Below the pieces are notes generated by a model. That model had not been told where the DNA came from and searched no databases. It saw nothing but the letters and a program-made list of their open reading frames with translations. The position numbers were made by a program, and so were the translations under genes. A stretch of 64,000 bases of DNA from Flavobacterium marginilacus. GTDB lineage: Bacteria > Bacteroidota > Bacteroidia > Flavobacteriales > Flavobacteriaceae. How positions within the stretch are numbered: position 1 is the stretch's first letter; each line of letters begins with the position of its first letter. Location of the stretch: positions 1,364,001-1,428,000 of the forward strand of contig NZ_CP113975.1 of NCBI RefSeq assembly GCF_026870155.1, read 5' to 3'. Below, piece by piece: positions 1-64,000 of the stretch.

Positions 1-2
1 AA

Positions 3-1985
3 CGAATACTAGCTTTACAGGACGAATACATCAAAACGATTGATTCGGTTATTGCTTTTTTGCAGGGAAAAAATCCAACTTTGGCACTTCAAATTTGTCA
101 GGAGGATTTCTTGCCTGAAGCATCTCGTTTTGCTCAGTTGGAAGAATTGGATTGGGCTTTTGGAACAATGGGGACACAGGACAAGGCTAAACATTTGGCA
201 ACATTGTATCTCGAAGATATTTCGGATTTTATCGTAGAATGTATTGATGATAATTTTGGCTTCAGCCGATATGCGGAACGTCTAGGCCGAAGTGCCAATT
301 CTTTTGATGAATTGTATCAAGCTTTGCAAAAGGAGCCAACATATATTGACACTATTCTGCTTTCAATTTTAAAAGAAAAAATAGAAAATATTCAGCCGAA
401 TTTGTTTTTGATTTCGGTTCCTTTCCCCGGGAATTTATATTCGGCTTTCCGCTCTGCGCAATGGGTGAAAAAGCATCATCCAGATATTAAAATTTCGATG
501 GGCGGCGGTTTCCCAAATACCGAACTGCGTTCATTATCTGATGCAAGAGTTTTTGAATTTTTCGATTATATCACTTTGGATGATGGTGAAACTCCAATCG
601 AGTTGTTATGCAATTTGGTATCGAATCCCCCTCTTTTGCAGGGGTTAGGGGAGGTTAAAAGAACTTTTCTGCTGGAAGACGGGAAAGTAGTTTATAAAAA
701 TAATTCCAGGAAGCACGATTATAAACAATCGCAGGTGGGAACGCCCGATTATTCGGATCTGCTTTTGGACAAATACATTTCGGTTATTGAAATTGTGAAT
801 CCGATGCATCGAATGTGGAGTGACGGACGCTGGAATAAACTCACGATGGCGCATGGCTGTTATTGGGGAAAATGTACTTTCTGCGACATTTCTCTGGATT
901 ATATAAAAGTGTACGAACCTGTTGCGGCAAGTTTATTGTGTGACCGAATGGAGGAAATGATTGCACAGACAGGTGAAACCGGTTTTCATTTTGTAGACGA
1001 AGCAGCACCGCCTGCTTTGATGCGTGCTTTGGCTCTTGAAATCCTTCGCCGGAAATTATCGGTTACCTGGTGGACAAATATTCGTTTTGAAAAAAGTTTT
1101 ACGGCCGATTTATGTCTGCTGCTAAAAGCTTCGGGCTGTATTGCAGTTTCAGGCGGACTCGAAGTAGCTTCGGACCGATTATTAAACCTAATTGATAAAG
1201 GTGTAACCGTAGAGCAGGTGGCGAAAGTTACCCGAAATTTCACCGAAGCCGATATAATGGTACACGCTTATCTGATGTATGGCTACCCTACACAGACAGT
1301 TCAGGAAACGGTGGACAGCCTCGAAATGGTGCGCCAGTTGTTTGAAGCGGGAGTGCTGCAGTCGGGATTTTGGCATCAGTTTGCCATGACGGCTCACAGT
1401 CCGGTGGGAATGTTTCCAGAGCAGTTTGGAGCAGTAAAAGAAACAGAAGACATTGGAACTTTTGCTAATAATGATATTAATTTTGTGGATTCTACAGGAA
1501 TCGATCACGATAAATTCAGTTTCGGACTTAAGAAATCGCTGTTTAATTACATGCACGGAATCTGTTTTGACTATGAACTGCAGGAGTGGTTCGATTTCAA
1601 AATTCCGAAGACAAAAATAGGTCCCGACTTTATTTTTGATGCACTGCAGGAAGAAGCCAATTTCAATATAAAACCTACAGCCAAAATCGTCTGGCTGGGA
1701 GGAAAACCGTCTGCTGAAACATTTACCAAATCCAAAAAAGGAAACAGCTGGGAAATGCTGGCTTTGACTTTTCATGACAAAAAACAAAGCTTCACTATTC
1801 AGACCAGCAAAGCTGAAGGTGAATGGCTTGCTGAAATGCTTCAGAAACTATCGGTTTCGAATGCTAAAACCTTTTCTTTTCAGGAAGTAAAAAACGATTT
1901 TGAAATCCAATTGGAAGATTTCGAACTATTTTGGTACTCCAAACCAGTGAATGTTTTACGGGAGTTTGGATTATTAGTTTTGTAA
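3..1985 (+). CDS. B12-binding-type radical SAM protein, 5' end outside window
   Basis: The reading frame is open from the first bases of the window, so the start codon lies upstream and the TTG at 60 is internal. Residue numbers here count from that TTG. The protein has a cobalamin-binding-like N-terminal half, with a Gly-rich stretch (SMGGGFPN) near residue 155 and DDGE near 183. A radical SAM domain follows, with cluster cysteines at about 267, 272 and 275 in the segment HGCYWGKCTFCD. The spacing is CX4CX2C rather than the usual CX3CX2C. The later MYGYPTQT segment is also typical of this fold. Members bind a 4Fe-4S cluster and S-adenosylmethionine and often cobalamin, and commonly do methyl transfers or ring rearrangements on unknown substrates. 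The C-terminal 150 residues are not recognised. The substrate cannot be named and no pathway genes adjoin it. Confidence 0.8.
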   Translation, partial: RILALQDEYIKTIDSVIAFLQGKNPTLALQICQEDFLPEASRFAQLEELDWAFGTMGTQDKAKHLATLYLEDISDFIVECIDDNFGFSRYAERLGRSANSFDELYQALQKEPTYIDTILLSILKEKIENIQPNLFLISVPFPGNLYSAFRSAQWVKKHHPDIKISMGGGFPNTELRSLSDARVFEFFDYITLDDGETPIELLCNLVSNPPLLQGLGEVKRTFLLEDGKVVYKNNSRKHDYKQSQVGTPDYSDLLLDKYISVIEIVNPMHRMWSDGRWNKLTMAHGCYWGKCTFCDISLDYIKVYEPVAASLLCDRMEEMIAQTGETGFHFVDEAAPPALMRALALEILRRKLSVTWWTNIRFEKSFTADLCLLLKASGCIAVSGGLEVASDRLLNLIDKGVTVEQVAKVTRNFTEADIMVHAYLMYGYPTQTVQETVDSLEMVRQLFEAGVLQSGFWHQFAMTAHSPVGMFPEQFGAVKETEDIGTFANNDINFVDSTGIDHDKFSFGLKKSLFNYMHGICFDYELQEWFDFKIPKTKIGPDFIFDALQEEANFNIKPTAKIVWLGGKPSAETFTKSKKGNSWEMLALTFHDKKQSFTIQTSKAEGEWLAEMLQKLSVSNAKTFSFQEVKNDFEIQLEDFELFWYSKPVNVLREFGLLVL

Positions 1986-1993
1986 TTTCTCTT

Positions 1994-2155
1994 AGAGCCT
2001 GTTTAAATTTTATTTTTGAGATTTATTATTAGAGGATTTTTGAGTGAAACAAGGCAAATTTTTATAAAATAGCAGAGCTATTGTATGAAAATTTAACGAA
2101 GTTGTAACCAAAAATCATCATAAGAGAGCCAATAAATAAAACTTAAACAGGCTCT
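1994..2155. repeat. 162-bp palindromic element (MITE-like or structured intergenic repeat)
   Basis: The ends form an inverted repeat of about 22 bp, AGAGCCTGTTTAAATTTTAT at the left and its complement with one mismatch at 2134-2155. The interior is also roughly self-complementary around a short palindrome, ATAGC-AGA-GCTAT at 2070-2082, so the whole element could fold into one long imperfect hairpin. It has no coding capacity. It sits just after the stop codon of the radical SAM gene. A non-autonomous mobile element or an extragenic palindrome is the likeliest explanation. No second copy was seen in this window. Confidence 0.6.
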
Positions 2156-2635
2156 TAATTTTATTCTTTATATTAGTGCTTGATTAGTGAGCCATTTTTA
2201 AAGATATTGATTTCGATTAAGGCTACATTTTTTTTCTTTTTTTTGTTGTGAATTTTCCTATTCAATAAAATCATTCTTTTTGTTATTTTTATATGTTATT
2301 GTATTGCATTTCAGTGGTTTTTGTTTTGTACTATTGTGCGTTATTTAATTTTTTCCTTTGGAATCGGCATTACGAAAACGTTATAGTTGTTTAGAAGTGA
2401 TAATAAAAAAATAATTTGTATATTGCAGTAAGTCAGTTTGTTGTAATATTATACATCAGCACAGTTGAAAATTATGTATTTAAGCTATAAAAATTGACAT
2501 TCAACGATTTTAATTTTTATTGTGTTTTATAGTTATTCTCTTTGCGGATTATAATTTATTTGTTTTTTTTTAAAATAAATGAAAGTGTATAGCTAAAGAT
2601 TAAAACTGTCCCCAAATCATAAAATTAATCATAGA
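2156..2635. other. AT-rich non-coding stretch
   Basis: About 480 bases with many T and A runs, no convincing ORF and no clear hairpin or terminator. It must contain the promoter of the outer-membrane protein gene at 2636, but no good match to the Bacteroidetes TTG / TAnnTTTG pair was found. Confidence 0.5.
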
Positions 2636-3424
2636 ATGTCCAAAAAGATTACTTGTATTTTTATTGCTTTTCTTGGGCTTTTCAATTTATCTTATGCTCA
2701 GTCTTCAGTTGCTCATGAAATAGGCGGTTTTTTGGGTCCTAGTGTTATGAAATCGGATTACGGACAAAGAAATGATGATCCTTCTACTTATCGGAATACT
2801 GGTTTTGCAATTGGTTTTATACATTATCTGAATTTTTCATCCAATTCGATGAGCAGTGCTTATTTTAAAGAACATTTTAAAGTACGTTCCGAGTTGTCTT
2901 TTAATCAGACCGAATTGAATCATTTTGGAAAATGGGCAGAAAATGGTAATAGCATTGGCAAACGGCAGTTAAGAGCAATGGAAGGGAAATCATCTATTTT
3001 AAATCTGGGTGCGCAGCTAGAATATTTTCCATTTAGAAGAATCCACGATTTTGAATATACTGTAGGCTCTTTTTCACCTTATTTTAGTTTAGGGCTTCAA
3101 TGTAATTTTTACAATGTAAAATCTTCTTCATCGATGGGAGAATTGGGAACTGTGGCAGCAACCTTCCCAAAATATTTAATTCCTTCGGATGGACATTCTT
3201 ACGGTTTTTCTACCGAAAGCAGCAGTACTTGGTCAATTGTTTCAGGTGTAGGTTCTCGTTACAAATTAACTCCTCTATCGGATTTACTTGTTGAATTTCG
3301 CCTTCAGTATTTTGGTTCCGACTGGGTGGACGGATTAAATCCTAATAAACAAATTTTTACCGAAAACAAATATAACGACTGGCAGGTCGGGTTAACTTTT
3401 GGTTACATTTTTTATCTGGACTGA
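2636..3424 (+). CDS. Secreted outer-membrane-type protein, probably THC0290_0291 family
   Basis: A 262-residue protein with a clear signal peptide ending LSYAQ at about residue 22. The mature part has alternating hydrophobic and polar strands, several aromatic strand ends and a C-terminus finishing in a hydrophobic-aromatic strand (LTFGYIFYLD), which suggests a small outer-membrane beta-barrel. The early motif HEIGGFLGPSVMKSDYGQR and the following GFAIGFIHYLNFS resemble a Flavobacteria-restricted family of unknown function, labelled THC0290_0291 from memory. It stands alone, with long non-coding stretches on both sides. No enzyme motif is visible. Function unknown. Confidence 0.65.
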   Translation: MSKKITCIFIAFLGLFNLSYAQSSVAHEIGGFLGPSVMKSDYGQRNDDPSTYRNTGFAIGFIHYLNFSSNSMSSAYFKEHFKVRSELSFNQTELNHFGKWAENGNSIGKRQLRAMEGKSSILNLGAQLEYFPFRRIHDFEYTVGSFSPYFSLGLQCNFYNVKSSSSMGELGTVAATFPKYLIPSDGHSYGFSTESSSTWSIVSGVGSRYKLTPLSDLLVEFRLQYFGSDWVDGLNPNKQIFTENKYNDWQVGLTFGYIFYLD

Positions 3425-3732
3425 TTTATTATTATCAGCCTCCGTTTTATACATTAGATTACTCAAAATCTGAATGCATGAGCATGTTCTAAATAATGTA
3501 TAAAATTCATCAATATCTTTTTTTAATATGGCTCACACAAAGAAATCCGTTCTGAACTTTGCGCCTCTGGACCTTTGCTTAGAATGAATTCAAACCTAAT
3601 TTAATGAGATTGTGAATACAAATAATCCTTTTAACTAATTGATATATTAGGTTATAACTTTTTTAGTGAATTTGTTTTTTTGTAAACTCAAACGATTTCT
3701 TTCCTATTTTTACTAAACTAAAATAAATAGGA
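3425..3732. other. Non-coding gap with inverted repeat 3445-3505
   Basis: The gap holds a perfect 12-bp inverted repeat, TTTTATACATTA at 3445-3456 and its complement at 3494-3505, with a 37-base loop and no T run directly after it. Further on, around 3555-3585, there is a comparatively GC-rich run (TTTGCGCCTCTGGACCTTTG) that looks like a decayed intergenic repeat. No gene seen. Confidence 0.5.
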
Positions 3733-4218
3733 ATGAGTTCAAATTACAAAGTAACTGTTAATGATGCTTTCCATTTTGATTTTGAAAAAGAAAGCGTTTC
3801 TCAGCTCGATTCAATACCTGCAGGGGTAAATAAATTTCATATCCTGCATCAAAATTCGCCTTATAAAGCTGAAATCGTCTCATCGGATTTTAATCAAAAA
3901 CGCTTTACAGTGAAGGTAAATAATACCAATTATACTGTTGTAATTTCAAATCCGCTGGATATTTTGATTAAAGAAATGGGGTTTGAGGCTGGGTCGGCCA
4001 AGCAGGTTAATGTGATTAAAGCTCCCATGCCGGGACTGATTTTGGAAATCAATGCTGTTGTCGGACAGTCCGTAAAGGAAAATGACAATCTAATTATTCT
4101 AAGTGCCATGAAAATGGAGAACAGTTTTCTTTCGCCCCGTGACGGTGTGATTAAATCTATTTTCGTAAAGACTGGAGATGCTGTGGAAAAAGGGCAGTTA
4201 TTAATTGAATTTGAGTAA
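3733..4218 (+). CDS. Biotin carboxyl carrier subunit of an acyl-CoA carboxylase
   Basis: A 161-residue protein that carries the CO2-loaded biotin between the biotin carboxylase and carboxyltransferase encoded next to it. The C-terminal 75 residues are a biotinyl/lipoyl domain with the canonical AMKMEN motif; Lys127 is the predicted biotinylation site. The N-terminal 80 residues resemble the linker found in propionyl-CoA or oxaloacetate-type carrier subunits. The ATG at 3733 is well placed. It is the first gene of a carrier, carboxylase, carboxyltransferase run on one strand, in the order usual in Flavobacteriia. It acts in the cytoplasm. It could instead be called a sodium pump gamma-like carrier, but the neighbours argue for acyl-CoA carboxylase. 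Confidence 0.9.
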   Translation: MSSNYKVTVNDAFHFDFEKESVSQLDSIPAGVNKFHILHQNSPYKAEIVSSDFNQKRFTVKVNNTNYTVVISNPLDILIKEMGFEAGSAKQVNVIKAPMPGLILEINAVVGQSVKENDNLIILSAMKMENSFLSPRDGVIKSIFVKTGDAVEKGQLLIEFE

Positions 4219-4336
4219 AGAAGAAAAGATAATAGAGTAAAGAAAAAAGAAAACAGATTGAATATTGTGAACTCTCATTTTTGCCTAAAAGTTTATATTC
4301 TATTCTCTATTTTCTATATTCTAAAGAATTAAAAAT
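4219..4336. repeat. Intergenic imperfect inverted repeat in the carboxylase operon
   Basis: The 118-base spacer between carrier and carboxylase genes is purine-rich in its first half (words such as GATAATAGAGTAAAG) and pyrimidine-rich in its second half (TATTCTATTCTCTATTTTC). The two halves are imperfectly complementary and could form a long weak hairpin in the mRNA. There is no terminator-type GC stem, so cotranscription is still expected. Confidence 0.4.
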
Positions 4337-5776
4337 ATGAAAAAAATACTAGTTGCTAATAGAGGTGAAATCGCTATCAGGGTGATGAAAACCGCACAGA
4401 AAATGGGTATTAAAACAGCAGCAGTTTATTCGGCTGCCGACAGGAATTCTCCGCATGTAAAATTTGCTGATGAAGCGGTTTGTATTGGTGAAGCGCCTTC
4501 AAGCCAATCGTATTTGCTGGGACACAAAATTATAGAAGCTGCCAAATCTCTGAACGCTGATGCCATTCATCCCGGATATGGTTTTCTCAGTGAAAATGCT
4601 GATTTTGCAGAAGAAGCCGAAAAAAACAACTTAATTTTTATTGGTCCAAAATCACATGCAATAAAAATTATGGGAAGTAAACTGGCAGCAAAAGATGCTG
4701 TTAAAGAATATAATATTCCAATGGTTCCGGGCATAGACGAGGCAATTACTGATATCGAAAAAGCAAAGCAGGCAGCCACAGCAATTGGTTTTCCTATCTT
4801 GATTAAAGCTTCGGCTGGCGGTGGCGGAAAAGGAATGCGTGTGGTAGAAACCGAAGCCGATTTTGAGTCTCAAATGAACCGGGCCATAAGTGAAGCTGTT
4901 GCAGCGTTTGGCGACGGCTCCGTTTTTATTGAAAAATATGTGGCCTCTCCAAGGCATATTGAAATTCAGGTGATGGCAGACAGTCATGGTACTATTTTAT
5001 ATTTTTTTGAAAGAGAGTGCAGTATTCAGCGACGCCATCAAAAAGTGGTGGAAGAAGCACCGTCTTCAGTTTTGACTCCCGAACTGCGCAGGAAAATGGG
5101 AGAAGCAGCTGTTTTGGTGGCTAAGTCCTGTGATTACATAGGAGCTGGAACTGTTGAATTTTTATTGGATGAAAATAATAATTTCTATTTCCTCGAAATG
5201 AATACCCGTCTGCAGGTGGAGCATCCCGTTACGGAACTGATTACAGGCACCGATTTGGTCGAACTGCAGATCAGAGTCGCAAGGGGAGAAGCATTGCCAA
5301 TTAAGCAAGACGATTTACAAATAAAGGGGCATGCTCTTGAACTGCGTGTTTATGCCGAAGATCCGCTGAATGATTTCCTGCCGAGTGTTGGTCATCTTGA
5401 TGTGTATCAATTGCCTGTTGGCGAAGGGATCCGTGTAGATAATGGTTTTGAGCAGGGTATGGATATTCCGATTTATTATGATCCGATGCTCGCCAAATTA
5501 ATCACTTACGGACATACGCGGGAAGAAGCACTACAGCTGATGATTAAAGCTATTGAAAATTACAAAGTAGAAGGCGTGCAGACAACTTTGCCTTTCGGGA
5601 AATTTGTTTTTGAGCACGAAGCTTTCCGTTCAGGGAAATTTGATACTCATTTTGTCAAGAAATATTACAATGCCGATTTGCTGAAAAATCAAATGGCACA
5701 GGAAGCCGAAATTGCAGCTTTGGTTGCCTTGAAACAGTATTTTGAAGACCAAAAAATAATACGATTGCCAAATTGA
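4337..5776 (+). CDS. accC: Biotin carboxylase subunit
   Basis: A 479-residue cytoplasmic ATP-grasp enzyme that carboxylates the biotin of the carrier protein using ATP and bicarbonate. The N-terminus KKILVANRGEIAIRV is the usual start of the family. The Gly-rich ATP-binding loop (KASAGGGGKGMR), the RDCSIQRRHQK-like segment (here RECSIQRRHQK) and the catalytic EMNTRLQVEHPVTE stretch are all present. Its length fits free-standing biotin carboxylases of multi-subunit acyl-CoA carboxylases. It lies 118 bases after the carrier gene and before the carboxyltransferase. AccC is the general name; the neighbours suggest the propionyl-CoA version rather than the fatty-acid acetyl-CoA carboxylase. Confidence 0.93.
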   Translation: MKKILVANRGEIAIRVMKTAQKMGIKTAAVYSAADRNSPHVKFADEAVCIGEAPSSQSYLLGHKIIEAAKSLNADAIHPGYGFLSENADFAEEAEKNNLIFIGPKSHAIKIMGSKLAAKDAVKEYNIPMVPGIDEAITDIEKAKQAATAIGFPILIKASAGGGGKGMRVVETEADFESQMNRAISEAVAAFGDGSVFIEKYVASPRHIEIQVMADSHGTILYFFERECSIQRRHQKVVEEAPSSVLTPELRRKMGEAAVLVAKSCDYIGAGTVEFLLDENNNFYFLEMNTRLQVEHPVTELITGTDLVELQIRVARGEALPIKQDDLQIKGHALELRVYAEDPLNDFLPSVGHLDVYQLPVGEGIRVDNGFEQGMDIPIYYDPMLAKLITYGHTREEALQLMIKAIENYKVEGVQTTLPFGKFVFEHEAFRSGKFDTHFVKKYYNADLLKNQMAQEAEIAALVALKQYFEDQKIIRLPN

Positions 5777-5788
5777 AAATTGATTTGA

Positions 5789-5850
5789 ACCATTAAGGTA
5801 TTAAGTCTCATTAAGAAAGCAGGACTTAATTTTCTTAATATCTTAATGGT
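5789..5850. repeat. 62-bp intergenic hairpin between carboxylase genes
   Basis: The arms ACCATTAAGGTATTAAG (5789-5805) and CTTAATATCTTAATGGT (5834-5850) are complementary at 16 of 17 positions, and ATTAAG is repeated again further inside both arms. There is no T run after the stem, so it is not a standard terminator. It may stabilise or process the mRNA, or be a decayed mobile palindrome. Confidence 0.65.
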
Positions 5851-5916
5851 GAAAAAAACATTTGGCTTTAGCCAAAAAGAAAAAGAATTAATAAAAACTT
5901 ACGGTTGAAAAAAGAT

Positions 5917-7458
5917 ATGCAGGACAAAATAAAAATACTCAGCGATAAAATTGCTCAGGCTCATTTGGGCGGAGGAAAAAAGCGTATTGCAAAACAGCAC
6001 AGCAGTAAAAAACTAACCGCAAGGGAACGCATCGATTATTTGATGGATGAAGGTTCTTTTGAAGAAATCGGGATGCTGGTGACACACCGCACCACCGATT
6101 TTGGGATGGAAAACGAAATGTATTACGGCGATGGAGTTATAACAGGATACGGAACTATCAATGGAAGATTGGTTTATATTTTCGCTCAGGATTTTACGGT
6201 TTTTGGAGGTTCATTATCCGAAACCCATGCCGAGAAAATCTGCAAAATTATGGATATGGCCGTAAAAGTAGGTGCTCCAATGATTGGACTGAACGATTCG
6301 GGAGGCGCACGTATACAGGAAGGAGTTCGTTCGCTGGGAGGCTATGCTGATATTTTTTACAGAAACGTTCAGGCGAGCGGCGTGATTCCGCAGATATCTG
6401 CCATTATGGGACCTTGTGCCGGCGGAGCGGTTTATTCCCCAGCGATTACTGATTTTACGATTATGGTCGAAGAAACGAGTTATATGTTTGTTACCGGACC
6501 GAATGTGGTGAAAACCGTGACCAACGAATCGGTGACTTCGGAGGAATTGGGAGGTGCGAGTACGCATTCTACCAAGTCGGGAGTGGCACACCGCACAGCT
6601 GTGAATGGCGTGGTTTGTCTGGAAGATATCAAAAGACTGCTGAGTTATCTGCCTCAAAATAACAAAGAAAAACCCCGCAGTCTGCCGTATGAACTCAAAG
6701 ATGAAATACGTGAACAATTGGCCGGCATTATTCCGGATAACCCGAATAAACCTTATGATATGCATGTTGTTATAAGCGGGATTATAGACGAAGATTCATT
6801 TTTTGAAATTCATAAAAACTATGCCGAAAATATTATTGTGGGTTTTGCCCGGTTGGGAGGCCGAAGCATTGGAATCGTTGCCAATCAGCCGATGTTTCTA
6901 GCTGGCTGTCTGGATGTGAAAAGTTCGAAAAAAGCAGCGCGTTTTACCCGTTTTTGCGATGCGTTTAATATTCCGTTATTGGTATTGGTCGATGTACCGG
7001 GTTTTTTGCCGGGAACCGATCAAGAGTGGAACGGGATTATTGTTCACGGAGCAAAACTGCTTTATGCCTTAAGCGAAGCAACAGTCCCGAGAGTTACCGT
7101 GATTACCCGAAAAGCCTACGGAGGCGCTTATGACGTGATGAACTCTAAACACATTGGTGCCGATATGAATTTTGCCTGGCCGACTGCTGAGATTGCGGTA
7201 ATGGGAGCCAAAGGCGCTTCGGAAATTATATTTAAGAAAGAAATTCAGGATGCCGAAGATCATGAAGCTAAACTCCTAGAAAAAGAAGCCGAATATGCCG
7301 ATTTGTTTGCGAATCCGTACACGGCAACGCAGCGCGGTTTTGTCGATGAGGTGATTTTGCCACAAGATACAAGACGCAAACTGATAAAAGCTTTTGCCAT
7401 GCTGGAAAATAAAGTAAGTGTGACTCCTGATAGGAAGCATGGAAATATTCCTTTGTAA
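5917..7458 (+). CDS. Acyl-CoA (probably propionyl-CoA) carboxylase, carboxyltransferase subunit
   Basis: About 513 residues. It transfers the carboxyl group from biotin to an acyl-CoA, most likely propionyl-CoA giving methylmalonyl-CoA. The sequence has the family N-terminus [14 protein letters not shown], the acyl-CoA and biotin-binding loops [19 protein letters not shown] and [16 protein letters not shown], and the C-terminal [24 protein letters not shown] and [13 protein letters not shown]. The frame opens at a TTG at 5905, but ATG 5917 is preferred because it gives the usual short N-terminus. It completes the operon. It may work on other short acyl-CoAs (methylcrotonyl-type is less likely from the motif set), so pccB is not asserted. 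Confidence 0.9.
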
Positions 7459-7503
7459 AATAAAAGTGCTATTTTAGCGATTAAAATTAAATTGATAAAT
7501 CAA

Positions 7504-8235
7504 ATGCCAAATAGAACTGAAAAGGAACTTTTAATTGAAATAGTAGAGTATTTTAATGTATATATTTTTGAAAATCATATCAATGCGGCTTTAAAAGTTC
7601 ACTCAAAACTTAAATCGTACAATATTAATCCTATTGTAGTAAAGTATTTGTCAAAAGTTTTGGAAGGAAATTATAATGCAGTTGGAGTGGCTAAAGCCCT
7701 TTATTATCCCAGAGTGTTGGGGACTTCAATAAATACTTCTTTTGGTACCAGAATTCAAAATATGTTTGTTGATTTAAAAATTGGTGAAGGTTCTTTAATT
7801 AAAGGAATGGATATAGAATTTATAGATAAAATAGATAATCGACGAAAATGGTGCCAATTAAAATCGGGGCCAAATACAATTAATTCTGAGGATGTGAAAC
7901 CTCTAATAAAAAAGTTTTCAGACACAATTAACCTTGCTAGAACAAACAAAGCATTTAAAAATATAAATAACACAGATTTTATAGTTGGTGTTCTTTATGG
8001 AGAACAGAATGAGTTAAGTATGCACTACAAAGTGATAGATAAAACACATCCTGTTATTATTGGTAAAGACTTTTGGCATAGAGTTACAGGATTTCCTGAC
8101 TTTTATAATGGTTTAGTTGATAATCTACAAAAAATAATTAATAATATTGATACTCAGGATTTAATAAATGTCGGAGTTGAAGAACTGGCAAAGGAAATTG
8201 AAAGTTCTCAACTTTTTGACTTTAATAAATTATAA
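7504..8235 (+). CDS. Type II restriction endonuclease, PmeII/TdeIII-like
   Basis: A 243-residue protein, visibly more AT-rich than the carboxylase genes before it. The stretch GMDIEFIDKIDNRRKWCQLKSGPNTIN carries a PD-(D/E)XK nuclease core in which the last motif reads Q-L-K instead of E-x-K. The block YYPRVLGTSINTSFGTRIQN before it is, from memory, shared with PmeII/TdeIII-type enzymes, a family reported to cut GGNCC. It overlaps the convergent cytosine methyltransferase gene by 28 bases, which fits a restriction-modification pair. The frame opens at TTG 7492, but ATG 7504 is the more likely start. The cut site is inferred, not seen. Confidence 0.75.
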   Translation: MPNRTEKELLIEIVEYFNVYIFENHINAALKVHSKLKSYNINPIVVKYLSKVLEGNYNAVGVAKALYYPRVLGTSINTSFGTRIQNMFVDLKIGEGSLIKGMDIEFIDKIDNRRKWCQLKSGPNTINSEDVKPLIKKFSDTINLARTNKAFKNINNTDFIVGVLYGEQNELSMHYKVIDKTHPVIIGKDFWHRVTGFPDFYNGLVDNLQKIINNIDTQDLINVGVEELAKEIESSQLFDFNKL

Positions 8236-9470
8236 TAACTATTTAGAAATTTCACAATTGAATAACCAACTTCTTGCCCTAAATTAACTGGAACTGCGTT
8301 TCCTATTTGTTTATATTGCTGAGCAATAGAGCCTTCAAATTTCCAGTCGTCAGGAAAAGTCTGAATTCTGGCATATTCTCGAACAGTAAACGGGCGAGTT
8401 TCTTCGGGATGGCATCTTTCTGTTTGTTTTTGAGCAGGACTACAAGTTAACGTAAGGCATGGTTCGTCCCAGCCTATTCTTCGAGCAATTCCTGTTTTAC
8501 CACCACCAAGATGAAAACTTCCCCCCATAAATTCTTTTTGAATTTCAAGAGGTAAATCTCTCCAATATCCTTTTTGTGGAACTAATTTTAAAACATCAAT
8601 TTTGCTTTTTGGATATTTTGAACCTTCCGATTTAGGAACATCACAATCAAATAAATCACCTTTTTTAAGGGCATCTTTTAAATTGTATATTTTTTTATAT
8701 GGTTTGGGATATTCATATTTTAAATCAATATCTTTTCTAATTCCAACGAGAATTAATCGTTCTCTTTTTTGAGGAACATTATAATTTATTGCTTTTAAAA
8801 CTTGAACTGGAACAACATTATAGCCAATTTCATCCAAAATAGAAATCATTCCTTCTAGAGTTTTTCCATTTTCGTGACTTAACAAACCACGTACATTTTC
8901 GCCAATGCAAATAGGAGGATTTACTTCTTTAACAGCTCTTGCGAATTCATAAAATAGAGTTCCTCTTGCATCTGCTAAACCTAATTTTTTTCCAGCATAA
9001 CTAAAAGCTTGGCAAGGAAATCCACCAGTTACAATGTCAACTTTGTTATTATATTCAGAAAAATTAAAAGTTTTTATATCACCTTCTAAAACATTCCAAT
9101 TTGGTCTGTTTTTTCGTAATGTCTGACAAGCCCATTTGTCAATTTCGTTTAAGGCAACACATTTTAAACCTGCTTTTTCCATTCCGACTGCTAATCCGCC
9201 AGCTCCAGCAAAAAGCTCTAAAACTGTATATTCATTATGAGGTTCAATATAATTTGATACTGTTTCCTGAATCTTTTCATCTGAGAAATCAAAAAATAAA
9301 GTTTCAACATCTGATTTTCTGTAAACTCTGTAATTGCTCATTGGTTCACGAACAGCTGTCAATTTACCTTCTTTATCCCAACGTCTCAAAGTTTCTTTAC
9401 TTTTACCAATGTATTCAGAAGTTTCAGAAAGCGTCATATATTCTTCATTCATAACCATATTATTTAACAT
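8208..9470 (-). CDS. DNA cytosine-5 methyltransferase with N-terminal helix-turn-helix
   Basis: A 420-residue modification enzyme that protects DNA from the adjacent endonuclease by making 5-methylcytosine. The motifs are in standard order: ELFAGAGGL (motif I), GGFPCQAFS with catalytic Cys153 (IV), ENVRGLL (VI), QKRERLILVG (VIII), RPFTVREYARIQTFPDDW (IX) and QIGNAVPVNLG (X). Residues 10-60 (MTLSETSEYIGKSKETLRRWDKEGKL) form an extra MerR/excisionase-type winged helix-turn-helix that the catalytic domain does not need; it may bind its own promoter. Met1, Met5 and Met7 are all possible starts. The target recognition region lies between motifs VIII and IX. Convergent and overlapping with the nuclease gene. 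Confidence 0.92.
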   Translation of the reverse strand: MLNNMVMNEEYMTLSETSEYIGKSKETLRRWDKEGKLTAVREPMSNYRVYRKSDVETLFFDFSDEKIQETVSNYIEPHNEYTVLELFAGAGGLAVGMEKAGLKCVALNEIDKWACQTLRKNRPNWNVLEGDIKTFNFSEYNNKVDIVTGGFPCQAFSYAGKKLGLADARGTLFYEFARAVKEVNPPICIGENVRGLLSHENGKTLEGMISILDEIGYNVVPVQVLKAINYNVPQKRERLILVGIRKDIDLKYEYPKPYKKIYNLKDALKKGDLFDCDVPKSEGSKYPKSKIDVLKLVPQKGYWRDLPLEIQKEFMGGSFHLGGGKTGIARRIGWDEPCLTLTCSPAQKQTERCHPEETRPFTVREYARIQTFPDDWKFEGSIAQQYKQIGNAVPVNLGQEVGYSIVKFLNSYYNLLKSKS

Positions 9471-9724
9471 TACACAATGGTTACAAATTTAGAAGAAAAA
9501 ACGGAACTGCCAAGCTTAAAAAAAGAAAAGAATTACTATTAATAATAGTTTCCCAAAAATAAAATTCTTAGGCTTGATTTAGTGCTAGTTCTGAATTTGG
9601 CAATTTAATATGAATTTGATGTTAATGTTTAGATTATCACTAAATCTTGAAAAAGTTAAAAAATATTTGAGTAAAATAAAGACACATCAAACGGCTTCAA
9701 GAACTATTAAAACCCATAATACAT

Positions 9725-10411
9725 TTACTCCGCTTTAAAACGAAACCCAATCCCATGTAAATTCTCAATCGCAATTCCTTTTTCGTTAACCAAAATTTTG
9801 CGCAGGCGGGAAATAAAAACATCGAGACTGCGTCCCATGAAATAATCATCGTCACCCCAAAGAGAAGTCAGAATTTGTTCCCGCTTTAAAACTACATTTT
9901 TATTGTCAAGGAATAGTTTTAAGAGATCTGCTTCGCGCTGGGTGAGGGAGATTTTTTCCGTTTCATTGAAAAGGGTAAAATTTTTAGTGTCAAATTGGTA
10001 TTTTCCAATTTCATATATTGATTTTTCAATTGCAGTATTTTTGCGGGAACGTCTCAGGAATACTTCAATTTTCAGCAGTAATTCTTCAATGCTGAAAGGC
10101 TTCACGAGATAATCATCAGCACCCAAACGGAGACCTTTTATGCGGTCTTCTTTTAAGGTTTTTGCCGAAAGAAAAATAATAGGAACTTCAGTATCGAGTT
10201 TTCTGATTTCGGCAGCCAATTCAAAACCGTCCATTTTTGGCATCATTATATCCAAAATACAGATATCGAAAGAATCTTTTTTAAAAGCTTCTAAACCAGA
10301 TTTTCCATCCTCGCAATGGGTGACTTCATAATGGTTTTGTTCCAGATTATCTTTGGTCAGGAATGCCAAGGTCGCATCGTCTTCGGTGTATAATATTCGA
10401 TAAGTACTCAT
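9725..10411 (-). CDS. OmpR/PhoB-family response regulator (RprY-like)
   Basis: A 228-residue DNA-binding regulator. The receiver domain has the acidic pair near residues 11-12, phospho-acceptor Asp54 in ILDIMMPKMDG, and the Lys of the LVKPFS segment. The C-terminal winged helix (residues 125-228) ends with SRLRKIL and the GIGFRF strand typical of OmpR-type regulators. The gene start overlaps the stop of the sensor kinase by four bases, so both come from one mRNA. It resembles the Bacteroidetes RprY/RprX pair in layout. Target genes are unknown; the divergent DUF1573 gene upstream of the kinase is one candidate. Confidence 0.92.
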   Translation of the reverse strand: MSTYRILYTEDDATLAFLTKDNLEQNHYEVTHCEDGKSGLEAFKKDSFDICILDIMMPKMDGFELAAEIRKLDTEVPIIFLSAKTLKEDRIKGLRLGADDYLVKPFSIEELLLKIEVFLRRSRKNTAIEKSIYEIGKYQFDTKNFTLFNETEKISLTQREADLLKLFLDNKNVVLKREQILTSLWGDDDYFMGRSLDVFISRLRKILVNEKGIAIENLHGIGFRFKAE

Positions 10412-11670
10412 TTAGTTTGGGGAATTAATAGTGAAAAGGTACAGCCTTTTTCGGGATTGCATTTTACTGAAATTTTCCAATTGTGTAAATCAGAAACTTT
10501 TTTTGAATAGTACAAACCTAATCCAAAACCAGTTACTTCATTACTTTTTTGGCTTGGAATTCTGTAGAATTTATCAAAGACAAAGTCAATGTTTTTGGAC
10601 GAAATTCCAATGCCGTTATCTATAAAATTGACTTGTAAATTCTTTCCTGATTTTGAAATAGCGATAGTGATTTCGGGTTTGTTTTCGCTATACTTAATAG
10701 CGTTATCCAGCAGATTGTAAACTAAATTTGTAAAATGAAATTCATCAGCTTCGATGCTGGTAGCTTCTAAATCGGTTTCAATTTTTATTTGAGATTCGGG
10801 ATGTTTCAGTTGTATGTTTTCAATTACTGATTCTAAAATTGGCAGAGCATCCAGAGTTTTTTTGTTTAAAATTAATGGACTGTTATCAGATTTTGCAATG
10901 CTTAGAATCTTCTCAATATGCTGACTTAGTTTGTTGCTTTGATCAATAATAATATGAGTGTATTTTTTCAGTTTTTCATCCTGCCTGATTGGATCCTGTT
11001 TGTAGAGATAATTCGATGCAATCAGTATGGAGGACAAAGGGGTTTTGAATTCGTGTGCCATATTATTAATGAAATCACGCTGCAGATCGGAGTATTTTTT
11101 TTGCTGTAAAAGCGTAAAAATAGAATACACATAGACCAATAAAATAATGATTAATGCAATCGAAAGTACAAACCAGAAACGCAGTGAACTAAAGAGATAA
11201 CCGGTTTGGTTGGGAAATCGGACAGCAAAATAATAAACAAAATTTTTATGTTTGGGGAAATGTACAGAATGTTTGGTCTGTTTTTTTTCAGAAAGTGAAA
11301 TGTAGTTTCCATACACCATTTCCTCACTTTGGCAGTTGTACATCGCATATTCAAAATCCGTAGTGATATTCATTTTTCTGAATTCGGAAATGAGATAAAA
11401 TTCTAAAATCTCCGGTTCAAAATCGTTATCAACATTTACAATATAATAATCGTTAGAAATTTTTTGCACAGGGTTTTTGCCGGGAAGCTCCAGATTAGTC
11501 CCGCGGTACAATTTTTTGGCAGCTTCCAGTAAGGCAATATGTGCTTTCTGACTGAACTTTTTATCTTCACTATTAAAGGCTTCCCTTGTCCAAAGCAGCT
11601 GGGCTATCAGGATTCCTATAATTGCAATTAAGCCAATCAGGATGCTGCCATTGAGTTTATTCAGTTTCAT
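10408..11670 (-). CDS. Membrane sensor histidine kinase partner
   Basis: A 420-residue kinase with a membrane segment at residues 8-25, a periplasmic sensor of about 130 residues, a second membrane segment near 165-187, then HisKA with His206 in MAHEFKTPLSSI. The ATPase domain shows the N box (NLVYNLLDNAIKYSE), G1 (DNGIGI) and G2 (GFGLGLYYSKK). It is predicted to phosphorylate the response regulator encoded immediately downstream. The sensor domain has no recognised fold and the signal is unknown. No HAMP domain is obvious between the second membrane segment and HisKA. Confidence 0.92.
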   Translation of the reverse strand: MKLNKLNGSILIGLIAIIGILIAQLLWTREAFNSEDKKFSQKAHIALLEAAKKLYRGTNLELPGKNPVQKISNDYYIVNVDNDFEPEILEFYLISEFRKMNITTDFEYAMYNCQSEEMVYGNYISLSEKKQTKHSVHFPKHKNFVYYFAVRFPNQTGYLFSSLRFWFVLSIALIIILLVYVYSIFTLLQQKKYSDLQRDFINNMAHEFKTPLSSILIASNYLYKQDPIRQDEKLKKYTHIIIDQSNKLSQHIEKILSIAKSDNSPLILNKKTLDALPILESVIENIQLKHPESQIKIETDLEATSIEADEFHFTNLVYNLLDNAIKYSENKPEITIAISKSGKNLQVNFIDNGIGISSKNIDFVFDKFYRIPSQKSNEVTGFGLGLYYSKKVSDLHNWKISVKCNPEKGCTFSLLIPQTK

Positions 11671-11812
11671 GATGTAATATTAATCAAAATTCGGCTGTGT
11701 TTTCTGCATTAACAAGTCATTAACAAAGATTTGAAACCGCTTAACAAAGGGGTCTGTTTTTCTAATTTATTTTTGGGTTATTCAAAACAGTAACCAATAA
11801 AATTATAAAAAT

Positions 11813-12241
11813 ATGAAAATGATCAAAATTTCAATGCTGGCATTAACACTAAGCTTAATGTCTTTTTCGGCTATCGCTCCAGTAAAGGTATTAATTTCAA
11901 AAACAATCACAGCTTCTTCAATTGTATGGAAAAGCGAGACTATTGATGTGGGGACAATTCCACAGAACACACCAAAACCTATTGTTTTTGAATTTAAAAA
12001 TACAGGAAAAACAGCTGTTATAATTACAAATGTTCAAGGTTCCTGTGGCTGCACCGCAACAGATTATATTAAAATGCCGATTGCTCCAGGAAAATCAGGA
12101 ACAGTTACAGCTACGTATAATGCTGCTAATCCAGGGACATTTACCAAAACAGTATCAGTAACAACTAATGTTGAAACGGCACCTAAAGTTTTGACTATAA
12201 AAGGAACTGTAGTTACAGCATCAGCTGGGGTAAAAAGTTAA
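11813..12241 (+). CDS. DUF1573 secreted protein
   Basis: A 142-residue protein with an N-terminal signal segment (MLALTLSLMSFSAIAP) followed by one DUF1573 immunoglobulin-like domain. The diagnostic segments are FEFKNTGKTAVIITNVQGSCGCTA and the later spacing to IAPGKSGTVTATYNA. Such domains are common in Bacteroidetes exported proteins and are related to the ASH/MSP fold; their role is not known. It stands alone, divergent from the two-component pair, and ends in a clear terminator. Confidence 0.85.
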   Translation: MKMIKISMLALTLSLMSFSAIAPVKVLISKTITASSIVWKSETIDVGTIPQNTPKPIVFEFKNTGKTAVIITNVQGSCGCTATDYIKMPIAPGKSGTVTATYNAANPGTFTKTVSVTTNVETAPKVLTIKGTVVTASAGVKS

Positions 12242-12264
12242 TCTAAAAAACAATTATGTATGTG

Positions 12265-12291
12265 AAACCACCTAATCAGGGTGGTTTTTTT
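12265..12291 (+). terminator. Rho-independent terminator of the DUF1573 gene
   Basis: The stem AACCACC / GGTGGTT with a short TAATCAG-type loop is followed by a run of seven Ts, 24 bases after the stop codon. Confidence 0.9.
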
Positions 12292-12350
12292 GTTTACAAA
12301 TAAGCGGCATGTAGATTTTTGATTATAATTTGAAAAAATAGTATCTGTTC

Positions 12351-12375
12351 TTGAATAGCAATCGCTTTATATTTG
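12351..12375 (+). promoter_or_regulatory. Possible promoter of the esterase cluster
   Basis: TATATTTG at 12368-12375 matches the Bacteroidetes -7 box TAnnTTTG and lies 33 bases before the ATG at 12409. A TTG occurs at 12351, but only 14 bases separate the two, which is shorter than usual. Confidence 0.3.
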
Positions 12376-12408
12376 TTGCCTATATTACAAAGAAAGTCCT
12401 AAAAGATT

Positions 12409-13506
12409 ATGAATTATAAAAAAATATACCTTTTATTTTTATTGGTCTGCGGTTCGTCAATTTCTATTGCGCAAAAAAACGCTGAAAATCAGTCATATTT
12501 TGAGTATAGCGGAAGAATCGAAAAATTAGCAGATAATAAAGCGGTGCTGATAGGTGCTGCTGCTGCTGTTTCTTTTGATTTTAGCGGCAACTCATGCGAT
12601 GTTTTACTGCAAAGTTTAGAGAATCATCAAAACTATGTTTCATTGGAACTCGACGGAAACTATATCGGGAGAGTTCGAATTGAGAAAGGGGAAATAAAAA
12701 GCTATCCTGTTAAAGTTTCTAATGGTAAAAAAACGCACCATCTTTCGATTTACAAAGCTACCGAAGCTGCGAACGGAGGGGTTTTATTTGCAGGGACAAC
12801 AGCTAAATTAGTAAAAAGCACAGCATCCAAAAAGAAGAAAAAAATTGAACTGATTGGAGATTCCATTACATGCGGTTTTGGAAACGATGCTTCGGCGATT
12901 CCCTGCGGGAGCGGTGACTGGTACGATCAGCACAATGCGTATTGGGCTTATGGTCCGGTGCTTTCCAGAGCTTTGAATATCGATTTTGTATTGAGTTCTG
13001 TTTCGGGTTACGGGATGTACCGGAACTGGAATGACGAGCATGAAAACGAACCCAATATTCCGGATGTTTATGAAAATCTATATTTAAATAAAGACAGTTC
13101 AAAACCGTATGATTTTGCATTTCAGCCTGATTTGGTTAGTATTTGTTTAGGGACTAATGACCTTTCTGATGGAGACGGAAAAAAAGCAAGACTGCCGTTT
13201 AATGAAGAAAAATATGTTTCCAATTATATCGAATTTATTAAAACGGTTTACAAACATGCTCCTAATGCCCGAATTGTATTATTGACAAGTCCGATGGTTT
13301 CGGGTGATAAAAATGTGACTTTGGTAAAATGTCTGAAAAAAGTAATTCAGGCTTTTGAAAATGATAAAACACACAAGCCAATTACATTATTCGAATTTCA
13401 GCCAATGTCTCCAAAAGGCTGTGGCTATCATCCAGATATTGCTGATGATAAAGTAATGGCTGACCAATTGATTCCTTATTTTAAAAAACTGCTAAATGAA
13501 AAATAA
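12409..13506 (+). CDS. SGNH-fold carbohydrate esterase, CE2-like
   Basis: A 365-residue exported enzyme (signal peptide ending SISIAQ near residue 22). Residues 30-130 form a beta-sandwich like the N-terminal domain of CE2 esterases. The catalytic domain follows with block I ELIGDSITCGFG, block III LGTNDLSDGDG and a block V His in GCGYHPDIADDKV. CE2 members remove acetyl groups from sugars, including acetylated mannans. It overlaps the next esterase gene by 11 bases, so the two are translationally coupled. Given the mannanases downstream, deacetylation of glucomannan or galactoglucomannan is the likely job (inference). The substrate cannot be read from sequence. Confidence 0.82.
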   Translation: MNYKKIYLLFLLVCGSSISIAQKNAENQSYFEYSGRIEKLADNKAVLIGAAAAVSFDFSGNSCDVLLQSLENHQNYVSLELDGNYIGRVRIEKGEIKSYPVKVSNGKKTHHLSIYKATEAANGGVLFAGTTAKLVKSTASKKKKKIELIGDSITCGFGNDASAIPCGSGDWYDQHNAYWAYGPVLSRALNIDFVLSSVSGYGMYRNWNDEHENEPNIPDVYENLYLNKDSSKPYDFAFQPDLVSICLGTNDLSDGDGKKARLPFNEEKYVSNYIEFIKTVYKHAPNARIVLLTSPMVSGDKNVTLVKCLKKVIQAFENDKTHKPITLFEFQPMSPKGCGYHPDIADDKVMADQLIPYFKKLLNEK

Positions 13507-14875
13507 GCTTATTGTCTTTGTCCTTTTCCTGATACTTTCAAATACCGCTTCCGCAAATGTTACGCTTCCGAATATTTTTTCGGATAATATGGTTTTGCAG
13601 CGCAATAGCGAAGTGCTGTTTTGGGGATTTGCCAATCCGCAGGAAGAAGTTGTGATTACGCCAAGCTGGAACAATGAAAGCTATAAAATAAAAGCCAGCA
13701 ATCAGGCAAAATGGGAGATTCTAATTCCGACTCCAAAAGAAGGAGGGCCGTATACTATTACGATAAAAGGATATAATGAAGTAGTACTGAAAAACATTCT
13801 GATTGGTGAAGTCTGGATTTGTTCGGGGCAGTCTAATATGGAAATGAGCGCCAGCTGGGGAATCGAGAATGGCGATGAAGCTGTAAAAAATGCTTCAAAT
13901 CCGAACATAAGACTTTTTTTGGTTCCAAAATTAACGGCTGTAACTCCACAGAATAATATATCAGGAAACTGGACTGAATGCTCACCTGAGACTATGAAAT
14001 ATTTTAGCGCAGTAGCCTATTTTTTTGGAAAACGACTGCAGGAAGAATTGAAGAACGTACCAATTGGTTTAATTTCATCGAACTGGGGAGGAACGCCAGC
14101 AGAAATCTGGATGCCGGAAGAAGTGATTCAAAATGATGCTGTTTTATTGGAATCTGCTAAGACACGTAAAGAAGAAAGTTACGGTCCCAATCAGCCGGGA
14201 CGTGCTTTTAATGCAATGATTTATCCATTGACAAAATTTAAAATCGCTGGGGCATTGTGGTATCAGGGAGAAAGCAATGTGGGATCTGAGGTTTATGATA
14301 AAACGCTTTCTGCTTTAATCACGTCTTGGAGAAAACTATGGAATTATGATTTCCCATTTTACTATGTTCAGATTGCACCTTATAAATATGGAGAAAATCA
14401 TTTCAGCGGAACGATTGTCCGCAATTCACAGCGAAAAGTTTTACAGGAAGTTCCAAATACAGGAATGGCTGTAACCAGTGATATTTCACCTACTGATGAT
14501 ATTCATCCAAAAGATAAAAAATCAGTGGGAATACGCTTGGCGAATCTGGCTTTGGCAAATACTTATAAAACGAACACAGCATTAGTAAACGGACCGCTTT
14601 ATAAAGGAATCACAATCGATAAAAATAAAGTGACAGTTACTTTTGATTATGCCGATGGATTATATTTTAAAGATAAAAAGGCCGAAATGTTTGAAGTTGC
14701 AGGAGCTGATAATGTGTTTTATAAGGCAAATGCAGTTATAAAAAATAATGCTGTAGTACTGCATTCTGATCAGGTAAAAAAACCGGTGAAAGCTCGTTAT
14801 GCTTGGAAAAATACCGATCAGGCAGCACTTTTTAATAAGGCCAATTTGCCTGCTTCGTCTTTTATAACGGAATAA
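13496..14875 (+). CDS. Sialate O-acetylesterase-like carbohydrate esterase
   Basis: A 459-residue exported protein (signal peptide to about residue 20). The block WICSGQSNMEMS contains the predicted catalytic Ser, and GALWYQGESNVG and DDIHPKDK contribute the other conserved positions. It belongs to the family annotated as sialate O-acetylesterase (PF03629 type), many members of which act on plant polysaccharide acetyl esters. It ends with the usual RYAWKN ... NLPASSF segment, so it is complete. Its start lies inside the end of the CE2-like gene. A second deacetylase with a different position preference would make sense for heavily acetylated mannan; this is inference. Confidence 0.85.
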   Translation: MKNKLIVFVLFLILSNTASANVTLPNIFSDNMVLQRNSEVLFWGFANPQEEVVITPSWNNESYKIKASNQAKWEILIPTPKEGGPYTITIKGYNEVVLKNILIGEVWICSGQSNMEMSASWGIENGDEAVKNASNPNIRLFLVPKLTAVTPQNNISGNWTECSPETMKYFSAVAYFFGKRLQEELKNVPIGLISSNWGGTPAEIWMPEEVIQNDAVLLESAKTRKEESYGPNQPGRAFNAMIYPLTKFKIAGALWYQGESNVGSEVYDKTLSALITSWRKLWNYDFPFYYVQIAPYKYGENHFSGTIVRNSQRKVLQEVPNTGMAVTSDISPTDDIHPKDKKSVGIRLANLALANTYKTNTALVNGPLYKGITIDKNKVTVTFDYADGLYFKDKKAEMFEVAGADNVFYKANAVIKNNAVVLHSDQVKKPVKARYAWKNTDQAALFNKANLPASSFITE

Positions 14876-15123
14876 TTTCAAATTATGGAAGTATAAAAGC
14901 CCCATTTGTTTTAGTTTTTGCAACATCTGTTTTAGTCAAAAGAGAATTAGAAAAGTAAATTGCTCCCTGTTTTTTTATGATATTTTTTTAATCCTCATTT
15001 TAATTGGGTAAGAAAAAAATGTCTTGAAATCCGTGAAGCTGCGTGGTCACGCCCAGATAGTTTGAGCAGAAAAGCTGGTCTTTTTAAATATGATGTTGCA
15101 AAAAATAATCCTTAACTCTTAAA
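14876..15123. other. Spacer between esterase and GH3 genes
   Basis: 248 bases without a gene. It contains one notably GC-rich self-complementary word, GCGTGGTCACGC at 15041-15052, inside otherwise AT-rich sequence. No terminator was seen, so readthrough into the GH3 gene is possible. Confidence 0.4.
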
Positions 15124-17412
15124 ATGAAAAAAAAAATTACTGCGGGGATTTTTACCCTGATTACAATTGGAACTATGAATGCACAAAAATTACCTCATTT
15201 AGATAAAACTAAACCTGTTGAAGAACGTGTTGATCTGCTGCTGAAGCAAATGACACTGGAAGAGAAAGCGGGGCAGATGAATCAGTATAATGGATTTTGG
15301 GAAGTAACAGGGCCAGCACCAAAAGGCGGGACTGCCGAGCTGAAATATGAGCATCTGCGCAAAGGATTAGTTGGATCGATGCTGACGGTTCGCGGTGTAA
15401 AAAATGTACGCGCGGTTCAAAAAATTGCTGTCGAAGAAACCCGATTGGGGATTCCGCTGATCATTGGTTTTGATGTGATTCACGGGTATAAAACGTTGAG
15501 TCCTATTCCGCTGGCAGAATCGGCTAGCTGGGATCTGGAAGCGATTAAAAAATCGGCGGTTATTGCGGCAGATGAGGCTTCGGCATCGGGAATAAACTGG
15601 ACTTTTGGTCCTAATGTAGATGTTGCCAATGATGCCCGATGGGGGCGTGTGATGGAAGGGGCAGGCGAGGATCCGTATTTGGGAAGTAAAATTGCAGCTG
15701 CGAGAGTAAAAGGTTTTCAAGGGGAAACAATAGCCGATTTGGCAAAAGTGAATACAATTGCCGCTTGTGCAAAACATTTTGCTGCCTACGGTTATGTTGA
15801 GGCAGGATTGGAATATAACATTGTGGATATCAGTAATTCTAAATTGTACAATTCGGTTTTGCCACCGTTTAAGGCGACTGTAGATGCAGGTGTCCGTACG
15901 TTTATGAATTCCTTTAATACACTGAATGGAATTCCGGCTACAGGAAATGTGTTTTTGCAAAGAGATATTCTGAAAGGAAAGTGGAAGTTTGATGGTTTTG
16001 TAATTTCAGATTATGCTTCGATACGTGAGATGATTGCACATGGCTATGCCAAAGATGAGGAAGATGCCGCTTTGAAAGGAGTTGTTGCAGGATCGGATAT
16101 GGATATGGAATCCTATCTGTATGTTGCAAAACTGGTTGATTTGGTCAAAGAAGGAAAAGTTAAAGAAGCATTGGTTGATGATGCTGTCCGCAGAATTTTG
16201 CGTGTGAAATTTGAATTGGGATTATTTGATGATCCGTACAGATATTGTGACGAAAAACGCGAAAAAGAATCCATTGGAAACAAGGCTCATGTTGAAGGCG
16301 TTTTGGATATGGCCAAAAAGTCCATTGTGTTGCTTAAGAATGATAAAAATTTGCTGCCTTTGAAAAAATCAGGACAGAAAATTGCTTTGATTGGTGCTTT
16401 GGCAAATGATAAAAACAGCCCATTGGGAAGCTGGAGAATTGCATCGGATGATAATACTGCAGTATCAGTTTTAGAAGGAATGCAGCAGTATAAAGACAAT
16501 AAACTGACTTTTGAAAAAGGAGCAGATTTAACTGTTGGGAAAACTTCCTTTTTAGATGAGGTTGTTTTCAATACTACGGATAAAAGCGGTTTTGAAGCAG
16601 CTAAAAAAGTAGCTAAAGAAGCAGATGTAGTTGTAATGGTTTTGGGAGAGCATGGTTTCCAGAGTGGAGAAGGACGCAGCAGAACGGATCTTAATTTACC
16701 TGGTTTACAGCAGGAACTGCTTGAAGAAATTTATAAAGTAAATCCAAATATTGTTTTGGTTTTAAATAATGGGCGTCCGTTGAGTATTCCGTGGGCTGCA
16801 GAACATGTTCCTGCTATTGTTGAGGCTTGGCATCTGGGAACTCAGACAGGAAATGCTGTTGCTCAGGTTCTATACGGAGATTATAATCCAAGCGGCAAAC
16901 TGCCAATGTCGTTCCCAAGAAACGTGGGACAGGTTCCAATTTACTATAATAAATACAGTACAGGAAGACCAGCAAATACAGACAAAAATGTGTTTTGGTC
17001 ACATTATACCGATGTCGAAAAAACACCTCAATTTCCGTTTGGTTTTGGTTTGAGTTATACAACATTCGATTATAAAAATCTGAAATTAAATAAGACTGCT
17101 TTCGCAAAAGGTGAGCCTGTTCAGGTTTCTGTTGAGGTTACTAATTCAGGAAATTATGACGGAAAAGAAGTAGTACAGCTGTATATTCATGATGATTATG
17201 CAAGTATTATCCGTCCGATAAAAGAACTGAAAGGTTTTGAATTGGTTAGTTTGAAAAAAGGCGAAACCAAAACAGTATCTTTCACTTTAACAGATGCAGC
17301 ACTTGGGTTTTATGACAATGACGGGAACTATTTAGTTGAACCGGGAACTTTCAAAATCATGGTTGGAGGAAGCTCTGACAAAGGATTAGAAAGCGGTTTT
17401 GAATTGAAGTAA
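15124..17412 (+). CDS. bglX: GH3 beta-glucosidase, BglX type
   Basis: A 762-residue exported enzyme with a signal peptide ending TMNAQ. The order is an N-terminal (beta/alpha)8 barrel, an alpha/beta sandwich and a C-terminal fibronectin III-like domain beginning near residue 660. The catalytic nucleophile is Asp296 in GFVISDYASI. The conserved blocks KHFAAYG and FGPNVDVANDARWGR are present. Length and domain order fit periplasmic BglX. It would release glucose from the non-reducing ends of beta-linked oligosaccharides, such as those from glucomannan or cello-oligosaccharides. Some GH3 enzymes of this type act on xylosides, so specificity is not certain. It sits 248 bases after the esterases and converges with the galactan locus. 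Confidence 0.92.
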   Translation: MKKKITAGIFTLITIGTMNAQKLPHLDKTKPVEERVDLLLKQMTLEEKAGQMNQYNGFWEVTGPAPKGGTAELKYEHLRKGLVGSMLTVRGVKNVRAVQKIAVEETRLGIPLIIGFDVIHGYKTLSPIPLAESASWDLEAIKKSAVIAADEASASGINWTFGPNVDVANDARWGRVMEGAGEDPYLGSKIAAARVKGFQGETIADLAKVNTIAACAKHFAAYGYVEAGLEYNIVDISNSKLYNSVLPPFKATVDAGVRTFMNSFNTLNGIPATGNVFLQRDILKGKWKFDGFVISDYASIREMIAHGYAKDEEDAALKGVVAGSDMDMESYLYVAKLVDLVKEGKVKEALVDDAVRRILRVKFELGLFDDPYRYCDEKREKESIGNKAHVEGVLDMAKKSIVLLKNDKNLLPLKKSGQKIALIGALANDKNSPLGSWRIASDDNTAVSVLEGMQQYKDNKLTFEKGADLTVGKTSFLDEVVFNTTDKSGFEAAKKVAKEADVVVMVLGEHGFQSGEGRSRTDLNLPGLQQELLEEIYKVNPNIVLVLNNGRPLSIPWAAEHVPAIVEAWHLGTQTGNAVAQVLYGDYNPSGKLPMSFPRNVGQVPIYYNKYSTGRPANTDKNVFWSHYTDVEKTPQFPFGFGLSYTTFDYKNLKLNKTAFAKGEPVQVSVEVTNSGNYDGKEVVQLYIHDDYASIIRPIKELKGFELVSLKKGETKTVSFTLTDAALGFYDNDGNYLVEPGTFKIMVGGSSDKGLESGFELK

Positions 17413-17435
17413 GAAATACAGATTAAGACAAAACA

Positions 17436-17472
17436 AAAATCCCTCTTTTCAGTTTCTGGAAAGAGGGATTTT
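17436..17472. terminator. Bidirectional terminator between GH3 and GH2 genes
   Basis: A perfect 13-bp stem AAAATCCCTCTTT / AAAGAGGGATTTT with an 11-base loop lies between two converging genes, 23 bases after one stop and 16 after the other. The A and T ends make it work on both strands. Confidence 0.92.
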
Positions 17473-17488
17473 GAATTTAATGCTATTT

Positions 17489-19915
17489 TTAGTTCGAAGA
17501 ATTAAGAGTTACTGTAGCGGTTTTTAAACCTTTGCTGCTAACTATAAGTTCTATGTTTCCAGCTTCTTTCAGCGATTGAACAAGTACTACTGCTTTTCCG
17601 CTAAAGGCTTTCATTGTAGGCAGATGAAATAATTCTAACGAAGTTGCATCTCCATTGCATGCGGCTCTGTATTTTCCTTTTCCTGTAACTTTAAACTGCA
17701 GCTGATTGACAGCATTCGGGCATGGAATTCCTTTTTCATCTAATATTGAAACCGTAACATAAGACAGATCTTTACCGTCGGCTTTAATTGTTTTTCTGTC
17801 AGGATCAAGTACTATTTTGTAGGCTTTTCCGGCAGTGTGGATTTCTTCTTCTGCGGCTGCTTTGCCATCTTTATCTAATGCAACAACTTTTACCGTTCCA
17901 GGTTCGTACTTAACATCCATCCACATTAAACGGTATCTGTTTTGCGGTGTTGAATTATTCTTTTTTTGAATACCCATACTTTTTCCGTTTACAAAAAGCT
18001 CTGCACTGTCATAATTGGTATACACAAAAACTGGCGTTACCTGACCTTCGCGTCCTTCCCAGTTCCAATGCGGTAAAATGTGCAGGGTTTTCTCGTTTTT
18101 GTTCCAGCGGCTTTTGTACAAATAAAATCTGTCCTTTGGTAATCCTGCTAAATCGTTGATTCCAAAATAGGAACTGCGGGAAGGCCATTTTTCATCATAA
18201 GGAGTCGGTTCTCCCAAATAATCAAAACCTGTCCAGACAAATTCACCTATAACCCAAGGTTTGTCGTCCTGCAAAACAAAATCTTCATCAGGAACATTGG
18301 ACCAGCTGCAGGCTTCTAAATCATAAGACGAACATTGAAAATCTGGATATTGTTTGTCTTTGGCCTGCACTACAGGAAATTTATAAATTCCTCTTGAACT
18401 CACAGTAGATGCTGTTTCAGAACCTAAAATAAATCCCTGCGGAAATTTTTTAAATGCTTCTTCATATAAATGAACGCGGTAATTTAGTCCTGGTATATCC
18501 AGCAACGCTCCAAAACCGGATTCCATTGTTGCTTTTACCTGATCCATACCAACAGTCACGGGTCTTGTAGGATCTTCACGGTGGAAAATGTCCTGTAGCC
18601 ATTTGGCACGTTTTACTCCTTCGTCTCCCCATTGATCTGGAACTTCATTTCCAGAGCTCCACATTACAATTGATGGATGATTTCTTGTAGCATGAACTAA
18701 ATTGACAATATCTTTTTCAGCATAATGTTCGAAAAAACGGTTGTAGCCATTCTCAACTTTTGGCTTTGCCCATTCGTCAAAACTTTCAGCTAAAAACATA
18801 AAACCCATTTCATCACATAATTCTAATTGTTCCAATGAAGGCATATTATGAGAACTGCGGATTGCATTACAGCCCATATCTTTCAGTATCGTTAACTGGC
18901 GGCGCAGAGCAGCCACGTTTACTGCTGTTCCTAAAGGTCCTAAATCATGGTGCAGACAAACGCCTTTGAACTTTCTGATCTCGCCGTTTAGGCTAAATCC
19001 TTTATTAGGCTCATATTTTATGTCACGGATACCGAAGCGGGTCGTAACTTCATCTTTTAATTCACTGCCAACAAACCATTGTGAAACGGCTTTGTACAGA
19101 TAAGGTGTTTCAGGGCTCCATAATTTTGGATTTTCGACCTTGATGTTTTGGTCAAATTCAGTTCCAAAAGGAGTCACAGCTTTATCTGAACTTACTTTTT
19201 GACCATTGGCATCAAAAATAGTGGTAACCAGATAGCCATTATCCCCAGAAGCCTTAGTTTTTATATTTACTTTGGCTTCTTCTTTACTGATAAACGGTGT
19301 CGTGACAGAAGTTCCCCACTGGTCGATGCTTTCCTTGTTTTTTATAATAAGGCTTACTTTTCTGTACAGACCTGCTCCTGGATACCAGCGTGAAGCAAAT
19401 TCTTTATTGGTTAGTTTTACTGCCAAAATATTCTCGCCAGCCGTAATAAAATCAGTTATGTCAAAATAAAAATAGCTGTAACCATACGCCCATTCGCCTA
19501 CTTTTTTTCCGTTTAGGTAAATCTGTGGTTCACTCATGGCACCTTCGAAAAGCAAAATCACTTTTTTACTTTTTTCTGCAGCTGAAATTGTAAATTTATT
19601 TCGATACCAAGCAGATCCTACATGAGGTAAAGCAGCGGTTCTTCCTGTTTTTTCAGAAGCTGTTTTTTCTCCGTTTTGAACAATTGCAACGCTCTGTTTG
19701 TCTATTTCTTTATCAAAAGGACCGTAAATTGCCCAATCATGCGGGACAGTTACTGTTTCCCATTTTGAATCATTGAAATTGTTTTGAAAAGCATTCTCAA
19801 AATCCCCTTTTTGAAATTTCCAGTTGTTATCCAATTCTCTTACGGTACGTACCTGAGAAAAGGAAATTTGTGTAATTGTTAAAAATACAATTAGAATATT
19901 TATCAATTTATTCAT
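17489..19915 (-). CDS. GH2 beta-galactosidase of the galactan locus
   Basis: An 808-residue exported enzyme (signal peptide to about residue 20). It has the GH2 sugar-binding domain (VPHDWAIYGPFDKE, GSAWYRNKF), an immunoglobulin-like domain and the catalytic barrel with acid/base Glu424 in SSGNEVPDQ and nucleophile Glu500 in LGSETAST. A DUF4982-type domain (YTNYDSAELFVNGKSMG) and a further C-terminal beta-sandwich follow. It is last in a SusC, SusD, SusE-like, GH53, GH2 series, the order known for Bacteroides galactan loci. It should release galactose from beta-1,4-galacto-oligosaccharides in the periplasm. Another beta-glycoside specificity is possible but less likely here. Confidence 0.9.
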   Translation of the reverse strand: MNKLINILIVFLTITQISFSQVRTVRELDNNWKFQKGDFENAFQNNFNDSKWETVTVPHDWAIYGPFDKEIDKQSVAIVQNGEKTASEKTGRTAALPHVGSAWYRNKFTISAAEKSKKVILLFEGAMSEPQIYLNGKKVGEWAYGYSYFYFDITDFITAGENILAVKLTNKEFASRWYPGAGLYRKVSLIIKNKESIDQWGTSVTTPFISKEEAKVNIKTKASGDNGYLVTTIFDANGQKVSSDKAVTPFGTEFDQNIKVENPKLWSPETPYLYKAVSQWFVGSELKDEVTTRFGIRDIKYEPNKGFSLNGEIRKFKGVCLHHDLGPLGTAVNVAALRRQLTILKDMGCNAIRSSHNMPSLEQLELCDEMGFMFLAESFDEWAKPKVENGYNRFFEHYAEKDIVNLVHATRNHPSIVMWSSGNEVPDQWGDEGVKRAKWLQDIFHREDPTRPVTVGMDQVKATMESGFGALLDIPGLNYRVHLYEEAFKKFPQGFILGSETASTVSSRGIYKFPVVQAKDKQYPDFQCSSYDLEACSWSNVPDEDFVLQDDKPWVIGEFVWTGFDYLGEPTPYDEKWPSRSSYFGINDLAGLPKDRFYLYKSRWNKNEKTLHILPHWNWEGREGQVTPVFVYTNYDSAELFVNGKSMGIQKKNNSTPQNRYRLMWMDVKYEPGTVKVVALDKDGKAAAEEEIHTAGKAYKIVLDPDRKTIKADGKDLSYVTVSILDEKGIPCPNAVNQLQFKVTGKGKYRAACNGDATSLELFHLPTMKAFSGKAVVLVQSLKEAGNIELIVSSKGLKTATVTLNSSN

Positions 19916-20066
19916 TATCAGTCTGTCTAATTATTTAATAGTATGATGGAAAAAGAGCAGGTAAATTTTTTACTCCCATCGGCATCATAAAATTGATTTT
20001 CTGTGACTTCCATTTGTGGTAATCAGCCAGAATTATTACTGAAGCCATAAACTTCTTCATACTCTT

Positions 20067-21164
20067 TTAATTTAAGCTGAAAACCTGAAAAACAGGTAAT
20101 GCTTTATTTGTAAAATCATATAATGCCTGATTTTCAAATGTTGAACCATCGGTTGCTTGGTTTCCTTTGAACGAAACCCATTCTCCTCCCCAGTAAGCGA
20201 ATCCTATACCGGAATTAGAAGTTTTTACAATATCTTTAATGGCTAATATAAAACTTTTTTGCCCCTCAGGAGTTGCTGGATAACCAGGAACTAATTGATT
20301 GGCCAGGCCCACAATATTATTTGTCCAGTCATTATATTCTAATGTAAAAGGATAAGCTGTTTCGGCTATAAGTACTTTTTTATTGAACTTAGTTCCTAGA
20401 TTATTAATAGTACTTTTTACAACTGCCAAATCTGTACCATGCCAAACAGGATAATAAGAAAGTCCTATATAATCATAGTCAACGGATTTTACTTTATTAA
20501 AAAACCAATCCGTGTCAGAAGCTTTTACTCCTGCATAATGAATCATGATTTTAGTTTTTGGTGCTTTACTGCGAACAGCTGCACTAGCGGTTTTTAACAA
20601 ATCAATACATTGAGCTTCATTATTAATCAAATGTCCTTGTGGCCATAACAATCCAATGTTAATTTCATTCCCAATTTGAATAATATCAGGATTAATTTCT
20701 GTGATTATTGTCGATGTGTAGTTAGCTACTGCTGTTTTCAAATCTGCAAAAGACAAGTTTTTCCATTCTGCCGGAATAGTTTGTGTTCCCGGATCCGCCC
20801 AGGAATCTGAGTAATGAACCGTAATCCAAACTTTTAAACCTGCTTGTTTCACACGAGCTGCCAAAGCTTTTACTTCGGTTAATCCTGAATAACCTCCAGC
20901 TGGATTTTTCCATAAACGGATTCGGATAGTATTACAGCCTGCATTTTTTAAAGTTGTAAGCATATTTTCAGCTTTTCCATTATTGGTAAAAACAGTTCCT
21001 GCAGCTTCAATTTGAGGAAGGGAAGAAATATCAGCTGCTCTAATAAAATCGTCAGTTACAGCTGGTGGATCTACAACGGGCGTTTCTGGAGAATCGCTGC
21101 TTGAGCAAGCAAATTGAATACTTAATAAAGCAGAAAGTGATAATAAGGTTATGATTCTTTTCAT
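20067..21164 (-). CDS. GH53 endo-beta-1,4-galactanase lipoprotein
   Basis: 365 residues from the preferred ATG at 21164. A longer frame opens at 21203, but the internal Met begins a clean lipoprotein signal (SIQFACSSSD), so the first 13 residues are dropped. The enzyme cuts inside beta-1,4-galactan chains. The catalytic acid/base is Glu167 in IQIGNEINIGLLWP and the nucleophile is Glu268 in LIAETAYP; the barrel starts with RAADISSLPQIEAAG, as in other GH53 enzymes. Acidic/Ser residues after the lipid Cys suggest export to the cell surface. It follows the SusE-like gene, with a strong intergenic hairpin between them. Confidence 0.95.
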   Translation of the reverse strand: MKRIITLLSLSALLSIQFACSSSDSPETPVVDPPAVTDDFIRAADISSLPQIEAAGTVFTNNGKAENMLTTLKNAGCNTIRIRLWKNPAGGYSGLTEVKALAARVKQAGLKVWITVHYSDSWADPGTQTIPAEWKNLSFADLKTAVANYTSTIITEINPDIIQIGNEINIGLLWPQGHLINNEAQCIDLLKTASAAVRSKAPKTKIMIHYAGVKASDTDWFFNKVKSVDYDYIGLSYYPVWHGTDLAVVKSTINNLGTKFNKKVLIAETAYPFTLEYNDWTNNIVGLANQLVPGYPATPEGQKSFILAIKDIVKTSNSGIGFAYWGGEWVSFKGNQATDGSTFENQALYDFTNKALPVFQVFSLN

Positions 21165-21186
21165 GTGTTGTTTACTGTTTTTATGT

Positions 21187-21238
21187 AATGAGCATAACCG
21201 CAATTGGTGTTTTTAAACAGCCTGCTGTTATGCTCATT
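21187..21238. repeat. Intercistronic hairpin, 12-bp perfect stem
   Basis: AATGAGCATAAC at 21187-21198 and its exact complement at 21227-21238 enclose 28 bases. It lies between the SusE-like and GH53 genes, read on the minus strand. No U run follows the stem in that direction, so it is more likely an mRNA processing or stability element, or a leaky attenuator, than a full terminator. Confidence 0.7.
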
Positions 21239-21255
21239 TCATAATATTATTAAGT

Positions 21256-22395
21256 TTACTCTAGGGTAATTGTTTTAGCAGCAGCGTTAATTGTTAATTT
21301 ATAGGTACCAGGTGTTCCAACAAATTTAAAATTAGCATCTCCGCTTCCGTCGCTTACTAAATTTGCGTTGATTTTGTAACCCGCATCTGAGTAAGAAGCA
21401 AAATTATTTTTGGTATCCCAAGTGCCAAACACGTGGAAGAATCGGAAAACATCATTTGATAATGTAATAGATGCTGACCAAATATCTGGAGTAGCTTCAG
21501 TAAATTGGATGGTTTTAGCTGCGTCAAAGTTCCACCCGCCCGGTACTGCTCCTCCTACTGCCCAAAGAGAGCTGGAAGCTGTTAATACAATTGTCTTTTT
21601 GGTATTATCTATCGTGATAGTGTAAATTCCAGGAGTTCCAACGAATTTAAAGTTGCTGTCATTGTCTAAAGAGTTTTCTAAACTTGCATCGATAGTATAA
21701 CCTTCACCTTTATAATAGGAATACCCCAAAGCTGATGACCAGTTTCCTGATTCTTGGAAAAATCTAAAGTTTCCATTCGTTAATTTTGCTTTTATCTGTA
21801 CAACATTGTTAGTACATTTCATTTCTCCGGCCGGTTTAAAATTCCAGCCAATATCTGTCAAAGCTTCTCCAACTGCATAAAGTGAAGGGCAGCTGTTTCC
21901 TGCAGCCACAGTTTCAATCCATTTAATAGTAATAACTTTTATTTCGGATAATGTTTCATTAGCTCCAGCTGTACCTGCTGTTGCTCTTAATCTGAAGTAT
22001 ACCTGTCCGGTATTGTTTGGAGTACCATCTGCATTAGTTGTTGCCGGATTATCATCAAGTCCTAAATCTTTGGCAAAATCCAATAATTTAGCAACAGTAA
22101 CTGCTAAATTCTTTTCGCTGGTAGTACCCACAACTTTAAAGCCTGTAAAATCAGCTTTAGTAGCACCCTGCAGTTCATATGTAATATTCGTAGGTACACC
22201 AAAGTCTGCAGATTCCCACATAAATCGATCGGCTACGTTGTCTTTTGTAGCCTGTGATATTAAATAATTGGCTGCAAAAGTATTGGTAAATGCTATACCA
22301 TCAGCATCTGGTTTTGCAGTAAAAATGGGTGAATTATCATCAGAACAAGCATTTAAACTTATAAGTGCTATAAACAGTAAGATTAGTTTTTTCAT
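21256..22395 (-). CDS. SusE/SusF-like surface glycan-binding lipoprotein
   Basis: A 379-residue lipoprotein with signal MKKLILLFIALISLNAC, lipid Cys17 and the acidic SDDN after it typical of surface export in Bacteroidetes. Residues 25-165 resemble the SusE N-terminal domain (ITYELQGATKADFTGFKVVG). Two tandem repeats of about 100 residues follow, each with a YAVG/WAVG ... GWNF start, an FRFF centre and an NFKFVGTPG ... TI end, like the starch-binding modules of SusE/SusF. It is encoded directly after SusD and before GH53, so it should hold galactan at the surface. The binding specificity is inferred from position only. Confidence 0.85.
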   Translation of the reverse strand: MKKLILLFIALISLNACSDDNSPIFTAKPDADGIAFTNTFAANYLISQATKDNVADRFMWESADFGVPTNITYELQGATKADFTGFKVVGTTSEKNLAVTVAKLLDFAKDLGLDDNPATTNADGTPNNTGQVYFRLRATAGTAGANETLSEIKVITIKWIETVAAGNSCPSLYAVGEALTDIGWNFKPAGEMKCTNNVVQIKAKLTNGNFRFFQESGNWSSALGYSYYKGEGYTIDASLENSLDNDSNFKFVGTPGIYTITIDNTKKTIVLTASSSLWAVGGAVPGGWNFDAAKTIQFTEATPDIWSASITLSNDVFRFFHVFGTWDTKNNFASYSDAGYKINANLVSDGSGDANFKFVGTPGTYKLTINAAAKTITLE

Positions 22396-22427
22396 TGTAT
22401 CTATATTTTTGATTTTTTATATCTTTT

Positions 22428-24026
22428 TTAGTAACCTGTGTTTTGTATAAGATTTGGATTTGCCGCTATACTCGCTTTAGGAATTGGAAATACATTGTAG
22501 ATATTACTGATGGCAATACCGCTCATCACGTTTCCTTTCCAAGACCAGTTGTAGCTTCCTCCGGTGAATTTTCCAAAACGGATTAAATCTTGTCTTCTGT
22601 GGGCTTCACAATATAGTTCTACCATTCTCTCATTTAGAATCAAGTCCAAATTAAGATCGCTGGTCAATATTTTTTTTGTATTGTGAGCTCTGGCACGCAA
22701 TAGATTGAAATAGTCTCTTGCTGTAGTCAATGAACCGCCGGCTGCTCCTCTAAGAACGGCTTCGGCATACATTAAATACACATCGGCTAATCTAAACATT
22801 GGGAAATCAGTATCAACCATTTCAGTTGCAGAGCCATTTACTCCTAATGATGTTTTATTAGACCATTTTGCAGTAATATATCCGGTTCCATAGTTGTTCA
22901 TGTCTGTCATTTCTATGGTTCTGTCTTTGCTGATAATGGTATTTCTGTCATCTTTGGCATAGTTTCCATTTAACATAGTTTCTGAGAATTGTTTAGTAAC
23001 TCTCAATCCTCCAGCCCATCCTGCAACACCAAAACTAGCACCGTTTTGTTCCAATGATCCCACCTGAGCATTAACCATTACCGTAGTAGGGCCATAGTTT
23101 TGCGTTACTTTACCATCCGAAACAATAGGGAATATAATTTCGTTTTTTGCCGAATTACTATTATTATCTGCGTTGAAGTTATTGGCATATACCGGAGATA
23201 AAGTGTATCCTGCATCAATTATATTTTTGCAGTTTGCAAGACATTGATCGTATTTTTTCTGGCCAATAAAAACTTCTGCGTTCAGATAAATTTTAGCAAG
23301 CAACATCCATGCTGCAGCTTTATCTGCTCTGGCATATTCATTTTCACGTGCATTTTTTAAATCTGGAATAATTGCGTTCAATTCAGATTCTACAAAAGCA
23401 AATAATTCAGGGCGTCCATACTGTGGTGACTGATAAGCACCTACTGGATCATTTTCGGTAACAAATCCTGCTTTGCCAAATAAATCCATTAAATGATAGT
23501 AAGCTAATGCTCTTAAAAAACGGGCTTCGGCTCTATAGGTTTTAATTTCACTGCGCAATTCAGTGCTTACGCCACGGCTGTCTAATTTAGCATCTGATGT
23601 CTGTCTGAGATATTCATTGACAAAAGCTACCTGTGTCATACATCTTCCAAAAAAACCTCTGATTACCACATTATCGGATGTCCAGGTGTCATTGTTTAAT
23701 CCTTTTAATCCCGGATCATTTTCCCATGACCATTTAACTTCATCTGTAGTAAGCTCCTGCATGTTCCAGAAACCTCTTCCGTATTGGCTTGTTCCTGCGT
23801 CCAGACCTGAAATGTTAGAACTTCCCGGTCCTGTAGCTCCTGTCAAAGAAAGATTACCATACACACCTGCTAATCCTTGTTTATAGGATTCGGGAGTAGA
23901 ATAAAAGTCGTCTACAAGCAGTACATTTGGATCCTTAACATCAATATTAAGATCATTTGTACAGCCAGCCATTACTAATACAGTTCCTAAGATGTATATT
24001 GCTTTATGTTTTATTATATTCTTCAT
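22428..24026 (-). CDS. susD: SusD/RagB-family glycan-binding lipoprotein
   Basis: A 532-residue outer-membrane lipoprotein with signal VLVMAGCTND (lipid Cys22). It has the helical TPR-like SusD fold: early DDFYSTPESYKQGLAGVYG, the central YRAEARFLRALAYYHLMDLFG and the C-terminal RLADVYLMYAEAVLRG, DYFNLLRARAH and LNERMVELYCEAHRRQDLIRFG segments. It forms the lid of the SusC channel encoded 11 bases upstream. Position in the GH53 cluster points to galactan oligosaccharides. Confidence 0.95.
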   Translation of the reverse strand: MKNIIKHKAIYILGTVLVMAGCTNDLNIDVKDPNVLLVDDFYSTPESYKQGLAGVYGNLSLTGATGPGSSNISGLDAGTSQYGRGFWNMQELTTDEVKWSWENDPGLKGLNNDTWTSDNVVIRGFFGRCMTQVAFVNEYLRQTSDAKLDSRGVSTELRSEIKTYRAEARFLRALAYYHLMDLFGKAGFVTENDPVGAYQSPQYGRPELFAFVESELNAIIPDLKNARENEYARADKAAAWMLLAKIYLNAEVFIGQKKYDQCLANCKNIIDAGYTLSPVYANNFNADNNSNSAKNEIIFPIVSDGKVTQNYGPTTVMVNAQVGSLEQNGASFGVAGWAGGLRVTKQFSETMLNGNYAKDDRNTIISKDRTIEMTDMNNYGTGYITAKWSNKTSLGVNGSATEMVDTDFPMFRLADVYLMYAEAVLRGAAGGSLTTARDYFNLLRARAHNTKKILTSDLNLDLILNERMVELYCEAHRRQDLIRFGKFTGGSYNWSWKGNVMSGIAISNIYNVFPIPKASIAANPNLIQNTGY

Positions 24027-24037
24027 ACTGTTTCTTT

Positions 24038-27019
24038 TTAAAATTTCATATTAGCTCCTATTAGATAAGTTCTAGGACGAGGAGTTATTGAATTATCAAT
24101 TCCGTTCGCAAATACCTCTGGATCTAAACCTGAATAATTGGTAATCGTAAATACATTCTGCACACCAGCAGATAAGCGTATAGAAGAATTAGCATTAAAA
24201 GTTTCTTTAAACGTATATCCAAGGGTTACATTGTCCATTTTTAAGAATGAAGCATTTTCGATGTAGTAATCAGATAATAATACAGCTTCATTAGACTGGA
24301 AATTGGTGTCTAGGACTGAAGTTGGTATGTTGGATACTACTGAACTGTTTCTTAATAAATTGTATTGTGCTCTTGAAGCATTCGCAGCATTATAAACGTA
24401 ATTACCTAAACTTGCTCTCATATTAAAAGATAGATCTAAGTTTTTATAATTCATATTGGATGCAAATCCCATAGTTACAGTTGGCATACCATTATGATGA
24501 ATGTATAAATCCGCACTAGTGATTGCATTATCGCCATTAAGATCGGCATATGCTCCTTCAATTGGTTTACCAGCTTCATTATAAATCTGTTTGTACACAT
24601 AAAACGAATAAGGAGTATAGCCTACTCTGTGTATCTGTGCGGTAGATCCTGTCCCTGATCCTGTTGAACCCATAAACTGATCTTGGCCTAATGCCAGGCT
24701 CTTAATTTGTGTTTTTATAAAAGTGGTATTGAAATTAGCATTCCAGTTGAATCCTTTTGGGTTTTTAATTATATCACCATTTATAGAAAATTCAAGACCT
24801 TTTGATGTAAAATCACCAATGTTCTGAAAACCAGAATTACTAAAGTTAGAACCATCTGAGATAGCAGCATTTGCAAGCAGATCTTTAGATTCTTTGTAAA
24901 AACCTTCAACAGTTGCTGTCAGTCTATCGTTAAACATTCCAAAATCTATAGCAGCATTATAAGTCGTAGTTTCTTCCCATTTTAGATTTTCATTTCTAAA
25001 TTGTGGTATTCCAATATTTGTAATTGTATTTCCAAAAATATATTGAGAAGTCGGTAAGCCCATGATATATCTCGCCATATACAAATCTAAATTTGTCTGA
25101 CCGATGTCCTGCTGTCCTGTTACACCCCAGCTTAATCTTAATTTTAAATTAGATAGTGTTTTAGATTCTGGAAATAAATCTTCTTTGATTTTCCAGGCAA
25201 AAGCTGCTGCAGGGAAATTACCCCAGCGGTTTTCTTCACTAAAACGGGAAGTACCGTCTCTGCGATAAGAAAATGTAAAAAGATATTTATCATAAAAAGA
25301 AAGGTTTGTCCTTCCGAAGAATCCAATTAAAACTAAATCTGGATCTACGTTTGTAACTGGAGAACTATCTACGCCATCGTCCAGTAATTCATTGGTAGCA
25401 TATCTTTTATTCGTGAATTTTTGATATGAATAACCGCCTGTAACATCAAAATTTAAGCTTCCTATTGCTTTTTTATAAGCCAGATATCCATCTAATAAAT
25501 TATTGCTCTGCTCATTAGAATATTCAGTTGACGAACCTATAATGCGTCCATCAGCCTGAGAAAGCGGATTCTGGTCTGAAGTTCTTGAATAACCGTCGGC
25601 AGAACTTTTGTCCAAACCAACATTTAAAACTGCTGATAATTCAGGTAAGAAATGGAAGGTGTAATCTAATTTTACATTTCCGTATATTCTTTTTACCTCG
25701 CTTCGGCTGTTGGTCTGCATCAAATCTGCTACAGGGTTCAGCGGTGCACGTTCTGTTAAATCACTCTTGTTGATAACGCCGTCATTATTGTCTTTATAAT
25801 ATTGAAAGTATCCTCCAAATGGAGAGTTAGCATCATACACAGGCTGTGTAGGATCAAAAGTTATTGCAGTTCCCTGAACTCCTTTGTTGAATCTGTTTTT
25901 TTCCAAAGAAGCATTTGCATTAACAGTAATTTTTAAATGATTATCCAGCACACTTGGATTCAAAGATACCGAAGCGTTGCTGCGTTCAAATCCTGAAGTT
26001 AATATCAAACCTTCCTGTAATGTTCTGCCGACAGAAAGTCTTGACGGAACTTTGTCAAACAGCATTCCGCTCACGGAAAAATTCAAATTTGAAGAAATAC
26101 TGTTTCTATAAATTTCTTTCTGCCAATCCGTATTTGCTGTTCCTAATAAAGGTAATAATGCTGGATTCTTTTCAGATATCAGGCTTCTTATTTCATTAGC
26201 ATCAAAAACATCTACTGTATTAGTAATTGTATTAACACCCATATTCATGTCTAAGCTTGCAGCAAGGGTTTTAGTTCCTTTTTTTAACGTGATAATAATA
26301 ACACCGTTTGATGCTCTTGAACCATAGATAGCCGTAGCTGCAGCATCTTTTAAAACAGAAAAAGATTCTATGTCACTTGGGTTAATAGAACTCAAGACAG
26401 AACGTGAGCCTCCAATTGTATTGTTATCTACCGGAAGACCATTAATAACAATCAAAGGATCGTTTGAAGCTCCTAATGAGGCTCCGCCACGAATTCGGAT
26501 AGTAGATCCAGAACCTGGATCACCGCCAGTTGTAATAGATAAACCAGCAACTCGTCCTGTTAAAAGATTTTCTGCAGTAACAATGTTTCCTTTATTAAAA
26601 TCTTTTGCCGTCACAGCAGTTACTGATGCAGTAGCCGATTTCAATTTGGTACTTCCGTAACCAATAACGACAACTTCATTCAGTTTTTGATTCTCTTCTG
26701 ATAAACGGACATTGATAGTTTCTGATTTGCTTACTGTCATTTCAGTTTTTCGATATCCCATAAAAGAAAATATCAGAACATCATTTTGATTTGCCTGGAT
26801 TTGATATTTACCATCAAACCCCGTTGTAGTTCCCTGATTAGAACTCTTAACAGTTACACTAACCCCCGGAATAGCAGTTCCCGTTGCGGCATCAGTAACA
26901 AGTCCTGAAATTTTTAATTTTTGTCCAAATGCGCCTATTGTAAAACATAAAAACAACATAATGAAGAAATGCTGTTTCACTTCAAAATAGCGCTTTCTTT
27001 TTCGAAAACGGTTCATCAT
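24038..27019 (-). CDS. susC: SusC/RagA-family TonB-dependent outer-membrane transporter
   Basis: A 993-residue protein. The N-terminal signal is long and basic (MMNRFRKRKRYFEVKQ, then a hydrophobic run ending GAFGQ). Next come a carboxypeptidase-like beta-sandwich (ISGLVTDAATGTAIPGVSV), a TonB box region and plug domain (NEVVVIGYGS, RIRGGASLGASNDPLIVINGLP, DAAATAIYGSRASNGVIIITLKKG) and a C-terminal barrel ending in GANMKF. It imports oligosaccharides using TonB energy and pairs with the SusD gene 11 bases downstream. The gene lies next to the HTCS gene on the same strand, with a 236-base leader region between them. Met2 is an equally possible start. Confidence 0.95.
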   Translation of the reverse strand: MMNRFRKRKRYFEVKQHFFIMLFLCFTIGAFGQKLKISGLVTDAATGTAIPGVSVTVKSSNQGTTTGFDGKYQIQANQNDVLIFSFMGYRKTEMTVSKSETINVRLSEENQKLNEVVVIGYGSTKLKSATASVTAVTAKDFNKGNIVTAENLLTGRVAGLSITTGGDPGSGSTIRIRGGASLGASNDPLIVINGLPVDNNTIGGSRSVLSSINPSDIESFSVLKDAAATAIYGSRASNGVIIITLKKGTKTLAASLDMNMGVNTITNTVDVFDANEIRSLISEKNPALLPLLGTANTDWQKEIYRNSISSNLNFSVSGMLFDKVPSRLSVGRTLQEGLILTSGFERSNASVSLNPSVLDNHLKITVNANASLEKNRFNKGVQGTAITFDPTQPVYDANSPFGGYFQYYKDNNDGVINKSDLTERAPLNPVADLMQTNSRSEVKRIYGNVKLDYTFHFLPELSAVLNVGLDKSSADGYSRTSDQNPLSQADGRIIGSSTEYSNEQSNNLLDGYLAYKKAIGSLNFDVTGGYSYQKFTNKRYATNELLDDGVDSSPVTNVDPDLVLIGFFGRTNLSFYDKYLFTFSYRRDGTSRFSEENRWGNFPAAAFAWKIKEDLFPESKTLSNLKLRLSWGVTGQQDIGQTNLDLYMARYIMGLPTSQYIFGNTITNIGIPQFRNENLKWEETTTYNAAIDFGMFNDRLTATVEGFYKESKDLLANAAISDGSNFSNSGFQNIGDFTSKGLEFSINGDIIKNPKGFNWNANFNTTFIKTQIKSLALGQDQFMGSTGSGTGSTAQIHRVGYTPYSFYVYKQIYNEAGKPIEGAYADLNGDNAITSADLYIHHNGMPTVTMGFASNMNYKNLDLSFNMRASLGNYVYNAANASRAQYNLLRNSSVVSNIPTSVLDTNFQSNEAVLLSDYYIENASFLKMDNVTLGYTFKETFNANSSIRLSAGVQNVFTITNYSGLDPEVFANGIDNSITPRPRTYLIGANMKF

Positions 27020-27255
27020 AAAATGTAATTTAAATTGGTTAGATTAGTTTTAATAAGTGTTATTTTTTGATACTGGCTAAAAATAAAACCTACTAAATTC
27101 AATGGCTGCAATTACCTCGATTCTATGAGCTTTGATGAGGGTCGATTTCGTTAAATAGGGGTGTGGAATTCATCGCTTTGGGCGGTGAAGTACTAAAAAT
27201 TAATCAAATAGAGAAAAAACAAACAAATAAATTGAGTATAACGCAAAAAAAGTTT

Positions 27256-30200
27256 TTATTTTTTCAGGAATTCGGAAGGGTTCTTTTTGAACTTTTCCTT
27301 GAACAGTTTACTGAAATATTTGCGGTCAGAATAGCCCACTTTATAGCAGGTATCCGAAACAGAATAGCCTAGATCTTCTATAAGCTGTTTTGCGATAGAA
27401 AGTCTGTAGTCACGGATAAATTCTACATAAGACAGTCCTGTTAATGCCTTTATTTTTTTGTACATTACCGAATGGCTCATCCCGATTTCTTTTGCAATTA
27501 CTTCTGCTTTTAGATCTGTGGATTCCAGCTTGGGTTCTAAGCTTTCATAGAGACGCTGCAGAAATAACTGGTCAGGCGAACTGATAGCAAGTTCTTTTGG
27601 ATTTAAAAGATTATCACTTATAAACTTTTCACGGATTAATTTCCGATTGTTAAGCAGATTGCTGATTCTTGCTTTTAATAATTCCTCGTCATAGGGTTTG
27701 GCAACATAATCATCGGCTCCAGTTTCAAAGCCTTCCATTGTGTTTTGTATAGTAGTTCTTGCCGTCAGGATAATAATTGGAATATGACTTGTAAAAGTGT
27801 TTAATTTCAATTTTTTTACAAATTCAATTCCGTCCATAACCGGCATCATGACATCGCTTATAATTAAGTCTGGAAATTTTTCTGATGCTGTTTTCAAACC
27901 TTCTTCTCCATTAAAAGCCTGAAGAATTACATATTCATTACTCAATATTTCTTTTAATGATTCCTGAATGGCTGTATTATCTTCAACAATTAAAATAGTT
28001 TCTTTTTTGACTTCGTTTTTGACTGCTTTTTGTTTTAAATGTTTAATAGTATCCAATTCCTGTTTGGGCACAACTGTTGTTTTTTCAATTTCATTTTCAT
28101 AAAAATGAGTATTCAATTTGAGAAGCTTTACTTCAAAAATACTTCCTTTGCCTTTTTCGCTTTTTACTTCGATTGAGCCTTTGTGCAGGTCTATGATTTC
28201 TTTTGCAATAGATAAACCTAAACCAAATCCTGATTTTCCATCTGTTTCTGCATTTTTAATCTGGTAAAAACGATTGAATATTTGGCGCAGATTTCCTTCG
28301 GACATTCCAATTCCGGTATCTTTCACTATCAGATACACGGCTTCATCATCAGTTTCTATTTCAATATTGATGCTTCCGCCATTTTTGGTGAATTTAAAAG
28401 CATTTGTCAATAGATTATAAAGTACTTTTTCGAATTGATTTTTGTCAAACCACAAATCTATCTTTGGTTTATCTGAATCAAAAGTATATTCAATATTCCT
28501 GTCTGAAGCAATTTCTGAAAAAGACAGATAAATCTCTTTACAATAGGAAACAAAGTCGTTTTCAGTAATTTTTAAATGGACATCATTTGTTTCAAATTTT
28601 TTAATATCTAAAAGTTCATTAACCAATTGAAGCAGTAAATTACTGTTTTTCCGAATGGTATGTGCCGATTTCAGCTGTCTGCTTTCCAGCATTTCGCCTT
28701 TATCGAACAATCGGTTTATCGAACTTAAAATTAAGGTTACCGGAGTTCTGATTTCATGCGAAATATTGGTAAAAAACTGCTGTTTCAGGTTGTATAATTC
28801 TTTGTCTTTCTCGTGAGTGAGTCTCTCAAACTCCAGATTAGTTTTTAACCGTTCCCATTCGATAGTGTATTTTCTAAATAAATAAAACAGAAAAACCAAT
28901 ACAGCTCCATAAATTAAATAAGCCCACCACTGCAGCCAATAAGGCCTTAAAATATGAATTTTTACTGAAGCATATTCTTTTCCCCATTGCCCGCCTATTT
29001 CTTTACTTTTTACTTTGAAAATATAGTTTCCTGGGGATAAATTAGTAAAAGTTGCAGTTCTGTCTTTTCCGATAAAACGCCAGTCGGCATCAAAATTCTC
29101 CATTTTGATGGCATATTCACAGCTGTTAGAAAAAGGAAACTGTAATGCCGAAAACTCAAAAGTGAGTACATCCTGATTATGATCGAGCGTAATTTCTTTT
29201 GTAAAAGCAATATCACTGGTTAAGATTCCATTTTTCTCGGCAGGAACTTCTTTATTGAATAATTTAAAATTAGTAAGTTTCACTTTTGGCGGCTTACTGT
29301 TCATTTCTATGGTTTTAGGATTCAGCTTTACAACACCGTCAATGCCGCCGAAATAAATCCATCCTTTTTCATCTTTAAAAATAGAATTGATATGAAACTC
29401 AGATGTTATTTTTGGCAGGCTGTTAAAGGTTTTGGCCGAATAATTGTAGTTTATAATCCCCTGTTTGGTACTAAACCAGATGGTATGGCTGTCATCCTCA
29501 ATAATACCCGTTACCGTTTGATATTTAATGTTGTCATTTTTTTCAAAACGCTCGATTTTATTGGTTTTTAAATTCATTCGATTGATACCTCCGCCGGCAG
29601 TACCAATCCACAAATAGCCTTTAGAATCTTTACATAATGAGAAGATATTATTATTGCTGATCGTTGTGGAGTCCGAATCTTTGTGTTTAAAATAGCGGAA
29701 CTGTTTTTTCTTTGTATCAAAAACATTTAATCCGCCTCCAAATGTGGCAATCCATATTTTATCTCCATCCTGAACCATATCAATAAGGTTGTCATTATTT
29801 ATGGTCTTGTTATTATTGGCACTTTCTCTGTAGCTGATAAATTTTTCTGTTTTGGTATCAAAATAATTCAGACCGCCACCCCAGGTAGCGACCCATAAAT
29901 TATGGTCTTTATCCTCAATAATATCTCGTACGTCATCATAACTGATTGAGCTTTTATTTCCAAACTTATGATTGAACTGCTCAAACTGGTCACTTTGTCT
30001 ATTGAATTTTACAAGTCCGTTTTTGAAAGTCCCCAGCCAGAGCATTCCGTCAGTCGTTTCGATAATTTTTTGAATGTACCGCCCTTTTATAGACGTATTA
30101 TGATATTTTTCATTATAATATCTGGCTTTGTTTGATGCAGCATTAAATACGGTTAATCCTTCACCGTCAAGACCCAGATATAGTTCGTTGTTTTTTTTAT

Positions 30201-31311
30201 AAATCGAAAGTACCGGCGACGGATTTAAACCTACAATATCACTAAACAGCAATTCGCTTCTGTTTTTTTTGTCCAAAACACTGATGCCGTTCCATGCCGT
30301 ACCAATCCAGATATTGGCGTCTGCATCATCAATTATGGTATAAATAGAATTACCGGAAAGCGAGGTTTCCAACTGCGGATTATATAAATAGTTATGAATT
30401 ATTGGATGAGTGGCATTGGGATATTCCACTTCAAAAACGCCGTTGCCATCGGTACCAATCCATAGATTGTTTTTACTGTCAATTTTTACAGAACGGACAA
30501 TGTTTATTTCTTGTTTTAAAGCTAAATTATCCTTTAGAAAATCAGAAAATTTCTGTGTTGCTAAATCATATAACAGCAGACCGCTTCCGCTGGTGCCAAT
30601 AAGAATTTTGTCTGGATTTAAAGCCGAAATAACATTTATGAAATCAGAAACATATACCCTTTCAGATTTAATCTGGGTGAATTTTTTTTCAGTTTTATCA
30701 AATAAAAATAAACCGTTTCCAAAAGTACCGATCCACAAGTTTTTATTTTTATCTTCATAAATACTGGTAATACTGTTGCTCTTTTTGGTCTGATTGTTAC
30801 TGAATTTATTGGTGTAAGAGACAAACTGTCTGGTAATTGGATTAAAGCTGCACAGACCTTTTTCGGTACCAAGCCAGATAAGCCCTTTTGAGTCTTCGAT
30901 TAAGGTGCTGACGTTATCAGATATCAGCGATTTAGGATTGCCGGGATTGTTTTTGAAAATTTGAAAAGTATCATCCAGCGGATTATAATAATTTAATCCG
31001 CCTCCCAGAGTTGTAATCCAGATTCTGTTTTTGCTGTCAATTAAAATATCCGAAATATCATTGGATCCAATACTGCTGTTCCTTTTGTTGTACACTTTGA
31101 AACCCAGACCGTCATAACGGTTCAATCCATTATTAGTACCAATCCATACAAAACCGTCCTTTTCTTTTGCCATACTGGTAATCCTGCCGTTAGACAGCCC
31201 AGATGATTTATTTATCTTTTTAAAGACAGTTTGGGATTGGGGAAAACAAATTAATGTGCCTAAAAAAAATAAGGTAAAAAAGTGTAATAATGGTTTCAAA
31301 ATTTGTGGCAT
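27256..31311 (-). CDS. Hybrid two-component system sensor-regulator (HTCS) for the galactan locus
   Basis: A 1351-residue one-protein signalling system. It has a signal peptide (to about residue 25); two seven-bladed propellers built from repeats such as DSKGLIWLGTEKGL and DKNKNLWIGTFGNGL up to residue 700; a Y_Y_Y domain near 715-785; a membrane segment near 792-814; and HisKA with His851 in FFTNISHEIRTP. The ATPase domain (GFGLGLSIAKEI), a receiver with Asp near 1152 (LIISDVMMPVMDG) and a C-terminal AraC helix-turn-helix (from about 1250) complete it. In this family the periplasmic sensor binds a specific oligosaccharide and activates the adjacent SusCD operon. Here the next operon downstream is the GH53 galactan locus, so beta-1,4-galacto-oligosaccharide is the likely ligand (inference). 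Confidence 0.95.
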   Translation of the reverse strand: MPQILKPLLHFFTLFFLGTLICFPQSQTVFKKINKSSGLSNGRITSMAKEKDGFVWIGTNNGLNRYDGLGFKVYNKRNSSIGSNDISDILIDSKNRIWITTLGGGLNYYNPLDDTFQIFKNNPGNPKSLISDNVSTLIEDSKGLIWLGTEKGLCSFNPITRQFVSYTNKFSNNQTKKSNSITSIYEDKNKNLWIGTFGNGLFLFDKTEKKFTQIKSERVYVSDFINVISALNPDKILIGTSGSGLLLYDLATQKFSDFLKDNLALKQEINIVRSVKIDSKNNLWIGTDGNGVFEVEYPNATHPIIHNYLYNPQLETSLSGNSIYTIIDDADANIWIGTAWNGISVLDKKNRSELLFSDIVGLNPSPVLSIYKKNNELYLGLDGEGLTVFNAASNKARYYNEKYHNTSIKGRYIQKIIETTDGMLWLGTFKNGLVKFNRQSDQFEQFNHKFGNKSSISYDDVRDIIEDKDHNLWVATWGGGLNYFDTKTEKFISYRESANNNKTINNDNLIDMVQDGDKIWIATFGGGLNVFDTKKKQFRYFKHKDSDSTTISNNNIFSLCKDSKGYLWIGTAGGGINRMNLKTNKIERFEKNDNIKYQTVTGIIEDDSHTIWFSTKQGIINYNYSAKTFNSLPKITSEFHINSIFKDEKGWIYFGGIDGVVKLNPKTIEMNSKPPKVKLTNFKLFNKEVPAEKNGILTSDIAFTKEITLDHNQDVLTFEFSALQFPFSNSCEYAIKMENFDADWRFIGKDRTATFTNLSPGNYIFKVKSKEIGGQWGKEYASVKIHILRPYWLQWWAYLIYGAVLVFLFYLFRKYTIEWERLKTNLEFERLTHEKDKELYNLKQQFFTNISHEIRTPVTLILSSINRLFDKGEMLESRQLKSAHTIRKNSNLLLQLVNELLDIKKFETNDVHLKITENDFVSYCKEIYLSFSEIASDRNIEYTFDSDKPKIDLWFDKNQFEKVLYNLLTNAFKFTKNGGSINIEIETDDEAVYLIVKDTGIGMSEGNLRQIFNRFYQIKNAETDGKSGFGLGLSIAKEIIDLHKGSIEVKSEKGKGSIFEVKLLKLNTHFYENEIEKTTVVPKQELDTIKHLKQKAVKNEVKKETILIVEDNTAIQESLKEILSNEYVILQAFNGEEGLKTASEKFPDLIISDVMMPVMDGIEFVKKLKLNTFTSHIPIIILTARTTIQNTMEGFETGADDYVAKPYDEELLKARISNLLNNRKLIREKFISDNLLNPKELAISSPDQLFLQRLYESLEPKLESTDLKAEVIAKEIGMSHSVMYKKIKALTGLSYVEFIRDYRLSIAKQLIEDLGYSVSDTCYKVGYSDRKYFSKLFKEKFKKNPSEFLKK

Positions 31312-31434
31312 TAGAGTGTATAAAAGTAGTTACTTTCTAATTGTAAATCAAAATATGCAATTAAGTATATGGTACTTTTTCTCCAATGGATTAAAATAAG
31401 CTGCAATCTGGAAAGAAATATAAAGGTAAAATTG

Positions 31435-31517
31435 ACACTAATTTCACAAACTATTGCGTCTGTAGTCCGTGTAATTAATTTTACGAATGAATTTGTGAAA
31501 ATTCGTGAAATTAGTGT
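31435..31517. repeat. Intergenic imperfect hairpin between GH97 and HTCS genes
   Basis: ACACTAATTTCACAAA (31435-31450) pairs with TTCGTGAAATTAGTGT (31502-31517) at 15 of 16 positions, and related words (GAATTTGTGAAA) occur inside. It has no T run after it. It shares the words ATTCGTG and TTAGTGT with the element at 58241-58422. Confidence 0.65.
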
Positions 31518-31535
31518 TTACTAATGATTATTCAG

Positions 31536-33524
31536 TTATTTCATCTGAATAATCATTGCCAATCCGCCACCGCCAGCCAATCGGTATTTTAATTTCGTTG
31601 CTGAATCTACTGTGATAATTTCTCTCTTATAATCATTCGCAGCTTTGTCAGCGTTTAAACCGTCTGAGAAAATTTCAGCTTCGTATTTTTTGCCTTTTTC
31701 AAGAAAAGAAAAATCAATGGTTATTTCTCTGGAATCCCAGTTGGTGATGGCTCCTAAATACCAGGCGTTTGATTTTTTTCGGGCAATAGAAACGAATTTA
31801 CCAACTTCCCCGTCCAGAGCCACAGTTTCATCAAAAGTGGTCGGCGTTTTAGCAATGAAATCTGTGCTTTGCTGTTCCTTCATATAAGCAGTCGGGCTGT
31901 CGGCCATCATCTGCAGAGGCGCTTCAAAAATAGTGTATAACGCCAGCTGATGGCATCTTGTTCCCTGACTTACAGGATTAGAATGGCTAGGTTTGAACTC
32001 GCTTTTGGTTGCATTTCGCATGGCTCCGGGTGTATAATCCATCGGTCCCGCCATCATTCTGATAAACGGAATTGAACAGTCATACGTTGGGACATCATCA
32101 TTTGGTGTCCATTTATTATTTTCAAGTCCTTTTACGCCTTCAAAATTCAGAATGTTTGGAAAAGTACGCTGAATTCCTGTAGGCTTATACATACCGTGAA
32201 AATCCAAAAGCAGTTTATTATCGGCTGCTTTTTGTGCAATATCATAAACAGAATTCACCATTTTGGCATCATCACGATCCAAGAAATCAACTTTAAAACC
32301 TTTGATTCCCAAGCCGGCATAGTTCTTTAAAATTCCGTCTGTATTTTTGGTCAGAGCCATCCACGAGCTCCAAAGAATAATCCCGACATTGCGTTCTGTT
32401 CCATAAGCGATCAATGCTTCCAGGTTAACATTCGGATTGTGTTTCATAATGTCTTCTTCCAGACTCCAGCCTTCGTCTAAAACCACATATTCCACTTTGT
32501 TTTTGGAGGCAAAATCAATGTAATATTTATACGTTTCGGTATTGATTCCGGCTTTAAAATCAATATTGTAAATGTTCCAGTCATTCCACCAGTCCCAAGC
32601 AACTTTTCCTGGTTTTATCCAGCTGATGTCTTTAATTTTCGTTGGCTCAGATAATTTCTGAACCATATCATTATTCGCCAGATCCTTGTCATTTTCTGAG
32701 ATAACCACAATTCTCCAAGGGAAGTTTCGGGTTCCTTTGGTTTTAACCAGATAATCAGCTCTTTCTGTAATCAATCTGTTGATATTATTGAAACCACCGT
32801 TTTTTTCCTGTAAAGGATATTTAGAAAAACGGCTTTCAAAACCAGATTTAGAACTGTTATTGGTTATAAATAATCCCGGATAATCCTCCAGATTGGCTTC
32901 AAGGAAAACGGCTTTTTTATGATTTTTAAAATCAATTAAAAATGGCAGAAATGCCAAAGTATCCTTGGCAAATTCGCTGATCTTTTTGTTTTCATAATGT
33001 GCTTCAAATGATGAGATGTAAGGATCTTTCGGATTTCGTAAATCACGAACATAAGGCATCAGCGTATTGTAATCCTGATCGAAGTTCAGAACAACTTCTT
33101 CATTTTTTACAGTAATATCTTTTTTCTTTTTAGTGATAAAACGATACGCTGCACCATCATCAAAAACACGGTATTCAATGCTGAAATCATTTTTGAAATT
33201 CAAAGTCAGCTGATTGTAATTGTTTTTGACTGATTTTTTTTTGTAAAAAGGTGATTCAAATGAAGTGTCGACAGTTTCTTTTTTTGAATTTACAACAACA
33301 GCATTTTTTCCTAAAATATCATTTTCAGCCAGAGCCATAGACATTACCGATGGAGCCAGAACTATATCTTTTTCATGCGAAACGGCCCAGGTTATTTTGT
33401 CATTGACAGCAATTTTAATCTGGATTTTTCCGTTTGGAGAATGCAGCGTAAAGTCTTGTTTCTTTTGGGCAAAAGAAAGATTGAAAAAGGATAAAACAAG
33501 GAATAATGAGATTGTCTGCTTCAT
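31536..33524 (-). CDS. GH97 glycosidase, probably retaining alpha-galactosidase
   Basis: A 662-residue exported enzyme (signal peptide ending LSFAQ). The N-terminal beta-sandwich (residues 25-280) is followed by the GH97 barrel (AWDWWNDWNIYN, VEYVVLDEGW, GIKGFKVDFLDRDD) and a small C-terminal domain. Known GH97 enzymes are either inverting with two Glu bases or retaining with an Asp nucleophile. Here Asp413 in FKVDFLDR and Glu462 in LNFEG match the retaining arrangement, which in Bacteroides is an alpha-galactosidase. The TAATG overlap with the preceding GH5 gene shows coupling. It should remove alpha-galactosyl side chains from galactomannan. Alpha-glucosidase activity is the alternative. 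Confidence 0.88.
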   Translation of the reverse strand: MKQTISLFLVLSFFNLSFAQKKQDFTLHSPNGKIQIKIAVNDKITWAVSHEKDIVLAPSVMSMALAENDILGKNAVVVNSKKETVDTSFESPFYKKKSVKNNYNQLTLNFKNDFSIEYRVFDDGAAYRFITKKKKDITVKNEEVVLNFDQDYNTLMPYVRDLRNPKDPYISSFEAHYENKKISEFAKDTLAFLPFLIDFKNHKKAVFLEANLEDYPGLFITNNSSKSGFESRFSKYPLQEKNGGFNNINRLITERADYLVKTKGTRNFPWRIVVISENDKDLANNDMVQKLSEPTKIKDISWIKPGKVAWDWWNDWNIYNIDFKAGINTETYKYYIDFASKNKVEYVVLDEGWSLEEDIMKHNPNVNLEALIAYGTERNVGIILWSSWMALTKNTDGILKNYAGLGIKGFKVDFLDRDDAKMVNSVYDIAQKAADNKLLLDFHGMYKPTGIQRTFPNILNFEGVKGLENNKWTPNDDVPTYDCSIPFIRMMAGPMDYTPGAMRNATKSEFKPSHSNPVSQGTRCHQLALYTIFEAPLQMMADSPTAYMKEQQSTDFIAKTPTTFDETVALDGEVGKFVSIARKKSNAWYLGAITNWDSREITIDFSFLEKGKKYEAEIFSDGLNADKAANDYKREIITVDSATKLKYRLAGGGGLAMIIQMK

Positions 33525-34819
33525 TACTTTTTGAATTTAGAATTATATTTTTTAACGATTTCCAAAGTTGATTTGTCAGTAGAAAAAACCGAATTCAGTC
33601 CTTGCGGTTCCTGTGGCGGATCTGTAGTTAACGGATCGCCGGGATTCCATTTTCCATCAGCCGTAATCGCTTTTCCTTCACCGCCAAATCCCCAGAAATT
33701 AGCAGCCTGCAGTACATCTTTTTTAGCTACACTTTCTGCAACACGGTTAAAGATATAATTGTAGAAAATATCTCTGTTAGCAGCAGAAGAACTACTGGTC
33801 AGATTTTCATTTTCTCTTGGCAGGCCAAATTCTTCAATTATAATAGGTCTTTTTAAATTCTGAGCTGCTTTTATATGTTTATCAATATAAATCCCTGCGT
33901 TTTCCAGAGTTGCCGGTAATGTTTTTTCAGCATTATCGGCTTTAAACCAATTCCAGTTTTTTGGCCAGATATGCATTGTCAAATAATCAATATTTGGGTT
34001 AAGGTGCGTTCTTTCAAAAATACCGATATCATCATTCGAACTATTCAGTCCTTCAGAACCTGTAGAAATCAGATGATTTTTGTCCAGACTGTCAATTAAG
34101 TTCACAATGTTATTCAGCCAAACAGTAAATTTTGCTTCATTTTCTACAGTAAAAAGCCTCGGTTCATTCCCGACCTGCCATGCCATAATGGTGTTGTCCT
34201 CTGTATATTTCCTTTTAGTATAGGCATTTGTTCGGCCAATAATATATTTCACATGATTATTCAGCCCTTCCATACAAGGTTCACAGCTATAAAATTGCTG
34301 GGTATAGGCCATAAATTGTGGCCAGGTATTTGGCGCAATGGCAGGTACTGGAATAGCGCCTTTGCCATTCCACTCCAGATATTGCGACATACCGCCGGAC
34401 CATTCCCAGTTATTGGTTAGGAATAAAACCGCATACATGCTGCGCTTGCCCATTTCGGCAATAAGGAAATCCAAGCCATCCAGTAAGTCAGCATCATATT
34501 TTCCCTGCTCATACTGCAAAGCTGGGCGAACAGTGAAATCATATTTTCCACCGTCGCCACCAACCAGAATTCGTAGGTTGTCGATGCCGTTTTTCTTCAT
34601 TAAATCCAGCTCCCGAAGCAGTCTTTTTCGGTCACCCACTTTCTTGGAAGCCAATAAACTTCCGTACCAGTAATTGGTTCCAATATACGAATACGGCTTG
34701 TCTCCCTTATAAAACTGCGTTTCTTTTACTGTAATTCTGGCTTGCTGTTTTTGAGCACTGGCTTCAAAATTTACCATCAATAATGCAAGTAATGCTAATT
34801 GTAGAAATGTCTTTTTCAT
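33524..34819 (-). CDS. GH5 endo-beta-1,4-mannanase (subfamily 7-like)
   Basis: A 431-residue exported enzyme (signal peptide ending FEASAQ). The barrel shows GTNYWYGSLLA near the start, acid/base Glu219 in AWQVGNEPRL and nucleophile Glu330 in IIEEFGLPRE; HIWPKNW between them is typical of mannanases of subfamily 7. It should cut internal beta-1,4-mannosyl bonds. It has no lipobox, so it is probably periplasmic or secreted. It shares a base with the start of GH97 and is preceded by a 400-base non-coding stretch with repeats, so it may start a separate transcript. Confidence 0.9.
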   Translation of the reverse strand: MKKTFLQLALLALLMVNFEASAQKQQARITVKETQFYKGDKPYSYIGTNYWYGSLLASKKVGDRKRLLRELDLMKKNGIDNLRILVGGDGGKYDFTVRPALQYEQGKYDADLLDGLDFLIAEMGKRSMYAVLFLTNNWEWSGGMSQYLEWNGKGAIPVPAIAPNTWPQFMAYTQQFYSCEPCMEGLNNHVKYIIGRTNAYTKRKYTEDNTIMAWQVGNEPRLFTVENEAKFTVWLNNIVNLIDSLDKNHLISTGSEGLNSSNDDIGIFERTHLNPNIDYLTMHIWPKNWNWFKADNAEKTLPATLENAGIYIDKHIKAAQNLKRPIIIEEFGLPRENENLTSSSSAANRDIFYNYIFNRVAESVAKKDVLQAANFWGFGGEGKAITADGKWNPGDPLTTDPPQEPQGLNSVFSTDKSTLEIVKKYNSKFKK

Positions 34820-34849
34820 ATATACTTATGTTTCTTTTTTAAGAAGCTG

Positions 34850-35215
34850 ATCCTGTTATCCGCTTCAAGTCCTCGCAGAAAAGCAGATTTTCTAAAGTTA
34901 CAAAAAGAGCTTCCTTTGGCCGCTTTTTTGCAGCAAGAAAATTTTGCTTTTCCTGCTCCGGGCTTTCCACTGCTATCCTACCGTGTGGACACATCTTTTA
35001 ATAGGCCACAGATGACACGGATTGAACGGATTTAAATCGATAAATTTGTTGTTTTTTTTAAAAATGTATTGAAAAAAACATAAGTTTTATACATAATATT
35101 TTTAGTATACAACCAAAAAATCAGCGATAATCTGCCCAATCTGCGTGCTATTTTAACATAAAATATTTGTGTCCATACGGTAGACTGCTATCAGGGCTAG
35201 TGGCTGGGCGTTTTC
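34850..35215. repeat. Nested inverted-repeat block between GH5 and GH26 genes
   Basis: This gap contains an outer pair TACCGTGTGGACACA (34979-34993) and TGTGTCCATACGGTA (35168-35182), complementary at 14 of 15 positions. Inside are weakly paired phrases such as CCACAGATGACACGGATTGAA and AATCTGCCCAATCTGCGTG. Outside the left arm lies the phrase TGCTCCGGGCTTTCCACTGC and a short palindrome GCAAGAAAATTTTGC. No ORF and no clear terminator. It looks like one element inserted within another, both decayed. Confidence 0.55.
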
Positions 35216-35227
35216 TGAATTTACAAT

Positions 35228-36457
35228 TTATTTAGGCAGCTCGTACATTTTAGGCAAAGAATTCACTAATGCCGATTTTGTTTTTGATGCGAATGTTTTA
35301 AAATCAGCTGCATTAGATGCAGTCGGTGTTGGAACGTAATACCCGTCTTGATAATTGGTCCAAAAAACAGCATAGCTTATTTGGATGTTGTTTGCTGTCA
35401 ATGCACTGTATAAATAAGTCGAAAACCAATTGGCTATCGGAGAAACACTTGCTGTAACTTGATAACCAGTTTCTGTCATGGCAGCAATTTTCACTTTGTC
35501 TGCGGCTAAATCGGATATCATTTTTAGTTTAGCATTAGCTTTATCAGCTCCAGTCTGCCCTTGATTATTAAAGTCACCGTAATTATCTATTCCCAAAACA
35601 TCAACATATTTATCTCCGGGATAACGGCTCAAATAATCTGTCGCTTTTGAATAAGAATTATCAGGAGAAAATGCATATAAAATATTGTGAACTCCTTTGG
35701 TATCTCTTAAGTAAGTAACAGTAAACTGATAAGCTGCTTTATATTCGTCTGGTGAACAAAAATTAGCGCCCCACCAGAACCAGCTTCCGTCGAACTCATG
35801 AAAAGACCTAAAAATAATGGGAATTAATTCTCCTTTAGAACCTTTTAAATTTGATATCACACTGGCCACTTTGTCAAGTTTTTTCTTGTACCATTCATGA
35901 TTGGTTCCGCCAGGCAAAATGCTTTTGAAAGCCGTTGCTTTTTCCTCTGAGGTCATGTCTGCGGCATAAAAACTTTCGTCTTTATTAGGTTCTCTGATGT
36001 GCCAGGAAAAAGTGTTGATCATTCCTTTGGCGTATGCCTCTTTAACATCATCAGTTATAGTAATTTCCTGTTGGTAATACCAATTGTTTGTTTGTCCATT
36101 ATTGTTTTTGTCGGTAATAAACATAAAATCAGAACCCAAAACAGCGGGATCGTATCCAGTTGTTTTCTTCATGTCTGATTCAGCCGAAGAGCCATTATTG
36201 TAAATGCCACTAAAAGCATCCTGCTGTCCAATTGCAAATTTGGTTTTAGCAAGTTTTTTTAGGTTATAAAATAAAGCAGCCGTTTCAGCCGTAGCGTTTG
36301 GGTCAGCCATATAGGTTTTTACATTTTGTGTTGTTAAAACATCAGTAACTACAGGTGGTTCAGTCACCGGATCAGGTGCTGAAGCTGAGCTGTCTCCAGA
36401 GCAGGCCGAAAGGAATGACAATCCGATCAGAATTGTCAGAGTATAAATTTTTCTCAT
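35228..36457 (-). CDS. GH26 endo-beta-1,4-mannanase, surface lipoprotein
   Basis: A 409-residue lipoprotein with signal LSFLSACSGDSS and an acidic/Ser-rich tether, suggesting surface location. The catalytic acid/base is Glu221 in FRSFHEFDGSWFWWG and the nucleophile is Glu329 in AAMTETGYQ, as in GH26 mannanases. It cuts mannan chains at the cell surface before import. It follows the two-module binding protein by 21 bases on the same strand. This is the more divergent of the two GH26 enzymes here; the shared HEF/HEL ... WFWW and ETGY blocks support a common fold. Confidence 0.93.
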   Translation of the reverse strand: MRKIYTLTILIGLSFLSACSGDSSASAPDPVTEPPVVTDVLTTQNVKTYMADPNATAETAALFYNLKKLAKTKFAIGQQDAFSGIYNNGSSAESDMKKTTGYDPAVLGSDFMFITDKNNNGQTNNWYYQQEITITDDVKEAYAKGMINTFSWHIREPNKDESFYAADMTSEEKATAFKSILPGGTNHEWYKKKLDKVASVISNLKGSKGELIPIIFRSFHEFDGSWFWWGANFCSPDEYKAAYQFTVTYLRDTKGVHNILYAFSPDNSYSKATDYLSRYPGDKYVDVLGIDNYGDFNNQGQTGADKANAKLKMISDLAADKVKIAAMTETGYQVTASVSPIANWFSTYLYSALTANNIQISYAVFWTNYQDGYYVPTPTASNAADFKTFASKTKSALVNSLPKMYELPK

Positions 36458-36478
36458 AAATAATGTACGATTTAGATG

Positions 36479-37501
36479 CTATTTGAAATCGACTGAAAGA
36501 GCATCGGCATAAAGCGTTCCCGATGCAAATCCTAAGGCTAGCATGATTCTGTATTTTTTTGTTCCAGCTGGAAGCGTAAATGTTTTGGTGTAATACGTCC
36601 AGTCTGTTGTTGCGGTTACAAAAGCAATATTTTGATCACCAGTTTTTTGATCTCCGGTTCCGGTAAATTCGACACTGAATAATCCGTTATTCCATGGATC
36701 TTTACCCTGTTTTATGGCATCTGATTTTAACCATCCTGAAATTGTTATTGAGACAGCATTATCAGGAACTGTTGCAATCTGATCAATTCCAGTCCAGTCA
36801 AAAGTGGCAGAATTTAGAACAAGCGCAGCCTTGCCTTCTTTGAAAACAGCTGTTGAAACAGCTGCATTGCCGCGCCAGGAAGCTGTTCCGTTTTCAAAAT
36901 CGGTATTTGTTAACACTGCTGTCTGCGATCCTGAAGCTGTGGCTGTATTTTTTGCATTTTCTTCTTGCTGTATTTTATCCATCTGCTCTTGTGTAATAGC
37001 AACAGCTTTTATATCGTCAAAAAAAATAGTTCCATTAGTCTGTCCTAGTGCCAGCATTACTCTAAGCTTTGAAGCTCCTGCAGGAACAGCAATTATTTTT
37101 TTGTAAAAAGACCATGGTGTTGTTCCTAATACTGAAGCGATACTTTCGTTTTTAATTCCTTTCTCACCAGAATTTAAAAATTCAATATCAAATTTTCCAG
37201 TGTTCCAGTCATTTTTGCCTTTTTCTACTCCCTCAGTTTTTATCCATCCGCTTAATTCGATGGCTGCTGTATTTTTAGGAATAGTGGTAATCTGGTCTAC
37301 AGCTTTCCATTCGGCTCCCACATATTGAGTAATGGTACAGCTGTTTTTACCTGATTTTTTATCATAAGGCGAAATAGCTGCATTTTCTTCGCCTCTCCAA
37401 TTTAATAAATCAGTTTCAAAACCAGCATTTTTTATAAGGTTGGTCTGCGCATTATTTGTCACAGTAATAAAAAAAAGACTTAATACAAGCAATGCTTTCA
37501 T
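36479..37501 (-). CDS. Exported protein of two tandem carbohydrate-binding-like modules
   Basis: A 340-residue protein with a signal peptide ending NNAQ near residue 19 and no lipobox. Two homologous beta-sandwich modules follow (about 20-165 and 190-340). Each starts N-x-(G/D)FE ... (N/S)WRG, continues with DQI(T/A)T(I/V)P and I(E/T)(L/I)SGW(I/L)K, then DPWN- or NDWN-like G(K/L)F, and ends LRVMLALGQTNGT-IFFDD or YRIMLALGFASGTLYAD. They are joined by a Gln/Thr-rich linker. The fold resembles CBM4/9/22-type domains but no family can be assigned by eye. Its place between GH26 and the epimerase suggests it binds manno-oligosaccharides. No catalytic motif is visible. Confidence 0.75.
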   Translation of the reverse strand: MKALLVLSLFFITVTNNAQTNLIKNAGFETDLLNWRGEENAAISPYDKKSGKNSCTITQYVGAEWKAVDQITTIPKNTAAIELSGWIKTEGVEKGKNDWNTGKFDIEFLNSGEKGIKNESIASVLGTTPWSFYKKIIAVPAGASKLRVMLALGQTNGTIFFDDIKAVAITQEQMDKIQQEENAKNTATASGSQTAVLTNTDFENGTASWRGNAAVSTAVFKEGKAALVLNSATFDWTGIDQIATVPDNAVSITISGWLKSDAIKQGKDPWNNGLFSVEFTGTGDQKTGDQNIAFVTATTDWTYYTKTFTLPAGTKKYRIMLALGFASGTLYADALSVDFK

Positions 37502-37546
37502 AATGATTAAATTTAGAGGTTACTTTAAATTAAAACGGGATGTTTT

Positions 37547-38737
37547 CTAACTTTCGATTCGGTGAATTAATTCAATGCAGGCTCTTCCGTTATGATAGGG
37601 ACATTTCCAGAATCCGGCTTTGTCTTTTTTCATAATCGAATAGTCGCTGAAAATTCCCCAAAACCACTCTCCGTTTTTTTTGTCGATGATGTGTTTTTGT
37701 GTAAAATCCCAGTTTTTGAAAATTATATCCAAATATTCCTGTTTGCCGGTAAGCTGCCAGGCTGTAAAATAGCCTATCATCAATTCGGATTGAGGCCACC
37801 AGTGTTTTTCGGCAATTAATTCATTAGTTTCCGGGTCAAATTCATACCACAATCCGCCATCTTCATCAATTCCTTCTTTGGTTACATCGGCAATTTGAAC
37901 CGCATATTTTTTGTATCGTTCTATTAAATTGTCATCACCTGCAATTTCTGCACATTGCAGTAAAAGCCAGGCTGCTTCAATGTCGTGACCATAGGAGATT
38001 ACGTCTTTCTTCTCTATCCAATTTTCATCAAAAAAAAGTCTCAGATGTCCTGTTTCAGTATTGATAAAATATTTTTCGATAGTTTCTAATAATTCTATAA
38101 TGACTTTTCGCAATGATTCGTCTTTCCAGACTTTATATAAATTGGCATAACCTTCAACGATGTGCAGATGAGTATTCATCGTTTTCTTTTCGTTGGCGTC
38201 TTTTTCGCTTAAGCGTAAGTCATCTATAGGTTTCCAATCGCGTGTAAAAGCTTCTAAATAACCGCCTTTTTCATTGTCATAACTATGTTTTTGAATTCTA
38301 TTGTATAAGGCAATAGCAAGATGTAATGATTTGTTGTCTTCGGTTACCGAATAGTATTCGCTCAGTCCATAAATGACAAAGGCTAAAGCATAAATTTGGT
38401 TTTTGGTGTCTTTTGGAGTTCCATCATAATTGATGCTCCAAAAGATACCTCCAAATTCAGTGTCGTAAAAGTGTTTCGAAATATATTCGAAAGCACGTTT
38501 AGCTGTGTCTAAGTGTTCTTGTTTTTTAGAAATTTTATAAGCTGCAGAAAAGGTCCATAACAGTCTCGCATTAAGTACAGACCCTTTTTCAGCTTCATTA
38601 TTTGTATTGTTATTGTAATCTATCTGCCCGACAAAACCTCCGTTTTTTTCGTCCAAAGTATTTTCCATCCAATAAGAGAGAATGCTTTGAAGTTCAAGCT
38701 TTAGTTCTGTTTTTAGATTTTTTAAATTAGAATTCAC
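37547..38737 (-). CDS. AGE-family epimerase, mannobiose/cellobiose 2-epimerase
   Basis: A 396-residue cytoplasmic (alpha/alpha)6 barrel enzyme, without a signal peptide. The family blocks LNARLLWTFSAAYK, MNTHLHIVEGYANLYK, SYGHDIEAAWLLLQ and KHWWPQSELMIGY contain the catalytic and substrate-contact His and Trp residues. In the established Bacteroides fragilis pathway this enzyme turns beta-1,4-mannobiose into mannosyl-glucose, the substrate for the GH130 enzyme. Here the GH130 gene is two bases upstream, and the transporter gene precedes that. Other AGE members use cellobiose or N-acetylglucosamine, but context strongly favours mannobiose. Confidence 0.92.
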   Translation of the reverse strand: MNSNLKNLKTELKLELQSILSYWMENTLDEKNGGFVGQIDYNNNTNNEAEKGSVLNARLLWTFSAAYKISKKQEHLDTAKRAFEYISKHFYDTEFGGIFWSINYDGTPKDTKNQIYALAFVIYGLSEYYSVTEDNKSLHLAIALYNRIQKHSYDNEKGGYLEAFTRDWKPIDDLRLSEKDANEKKTMNTHLHIVEGYANLYKVWKDESLRKVIIELLETIEKYFINTETGHLRLFFDENWIEKKDVISYGHDIEAAWLLLQCAEIAGDDNLIERYKKYAVQIADVTKEGIDEDGGLWYEFDPETNELIAEKHWWPQSELMIGYFTAWQLTGKQEYLDIIFKNWDFTQKHIIDKKNGEWFWGIFSDYSIMKKDKAGFWKCPYHNGRACIELIHRIES

Positions 38738-38739
38738 AA

Positions 38740-39933
38740 TTATGAAATTTCTTTGTTTCTATTCACCTGATTGATGATGGCATTTACAGAACCTGCAGAA
38801 GTTAAAGTGTCTTCAGGAGTATTGATAACATAATCTACTAATCTTTCTACAGAAGAAACAGCTACGTGCATTCTTGTGTCTGAAGAAGCATAGTAAATGA
38901 AAACGGTACCGTCTTTATCTTCAATCCACCCATTAGAGAATAAAACATTAGAGACATCTCCAACTCTTTCTATGCCTTCTGGTGCCATAAAATGTCCGGC
39001 AGGAGCATGAGTTACTTTTGAAATATCATTCAGGTCAGTCATGAACATGTATAATGTATAACGCAGACCTGCAGCAGTGTTACGCACACCGTGAGCCAAG
39101 TGCAGCCATCCCTTTTCGGTTTTAATCGGTGCTGGTCCAAGACCGTTTTTTAATTCATATACTGTGTGATATTGTTTTCCGTAAATGATTTTTTCTTCCT
39201 TTACGACTGGATTAGTCATATCGTCAATATAGCCAAGCCCAATTCCGCCACCGTTTCCAACATCAATAAAACCATCTTGCGGACGGGTGTATAAAGCATA
39301 TTTTCCGTTTACAAATTCAGGGTGCAGTACCACGTTGCGCTGCTGTCCTGTATTTGATACTAAATCCGGCAGTCTTTCCCAGTTGATTAAATCTTTGGTG
39401 CGTACAATTCCTGCATTGGCAACAGCCATACTGGTGTCGCCTTTTGGAGCGGATGGATCTTTTCTTTCAGTACAGAAAATACCATAAACCCAGCCGTCTT
39501 CATGCTTTATTAAACGCATGTCATATACATTGGTATCAGGTTCTTCTGTTTGAGGTATGACACATGGTTTGTCCCAAAACTTGAAATTATCTACTCCATT
39601 AGGGCTTTCAGCAATAGCAAAAAAAGATTTTCTGTCGGCTCCCTCAACACGCACTGAAAGGACATAATTATCATTCCATTTCATGGCACCAGCATTGAAT
39701 GTTGCATTTATCTGAATTCTTTCCAAAAACAGCGGATTTGTATTTGGATTAAAGTCAAATCTCCATTCAAGCGGAGCGTGTGCAGCTGTTAAGACTGGAT
39801 TTTTATAGCGAGTGTATATGCCGTTTCCAATGCCTTCCTGAGGCTGGTTTTTTGTTTGTATTAGGGTGTTAAATTGTTTTTCAAGTCCAGCTTTTATTTC
39901 TTTTAAATCTGGCTGTAGTGCTGTTGTATTCAT
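38740..39933 (-). CDS. GH130 4-O-beta-D-mannosyl-D-glucose phosphorylase
   Basis: A 397-residue cytoplasmic phosphorylase with a five-bladed propeller fold. It splits mannosyl-glucose with phosphate to alpha-mannose-1-phosphate and glucose. The block VRVEGADRKSFFAIAESPNGVDNF, with its Asp as likely proton donor, and the later GLGPAPIKTEKGWLHLAHGVR match GH130 subfamily 1. There is no signal peptide. The two-base gap to the epimerase gene points to tight coupling of the two steps. A mannobiose-specific phosphorylase (subfamily 2) is the alternative; the adjacent epimerase argues for subfamily 1. Confidence 0.93.
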   Translation of the reverse strand: MNTTALQPDLKEIKAGLEKQFNTLIQTKNQPQEGIGNGIYTRYKNPVLTAAHAPLEWRFDFNPNTNPLFLERIQINATFNAGAMKWNDNYVLSVRVEGADRKSFFAIAESPNGVDNFKFWDKPCVIPQTEEPDTNVYDMRLIKHEDGWVYGIFCTERKDPSAPKGDTSMAVANAGIVRTKDLINWERLPDLVSNTGQQRNVVLHPEFVNGKYALYTRPQDGFIDVGNGGGIGLGYIDDMTNPVVKEEKIIYGKQYHTVYELKNGLGPAPIKTEKGWLHLAHGVRNTAAGLRYTLYMFMTDLNDISKVTHAPAGHFMAPEGIERVGDVSNVLFSNGWIEDKDGTVFIYYASSDTRMHVAVSSVERLVDYVINTPEDTLTSAGSVNAIINQVNRNKEIS

Positions 39934-39956
39934 AGGTTGAATTTTCTAGATCGGTA

Positions 39957-41348
39957 TTATTTATTTATATTTCTTTTATCATTAAGTTCATCTTCAATGG
40001 CTTGTAGTTTTTCTTCCGAAAGGGGGTAGAAAACGATGAAAAGTACCGAGATAGCCGCTGCAATTGCAGGAAGAATGCTCAGCATTAATTGTATTCCAGT
40101 TTGTGCGGTCAATGTTTGTGCTACATTGGCTTGAAAACCAAAGTATCCCAATAACCATCCTGTTGCTGCTCCGCCGATTGTCCATCCAAATTTTTGAGAC
40201 ATTGAAGAAGCTGAGAAAATAAGTCCCGTTGCTCTTCGTCCTTGTTTCCATTCAGAATAATCGGCACTATCGGCATACATAGACCAGATTAAAGGGAATA
40301 TACAGCCTGCACAAATGCTAATAAGTACTTGGAAAACCATAATAAGGATTATATCTTCTTTTCCTAAATAATAGAAAATTATACTCAAAACTGCAGCAAG
40401 AGCCATAGCGCCAAAGAACGTTTTCTTTTTCCCGATTTTATTAGCAATAGGTGTGGCAGCAATAACACCAATAATGTTAGCCGCTTGTCCTAATACTAAA
40501 TAAAGTGTGGTTGGAGTCATTGCAAAATTTTCTCCCAAAAAGTTAAAACTATAGCTTACAGTGCTGCTTACATAGTATTTAAAATAATAAACAGCTGCTC
40601 CGTCACGTATTGAATTGAATATCAATGCTCCGATTCCGGCTCCCAATAAAATCCACCAGGGTCTGTTTTTAAGAAGGTCATTTAAATCTTCTTTTAAATT
40701 AGGTTTTTCATCAGTTAACGGCTGAACTCTTTCTTTGGTAAGAAAAAAACAAGACCAAAAGAAAATTGTTGTAATCATTCCAAAAACGGCAATCGTATAT
40801 AACCAGCCTGTTTTAGAGTTCAAACTTCCGCCAAAATGATTTACCAAAGGCTCGATTAGCCACAAAGCCAATAGACTTCCGCCAAATGCAAAAACCATAC
40901 GGTATGAAGAAAGTGTGGTGCGTTCTTTGCGGTCAGCAGACATTACTCCTAGCAGTGAAGCATAGGGAACATTAATTATAGAATAAATCATCATCATTAA
41001 TGAATAAGTAACATAGGCGTAGATTATTTTGCCTTTTTCATCAAAATCAGGAGTATAAAAAGTAAGTACACCAATTACTGCAAACGGAATTGCTGTCCAT
41101 AATAAATAAGGTCTGAATTTTCCCCAACGGCTTTTGGTGCGGTCTGCAGCAATACCTACCAAAGGGTCAAAGCAGGAATCCCAGATACGTGTAATTAAAA
41201 ACATTGTTCCAACAACGGCTGGTGCTATTCCAAAAACATCTGTATAAAAAAACATTAGGTACATGCTGAAAATTTTCCAAAACATTGAGGAGGCGGCATC
41301 TCCTAATCCGTAACCAACTTTTTCTTTTAATTTAATTTTTTCTTCCAT
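39957..41348 (-). CDS. GPH-family (MFS) cation:sugar symporter, probable mannobiose carrier
   Basis: A 463-residue inner-membrane protein with about 12 hydrophobic segments. The N-terminal KEKVGYGLGDAASSMFWK and the loop DRTKSRWGKFRPYLLW are hallmarks of the glycoside-pentoside-hexuronide family. A cytoplasmic loop near residue 210-225 (KERVQPLTDEKPNLKED) precedes the second six-helix half. It lies 23 bases upstream of the GH130 gene and downstream of a GH26 gene. By analogy with the B. fragilis mannan cluster it should move mannobiose from the periplasm into the cytoplasm. Confidence 0.92.
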   Translation of the reverse strand: MEEKIKLKEKVGYGLGDAASSMFWKIFSMYLMFFYTDVFGIAPAVVGTMFLITRIWDSCFDPLVGIAADRTKSRWGKFRPYLLWTAIPFAVIGVLTFYTPDFDEKGKIIYAYVTYSLMMMIYSIINVPYASLLGVMSADRKERTTLSSYRMVFAFGGSLLALWLIEPLVNHFGGSLNSKTGWLYTIAVFGMITTIFFWSCFFLTKERVQPLTDEKPNLKEDLNDLLKNRPWWILLGAGIGALIFNSIRDGAAVYYFKYYVSSTVSYSFNFLGENFAMTPTTLYLVLGQAANIIGVIAATPIANKIGKKKTFFGAMALAAVLSIIFYYLGKEDIILIMVFQVLISICAGCIFPLIWSMYADSADYSEWKQGRRATGLIFSASSMSQKFGWTIGGAATGWLLGYFGFQANVAQTLTAQTGIQLMLSILPAIAAAISVLFIVFYPLSEEKLQAIEDELNDKRNINK

Positions 41349-41372
41349 TTTTTAGGTTGTTGTCTTTTGGTG

Positions 41373-42518
41373 TTATTTTTTATATAAATTTATTTTGGCA
41401 GCATCTTTTTCAAAAAAGATGTTGTTTAGATTATAGAAATCTACAAAATCTTTTTCACTGACTTGTCCTTTAAAAGGAGCGTAATAATGCATTTTTTGTT
41501 CTTTTTCCTGCCAGCCGTGATTTCTCCAAACTAAGACATAAGATATTTTATACGTTCCCATTGCTTTCATCAAAGTGTCTGTCCACCATTTGTCATAAGG
41601 AATAGCTTCATAGCCAGTTTCTGCAAATGCAATGATTTTGTTTTGCTCTTTGGCAATCTGATCTATTATGCCAAATTGTTTTTGACAGTTTTCTACAAAA
41701 GAATTGTCTTTCAGCGGGTCATTGTAAATGTATTTATCAAAGCTTAAAATATCAGCGTATTCTGACCCTGGATAGTATTCTAAAAAATCTTCTTTAGACG
41801 TAAAATCAGCTGTATTGTATACATAAATTAAATTATGAAGGCCTTTCTTTTGAAAATAATCAACTGTGAATTTCCAAAGTTTTTTAAATTCTTCGGGGCT
41901 TCCGTTGTTTTTACACCACCAAAACCAAGTGCCGGTAAGTTCATGATAAGGACGGTATAATATTGGGATTAGATTCCCTTTATTATCCCTTAAAGTTAAA
42001 ATGTATTTTACTGCTTCATCCAGCCAAGCTTTATATTTTTCATGACTAACACCTCCCGGCAAAGCCGAAGCCAATGATTTTTGAGTTGTATCCCAGGCAT
42101 TTCCACCTGTTAATGGGTTGTTTGAATGCCAGCTAAGAGTAATAACACCGCCTCTTTTATGTCCGTCAATGATGAATTGTCTCATTTTATCAAAGGGAAT
42201 TCCGTCGATGTTTTTATCCGATTTGTATTCAAGTCCTCCTAAATCCCAGCCATAGACGGCAGGATAATCTCCAACAACGTCTTTTACATCGCTGCGTCCA
42301 TCCTCATATTTCCAGTTTACGCCATATGCCAAATCATCCTGATGGCCGAAAAGGATTCCCTTATTGCTTGTTCTGTGTAGATTTTGATATAATAGAATGG
42401 TGTTTTTTGTCGCTTTTTTATCGGATAATGATAATTTAGTATCACTATTCTGTGATTGAGCTGTGAAAAACACACTCAAAGCAAATAAAAAAGACATTAT
42501 GTGGTTTGTTTTTGTCAT
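41373..42518 (-). CDS. GH26 beta-mannanase, likely mannobiose-releasing
   Basis: A 381-residue exported enzyme with a signal peptide ending TAQSQ and no lipobox. The catalytic acid/base is Glu193 in RPYHELTGTWFWW and the nucleophile is Glu300 in AFAETGYE. It is the first gene of the minus-strand mannan operon, next to the transporter. In the B. fragilis cluster the GH26 in this place releases mannobiose from the chain end, so this one is probably the periplasmic exo-type enzyme, while the lipoprotein GH26 acts outside (inference). Confidence 0.92.
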   Translation of the reverse strand: MTKTNHIMSFLFALSVFFTAQSQNSDTKLSLSDKKATKNTILLYQNLHRTSNKGILFGHQDDLAYGVNWKYEDGRSDVKDVVGDYPAVYGWDLGGLEYKSDKNIDGIPFDKMRQFIIDGHKRGGVITLSWHSNNPLTGGNAWDTTQKSLASALPGGVSHEKYKAWLDEAVKYILTLRDNKGNLIPILYRPYHELTGTWFWWCKNNGSPEEFKKLWKFTVDYFQKKGLHNLIYVYNTADFTSKEDFLEYYPGSEYADILSFDKYIYNDPLKDNSFVENCQKQFGIIDQIAKEQNKIIAFAETGYEAIPYDKWWTDTLMKAMGTYKISYVLVWRNHGWQEKEQKMHYYAPFKGQVSEKDFVDFYNLNNIFFEKDAAKINLYKK

Positions 42519-42797
42519 AATTTATAGTAAAAGTTTTTAATGGTGCTGCTTAGACTGTATTTAGTGTGAATTAAGTCTCAGAGTGTTGTGTTTTTTGAAA
42601 ACTGTTATTCTATATTTATATTAATTTTTTGATAAAATGTTAAAAAAAATATCGTTTTAAAATGATTTATATTTTTTAAGGATATTTTTACATTCAAAAA
42701 CATAAATTCATTTTTCAAAGATAAAGTAATAACATCTTTTGAATTAATATTATTTTATCAAATTTATATCTTATTATTGCAAAAAAATAAATGAATT
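42519..42797. promoter_or_regulatory. Divergent control region of the mannan operon and AraC gene
   Basis: 279 AT-rich bases separate the minus-strand GH26 operon from the plus-strand AraC gene. On the minus strand TATCTTTG (complement at 42716-42723) matches the -7 box TAnnTTTG exactly, which would give a leader of about 190 bases for the GH26 mRNA. No clear -33 TTG partner was found. AraC-family regulators usually bind such divergent regions, but no direct repeat operator is obvious by eye. Confidence 0.4.
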
Positions 42798-43676
42798 ATG
42801 AGCGCTTTTAAAGATTTTCACAGAGAAATAGTTCCACTAGCGGCACAAGACAGTTTTTTGGTTTTTGACAGGATTAAAGATGAGTTTGATTATCCGGTGC
42901 ATTATCATCCCGAGTATGAAATCAATTTTATATTAAACGGAAAAGGAGTAAAACGCGTTGTAGGTGACACTATAGAAGAGATTGATGATGTTGAGCTGGT
43001 GCTGGTAGGGCCGAATTTATATCATGGTTGGGAACAATATAAGTGTAAAAATAAAGATATTCATGAGATAACGATTCAGTTTCATAATGATCTTTTTCAT
43101 GATTTTTTGCTTTCCAGGCGAATTATGACTCCAATTAAAGAGATGTTTAATCGTTCTGTACATGGTATTTTATTTTCAAAACAGGTAGCAGAAATGCTTA
43201 CTCCGCGGTTAATAAAGATATCAAAGCTGGATGGGATGGATTATTTTCTTGAAATCATATCAATTCTCTATGACCTTGCCAACTCTCGTAATCAAAGGCT
43301 TTTGTCTACTTTTACTGTTGAAAATGATACTTTTGAGGAGTATGATAAGATGAAGTTAATCTATGATTATATTCAGAAGAATTTTGCTGAGAAATTATCA
43401 TTGGAAGAGGTTGCCGGTGTTGCCAGTATGACTACTATTTCTTTCAATCGGTTTATAAAAAAACGTACAGGAAAGACATTTGTTAATTATATTAATGATA
43501 TTCGTATTGGTTACGCAGCCAGATGGTTAGTAGAGAAAGATCTCAGTATATCTGAGGTTGCGTTTAAATCTGGGTTTAATAATATTGCAAATTTCAACAG
43601 AAGTTTTAAGTCTTTTAAGAAATGTACTCCCAGTCAGTACCGTGATGATTTCTCAGGATTGAAGCGAATTCTGTAG
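42798..43676 (+). CDS. AraC-family transcriptional regulator of mannan use
   Basis: A 292-residue cytoplasmic regulator. Residues 20-110 form a cupin-like sensor with YPVHYHPEYEINFILNGKGVKRVVGD and GPNLYHGW, which could bind a sugar. The C-terminal 100 residues have two helix-turn-helix units (LSLEEVAGVASMTTISFNRFIKKRTGKTFVNYINDIRI and LSISEVAFKSGFNNIANFNRSFKSFKKCTPSQYR). It is divergent from the mannan operon and upstream of the second SusCD operon, so it could control both. It has no membrane part, so its ligand must be cytoplasmic, for example mannobiose or mannosyl-glucose (inference). Confidence 0.92.
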   Translation: MSAFKDFHREIVPLAAQDSFLVFDRIKDEFDYPVHYHPEYEINFILNGKGVKRVVGDTIEEIDDVELVLVGPNLYHGWEQYKCKNKDIHEITIQFHNDLFHDFLLSRRIMTPIKEMFNRSVHGILFSKQVAEMLTPRLIKISKLDGMDYFLEIISILYDLANSRNQRLLSTFTVENDTFEEYDKMKLIYDYIQKNFAEKLSLEEVAGVASMTTISFNRFIKKRTGKTFVNYINDIRIGYAARWLVEKDLSISEVAFKSGFNNIANFNRSFKSFKKCTPSQYRDDFSGLKRIL

Positions 43677-43697
43677 AAAACTTGTGATTATGTTATG

Positions 43698-43732
43698 AAA
43701 AGTCCTTTGAAAGTAATTTAAAGGACTTTTTT
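43698..43732 (+). terminator. Terminator of the AraC gene
   Basis: A perfect 11-bp stem AAAAGTCCTTT / AAAGGACTTTT with an 11-base loop and trailing Ts, 22 bases after the stop. It separates the regulator from the SusC operon. The rest of the gap to 43990 is AT-rich and holds the SusC leader. Confidence 0.9.
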
Positions 43733-43931
43733 GTTTTTAATAATTATTTATATCGCTTTAATTTTAAGTTTTAAATAATAATAACATAAAAAAATATTGA
43801 CTAAATTTTATTATATGTAATTTTTATTTCCATTTTGAAAATATATTATCATTAAATGATATAATAATATTAATTTAATGTTTACTACTGTTATAAATTT
43901 GTTAATTATAAATCATACTAATTAATACCAA

Positions 43932-43965
43932 GATAATTTCCGAATAACCCTTTTCGGGGATTATC
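43932..43965 (+). promoter_or_regulatory. Leader hairpin of the second SusC mRNA
   Basis: GATAATTTCCGAA (43932-43944) pairs with TTTCGGGGATTATC (43952-43965) through Watson-Crick and two G-U pairs around a 7-base loop. It ends 24 bases before the SusC ATG, with no U run, so it could influence translation or mRNA stability. Confidence 0.5.
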
Positions 43966-43989
43966 AAACTTAACTAACAAATTTTTATT

Positions 43990-46900
43990 ATGAAAAAACT
44001 ATTGTCTAATTTAATTCATTGGAAAGTCAGCCACAGACCAATTCCTTTGATTTTGTTTTTATTATTATCATGCAGTTACATTACGGCACAAACAAAAGTG
44101 CAGGGAGTTGTAAAAGATGATAAAGGGCTTACTATTCCAGGGGTAAATATCACTGTTATAGGTTCGGGAAAATCAGTTTCAACTGATTTTGATGGGAAAT
44201 TTGCTATAGATGTTCCTGCAAATGCATCATTGTCCTTTTCTTTTGTAGGTTTTAATACGCAAAAAATTGCTGTAGACGGGAGAACAACTATCAATGTCAT
44301 TTTAAAATCTAGTGCAGAAGATTTAAAAGACGTTGTAGTAATTGGTTATGGAACTGTAAAAAGAAAAGACGTAAACAGTGCTGTTTCTAGTATTAGTTCA
44401 AAAGATATCGAAAATATAAAGGTAGCTTCTTTTGACCAAATGATGCAGGGTAAAGCTGCTGGTGTTGTTATAAATAATAACTCTGGTGAGCCAGGAGGAA
44501 ATGTTTCTGTAAAAATTAGAGGAGCATCATCATTGACAGGCACAAACGAGCCTTTATATGTAATTGATGGTGTGCCAATTTCAGGAGATGCAAGAAATTC
44601 ATCTACATCTGGAAGAAATGCATCTGGAAATTCTAATTTTTCTAATGCTGGAAATATTACATATAGCCCTTTATCACTTATAAACCCTAGTGATATAGAA
44701 TCTATTGATATTCTTAAAGATGCTTCTGCTACAGCTATTTATGGTTCTAGAGGCGCTAACGGTGTTGTTCTTGTGACAACAAAATCTGGTAAAAAAGGAA
44801 CAGGAAAATTAACTTACGAGAATTCTTATTCTATCAGTAATCTGCCAAAACAATTGCCTTCAATGAATCTGCAGCAATATGCGGCACATCAAAATGCTTT
44901 AGCAACTGTATATGGTCTTGGTCTTCGTCCAGAATTTGCTCATCCAGAATATTTAGGAGCTGGAACAGACTGGCAGAAAGAAATTTACCAGACAGGAATT
45001 ATGAAATCGAATCAATTGTCTTTTTCAGGCGGTAAAGACGGCGTGAATTATTATATCTCCGGTGGTGCATTAAATCAAGAAGGTATCGTAATTGAATCGG
45101 GTTTCAAACGATATAATTTTAGATCTAATATTGATGCTAAACTTAATAAGTTTATAAAAGTCGGTGCAAATGTCAGCGGTACAATTACTGATGAAAAATT
45201 AACTTTAAACGGTCAGTTTAATGGAGTAGTTGCTACTTCTCTATTATCAACTCCAGATGTTGCAGTTAGAGAATTGTCAGGGTCTTTTGGAGGACCAATT
45301 AGCGGACTTTCATTCGTTAATCCTGTTGCAACTTCTTTATTAGGATCCAATACATTGGTTAGAAAAAATTATTCCGGAAATTTTTATACGCAGATTGATC
45401 TGTTTAAAGGATTGGATTATCGTTTTGAAGCGGGTGGATATATTTATGACAATTTAGGACAGCAGTATGATCCAATGTATTCTTTAGGAAATGCTGTAAA
45501 AAGCTATGCTAATTTATATTATAATCCATCTTCTGGTAATTCATGGAACTTGAAAAATATGCTTACCTATAGAAAAACTATTGGTAAACACAATTTTACA
45601 GTTTTGGCAGTACAAGAATCTAATAGAGCACATTGGGAAGGGTATTCTATTAATGCTACTGGCTTTAAAGACAATAGTCATCATGAACTTGCGTATTCTG
45701 ATTTGTCTAAAGCAATTGTAAGCAGTCCATACGAAGGAGATCAAACTATGTCTTCTTATTTAGGAAGGGTTGTTTATGATTATGGCGATAAATATGGGAT
45801 TTCGGCATCGATAAGATCGGATGGATCTTCAAAGTTTGACGTTGGTAAAAAATGGGGTACTTTTGGCGCATTTGGTGCTTCTTGGAAACTTTCTAATGAG
45901 GCTTTCATGGAGAGTACTAAAAAGTATGTCGACAACATAAAATTTAGATTTGGCTGGGGACAGACAGGTAACAATCAAATCCCTAATAACTTATATGATT
46001 CTAATCTGCATTTGGTTAACAGTTCAATGGGGAATTCTTATTTGCCATCAAACACGAATAATGCAAATTTAAAATGGGAAACTCAAGAGCAGACTAATTT
46101 AGGTTTAGATTTTACAATGTTTGATTCTAAACTAACTGCTTCTGTGGATGTGTATAATAAAGTTTCTAAAAATTTCTTGTATCAAGTTCCTTTGCCAAAC
46201 TTCCTTTCTGGCGGCGGTGATTATGAAGGTGGTGTAAATCCTCCATATTTTAATCTTGGAAGTATGAGAAATAGAGGTATCGAGGTTACACTTGGTTATT
46301 CTCATAACTTTACTGAAAATTTTTCATGGAATGCTAATTTGAATTTATCTAAATATGTAAATGAAGTAACGGATATGGCAGGATTAAACATTGTTAAAAC
46401 AATGAATACACTGGCTTATAGTACAGTTACTGTTTCCAGAACAATGGAAGGTTTGCCAATAGGGTCATTTGTTGGTTATCAGGCTGAAGGCATTTATAGA
46501 ACAGATGCTGATTTGTTAACTTATGGGCATGATACTAATGGAACTAAAACAATCCTAAAAGATGGTACAAATTCATTATTGCCAAATTTCCAAAAAGGAG
46601 ATGTAATTTATAAAGATCAAAATAATGATGGTATTATTGATTCAAAAGATTTAGTTGCAATTGGAAATCCTAATCCAAAATTAACTTACGGATTTACGAA
46701 TAATTTTAAATATAAAAATATTGATTTGTCTATTTTTCTTCAGGGAACTGTTGGAAATAAATTAATGAATTTAACTCGTGCATCTGGTACAATGAATAAT
46801 GGTGTTGGAACAAATTATTTGACTGAAGCAGCAGATTTTTATTCGGCTGATAATTTAGATGGTGCTTTACCAAGACCTTCAGCTTATGACAATATAAATA

Positions 46901-47175
46901 ATGCGGTATCATCTCGTTTTATTGAGGATGGATCTTATTTGAGAATTCAAAATCTAACTTTAGGATATTCTTTACCGTCTGATATTATTTCAAAAATAAA
47001 ATTGTCAAGATTGAGATTTTATGCCTCTGCGCAAAACCTATATACTTTTACCAATTACAAAGGTTATGATCCTGAAGTAGGTTCTTATAACCAAGATGCA
47101 TTATTATCTGGTATTGATAACGGACGTTATCCGACTCCTAGACAGATATCTTTTGGTTTTAATGTTGAATTTTAA
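43990..47175 (+). CDS. susC: SusC-family TonB-dependent transporter of the mannan locus
   Basis: A 1061-residue protein. The signal segment ends CSYITAQ near residue 35. A carboxypeptidase-like sandwich (VQGVVKDDKGLTIPGVNITV), the DVVVIGYGTVKRKDV box, and a plug with KIRGASSLTGTNEPLYVIDGVP and DASATAIYGSRGANGVVLVTTKSG follow; the barrel ends RQISFGFNVEF. It pairs with the SusD gene 11 bases downstream. Its place between the AraC regulator and mannan-related hydrolases suggests it imports manno- or glucomanno-oligosaccharides. It is only moderately similar to the galactan SusC, so it is not a recent duplication. Confidence 0.95.
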   Translation: MKKLLSNLIHWKVSHRPIPLILFLLLSCSYITAQTKVQGVVKDDKGLTIPGVNITVIGSGKSVSTDFDGKFAIDVPANASLSFSFVGFNTQKIAVDGRTTINVILKSSAEDLKDVVVIGYGTVKRKDVNSAVSSISSKDIENIKVASFDQMMQGKAAGVVINNNSGEPGGNVSVKIRGASSLTGTNEPLYVIDGVPISGDARNSSTSGRNASGNSNFSNAGNITYSPLSLINPSDIESIDILKDASATAIYGSRGANGVVLVTTKSGKKGTGKLTYENSYSISNLPKQLPSMNLQQYAAHQNALATVYGLGLRPEFAHPEYLGAGTDWQKEIYQTGIMKSNQLSFSGGKDGVNYYISGGALNQEGIVIESGFKRYNFRSNIDAKLNKFIKVGANVSGTITDEKLTLNGQFNGVVATSLLSTPDVAVRELSGSFGGPISGLSFVNPVATSLLGSNTLVRKNYSGNFYTQIDLFKGLDYRFEAGGYIYDNLGQQYDPMYSLGNAVKSYANLYYNPSSGNSWNLKNMLTYRKTIGKHNFTVLAVQESNRAHWEGYSINATGFKDNSHHELAYSDLSKAIVSSPYEGDQTMSSYLGRVVYDYGDKYGISASIRSDGSSKFDVGKKWGTFGAFGASWKLSNEAFMESTKKYVDNIKFRFGWGQTGNNQIPNNLYDSNLHLVNSSMGNSYLPSNTNNANLKWETQEQTNLGLDFTMFDSKLTASVDVYNKVSKNFLYQVPLPNFLSGGGDYEGGVNPPYFNLGSMRNRGIEVTLGYSHNFTENFSWNANLNLSKYVNEVTDMAGLNIVKTMNTLAYSTVTVSRTMEGLPIGSFVGYQAEGIYRTDADLLTYGHDTNGTKTILKDGTNSLLPNFQKGDVIYKDQNNDGIIDSKDLVAIGNPNPKLTYGFTNNFKYKNIDLSIFLQGTVGNKLMNLTRASGTMNNGVGTNYLTEAADFYSADNLDGALPRPSAYDNINNAVSSRFIEDGSYLRIQNLTLGYSLPSDIISKIKLSRLRFYASAQNLYTFTNYKGYDPEVGSYNQDALLSGIDNGRYPTPRQISFGFNVEF

Positions 47176-47186
47176 TACGTATTAAT

Positions 47187-48827
47187 ATGAAAAATATAAT
47201 AAAAAGAAGCAGTGTTGTTGCTATGACATTGATATTGTTGGTCTCATCTTCTTGTTCTCAGGATTTTATAGATGTGCCGGCACAGGGAACACCTACTTTA
47301 ACTAACTATTATGACTCAGATTTAAAACTGGATAATGCAGCTAATGGATTATATGGTCTTGTATGGTTTAATATGAACAAAGCGGGTTATTATGGTATTA
47401 CTGATGTGATTTCTGGTAATATGTATGCTGCTCCGTATAATGATTTTGGTAAATTCACCGATTTGAGTTTTACTAGTACGGCATCCTATATTTCTGATTC
47501 ATGGAGATCATGTTATGGTGCTATTGCAAATTCTAATGCTTTTATCAATGGTCTGCCTACAGGTGTTGGGCCAGAAGTTAGTAAAGAAGCATTAAATAAT
47601 GCATTAGGAGAAGCACATTTTATCAGAGCTTTTTCTTATTTTTTCTTAGTGAGATTATGGGGTAATGTGCCTATTATTGAAAACACTGCTGATTATTCTG
47701 CAAATTTTGTGACTCCGAGTAATCCAGTTGCAGATGTTTATAAATTTATAGAAAATGATTTAAAATTTGCCGCTGCAAATTTGAGAATAAAAGTAAGAGG
47801 TTCTAATTATGCTGCTAATGCGCACGTATCAAGCGGGTCTGCTAAGGCTTTTTTAGCAAAAGTATATTTATATGAGAAAAAGTATGACTTGGCAAAAGCT
47901 ATGGCTTTAGAAGTAATTAATAGCGGAGAGTTTAAATTATTAGGAGGAGATGAATTGCCTACAAAATCGTTTGCAGATTTATTTTTGCAGATGAACAATA
48001 ATAATGAAGAGTCAATCTTTGCATGGCAATGGACAGGGACAGCAACTTATTTTGACGGTAACTTCTCTAATACAACTTTTGCTCCTGAAAATAGATTGGT
48101 AGAAACTACTTATTCTGCTCAGATTGCACCATCTCAGGATTTAATTAATAATGTTTTTGAGGCTGGAGACAGAAGAAGAAGAGAGACCTTTATGCTTTCT
48201 GGGGATTATTATCCTAATTTAACTTATGCTAAGGATCTTAGTGTTGATGCTCCTTATATTTTAGGATATACATTTGATACAACATCAGCAACTTTACCTG
48301 ACGGGAAAACTGCGAATCCTACACTTAATGGAGTTCAAAACTCTGGAGCAGGGCTTAAAAAATATGTAATCGGAAAAGAAAATTTACCTATAACAGGGAA
48401 ATTTAATAAGCCTTTTAATGGAGAAAGCAGTATGAACACGTATCAGATGCGTTATGCTGAGTTATTATTGATTCATGCAGAAGCAGCTATAGGTTCTCAG
48501 ACAGGAAGCACCACAGATGCATTGGCTCTTAAATCTTTCAATGCAGTCCGTAAAAGAGCAGGACTGTCTGCAAAGGCATCAATTACTTTTGATGATGTAT
48601 TCAAAGAAAGACGCGCAGAATTGGCTTGTGAAGGAGATTACTATTTTGATTTGGGACGTTTGCCTTTTGCTAAAGCTAAAGCTATACTAGAGGCGCAAAA
48701 TAGAGGAGATAAAGACAATCCTAAACACATAACGATTACTGCTACAAATCTTTTACTGCCTTATCCAGCAGATGATTTGATTAAAAATCCAAAATTGACA
48801 GAAGTAGCTCCGTATACTTTTAAATAA
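47187..48827 (+). CDS. susD: SusD-family glycan-binding lipoprotein of the mannan locus
   Basis: A 546-residue lipoprotein with signal ending VSSSCSQDF (lipid Cys23). The typical SusD blocks are present: YYDSDLKLDNAANGLYGLVW, GEAHFIRAFSYFFLVRLWGNVPI, GSAKAFLAKVYLYEKKYDLAK, MRYAELLLIHAEAA, FNAVRKRAGL and FKERRAELACEGDYYFDLGR. It is the cell-surface lid of the adjoining SusC channel. Spacing of 11 and 17 bases to its neighbours shows a single operon. Confidence 0.95.
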   Translation: MKNIIKRSSVVAMTLILLVSSSCSQDFIDVPAQGTPTLTNYYDSDLKLDNAANGLYGLVWFNMNKAGYYGITDVISGNMYAAPYNDFGKFTDLSFTSTASYISDSWRSCYGAIANSNAFINGLPTGVGPEVSKEALNNALGEAHFIRAFSYFFLVRLWGNVPIIENTADYSANFVTPSNPVADVYKFIENDLKFAAANLRIKVRGSNYAANAHVSSGSAKAFLAKVYLYEKKYDLAKAMALEVINSGEFKLLGGDELPTKSFADLFLQMNNNNEESIFAWQWTGTATYFDGNFSNTTFAPENRLVETTYSAQIAPSQDLINNVFEAGDRRRRETFMLSGDYYPNLTYAKDLSVDAPYILGYTFDTTSATLPDGKTANPTLNGVQNSGAGLKKYVIGKENLPITGKFNKPFNGESSMNTYQMRYAELLLIHAEAAIGSQTGSTTDALALKSFNAVRKRAGLSAKASITFDDVFKERRAELACEGDYYFDLGRLPFAKAKAILEAQNRGDKDNPKHITITATNLLLPYPADDLIKNPKLTEVAPYTFK

Positions 48828-48844
48828 TTTTTAAAATTAAAAAT

Positions 48845-49897
48845 ATGAAAAATATAAAAAATGTTACGTTGACAGCATGTATTGCATTGATGTTCTCTTT
48901 AATGCTTTTTAGTTCATGCTCCGATGATTCTAATACTTCAGACAGTGCCGGTCCTCCAGTTGTAGAATCAGTAATGCCGTCAGGTTATACTGAAGATGGT
49001 GTTATTTTGCCATTAGCTCCAGTTACTAAAGGAGATCCTAAAAGTTATTATATCATCCATGGTAAAGGTTTGCTTACAACGCAGAAAGTGTACTTTAATG
49101 ATTTTGAGACTTATTTTCGTCCAACTTTTGTAACAGATACTGATATTGTTATAATGATTGATGAAAGCACGCCGTATGCTAACGCTTCTAATAAATTAAA
49201 AATAGTTACCAATTACGGAACTGTTCTTTATGATTTTGTTACAGCACCGCCGCCGCCAACTTTTAATTGGTTCAATTCAATAAATGCAGCAGCAGGTGAT
49301 GTAGTTACTATTGATGGAAAGTATTTTTTAAATCCTGTTGTAAAAGTTGGCACGCAGCAAGCAACTATAGTTTCTTCTACGTTGACAGAGATTAAGTTTA
49401 AGATGCCAGCTAATTCTGCTGATAAATTGGTGACAGTTACAAATATTACTGGTACAGCAGCTTCTAGTCTAGCAGTTGGTGCAGCATTGTATGACGATGC
49501 AATACAAGGTGATGCAGGACATTGGACTTGGAGCGGTAACGAGTTTAATACAAATTATACTGTAGATAAAGCCCAAGGAAACGCATCCCTGAAAATAGCT
49601 TTTGGAGGTTGGGATGGTGCTGATTTGAAGTTTAATTCTAGAGATGTTTCAAAATATAAAGCATTTAGAGTTAAGATTAAAAGTACCTCTGCAAATCCTG
49701 ATGCCAAATTGAAATTTGTTTTTGGAGGATGGGCTTATCAAATAGTAAAATCAATAAATACATCATGGACTATTATTGAGATTCCGTTCTCAGAGATTGG
49801 AAATCCTACTACTTTTGATCAATTGACATTTCAAGAAGCCGGAAATTTTGGCGGTAACACCATATTAATGGATGAGATGGGATTTGTGTTAAAATAA
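48845..49897 (+). CDS. IPT/TIG-domain surface glycan-binding lipoprotein
   Basis: A 350-residue lipoprotein (MLFSSCSDDSNTSD, lipid Cys25) with an acidic tether. Two IPT/TIG-like immunoglobulin domains follow, about 38-140 and 145-215 (AGDVVTIDGKYFLNPVVKVG). The C-terminal beta-sandwich (220-350) starts DDAIQGDAGHWTWSG and contains SLKIAFGGWDGADLKF, KLKFVFGGWAYQIVKS and a Gly-Trp-rich face suitable for sugar stacking. It occupies the SusE position. The C-terminal module is probably the mannan-binding part (inference); no enzyme motif is seen. A strong terminator follows. Confidence 0.82.
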   Translation: MKNIKNVTLTACIALMFSLMLFSSCSDDSNTSDSAGPPVVESVMPSGYTEDGVILPLAPVTKGDPKSYYIIHGKGLLTTQKVYFNDFETYFRPTFVTDTDIVIMIDESTPYANASNKLKIVTNYGTVLYDFVTAPPPPTFNWFNSINAAAGDVVTIDGKYFLNPVVKVGTQQATIVSSTLTEIKFKMPANSADKLVTVTNITGTAASSLAVGAALYDDAIQGDAGHWTWSGNEFNTNYTVDKAQGNASLKIAFGGWDGADLKFNSRDVSKYKAFRVKIKSTSANPDAKLKFVFGGWAYQIVKSINTSWTIIEIPFSEIGNPTTFDQLTFQEAGNFGGNTILMDEMGFVLK

Positions 49898-49920
49898 TTT
49901 TTAATTTGAGTTAGTTGAAA

Positions 49921-49957
49921 TATTCCCTAGTTGAAAAATTAGGGAATATTTTTTTTA
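49921..49957 (+). terminator. Terminator after the SusCD-IPT operon
   Basis: The perfect 9-bp stem TATTCCCTA / TAGGGAATA with a 10-base loop is followed by a long T run, 24 bases after the stop. It splits the binding/transport operon from the hydrolase operon. Confidence 0.88.
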
Positions 49958-50061
49958 CAGCAGTTCTTATGACTTTAAATTTGAAATACTCAAATTCACT
50001 ATTACATTGTTTTTAAGTGTATTTTGAAAAAAAAGTATCAATATACTTGACTTCGATTCAT

Positions 50062-50069
50062 TATTTTTG
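50062..50069 (+). promoter_or_regulatory. Probable -7 box of the GH2-GH27-GH5 operon
   Basis: TATTTTTG matches TAnnTTTG exactly, 31 bases before the GH2 start and after a strong terminator, so a promoter is expected here. A TTG at 50047 is closer than the usual -33 spacing. Confidence 0.4.
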
Positions 50070-50100
50070 AGAGTTAAACTTTTGACAAACCTTTTTATAA

Positions 50101-52977
50101 ATGTTGATGAAAAATTTTAAAACATCCTTTTTTTTAGTACTGATTTCTTTTAGCTTTTCTGTTTTTTCACAATCAGCTTTGAAAAATTCTCCAAGAGAAC
50201 ATATTTTGTTAGACAAAGATTGGAAATTTGCTTTTGGTCATCCATCAGATACTAAGAAAGACTATAATACTGGAACAGCCTATTTTTCTTATTTGGCAAA
50301 AGCGGGTTTTGGTGACGGCGCAGCCAATGCTTCTTTTGATGACCGTTCCTGGCGTAAATTGGATCTTCCTCACGATTGGGCGGTAGAGCAGGGTTTTAGT
50401 CCTGAAGCCAGTTTTAGTCACGGCTTCAAAGCCATTGGCCGAAATTTTCCTGACAAAAGCATCGGCTGGTACCGTAAAAAAATAACCATTCCCGAAAGTG
50501 ATTTGGGAAGACGGATCCATATCGCATTCGATGGTGTTTTCCGTAATTCCATTGTTTGGGTAAACGGTCATTATTTAGGAAATCAGGACAGCGGTTATCT
50601 GGGTTTTGAATATGACATCACCGATTATATTAATTATGGAGGTGAAAATACAATCGCCGTCCGTGTAGATGCAACTATGGAAGAAGGCTGGTTCTATGAA
50701 GGAGCCGGAATCTATCGTCATGTTTGGCTTAATAAAACTAGTGAGCTTCATGTGCCGGATAACGGCACTTTTGTGAAAACAAAAACAAAAGACAATACGT
50801 CAGCAATTGACGCATTAGTAACACTTGCAAACGAAGGAAAAACTGCTAAATCATTCAGAATTAGTCAAACTGTTCTGGATGCGTCAGGTAAAAATGTTTC
50901 AGAAAAAACAATAAATTCCTGCGTTTTAAACCCAAGAGAAACCAAAGACTTTTCAACAGATTTGATTTTGCAGAATGCAGTACTTTGGTCACTTGAAAAT
51001 CCTTATTTGTATAAAATGATTACCTCCGTTTATGAAGAGGATAAGCTGGTAGATACTTTTCAAACTTCTTTTGGAGTAAGAACTATTCGTTTTGATGTCA
51101 ATGAGGGCTTTTTTCTTAACGGAAAACATGTCAAAATAAAAGGAACAAACAATCATCAGGATCACGCTGGAGTAGGAGCGGCCATGCCGGATGCATTGCA
51201 GTATTTCAGAATCAAAACCTTAAAATCCTTTGGAAGCAATGCTTATCGCTGTTCTCATAACCCGCCGACTCCCGAATTGCTCGAAGCTTGTGACCGTTTA
51301 GGAATGCTGGTTATTGACGAAAATCGTTTAATGGGGAGCACAGAAATGCATCTGACAGATATCAAAAAAATGATCGAACGTGACAGAAACCATCCTTCTA
51401 TCATTAGCTGGAGTATCGGAAACGAAGAATGGGGAATTGAAAACGACATAGTTGGTGCCCGAATTGCGAGTTCCATGCAGTCCTATGTAAAGTCAATAGA
51501 CGATACCAGGCCAGCAACTGCTGCTTTTAGCGGTGGCATTGGCAGTAACGGAATAACAACGGTTATGGATCTGTTGGGGATCAATTATATCGTGAATAAA
51601 AGCACGGACAAGCAACATGAATTATTTCCAAATCAATGTATTTGGGGAACCGAAGAGGGCAGTACCAATGCCACTCGTGGTGAATATTACCGCGACAATC
51701 AAAAACACATTATGCCGGCTTATGATAAAGCACCAAGTTCGAGTTTTATTAGTATAGAACAAGGCTGGAAACATTATAATTCCCGCCCGTATCTGTCGGG
51801 AATGTTCATTTGGACAGGATTTGATTATCGCGGTGAGCCTACACCTTTTGAATATCCTTCAACAGGTTCTTATTTTGGGATGGTAGATCAATGCGGATTT
51901 TATAAAGATGACGCTTGGTACTTGAAAGCGTGGTGGCAAAACGAACCTGTTCTCCATCTTTTGCCTCACTGGAACTGGGCAGGAAAGGAAAATCAAAGCA
52001 TAGAAGTCTGGGCGTACAGCAATTGTAACGAAGTAGAACTTTTTTTAAACAAGAAAAGTTTAGGTAAAAAAGTAATGGAAAAAGACGGCCATCTCGAATG
52101 GAATGTCAATTACACTCCCGGAACTCTTGAAGCAGTCGGGTACAAAAACGGAAAGAAAATCATAACCGATGCCGTAAAAACTACCGGCACAGCAGCAGTT
52201 CTAAATTTAGCATCCGATAAAAATAATATTGAAGCTTCCAAAAATGATATCGCAATGATTACAGTGAGTGCCAAAGATAAATCAGGACTTTCTGTTCCAA
52301 TTGCTGATAATGAAATTACTTTTTCAATCACTGGACCTGGAAAAATTATTGGTGTTGGAAACGGAAATCCAACATCATTGGAAGCTGATAAATATTTAGA
52401 AACCAACACCGTTTTGAATATTGAAAATTTAAAAGAAAAAATAGCAGCTGATTTCAATATTTCAGAAGAAACGCAGGAAAATGTTAGTACCGAATCTTGG
52501 CAAAAAGCCTTTACAGACGACAGAGATACTATTTTTGGTAAAAAAGTAAAAGCAGTCGTTTACAGAACTGAGTTCAATTTGCCGGCAAACTATAACGAAA
52601 CGGAAATTAATTTGTTCTATAACAGTCTTGGGAAAAAACAATCCATTTTTATTAACGGAAATAAAATCAGCAATGAAATTCCAGAAAACAAAAAAGGAGA
52701 TTCATTTGTATTGGACAAAAAAATCCTGCATTCAGGCAAAAACACCATTGCAATTATCACCCAGCCTTTATTGAAAAAATACAAATGGGATGTTGTCAAT
52801 CAAAACCCGGGAACGATCCAGATTATTACCAAAGCCGAAAATTACAAGCGTAAATTATTCAATGGTTTGGCACAGGTAATTGTCCAAACAACCGGGGAAG
52901 CAGGAGAAATTACGTTAACAGCAGTCAGTAAAGGCTTGAAGAATGCTGAAATAAAAATAAATGCAATAAATAATTAA
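50101..52977 (+). CDS. GH2 beta-glycosidase with inserted C-terminal beta-sandwich
   Basis: A 958-residue exported enzyme with signal ending SVFSQ (Met3 is an alternative start). The sugar-binding domain has DLPHDWAVEQGF and GWYRKKI. The catalytic barrel has Glu442 in WSIGNEEWG as acid/base and Glu518 in WGTEEGSTN as nucleophile. A DUF4982-type domain follows (WAYSNCNEVELFLNKKSLGKK). The last immunoglobulin-like domain is interrupted by about 140 residues (roughly 775-915, from NLKEKIAADFNI to NPGTIQIITKA) that look like another jelly-roll sandwich with SIFINGNKIS. Family members are beta-galactosidases or beta-mannosidases; in this operon removal of mannose or galactose from oligosaccharides is likely. 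Confidence 0.87.
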   Translation: MLMKNFKTSFFLVLISFSFSVFSQSALKNSPREHILLDKDWKFAFGHPSDTKKDYNTGTAYFSYLAKAGFGDGAANASFDDRSWRKLDLPHDWAVEQGFSPEASFSHGFKAIGRNFPDKSIGWYRKKITIPESDLGRRIHIAFDGVFRNSIVWVNGHYLGNQDSGYLGFEYDITDYINYGGENTIAVRVDATMEEGWFYEGAGIYRHVWLNKTSELHVPDNGTFVKTKTKDNTSAIDALVTLANEGKTAKSFRISQTVLDASGKNVSEKTINSCVLNPRETKDFSTDLILQNAVLWSLENPYLYKMITSVYEEDKLVDTFQTSFGVRTIRFDVNEGFFLNGKHVKIKGTNNHQDHAGVGAAMPDALQYFRIKTLKSFGSNAYRCSHNPPTPELLEACDRLGMLVIDENRLMGSTEMHLTDIKKMIERDRNHPSIISWSIGNEEWGIENDIVGARIASSMQSYVKSIDDTRPATAAFSGGIGSNGITTVMDLLGINYIVNKSTDKQHELFPNQCIWGTEEGSTNATRGEYYRDNQKHIMPAYDKAPSSSFISIEQGWKHYNSRPYLSGMFIWTGFDYRGEPTPFEYPSTGSYFGMVDQCGFYKDDAWYLKAWWQNEPVLHLLPHWNWAGKENQSIEVWAYSNCNEVELFLNKKSLGKKVMEKDGHLEWNVNYTPGTLEAVGYKNGKKIITDAVKTTGTAAVLNLASDKNNIEASKNDIAMITVSAKDKSGLSVPIADNEITFSITGPGKIIGVGNGNPTSLEADKYLETNTVLNIENLKEKIAADFNISEETQENVSTESWQKAFTDDRDTIFGKKVKAVVYRTEFNLPANYNETEINLFYNSLGKKQSIFINGNKISNEIPENKKGDSFVLDKKILHSGKNTIAIITQPLLKKYKWDVVNQNPGTIQIITKAENYKRKLFNGLAQVIVQTTGEAGEITLTAVSKGLKNAEIKINAINN

Positions 52978-53124
52978 TAGAATGTGGGCGTGCCCTCACC
53001 AAAAAAATGGAGAACAAGATCATATAGTTTTAAAAAAAAACCGCAAAATCTGCAAGATCTGCGTGCCAAACAAAAAAATAAACATCTGTACAAGAATACC
53101 ACTGCAATAACAAAATATAAAAAA

Positions 53125-54363
53125 ATGAAAAAATCACTTCTCTGCTTACTTTTAAACTGCATTGCAATTCAAGGCTTCTCCCAAGGAAATGTCTATAAAC
53201 AAGGAACCGGAAAATTCGAAGGTTTGGCCATGACACCGCCAATGGGCTGGAACTCCTGGAATACTTTTGAAACTAACATCGATGAAAAACTCATAAAAGA
53301 AACCGCAGATATTATGGTTTCTACCGGAATGGCAGCTGCGGGTTACAACTACATTGTTCTTGACGATGGCTGGATGACAAAGGAAAGAGATAAAGATGGA
53401 AATTTAGTTCCCGACCCAATAAAATTCCCAAGCGGAATGAAAGCTTTAATCGAGTATGTACACTCTAAAGGTTTGAAGTTTGGTTTGTACAATTGCGCGG
53501 GAACACATACTTGCGCAGGTTATCCGGGAACACGCGGTTATGAGTACCAAGATGCTCGTTTTTATGCCAGTTTAGGAATCGATTTTTTGAAATATGATTG
53601 GTGTAATACGGCAGGAATTAATTCTACAGAAGCATATACAACAATGAGCAACGCACTTAAAACCGCTGGAAGACCAATTGTTTTCAGTCTTTGCGAATGG
53701 GGTGATACAAAACCTTGGGAGTGGGGAAAACCAATTGGAAACTTGTGGAGAATTTCGGGAGATATTTATCCTTGTTTTGATTGTGAATTCCACCACGAAG
53801 AAGGAAATTGGTCATCATGGGGATTCATGAAAATTGCCGAAATGCGTAAAGATATTCGTAAATATTCAGGACCAGATCATTGGAATGATTTTGATATGAT
53901 GGAAGTAGGCGACGGAATGACCAATACCGAGGACAAAACACATTTTGCGATGTGGTGTATGATGGCTTCTCCTTTGATTGCGGGAAATGATTTCAGAAAA
54001 ATGTCAAAAGAAACTTTGGCGATTCTAACCAATAAAGAACTAATTACGGTCAATCAGGATAAATTAGGAATCCAGGGATTCAAACTTTCTGCGGAAGACG
54101 GACTGGAAGTTTGGGTAAAACCATTAGCTGATGGAAATTGGGCTGTTACTTTCTTAAATAGAACCGACGCTCTTAAAAAAATCAATTTCGACTGGAAAAA
54201 AAATTCAATCAAAGATGCCGATTTTGGCTTTGAAGCCGATTTTAATAAAACAATATTTAAAATCAAAGATCTTTGGAAAAACAAAGAAGCGGGAACTACT
54301 AAGAAGAATTTTACTGCTGATATAGCTTCTCACGATGTAATTACACTTCGATTAATTCCTTAA
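53125..54363 (+). CDS. GH27 alpha-galactosidase
   Basis: 412 residues from ATG 53125. A longer frame opens at 52984, but its first 47 residues are basic, unlike the family, and overlap a decayed intergenic repeat, while the internal Met starts a signal peptide ending QGFSQ. The barrel has TPPMGWNSWNTFE, YIVLDDGWM, nucleophile Asp158 in FLKYDWCN, and acid/base Asp257 in WNDFDMMEVG. GH27 enzymes usually read NDPDML here, so Phe replaces the Pro. A C-terminal Greek-key domain completes it. It removes alpha-1,6-galactose from galactomannan. It is followed after 2 bases by GH5. Confidence 0.92.
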   Translation: MKKSLLCLLLNCIAIQGFSQGNVYKQGTGKFEGLAMTPPMGWNSWNTFETNIDEKLIKETADIMVSTGMAAAGYNYIVLDDGWMTKERDKDGNLVPDPIKFPSGMKALIEYVHSKGLKFGLYNCAGTHTCAGYPGTRGYEYQDARFYASLGIDFLKYDWCNTAGINSTEAYTTMSNALKTAGRPIVFSLCEWGDTKPWEWGKPIGNLWRISGDIYPCFDCEFHHEEGNWSSWGFMKIAEMRKDIRKYSGPDHWNDFDMMEVGDGMTNTEDKTHFAMWCMMASPLIAGNDFRKMSKETLAILTNKELITVNQDKLGIQGFKLSAEDGLEVWVKPLADGNWAVTFLNRTDALKKINFDWKKNSIKDADFGFEADFNKTIFKIKDLWKNKEAGTTKKNFTADIASHDVITLRLIP

Positions 54364-54365
54364 AA

Positions 54366-55340
54366 ATGATAGAGATGAACTTTAAATCTAAAATTATTCT
54401 GCTTTTGCTGGTACTAAGCAGCAGTATCGCAAGCGCACAATTCGTAAAAAAGCACGGACAGCTAAGCGTAAAAGGAACTCAGCTGGTGGATAAAAACCAA
54501 AGCCCAATTGTTTTGAGAGGCGTAAGTTTTGGCTGGCATAGTATGTGGCCAAGATTTTATAATGAAAAAACGGTAGACTGGCTGAAAAAGGATTTCAGCT
54601 GCAATATTGTGCGTGCAGCATTGGGAATCGAAATTGGGCAGTATGCTTATATAAAAGAACCTGAATTTTCTAAAGAAAAAATAGATGCGGTTATAAAAGG
54701 TGCAATCAAATCCGATATTTATGTGATTGTCGATTGGCACAGTCATAATATTAATTTGAAAGAAGCCAAAGAATATTTTGACGGAATCTCCAGGAAATAC
54801 GGGAAATATCCAAATGTAATTTATGAGGTCTTTAATGAACCGGACTACGAAACCTGGCCGGAAGTAAAAGCCTATGCCGAAGAAGTAATTAAAGTCATTA
54901 GAGCAAACGATCCGGATAATATTATTTTAGTAGGATGCCCAAGGTGGGACCAAGATGTAAATTTACCAGCAGCTGACCCTATAAAAGGCTATGATAATTT
55001 AATGTACACCATGCATTTTTATGCTGCAACGCATCAAAAAGAGCTTAGAGATAGAACAGATGAAGCCATAAAAAGTGGTTTGCCTGTTTTTATCTCAGAA
55101 TCGGCCGGAATGGAAGCTTCTGGTGACGGTCCTATGAATTATACTGCATGGCAGGAATATATTGACTGGATGGAGAGTAAAAAATTAAGCTGGGTAGTTT
55201 GGTCAATTTCTGACAAGACAGAAACATGTTCGATGTTAAAAAAATCTGCCAGTTCTGAAGGAAATTGGAAAGATGAAGACCTGAATGAATCTGGTTTGAA
55301 AACAAAAGAACTGCTAAGAAAATTTAATAGTAAGAATTAG
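54366..55340 (+). CDS. GH5 endo-beta-1,4-glucanase-like enzyme (subfamily 2-like)
   Basis: A 324-residue exported enzyme with signal ending ASAQ near residue 24; Met4 is an equally good start. The barrel starts QLSVKGTQLVDKNQSPIVLRGVSFGWH, with VDWHSHN, acid/base Glu158 in EVFNEPD and nucleophile Glu245 in FISESAG. These blocks fit subfamily 2, which contains endoglucanases, rather than the subfamily 7 mannanase elsewhere in the window. An endoglucanase in a mannan locus suggests glucomannan as substrate. Exact specificity is not certain. Confidence 0.87.
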   Translation: MIEMNFKSKIILLLLVLSSSIASAQFVKKHGQLSVKGTQLVDKNQSPIVLRGVSFGWHSMWPRFYNEKTVDWLKKDFSCNIVRAALGIEIGQYAYIKEPEFSKEKIDAVIKGAIKSDIYVIVDWHSHNINLKEAKEYFDGISRKYGKYPNVIYEVFNEPDYETWPEVKAYAEEVIKVIRANDPDNIILVGCPRWDQDVNLPAADPIKGYDNLMYTMHFYAATHQKELRDRTDEAIKSGLPVFISESAGMEASGDGPMNYTAWQEYIDWMESKKLSWVVWSISDKTETCSMLKKSASSEGNWKDEDLNESGLKTKELLRKFNSKN

Positions 55341-55354
55341 ATTTAAAAAAACAT

Positions 55355-55388
55355 AAAAACCAACTTTTCAACGAGTTGGTTTTTTTTT
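55355..55388 (+). terminator. Terminator of the GH2-GH27-GH5 operon
   Basis: The stem AAAAACCAAC / GTTGGTTTTT with a 10-base loop and further Ts starts 15 bases after the GH5 stop. Confidence 0.9.
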
Positions 55389-55459
55389 GTGTTCCAAAAA
55401 GAACTATATTGCGCCTCTTTTTTGGCAGCATTGGACGCATCTACATTGATAGTAACTAT

Positions 55460-57574
55460 ATGAAATTAACATTAAAATTAACGACTTACTTTAAATTGGT
55501 ACTGTTAATCATTAGTATTTGTTCGCTTTTTATATTGTTATTTCTTTCCCTTTATTTATATACAGTACAGCAGGAAAATGATGTTTTCAAAGCTAATTCA
55601 AATCAATATAAAACAGAGATAAACCGATTATTTGATTTTAATTCGAAAACCCAGATAGTTACCATAAATGATCTTACTTATTGGGATGCTTTAGTCAATT
55701 TTACAAAATCGAAAGACACACTTTGGTTTAAAAAATATATTGCAAATGAATTTCCTACTTATGAGGTAGATTATATTTCGATTTATGGTCTCGATAAAAA
55801 GTTTATTACAAGCATTGCAAAGCCTGATTTTAAATCCAAAGATTTTATAGCAAAACAGGCTATGAGAGTTTTGTATAAAACCAAGTTTTCCAGATTTTAC
55901 ATGAGAGTTCCTGAGGGTATAGTCGAGGTGCTTGGAGGAACAATTCATGCTTCAAATGATCCTAGAAAAATTAAAACGAAACCAGCCGGATATATGTTCA
56001 TGGCTCGGTTATTAGATAAGGAATATTTTAAAAATTTAGAAGATATCTGCAGTTCTAATGTCCGGCTCTTAAATAATGAAGATGTCAGTCTTATTGGAGA
56101 TAAAAAAATGACATCATTAATACAGCTTAAAGATCATAAAAATTATACAGTTGGGAAATTATTGTTTGAGAGATCTTCTTATCTTAATTTTGAAAGAACC
56201 AAAGAACTGCTGCTGATTATTGTCATTACTACATTGATAGGACTTATAGCCGCGGTTTATTATTCCAGAAAATGGGTTTACAGACCATTGCGTTTAGTAA
56301 CAAATATTTTAGAGACCGACAGAGAGATTTCAATTAGTCTGTTAAAAAGGGAGCCAGGGGAATTTGGACATATCGGAAATTTGTTTGAAGATCATAGAAA
56401 GAATCGGTTTCAATTGGAAAAATCCAAACAGAAAGCTGAAGAAAGTGATAAACTAAAGTCGACTTTCCTTGCTAATTTATCTCATGAAATTAGAACACCG
56501 ATGAATGCTATTATCGGGTTTTCAGATTTGCTTTTAAATGAAAATTTAAGCGAAGATCTGAAAATGAAATATTTGAAAATCATCAATAGCAGCGGCAAAA
56601 GTTTGGTGTCTATTATTGAAGATTTAATTGAAATGTCAAAGATTGATGCCAAACTGATAATGCCCAATTATAAAGGGCTGGATATTGAAAAATGCATTAA
56701 GGAACTGTATAATACACTAAAAGTGACAATACCTGAGGATAAAAGCATTAATTTTTATATTAGCGAAAGCACTGAGAAATTAGAAAATAATATTTTAACG
56801 GATGAAGTAAAGCTGAAGCAGATAATTGTTAACCTGCTTACAAATGCAATAAAATTTACAGACAGCGGACATGTTGCCTTTGGTTATTCGATAGATAAAG
56901 AGGAACAGCTGATAGAGTTTAGGGTTGAAGATACAGGTATTGGAATCAGTAAAAATGATCTGAAAGTTGTTTTTGACCGTTTTCGAAGAGTTGAAGATGA
57001 TTATTCAATATCACTTAGCGGATTAGGATTAGGCTTATCTATTTCCAAGGCTTATGTTGAAATGCTTGGCGGTGAAATTCATGTTGAATCAGTTTATGGA
57101 GGAGGTTCTGTTTTTAAATTTACAATTCCATTGATTTACGAAGAATATATTGAGGAAAATAAAGATCCCGATGAAGAATGCCTGAATAAAAACTCTGATT
57201 CTAAAAATATTTTAGTAGCTGAAGATGATAATATCAATTTTTTGTTGTTAAAAACAATATTGGAATTAAAAAAACACTCTGTTATAAGAGCAAGAAACGG
57301 TCAGGAAGTAGTAGATATCAGTAGATCAAATCCGGCGATAGATTTGATTTTTATGGATATTAAAATGCCGGTTTTAGATGGTTATGAGGCTTTTGAAATA
57401 ATTAAAAAAGAGAATCCAGATCTGATTGTAATTGCTCAGACAGCTCATTCTTCATCAGAAGTGAAAGAAAGAATAATGAAAGCCGGTTTTTCAGCTTATA
57501 TTACTAAACCTTTAGATAAAGAAAAAATCTATGAAATAATTACCAAGGTGTTTCAAAACAATTCAGCTAATTAG
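55460..57574 (+). CDS. Hybrid histidine kinase with CHASE4-like sensor and receiver
   Basis: 704 residues from ATG 55460; an upstream in-frame ATG at 55376 lies inside the terminator and gives an unlikely N-terminus. A membrane segment (8-30), a CHASE4-like periplasmic sensor (about 35-245, with NDLTYWDALVNF) and a second membrane segment (about 250-272) precede HisKA with His342 in FLANLSHEIRTPMNAI. The ATPase domain (LLTNAIKFTD, GLGLGLSISKAY) and a C-terminal receiver with Asp633 in LIFMDIKMPVLDG follow. No DNA-binding domain is attached, so the signal must pass to a separate protein. It stands next to the mannan locus but may not belong to it. Confidence 0.9.
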   Translation: MKLTLKLTTYFKLVLLIISICSLFILLFLSLYLYTVQQENDVFKANSNQYKTEINRLFDFNSKTQIVTINDLTYWDALVNFTKSKDTLWFKKYIANEFPTYEVDYISIYGLDKKFITSIAKPDFKSKDFIAKQAMRVLYKTKFSRFYMRVPEGIVEVLGGTIHASNDPRKIKTKPAGYMFMARLLDKEYFKNLEDICSSNVRLLNNEDVSLIGDKKMTSLIQLKDHKNYTVGKLLFERSSYLNFERTKELLLIIVITTLIGLIAAVYYSRKWVYRPLRLVTNILETDREISISLLKREPGEFGHIGNLFEDHRKNRFQLEKSKQKAEESDKLKSTFLANLSHEIRTPMNAIIGFSDLLLNENLSEDLKMKYLKIINSSGKSLVSIIEDLIEMSKIDAKLIMPNYKGLDIEKCIKELYNTLKVTIPEDKSINFYISESTEKLENNILTDEVKLKQIIVNLLTNAIKFTDSGHVAFGYSIDKEEQLIEFRVEDTGIGISKNDLKVVFDRFRRVEDDYSISLSGLGLGLSISKAYVEMLGGEIHVESVYGGGSVFKFTIPLIYEEYIEENKDPDEECLNKNSDSKNILVAEDDNINFLLLKTILELKKHSVIRARNGQEVVDISRSNPAIDLIFMDIKMPVLDGYEAFEIIKKENPDLIVIAQTAHSSSEVKERIMKAGFSAYITKPLDKEKIYEIITKVFQNNSAN

Positions 57575-57589
57575 ATTTATTTTATTCAA

Positions 57590-57629
57590 AAAAAAATGAG
57601 GACTTTCGATTAGGAGTCCTCATTTTTTT
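57590..57629. terminator. Bidirectional terminator between kinase and GNAT genes
   Basis: AATGAGGACT at 57595-57604 and its complement AGTCCTCATT at 57615-57624 form a perfect 10-bp stem, flanked by A and T runs, between two converging genes. Confidence 0.92.
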
Positions 57630-57647
57630 TCGTTTTACTAAGTGAGG

Positions 57648-58097
57648 TTATAAAACAGTAAGATCATAGCTGTAAAGGTAATCTTCTCTTACAAAACCCA
57701 TTTTATGATATAATTTTTGGGCTGCATTATTATTTTTGGCGGTTCTCAGACGAATTGTAGGAGAGCCCAGCTCTTTAGCAAATGCTTCAGTTTGTGTAAT
57801 TAATTGTTCGCCTATTCCTTTTTTTCGTGCTGATGGATCTACAAAAAGATCGTTTAAGATTAGTATTCTATTGAGTGCCAATGAAGAAAAAGTGATGTAA
57901 ATGAGTGCAAAACCAATAATTTTATCAGGATATGCATCATCATAAGCTACAAAAATTACGGCTTCATTATTTTCTAATCTTTCTTTTAGATAGGCATAAT
58001 GTTTTTCATAATTGGATGGGTTTTTATAAAAAACTACATATTGGTCAAACAGATTTGTTAATTGATCCAAGTCTTGAATGTTAGCTTTTCGTATCAT
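57648..58097 (-). CDS. GNAT-family N-acetyltransferase
   Basis: A 149-residue cytoplasmic enzyme using acetyl-CoA. The core block LNDLFVDPSARKKGIGEQLITQTEAFAKELG contains the pyrophosphate-binding R-x-x-G-I-G loop, and NNAAQKLYHKMGFVRED is the usual C-terminal strand and helix. The acceptor, a small molecule or a protein N-terminus, is not evident. It stands alone, converging with the hybrid kinase. Confidence 0.9.
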   Translation of the reverse strand: MIRKANIQDLDQLTNLFDQYVVFYKNPSNYEKHYAYLKERLENNEAVIFVAYDDAYPDKIIGFALIYITFSSLALNRILILNDLFVDPSARKKGIGEQLITQTEAFAKELGSPTIRLRTAKNNNAAQKLYHKMGFVREDYLYSYDLTVL

Positions 58098-58558
58098 AAT
58101 TGTGCTGGTTGTGTTAGTTAGAAAACTAAATGTACAAAAATAATAATCATGTATTTCAATAATATTTCAGATTTAATTGGTTTAACGCTGTTTTCTTACT
58201 CAAAAAGCAAAAAAAAATAGCATTATTTCAGTTTAATGTTACGGTATTCGCTTTTAAAAGTTTCTGACACGAATTACACTAATCTGCACGAATTAAGATT
58301 GCTGTTTAATTACACAAAATCTTCGAAACTGTAAAAAGTTGTAAAATTTGATTTCAATTTTGATAAGAATTAGTGTTAATTGGTGAAATTCGTGTTTATC
58401 TTTTTTTAAATGCGAATGCCGTGGTTTAATGTGCATTGTAATTTATATTTCAAATTTAGGGGCTGTTATTTGAAGAAGTATATTTTTTCAGAGGATTATC
58501 ATACCTTTATTATTAGATTTTCAGCACTGCTGTTTTTTAAACTTTATAAACTTTTAAA
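58098..58558. repeat. Gap containing a 182-bp nested hairpin element (58241-58422)
   Basis: An outer pair ACGGTATTCGCTTTTAAAA (58241-58259) matches the complement of 58404-58422 at 17 of 19 positions. Inside it, ACACGAATTACACTAAT (58267-58283) is complementary, with a gap, to the stretch ending AAATTCGTGT near 58395. The rest of the gap is AT-rich with the unrecognised promoter of the dehydrogenase gene. No ORF. Confidence 0.6.
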
Positions 58559-59911
58559 ATGATATTCAAATCCATAAATCCATTCACACAAGCAGAACTA
58601 GAAGAACATGAAGTCTTGACTAATGCTCAATTGGCGGATAAATTAAAGATATCTGAATCGGCATTCAAGTATTGGCGCACTACTACTTTTCAGGAAAGAG
58701 CCGACAAAATGAGAAATCTGGCAGTTATATTGCGCACTAACAAAGAGGAATTAGGTTTGCTTATTACTAATGAAATGGGCAAAATTCTTTCTGAAGGAAT
58801 TTCAGAGGTTGAAAAATCAGCTGCAAATTGTGATTTTTATGCTGAAAATGCCGAAAAAATGCTTAAGGATGAATATTATGACACTCCTTTTAAAAGTATG
58901 TCTGTTTATGATCCTCAGGGGGCAGTATTTGCGATTATGCCTTGGAATTATCCTTTTTGGCAGGTATTGCGTTATGCAGCACCGGCAATTATGGCAGGTA
59001 ATGTTACGCTTTTAAAACATGCTCCAAATGTTATTGGATGCGCCAAAGCTATTGAAAAAGCTTTTTTGGAAGCTGGTTTTCCTGAAGGAGTTTTTCAGCA
59101 GATAATTATAGATATTTCTCAAGCAGAAAGTGTTATTGCAGCTGATATTGTTCAGGGAATTACTTTGACTGGAAGTGAAGCAGCAGGATCTTCGGTGGCA
59201 GCGCTGGCAGGAAAGCATATCAAAAAAACAGTGATGGAATTAGGAGGTTCCGATGCTTTTATTGTTTTGGATGATGCTGATTTAGAAAAAGCTGCTGCTG
59301 TTGCTGTACAGTCAAGAATGCTAAATGCAGGTCAGGCGTGTATCTGTGCAAAGCGTTTTATCGTTACAGAAAAAGCCGCCGATGAGTTTGCTTTTCTTTT
59401 TGCCGAAAAAATAAGAAAACTGCAGCAGGGAAATCCGTTGCAAAGCGGTATTGATATGGGGCCTTTGGCAAGAATTGACTTAGCAGAAAAATTAAGCAGT
59501 CAGTTGGAACATGCTTTACGCCAAGGTGCTCAATTGGTAGTTGGAGGAGAAAGGGATCAATGCAATTTTCAGCCTGCACTGATTGATTTTGTTGACTCTG
59601 GTAATATTGCTTTTCAGGAAGAAACCTTTGGACCGTTGGCAGTTCTCGTTAGAGCAAAAAATGAAGACGAGGCTGTCGCAATTGCAAATAATCATAAATA
59701 TGGTTTGGCTTCGGCCATTTGGACAGAAGACAGAGAACGGGCTTATATTTTAGCCAGAAAAATTGAAGCAGGAAATGTTTTTGTAAATTCTTTGGTGCGT
59801 TCAGATTCCAGAATTCCTTTTGGAGGAACAAAAAAATCGGGTTATGGGAGAGAATTATCCAGTGTTGGTATCAAAGAATTTATGAATATGAAATCAGTTA
59901 TTATTGAGTAA
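58559..59911 (+). CDS. NAD(P)-dependent aldehyde dehydrogenase, succinate-semialdehyde type
   Basis: A 450-residue cytoplasmic enzyme. The conserved blocks are [39 protein letters not shown] with general base Glu227, [12 protein letters not shown] with catalytic Cys261, and ETFGPLAVL. The C-terminus [16 protein letters not shown] is that of the succinate-semialdehyde branch. It oxidises an aldehyde to an acid, probably succinate semialdehyde to succinate. The short length (about 450) is typical of the Sad/GabD-like bacterial form. It stands alone, so the physiological aldehyde is not certain. Confidence 0.9.
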
Positions 59912-60159
59912 TTATAATCTTAGCTGAAGTTGTTTTTGCGAATGATTTCAATTTTATTGGCCTCAAATAGAGTTTAAAACTATGCACTTTCAGTGCATCT
60001 CGCTTTAGTTTCTAAAAAAGTTTTTGCCACAGATTCACAGATTTTAAAATCATTTTTTATCTATGAATCTGTGGCAAAATTTCATCAATTTTCGCAATCC
60101 AACCTTGCACTTTCAGTCTGCCTAACCCAATCTATGGACTTTCAGTCAATAGTGGTTTA
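59912..60159. repeat. Intergenic palindromes 60021-60080 and CTTTCAGT words
   Basis: TTTTTGCCACAGATTCACAG (60021-60040) is complementary to 60061-60080 at 18 of 20 positions, forming a hairpin with a 20-base AT-rich loop. Three short words sharing ACTTTCAGT occur at 59984-59996 (the palindromic GCACTTTCAGTGC), 60107-60117 and 60136-60147. No gene. Confidence 0.6.
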
Positions 60160-60313
60160 GTTAACGGAATCCTTAAGCACATTTAATAATGGGTTTAAGG
60201 ATTTGAACAGTAAGAATGCTGTTTTGATTTTGACCTAAGAAGTGATGCTGTTTTACGGCTTAATTTTTAATTTTTCAACATCATCCCCTATTTTTTAGGG
60301 GGTGATGTTTTTT
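60160..60313 (+). ncRNA. Possible small structured RNA ending in an orphan terminator
   Basis: Hairpin AATCCTTAA/TTAAGGATT (60168-60203), a small stem AACAG/CTGTT (60206-60223) and then a strong terminator are present. The terminator AACATCATCCCCTA / TAGGGGGTGATGTT (60277-60309), with a T run, lies 366 bases after the dehydrogenase stop and 300 bases before the porin gene. It may end a separate small transcript, or a long dehydrogenase 3' end. No promoter was identified. Confidence 0.3.
60277..60313 (+). terminator. Strong orphan terminator
   Basis: A 14-bp stem with one G-U pair, loop TTTTT, and a run of seven Ts, with no coding gene ending nearby. Bases 60314-60613 are AT-rich without a gene and lead to the porin start. 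Confidence 0.88.
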
Positions 60314-60613
60314 AATTTTAATTTTTTAATTTAAAAATAGAATTTTTAAGTATTGATAAGTATAATTACGTATTGTTTTTATGGGTATTATTTAAAAATG
60401 TGATTATTGAATTTTTAAAATAAAAGCAAAAAAAACATAATTTGATCATATTTATGCTATGATTTTTGGATATTAATAATTCTTTTCAGAAACGGTTAAA
60501 AAAATTTTCATGTTAACGAAAAGTTAATAATTTCGCTTCAAAGAAAGAAAAAAAATAACAAAATCTGACTAGGAAGTCGTTATTCAAATTAGTAACTAAA
60601 AAACAAATTAAAC

Positions 60614-61645
60614 ATGAAAAAATTATTAGCAATTTTAGTTTTAGCCTTAACAACGAGTATTTCATTTGCACAAGATGCACCAGAAACGACACCATTGGAG
60701 ATTACAGGTTCTGGAGATTTATATTACAAGTACGATTTTGCAAAAGTTCCAAATATTGGAACGAGTTTTGGAACAGATCAGAATTCTGTTTCTTTGGGGA
60801 TGCTGGATATTGCATTTAAGAAAAGCATAAAAAAAGTGTCTTTTGTTGGTGAGGTTTCTTTTGGGCCAAGAGGACAGTATCAGTCAATTCCAAATGGTGA
60901 TGGAACAGATGTAAATTCATTCCACATTCAAAATCTGTATGCCAGCTATGCGGTTTCAGATAAATTTAGTTTTACAGCTGGTTATATGGGAACATATATA
61001 GGATATGAGGTAATTTCTCCTGTAGGTAATTTTAACTATTCTACTTCTTATTTGTTTACCAATGGACCATTCCAAAATGCAGGTGTTAAAGCAAATTATA
61101 AAATATCTGATAAATTTGGTGCAATGTTAGGAGTGTTTAATGATACATGGAATTCATACAAAGCGGATCCAGTGAAAGGATTAAATGCTGTGGGAGGTCA
61201 ATTGTCTTTTGCAACTGAAGGAGTTAGTGCGTATCTTAATTTTATGGATGGTTCTGTAAGCGGTACTATTGTAGATTTGACTGCAACCTTCCAGCTTAGT
61301 AAAAAATTCAAATTAGGTTTGAATGCTGCTGATTTTTCAAATGGAGATAAAGTAGGTTATACAGGAGCGGCAATATACCCTTCTTATGCTTTTACTGATG
61401 CTTTTTCATTAGGATTACGTGCTGAATATTTTAAAGCAAAAGAAGAGGCTGTTGCTTTATATGGAATTGGTGCTGATCAATCAGTAACGGCTTTTACATT
61501 ATCAGGTAACTATAAAGTAAGCGGATTGACTATTATTCCTGAGTTTAGATTAGATAGTAATTCGGATGATTATTTTAAAGATTCAGATTTGGCTCCAACT
61601 AGTTCAGCTTCTCAATTTCTTTTAGCTGTGGTTTATGGGTTCTAA
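60614..61645 (+). CDS. Outer-membrane beta-barrel porin-like protein
   Basis: A 343-residue protein with a signal peptide ending SISFAQ. The mature part consists of amphipathic strands separated by short turns, for example FHIQNLYASYAVSDKFSFTAGYMGTYIGYEV and KLGLNAADFSNGDKVGY, and ends in a C-terminal strand with terminal Phe (FLLAVVYGF), the usual barrel insertion signal. It resembles small porin-like proteins of Bacteroidetes whose substrates are unknown. It is monocistronic, with its own terminator. Confidence 0.85.
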   Translation: MKKLLAILVLALTTSISFAQDAPETTPLEITGSGDLYYKYDFAKVPNIGTSFGTDQNSVSLGMLDIAFKKSIKKVSFVGEVSFGPRGQYQSIPNGDGTDVNSFHIQNLYASYAVSDKFSFTAGYMGTYIGYEVISPVGNFNYSTSYLFTNGPFQNAGVKANYKISDKFGAMLGVFNDTWNSYKADPVKGLNAVGGQLSFATEGVSAYLNFMDGSVSGTIVDLTATFQLSKKFKLGLNAADFSNGDKVGYTGAAIYPSYAFTDAFSLGLRAEYFKAKEEAVALYGIGADQSVTAFTLSGNYKVSGLTIIPEFRLDSNSDDYFKDSDLAPTSSASQFLLAVVYGF

Positions 61646-61703
61646 TAAAGAGTTTCTTTAGTTTAAACTTTTCAAAAAATAATAAAAGAATATTTTTTTT
61701 TTG

Positions 61704-61741
61704 GCTGTCAAAATCCTCTGTGGTTTTGGCAGCTTTTTTTA
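61704..61741 (+). terminator. Terminator of the porin-like gene
   Basis: The stem GCTGTCAAAA / TTTTGGCAGC (one mismatch or G-U) is followed by a T run, 58 bases after the stop. Confidence 0.88.
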
Positions 61742-61831
61742 TTTAGTAGAATTTGTAGTTGTTCTGATTTAATAATGTATAAAGGCGATATGAATTTTTC
61801 TGTATGCCAAAATAATTATTTCAGAAAGTAA

Positions 61832-62974
61832 TCAGCTTAATAAATTTAAAATACATATTTGTATGCGTTCCCTGTCAGCATCGCTCAAGTTTGATCCCGA
61901 AGGAAGGCTCAATCCATTTTCAAATAATGTTTCGGCAGTTTTTCCTCCATAGAATGGATAGTTTTTATACAAAGGCTGCAGGTGCATTGGTTTCCATAAA
62001 GGTCTGCACTCGATATTTGAATCCAGTAAAGTCAGCCGTATAGTTTCTTTATCGATTCCGTTTTTGGTTTTGGCAGGATCTACAAGAATAGAAGTCAGCC
62101 AATAGTTGGAAAAATAGTCTGGATCTGTTGTCGAGAAAACAGTGATTCCTGGTATATTTTCGAAAAGAGAAACATAAAAATCGTGCATGGCTCTTCGCAG
62201 TGCGATATGTTTGTCGAGAACTTTCATCTGACCGCGTCCAATGCCAGCACAAATATTGCTCATCTGGTAATTAAAACCCAGTTCACTGTGCTGATAATGA
62301 GGTGCTTCATCTTTGGCCTGCGAAGCTAAAAACTGAGTTTTTTTCTTCAGCTGTTGGCTTGAAGTGATTATCGCTCCTCCTCCAGAGGTAGTTATAATTT
62401 TATTTCCGTTAAATGAAAAAACGCTGATATCTCCAAAAGTACCGCATTTTTGTCCTTTATAACTGCTTCCCAAAGCTTCGGCACTGTCTTCAAGAATAGG
62501 AATATTATATTTGTCGGCAACGGCTCTAACTTCGTCTATTTTATAAGGGGTTCCATATAGATGGACTGTTATTATTGCTTTCGGGACCAGCCCTTTGTTA
62601 ATCGTATCTACAATAGCATTTTCTAAAGCTATAGGGCAAAGATTCCAGGTTTCTGATTCACTGTCAATGAAAATAGGAGCTGCTCCTTGATATAAAATTG
62701 GATTTGCTGATGCTGAAAATGTCAGAGATTGACAGATTACTGCATCGCCTGGTTTTACATTTAAAAGTATTAAGCCTAAATGAATAGCGGCGGTTGCAGA
62801 ACTTAGTGCGGTTACAAAAACACCATGAGACAGGTATTTTTCTAAATCATGTTCAAATTCGGTTATGTTTGCTCCAAATGGAGCAATCCAATTCGAGTCA
62901 AATGCATCCTGTATGTAGTTAAGTTCGGAGCCTCCCATGTGCGGAGAGGATAACCATATTTTTGGGTTGCTCAT
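61832..62974 (-). CDS. DegT/DnrJ/EryC1-family sugar aminotransferase
   Basis: A 380-residue PLP enzyme of the type that aminates keto-sugar nucleotides for surface polysaccharides. The start IWLSSPHMGGSELNYIQDAF is typical. Lys192 in SFNGNKIITTSGGG is the PLP-binding residue, and EDSAEALGSSYKGQKCGTFGD precedes it. The motif set is close to UDP-4-keto-6-deoxy-HexNAc 4-aminotransferases such as PglE. No other sugar-nucleotide genes are visible in the window, so the rest of a pathway would lie elsewhere. Confidence 0.9.
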   Translation of the reverse strand: MSNPKIWLSSPHMGGSELNYIQDAFDSNWIAPFGANITEFEHDLEKYLSHGVFVTALSSATAAIHLGLILLNVKPGDAVICQSLTFSASANPILYQGAAPIFIDSESETWNLCPIALENAIVDTINKGLVPKAIITVHLYGTPYKIDEVRAVADKYNIPILEDSAEALGSSYKGQKCGTFGDISVFSFNGNKIITTSGGGAIITSSQQLKKKTQFLASQAKDEAPHYQHSELGFNYQMSNICAGIGRGQMKVLDKHIALRRAMHDFYVSLFENIPGITVFSTTDPDYFSNYWLTSILVDPAKTKNGIDKETIRLTLLDSNIECRPLWKPMHLQPLYKNYPFYGGKTAETLFENGLSLPSGSNLSDADRERIQICILNLLS

Positions 62975-63046
62975 TGTTTTTAGACATTAAAATCACAGAA
63001 TTTAAAAAAATGATTTTGGCTGATGCTTGTTTTTGTTCAATATTGA

Positions 63047-63079
63047 ATATTTATTTGGTTTTTAAAACCAAATAAATAT
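63047..63079. promoter_or_regulatory. 33-bp perfect palindrome upstream of the aminotransferase gene
   Basis: ATATTTATTTGGTTTT (63047-63062), a single T, then its exact complement (63064-63079). It lies 73 bases upstream of the aminotransferase start and next to the amidase terminator. It could be an operator or a second hairpin; no U run follows on the minus strand. Confidence 0.5.
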
Positions 63080-63085
63080 AAACAT

Positions 63086-63121
63086 AAAAACGCTTTTTGG
63101 TTAATCCAAAAAGCGTTTTTT
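63086..63121 (-). terminator. Terminator of the amidase gene
   Basis: A perfect 15-bp stem AAAAACGCTTTTTGG / CCAAAAAGCGTTTTT with a 5-base loop, 16 bases past the amidase stop on the minus strand. It is symmetrical, so it could work both ways. Confidence 0.93.
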
Positions 63122-63136
63122 GTGAAATATTGTTTT

Positions 63137-64000
63137 CTATTTTTTGTAAACAGAATAGATGGTGCTGATTGTTTTTTCGTCCAAAATATCATTAATTTCA
63201 GTCTGCATGAAATGAAGTTTAAAAGCGATAATGGCTGCGGAAAGATTTTTAGTACTGTAACCTATAACCTGTAAGCCTTGTTCTGTATTGAATTCAGGCG
63301 GAGGACACGGGAGTATGTCATCTGGCCAAACGCCAAAACCATTTGCTGCCAAAAGTTTCCAAGGAAATAAAGCGCTTGGGTCTTTTTTTCTTGTTGGGGC
63401 GATGTCAGCGTGTCCTATTATATTTTGAGTTGGGATATTGTAATCTTTTTTTAATTTGGTCAAAAGAGCCAGTAAAGTATTGATTTGTAAATCAGAAAAA
63501 GGCTCGGTGCCATTATTGTCTAATTCAATGCCGATGGAACTGGAGTTGATGTCAGTGTTTTTCCCCCATGAACCATTTCCGGCATGCCAGGCTCTTAAAT
63601 AATCATTGAGCATGTGAACCACTTTTCCGTCCCTGCCGATTACATAGTGAGCGCTTACATTGGTTTGTTTTAAAGTAAAAGTTTTTAAAGTCTGCTGTAT
63701 AGAATCCTGCGCAGTATGGTGAATAATAATAAAATTTGGCTTTCTTAAATTAAAATTTACTGTACCCACCCATTCAGATACAATGCCGTTTTGTAAAACC
63801 TTAGTGTCAGTTTTAGAAAGCGTATCTTTATAATTAAGTAATTGATTGTTGTATCGGTAAGCGATGCTGTCAATCACAACAAAAGGCTGGTTTTTTAAAG
63901 GAGTAGCTTCTTTTACAGCGATAGTTTCATTTAAAGATTTTATTTGGTCATTATAAACTTTTTCACTTGACTTATGTGGATTTGGACCGCATGAAACAAT
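63137..64000 (-). CDS. N-acetylmuramoyl-L-alanine amidase (Amidase_2), lipoprotein, 5' end outside window
   Basis: The frame is open to the last base of the window, so the start lies beyond it and the GTG at 63877 is internal. At the edge it reads IVSCGPNPHKSSEKV, a lipobox-like Cys, so this is probably a lipoprotein. The amidase domain has zinc-ligand His in IIHHTAQ, AHYVIGRDGKVVHM, the SIGIELDNNG segment and the C-terminal GHADIAPTRKKDPSALFPW with the other His/Asp ligands. It should cut the bond between MurNAc and the stem peptide, like AmpD/AmiD, and may take part in peptidoglycan turnover in the periplasm. Confidence 0.9.
   Translation of the reverse strand: MVSCGPNPHKSSEKVYNDQIKSLNETIAVKEATPLKNQPFVVIDSIAYRYNNQLLNYKDTLSKTDTKVLQNGIVSEWVGTVNFNLRKPNFIIIHHTAQDSIQQTLKTFTLKQTNVSAHYVIGRDGKVVHMLNDYLRAWHAGNGSWGKNTDINSSSIGIELDNNGTEPFSDLQINTLLALLTKLKKDYNIPTQNIIGHADIAPTRKKDPSALFPWKLLAANGFGVWPDDILPCPPPEFNTEQGLQVIGYSTKNLSAAIIAFKLHFMQTEINDILDEKTISTIYSVYKK

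Follow-up and report, generated by a model that had tools for sequence, protein, structure and literature searches.

A probable acetylated galactoglucomannan locus of Flavobacterium marginilacus with an inserted galactan block and a shared promoter signature

Gene content of the region

The window is a stretch of 64,000 nucleotides from Flavobacterium marginilacus (contig NZ_CP113975.1, positions 1,364,001 to 1,428,000). Its positions 12409-57574 hold 26 ORFs of at least 120 amino acids, 25 of which were run against Pfam; an antisense ORF inside the GH3 gene (15367-15960) was omitted from the scan. The first genes encode two esterases and a GH3 enzyme:

12409..13506 (+) CE2 acetyl esterase (PF17996, CE2_N, and PF13472 above cut-off; NCBIfam AxeC2 118.6 bits, under its cut-off of 500)
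13496..14875 (+) SASA-family acetylesterase (PF03629, 68.7 bits)
15124..17412 (+) GH3 beta-glucosidase, BglX type (PF00933/PF01915; NCBIfam BglX 736, cut-off 666)

They are followed by a block in which GH53, GH2, SusCD and HTCS genes stand together by Pfam, as in a pectic galactan PUL:

17489..19915 (-) GH2 beta-galactosidase (Pfam; NCBIfam GalB 893.7, just below the cut-off of 900)
20067..21203 (-) GH53 endo-beta-1,4-galactanase, lipoprotein signal by eye (PF07745, 307.8 bits)
21256..22395 (-) SusE-like protein (PF14292)
22428..24026 (-) SusD (PF07980)
24038..27019 (-) SusC, here SusC1 (Pfam)
27256..31311 (-) HTCS regulator (Reg_prop, Y_Y_Y, HisKA, HATPase, receiver, HTH_18)

The mannan operon and an AraC gene come next:

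31536..33524 (-) GH97, retaining alpha-galactosidase type (PDB 3a24, 4.1e-197)
33524..34819 (-) GH5_7 exo-beta-mannosidase-like protein, Man5A type (PDB 1uuq, 2.2e-91)
35228..36457 (-) GH26a, a GH26 endo-mannanase, by eye a lipoprotein and presumably on the surface (PF02156; PDB 6q78 GH26C, 5.2e-142)
36479..37501 (-) CBM4_9 protein (PF02018)
37547..38737 (-) AGE epimerase, cellobiose 2-epimerase-like (PF07221; EpiA 376 bits, under the cut-off of 800)
38740..39933 (-) GH130, 4-O-beta-mannosyl-glucose phosphorylase type (PDB 3was, 3.1e-172)
39957..41348 (-) GPH/MFS_2 inner-membrane carrier (PF13347)
41373..42518 (-) GH26b, mannobiose-producing type by its relatives, presumed periplasmic (PDB 4zxo, 1.4e-94, with CjMan26C next)
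42798..43676 (+) AraC-family regulator (PF12833)

The remaining genes include a second SusCD pair, a second GH2 gene (GH2b) and a hybrid kinase:

43990..47175 (+) SusC2 of the mannan locus (Pfam)
47187..48827 (+) SusD of the mannan locus (Pfam)
48845..49897 (+) TIG-domain lipoprotein, presumably binding glycan at the surface (PF01833)
50101..52977 (+) GH2 beta-galactosidase GH2b (NCBIfam GalA 1135, cut-off 900)
52984..54363 (+) GH27 alpha-galactosidase, probably starting within the listed ORF (PF16499)
54366..55340 (+) GH5_2 endoglucanase-like protein (PDB endoglucanases and cellulases, 5i2u, 2.1e-117)
55376..57574 (+) CHASE4 hybrid histidine kinase (CHASE4-HisKA-HATPase-receiver; Pfam)

One cluster thus holds a SusC/SusD pair with a GH26 mannanase, as in a beta-mannan or galactoglucomannan PUL; the operon of epimerase, mannosylglucose-phosphorylase-type GH130 and GPH carrier is another mark of a mannan PUL, as is, by homology, the presence of alpha-galactosidases (GH27, GH97) and a backbone glucanase (GH5_2-like). 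The GH97 protein has Asp at the position that is Asp in 3a24 and Gly in 5e1q. No Pfam match was obtained for the protein at 33524-34819.

The families named in the first-pass annotation are all in place by Pfam or PDB matches: two esterases, GH3, GH53, two GH2, GH97, two GH26, GH27, GH130, the AGE epimerase, the GPH/MFS_2 carrier, two SusCD pairs, and the HTCS, AraC and hybrid kinase regulators. Since the PDB matches differ (1uuq against 5i2u), its two GH5 proteins of different subfamilies are also real, one of exo-mannosidase type (33524-34819) and one of endoglucanase type (54366-55340); we take their subfamilies to be GH5_7 and GH5_2, respectively. The list lacked the SusE-like protein (21256), the CBM4_9 protein (36479) and the TIG-domain protein (48845), and it assigned neither GH2 to the mannan or the galactan part.

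Conserved gene order and the galactan block

For comparison, 80 named loci were fetched, the best kept of 203 GH5_7 relatives, so that the counts speak for close relatives. Because the mannan gene order recurs in these loci as far as the contigs reach, the clustering is not due to chance. The next gene of the set beyond GH5_7/GH97 is GH3 (-SASA-CE2) in 75 of the 77 readable loci, leaving aside GH97 and an aldo/keto reductase (AKR) gene that precedes GH3 in 71 of those 75; the three further loci run to a contig end. The CE2-SASA-GH3 stretch, the mannan operon and the SusCD operon are one conserved locus. Only some members of the clade have the CHASE4 kinase: relatives at 77-91% adjoin GH5_2 in five other fetched genomes (G094, G112, G030, G151 and G179), and Flavobacterium sp. 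HJJ has it at 100%.

At 17489-31311 this conserved locus is split by an inserted galactan block. The block lies between GH3 and the GH97 side in this genome and in two of the 77 readable relatives, HJJ and F. aquicola. F. aquicola retains GH3-AKR, with the block sitting between AKR and GH97; here AKR has been lost from the junction, its best match elsewhere in the genome reaching 64%. Loss of the block elsewhere was considered as an alternative; that F. aquicola has kept AKR, and that so few relatives carry the block, favours gain. Among the matches listed for 397 other Flavobacterium genomes, with at most two candidates scored per genome, a single genome has a SusC1 relative at 78%, and the next reaches 56%; outside that sample, HJJ has SusC1 at 100% and F. 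aquicola at 93%. The GH2 of the block (17489) has a paralogue (about 81%) at 4.96 Mb of the same genome, in a second galactan locus with GH53, GH2 and Leloir genes. SusCD genes were not found at that locus, so the island would provide the galactan importer.

A promoter signature shared within the locus

A composite signature, WTGA-N6-ANTATY-N22-TANNTTTG, precedes CE2, GH26b, SusC2 and GH2b:

12330..12375 (+) CE2 promoter, exact match; 58 of 64 CE2 promoters of the named relatives
42716..42761 (-) GH26b promoter, exact match; 72 of 77 relatives
43835..43901 (+) SusC2 promoter, two tandem elements, the nearer an exact signature; 68 of 68 relatives
50024..50069 (+) GH2b promoter, exact match

An unbiased search for 8-mers shared by three promoter classes returned AT-rich words only; the element was then spotted by eye and refined on the CE2 promoters of relatives. 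The composite pattern came last, written after the window promoters and some of the relatives' CE2, SusC2 and GH26b sites had been viewed, and the window is therefore no independent test of it and the relatives are only partly one. Related promoters also share descent. Other patterns were set aside. The simple element WTTTGA-N6-AGTATC was not locus-specific (8 of 29 matches in six genomes at the locus; five of six other sites inspected fall within ORFs and were put down to chance), and a loose pattern with three mismatches did no better than chance (14 matches, 12.87 expected). A weight matrix built solely on CE2 promoters missed most SusC2 promoters of relatives, reaching its threshold of 12 bits in 6 of 41 (null 3) and in 4 of 68 (null 0), and it found no GH26b promoter (0 of 34 and 0 of 77); only the looser composite pattern covers both classes.

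With up to one mismatch allowed, the composite signature has four matches in the window, all exact, against 0.24 expected, and four of the five matches in this genome are those at CE2, GH26b, SusC2 and GH2b. Across 12 genomes with the locus, 36 of 41 genome-wide matches fall at locus promoters (6 matches in the reversed control); 20 genomes without the locus, mostly smaller, have 8. The 6/22 spacing gives 198 matches, as against 29 summed across 90 other spacings. CE2, GH26b and SusC2 promoters all carry the signature in 52 of 55 relatives, and in the named relatives it lies upstream of none of ten other gene positions of the locus; the CE2 stretch of F. aquicola holds no exact signature. At GH2b, 13 of 19 promoter rows have the element with a TANNNTTG box, two have altered inner spacing and four lack it; apart from this genome, the near-copy HJJ and the two rows with altered spacing, the box that follows the GH2b element is TANNNTTG and not exact. 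(A first GH2b count covered 14 rows, with the genomes of L124 and L121 entering a second time as L161 and L162.) By position and promoter, GH2b belongs with the mannan part and not with the galactan part.

The AraC gene, present in 76 of the 80 fetched loci and located between two signature copies, encodes a candidate activator of the mannan regulon and the presumed binder of the element. No WTGA-N6-ANTATY element occurs in the intergenic stretches 17412-17489, 27019-27256 and 31311-31536 of the galactan block, nor before HTCS (0 of 2) or SusC1 (0 of 2) in the relatives with the block, and a joint galactan-mannan regulon was rejected accordingly. Conserved order, the insertion and the lack of the signature in the block together argue for one (galacto)glucomannan regulon with a guest that is probably separately controlled.

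Substrate assignment and comparison with known systems

GH2b orthologues (at least 67%) number 16 in 398 Flavobacterium genomes, this one included, among the matches listed with at most two candidates scored per genome. GH27 adjoins GH2b in 15 of them, even where the pair is detached from the mannan genes, and the sixteenth lies at a contig end; the beta-galactosidase is thus tied to the alpha-galactosidase by position as well as by promoter. More distant GH2 proteins, at 52-58% identity to GH2b, are present in 74 genomes. GH27 was near none of them in the 13 surroundings read, so a tie to mannan does not hold for the family at large. On a tree of the locus GH2b is clustered, with 3 changes against a shuffle mean of about 14; it is in 17 of 49 rows, which is not a frequency, as 36 stretches were drawn regardless of GH2b and the others partly chosen for it. 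L275 had too small a number of genes for the tree, which also leaves out L153, two fragments (L156 and L270) and three repeats (L161, L162 and L265). Four of the 36 AraC-side stretches drawn regardless of GH2b carry it (L119, L121, L122 and L124). The branch of this genome has gained an extra galactose-removing enzyme, the clade-specific GH2b.

We consider it likely that the region is an acetylated galactoglucomannan locus, conserved across much of Flavobacterium, whose promoters (four in this genome) serve a single regulon. On this reading a pectic galactan PUL has been inserted into the locus, and GH2b extends the locus to eudicot beta-galactoglucomannan (beta-GGM). The enzyme set, the CE2-SASA-GH3 linkage and the shared promoter signature bear out the first-pass annotation in preferring acetylated (galacto)glucomannan to plain mannan. 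Its further idea, an island built for both polymers in which linked galactan and galactoglucomannan genes are used together, appears improbable. Galactan and galactoglucomannan both occur in eudicot primary walls, the genes are adjacent in three genomes and the block brings an importer that was not found at 4.96 Mb; against this, the block is absent from 75 of the 77 readable relatives, has its own HTCS and shares no promoter element with the mannan genes. By the synteny check proposed with that idea, adjacency narrowly escapes being absent from every relative, because two close relatives, HJJ and F. aquicola, share it; the rest of the readable loci do without the block.

The coupling of GH2b with GH27 points to a polymer whose side chains are beta-Gal-(1,2)-alpha-Gal, as in eudicot beta-GGM. 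The specificity of GH2b could be for any terminal beta-Gal. We tentatively propose, at somewhat below even chances, that the locus of this clade may be a dedicated eudicot beta-GGM system, in which the GH2-GH27 pair would strip these branches under an AraC-linked operator shared with deacetylation, import and backbone cleavage. GH2 beta-galactosidases are versatile, and GH2b might instead be a beta-galactosidase of general use, recruited to obtain galactose from a mixture of wall debris such as galactan or xyloglucan fragments; the 52-58% relatives without GH27 nearby fit this rather doubtful view. Against it stand the coupling of orthologues to GH27, which persists where they are detached, and the mannan promoter element before most of them. 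Nor do we think it probable that the locus really serves acetylated glucomannan of softwood or konjac type, which bears single alpha-Gal branches, with GH2b in an incidental part. Most relatives have the core without GH2b, the esterases suit acetylated mannan and alpha-Gal is described as occasional on secondary-wall AcGGM in the available part of PMC9614514, but the clustering of GH2b on the tree (of rows partly chosen for it) and the element kept at most GH2b promoters speak against an incidental role.

Gene families, conserved order, insertion polarity, shared signature and GH2b-GH27 coupling come from computation; substrates, cell locations, the AraC protein as binder and separate galactan control are what we infer from them in the following model. 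The surface GH26 lipoprotein and GH5_2 would cut the Man/Glc backbone, and the TIG protein and SusCD would bind and import the glycan. In the periplasm, CE2 and SASA would take off acetyl groups, GH2b the beta-Gal caps, and GH27 and GH97 the alpha-Gal, while GH3 would trim Glc, GH5_7 would trim Man and GH26b would yield mannobiose. GPH would then import disaccharides, AGE would turn Man-Man into Man-Glc, and GH130 would phosphorolyse Man-Glc. The AraC protein, with its gene between two promoters, is the likely activator and may bind TGA-N6-ANTATY 22 bp upstream of a Bacteroidota -7 box; the galactan block would answer to its own HTCS. If true, an enzyme set and regulon matched to beta-GGM side chains would show a consumer of this polymer and give tools for its analysis. 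With the composite signature, a mannan regulon in Flavobacterium can be put directly to the test, and the locus is an example of a PUL that another PUL has split without loss of its shared promoter elements.

The Bacteroides-type galactan PUL BT4667-BT4673 comprises GH53, GH2, SusCD and HTCS genes. The gene content of 17489-31311 is the same, but this block sits within a mannan locus as an insertion, and its SusC is rare in the genus sample. The mannobiose pathway of Bacteroides fragilis also resembles the mannan operon in GPH carrier and gene order. Its GH26-epimerase-GH130 genes follow the same route of disaccharide epimerisation and phosphorolysis, with side-chain enzymes not named alongside in the available text (PMC13276840). 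Searches of the literature for a hybrid PUL with galactan and mannan, or under the names GalA/GalB, yielded nothing found or useful.

A close likeness is the galactoglucomannan PUL of Muricauda sp. MAR_2010_75, which shares several GH26, a GH5 endoglucanase, GH27, GH130, an epimerase, SusCD, a predicted esterase and an AraC-type regulator; tested activities indicate galactoglucomannan, the regulator is expressed, and GH97 is said there often to accompany GH26 clusters (PMC9860051). The GH26C chain that best matches GH26a is presumably the Muricauda enzyme. The Muricauda GH5 is of GH5_26, unlike those of this window, and the words GH2, GH5_7, galactan and promoter are absent from the main text, which thus describes no GH2 beta-galactosidase, no galactan insertion and no promoter signature (PMC9860051). 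BoManPUL of Bacteroides ovatus shares two GH26, an alpha-galactosidase and two glycan-binding proteins, but the alpha-galactosidase is a GH36, and no GH2 or GH5 is named in the accessible parts (PMC5217682, PMC5094572). The neighbouring PUL 7 and PUL 8 of Segatella copri share GH26, GH130, epimerase, GH5_7 and esterase, the GH5_7 of one being co-induced with the other; they differ in a CE7 esterase and a GH26-GH5_4 fusion, and the accessible text describes no galactan block or GH2b (PMC12704710).

Beta-GGM was defined in 2022 and reported in 2023 as likely eudicot-specific (PMC9614514, PMC10735049). No bacterial catabolic locus for it was found in the partly available literature that uses the term, mostly plant work; some of it applies the term to acetylated galactoglucomannan from spruce, fed to salmon in a trial. 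In the available text of PMC9614514, beta-GGM was dismantled with CjMan26A (or a GH5 mannanase), a GH35 beta-galactosidase, GH27, GH3 and a C. mixtus GH5 beta-mannosidase, and the island holds the same families except for GH2 in place of GH35. The mannan core is a known kind of locus; the GH2b extension and the promoter signature are a new variation on it.

Enzyme content and the conserved mannan locus

In the island at 12409-57574, 26 ORFs reach 120 aa or more; 25 of these were scanned (the one left out is an antisense ORF inside the GH3 gene), and the enzyme and regulator families named by the first-pass annotation are all present among them. The features discussed are:

17489-31311, galactan block (GH2, GH53, SusE-like, SusD, SusC and HTCS genes), between the GH3 and GH97 genes
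33524-34819, GH5 protein, here GH5_7
35228-36457 (-), GH26a
41373-42518 (-), GH26b
43990-47175 (+), SusC2, importer of the mannan locus
50101-52977 (+), GH2b, a GH2 beta-galactosidase
52984-54363, GH27
54366-55340, GH5 protein, here GH5_2
55376-57574, CHASE4 hybrid kinase

The protein at 33524-34819 is close kin of Man5A-type exo-mannosidases, though without a Pfam match, and that at 54366-55340 is an endoglucanase-type GH5; the subfamily numbers GH5_7 and GH5_2 are our assumption. The alignment of GH97 with the retaining alpha-galactosidase 3a24 spans almost the full length, and GH97 keeps an Asp where 5e1q, which may be a nucleophile mutant, has Gly. GH130 is of the mannosylglucose phosphorylase type. 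The two GH26 proteins are unlike each other: nearest to GH26a is a chain named GH26C, and nearest to GH26b is 4zxo, presumably BoMan26A, followed by CjMan26C. The listed GTG start of GH27 puts 47 extra residues ahead of a likely Met and signal peptide, and the true start is probably downstream. Here and in six fetched relatives, the gene after GH5_2 encodes the CHASE4 hybrid kinase, which lacks a DNA-binding domain. At 7492-9470, an EcoO109I-like restriction endonuclease gene and an opposite-strand C5 cytosine methylase gene overlap at their ends and adjoin biotin carboxylase and carboxyltransferase genes.

Scanning the GH5_7 protein against genome contigs gave 80 named loci from Flavobacterium and near kin (the best 80 of 203 encoding a relative), 77 of which are readable past GH5_7/GH97, the other three running into a contig end. 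Leaving aside an aldo/keto reductase (AKR) gene, the next gene of the window set is GH3 in 75 of the 77, preceded by the AKR in 71 of these 75, and the galactan block in two; genes foreign to the window may intervene, such as a ROK-family gene in locus L186. GH3, SASA and CE2 are seen together in 72/80 loci. The esterases and GH3 have therefore long belonged to the mannan locus, and this conserved linkage supports acetylated (galacto)glucomannan as the substrate, as the first-pass annotation had proposed. The mannan-locus SusCD pair (43990-48827; L119-L165 and L266-L271 among the fetched loci) is of two types, with SusC >70% or about 46-55% identical to that of the window; these interchange at least nine times on the locus tree (44 typed rows) with the flanking enzymes staying put, which is importer swapping.

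The galactan block as a guest

The galactan block is a guest inside the mannan locus. At this place it is shared only with Flavobacterium sp. HJJ (near-identical) and F. aquicola; the galactan-mannan adjacency pointed out at first reading is thus common to these two relatives and does not extend to the other 75 of the 77 readable loci, which are without the block. F. aquicola retains GH3-AKR, and there the block separates AKR from GH97. The AKR is missing from the junction in the window genome and HJJ, and the nearest protein to it elsewhere in the window genome is 64% identical. The GH53 of the F. aquicola block is of another type (34% to the window's GH53), as if an ancestral block had carried both types and one had been lost per lineage.

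The SusC of the block has a 78% relative in one of 397 other sampled Flavobacterium genomes, the next being 56% (each genome contributing two scored candidates); neither HJJ nor F. aquicola is among the matches listed in this search. The 78% relative sits in a galactan locus with two GH53 genes and a GH2 gene (L171). The window genome carries another galactan locus, at 4.96 Mb (L167, G000:C1:4950000-4969999), which includes two GH53 genes, GH2, galactokinase, GalT, a GalE-like epimerase, an aldose epimerase, an SSF symporter and a GntR-type regulator; no SusCD pair was found there by window SusC/SusD query or among the nine annotated ORFs of the 14 listed. GH53 was near GH5_7 in no other genome of a 150-genome sample, in which many are drafts and contig breaks could hide cases.

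A composite promoter signature

A weight matrix built solely from CE2 promoters of the relatives (63 loci, giving 15 distinct sites) ranked, over the whole window, CE2 first (17.3), SusC2 second (16.5) and GH2b fourth (13.7), the third-best match falling within GH26b. The SusC2 score exceeds the top of ten Markov nulls (15.4), and that of GH2b lies inside the null range. On the relatives, the matrix matched 10/14 GH2b promoter rows (null 0), few SusC2 promoters and no GH26b promoters. The promoters read have a fixed architecture, WTGA-N6-ANTATY, then 22 bases, then TANNTTTG; we take this closing element of the architecture to be the Bacteroidota -7 box. The window has four copies of this composite signature, at CE2, GH26b, SusC2 and GH2b, with an additional tandem element in the SusC2 promoter.

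Since the pattern was derived from the window and some relatives' sites, its presence in the named loci upstream of SusC2 (68/68), GH26b (72/77) and CE2 (58/64) is strong consistency, not a blind test. Of the 55 loci in which these three promoters are all readable, 52 have the signature at each. It was found before none of ten other gene positions (SASA, GH3, GH97, GH5_7, GH26a, CBM, AGE, GH130, GPH and AraC), and the three intergenic stretches of the galactan block have no WTGA-N6-ANTATY element. The 6/22 spacing gave 198 matches, against 29 across 90 other spacings (at most 14 in any one). Twelve whole genomes with the locus gave 41 matches, 36 at promoters of the locus (a few of the CE2 sites being allocated from their distance and type of sequence), and the reversed control six; 20 genomes without a GH5_7 match, mostly smaller, gave eight.

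The AraC protein is the best candidate for binding the signature: its gene, seen in 76/80 loci, is flanked by the GH26b and SusC2 copies, and the Muricauda mannan PUL expresses a regulator of the AraC type (PMC9860051). A light literature search, which included the main text of that paper, returned no published description of the signature.

GH2b, its partner GH27 and a proposed substrate

GH2b scores above the cut-off of the NCBIfam model GalA. Orthologues of at least 67% identity occur in 16/398 Flavobacterium genomes, window genome included, and GH27 directly adjoins GH2b in 15, the sixteenth stopping at a contig end; across 295 genomes sampled from the whole class, one protein of 53% is the sole match outside Flavobacterium. 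Two of the 16 are detached from the mannan locus. In F. alvei the GH2b-GH27 pair lies beside a GH63/MGH1-like enzyme, the 20 kb read shows no further gene of the mannan locus, and the promoter element is retained at an unchanged distance; in G370, where GH2b-GH27-GH5_2 adjoins a distantly related SusCD pair (31%, 25%) with no AraC within the 20 kb read, the element is absent. Of 19 GH2b rows including the window genome, 13 carry the element followed after 22 bases by a TANNNTTG-like box, two have it with altered inner spacing and four lack it. GH2b requires three changes on the locus tree. Relatives of 52-58% occur in 74 genomes, and none of the 13 whose surroundings were read (11 with 20 kb and two with 1.5 kb each side) has GH27 nearby; ten of the 74 have one in-frame stop, which suggests decay of the gene where it lies away from the mannan locus, unless these stops are sequencing errors. 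In four loci (L160, L163, L164 and L267) AraC is directly followed by GH2b, the intervening SusCD-TIG genes missing.

Eudicot primary-wall mannan has a backbone of alternating Glc-Man with beta-Gal on alpha-Gal (PMC9614514); the side-chain link of this beta-galactoglucomannan is beta-(1,2), and the polymer is likely eudicot-specific (PMC10735049). It was dismantled with a GH26 (or GH5) mannanase, GH35 beta-galactosidase, GH27, GH3 and the C. mixtus GH5 beta-mannosidase (PMC9614514), and the island holds the same set as described there, GH2 replacing GH35. Coupling of a beta-galactosidase and an alpha-galactosidase under the mannan promoter would fit the need of beta-Gal-on-alpha-Gal branches.

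The GH2b extension, the promoter signature (its novelty lightly tested) and the nested galactan insertion are new; the core locus falls into the known class of beta-mannan/galactoglucomannan PULs, and the closest known system is the Muricauda PUL (PMC9860051).
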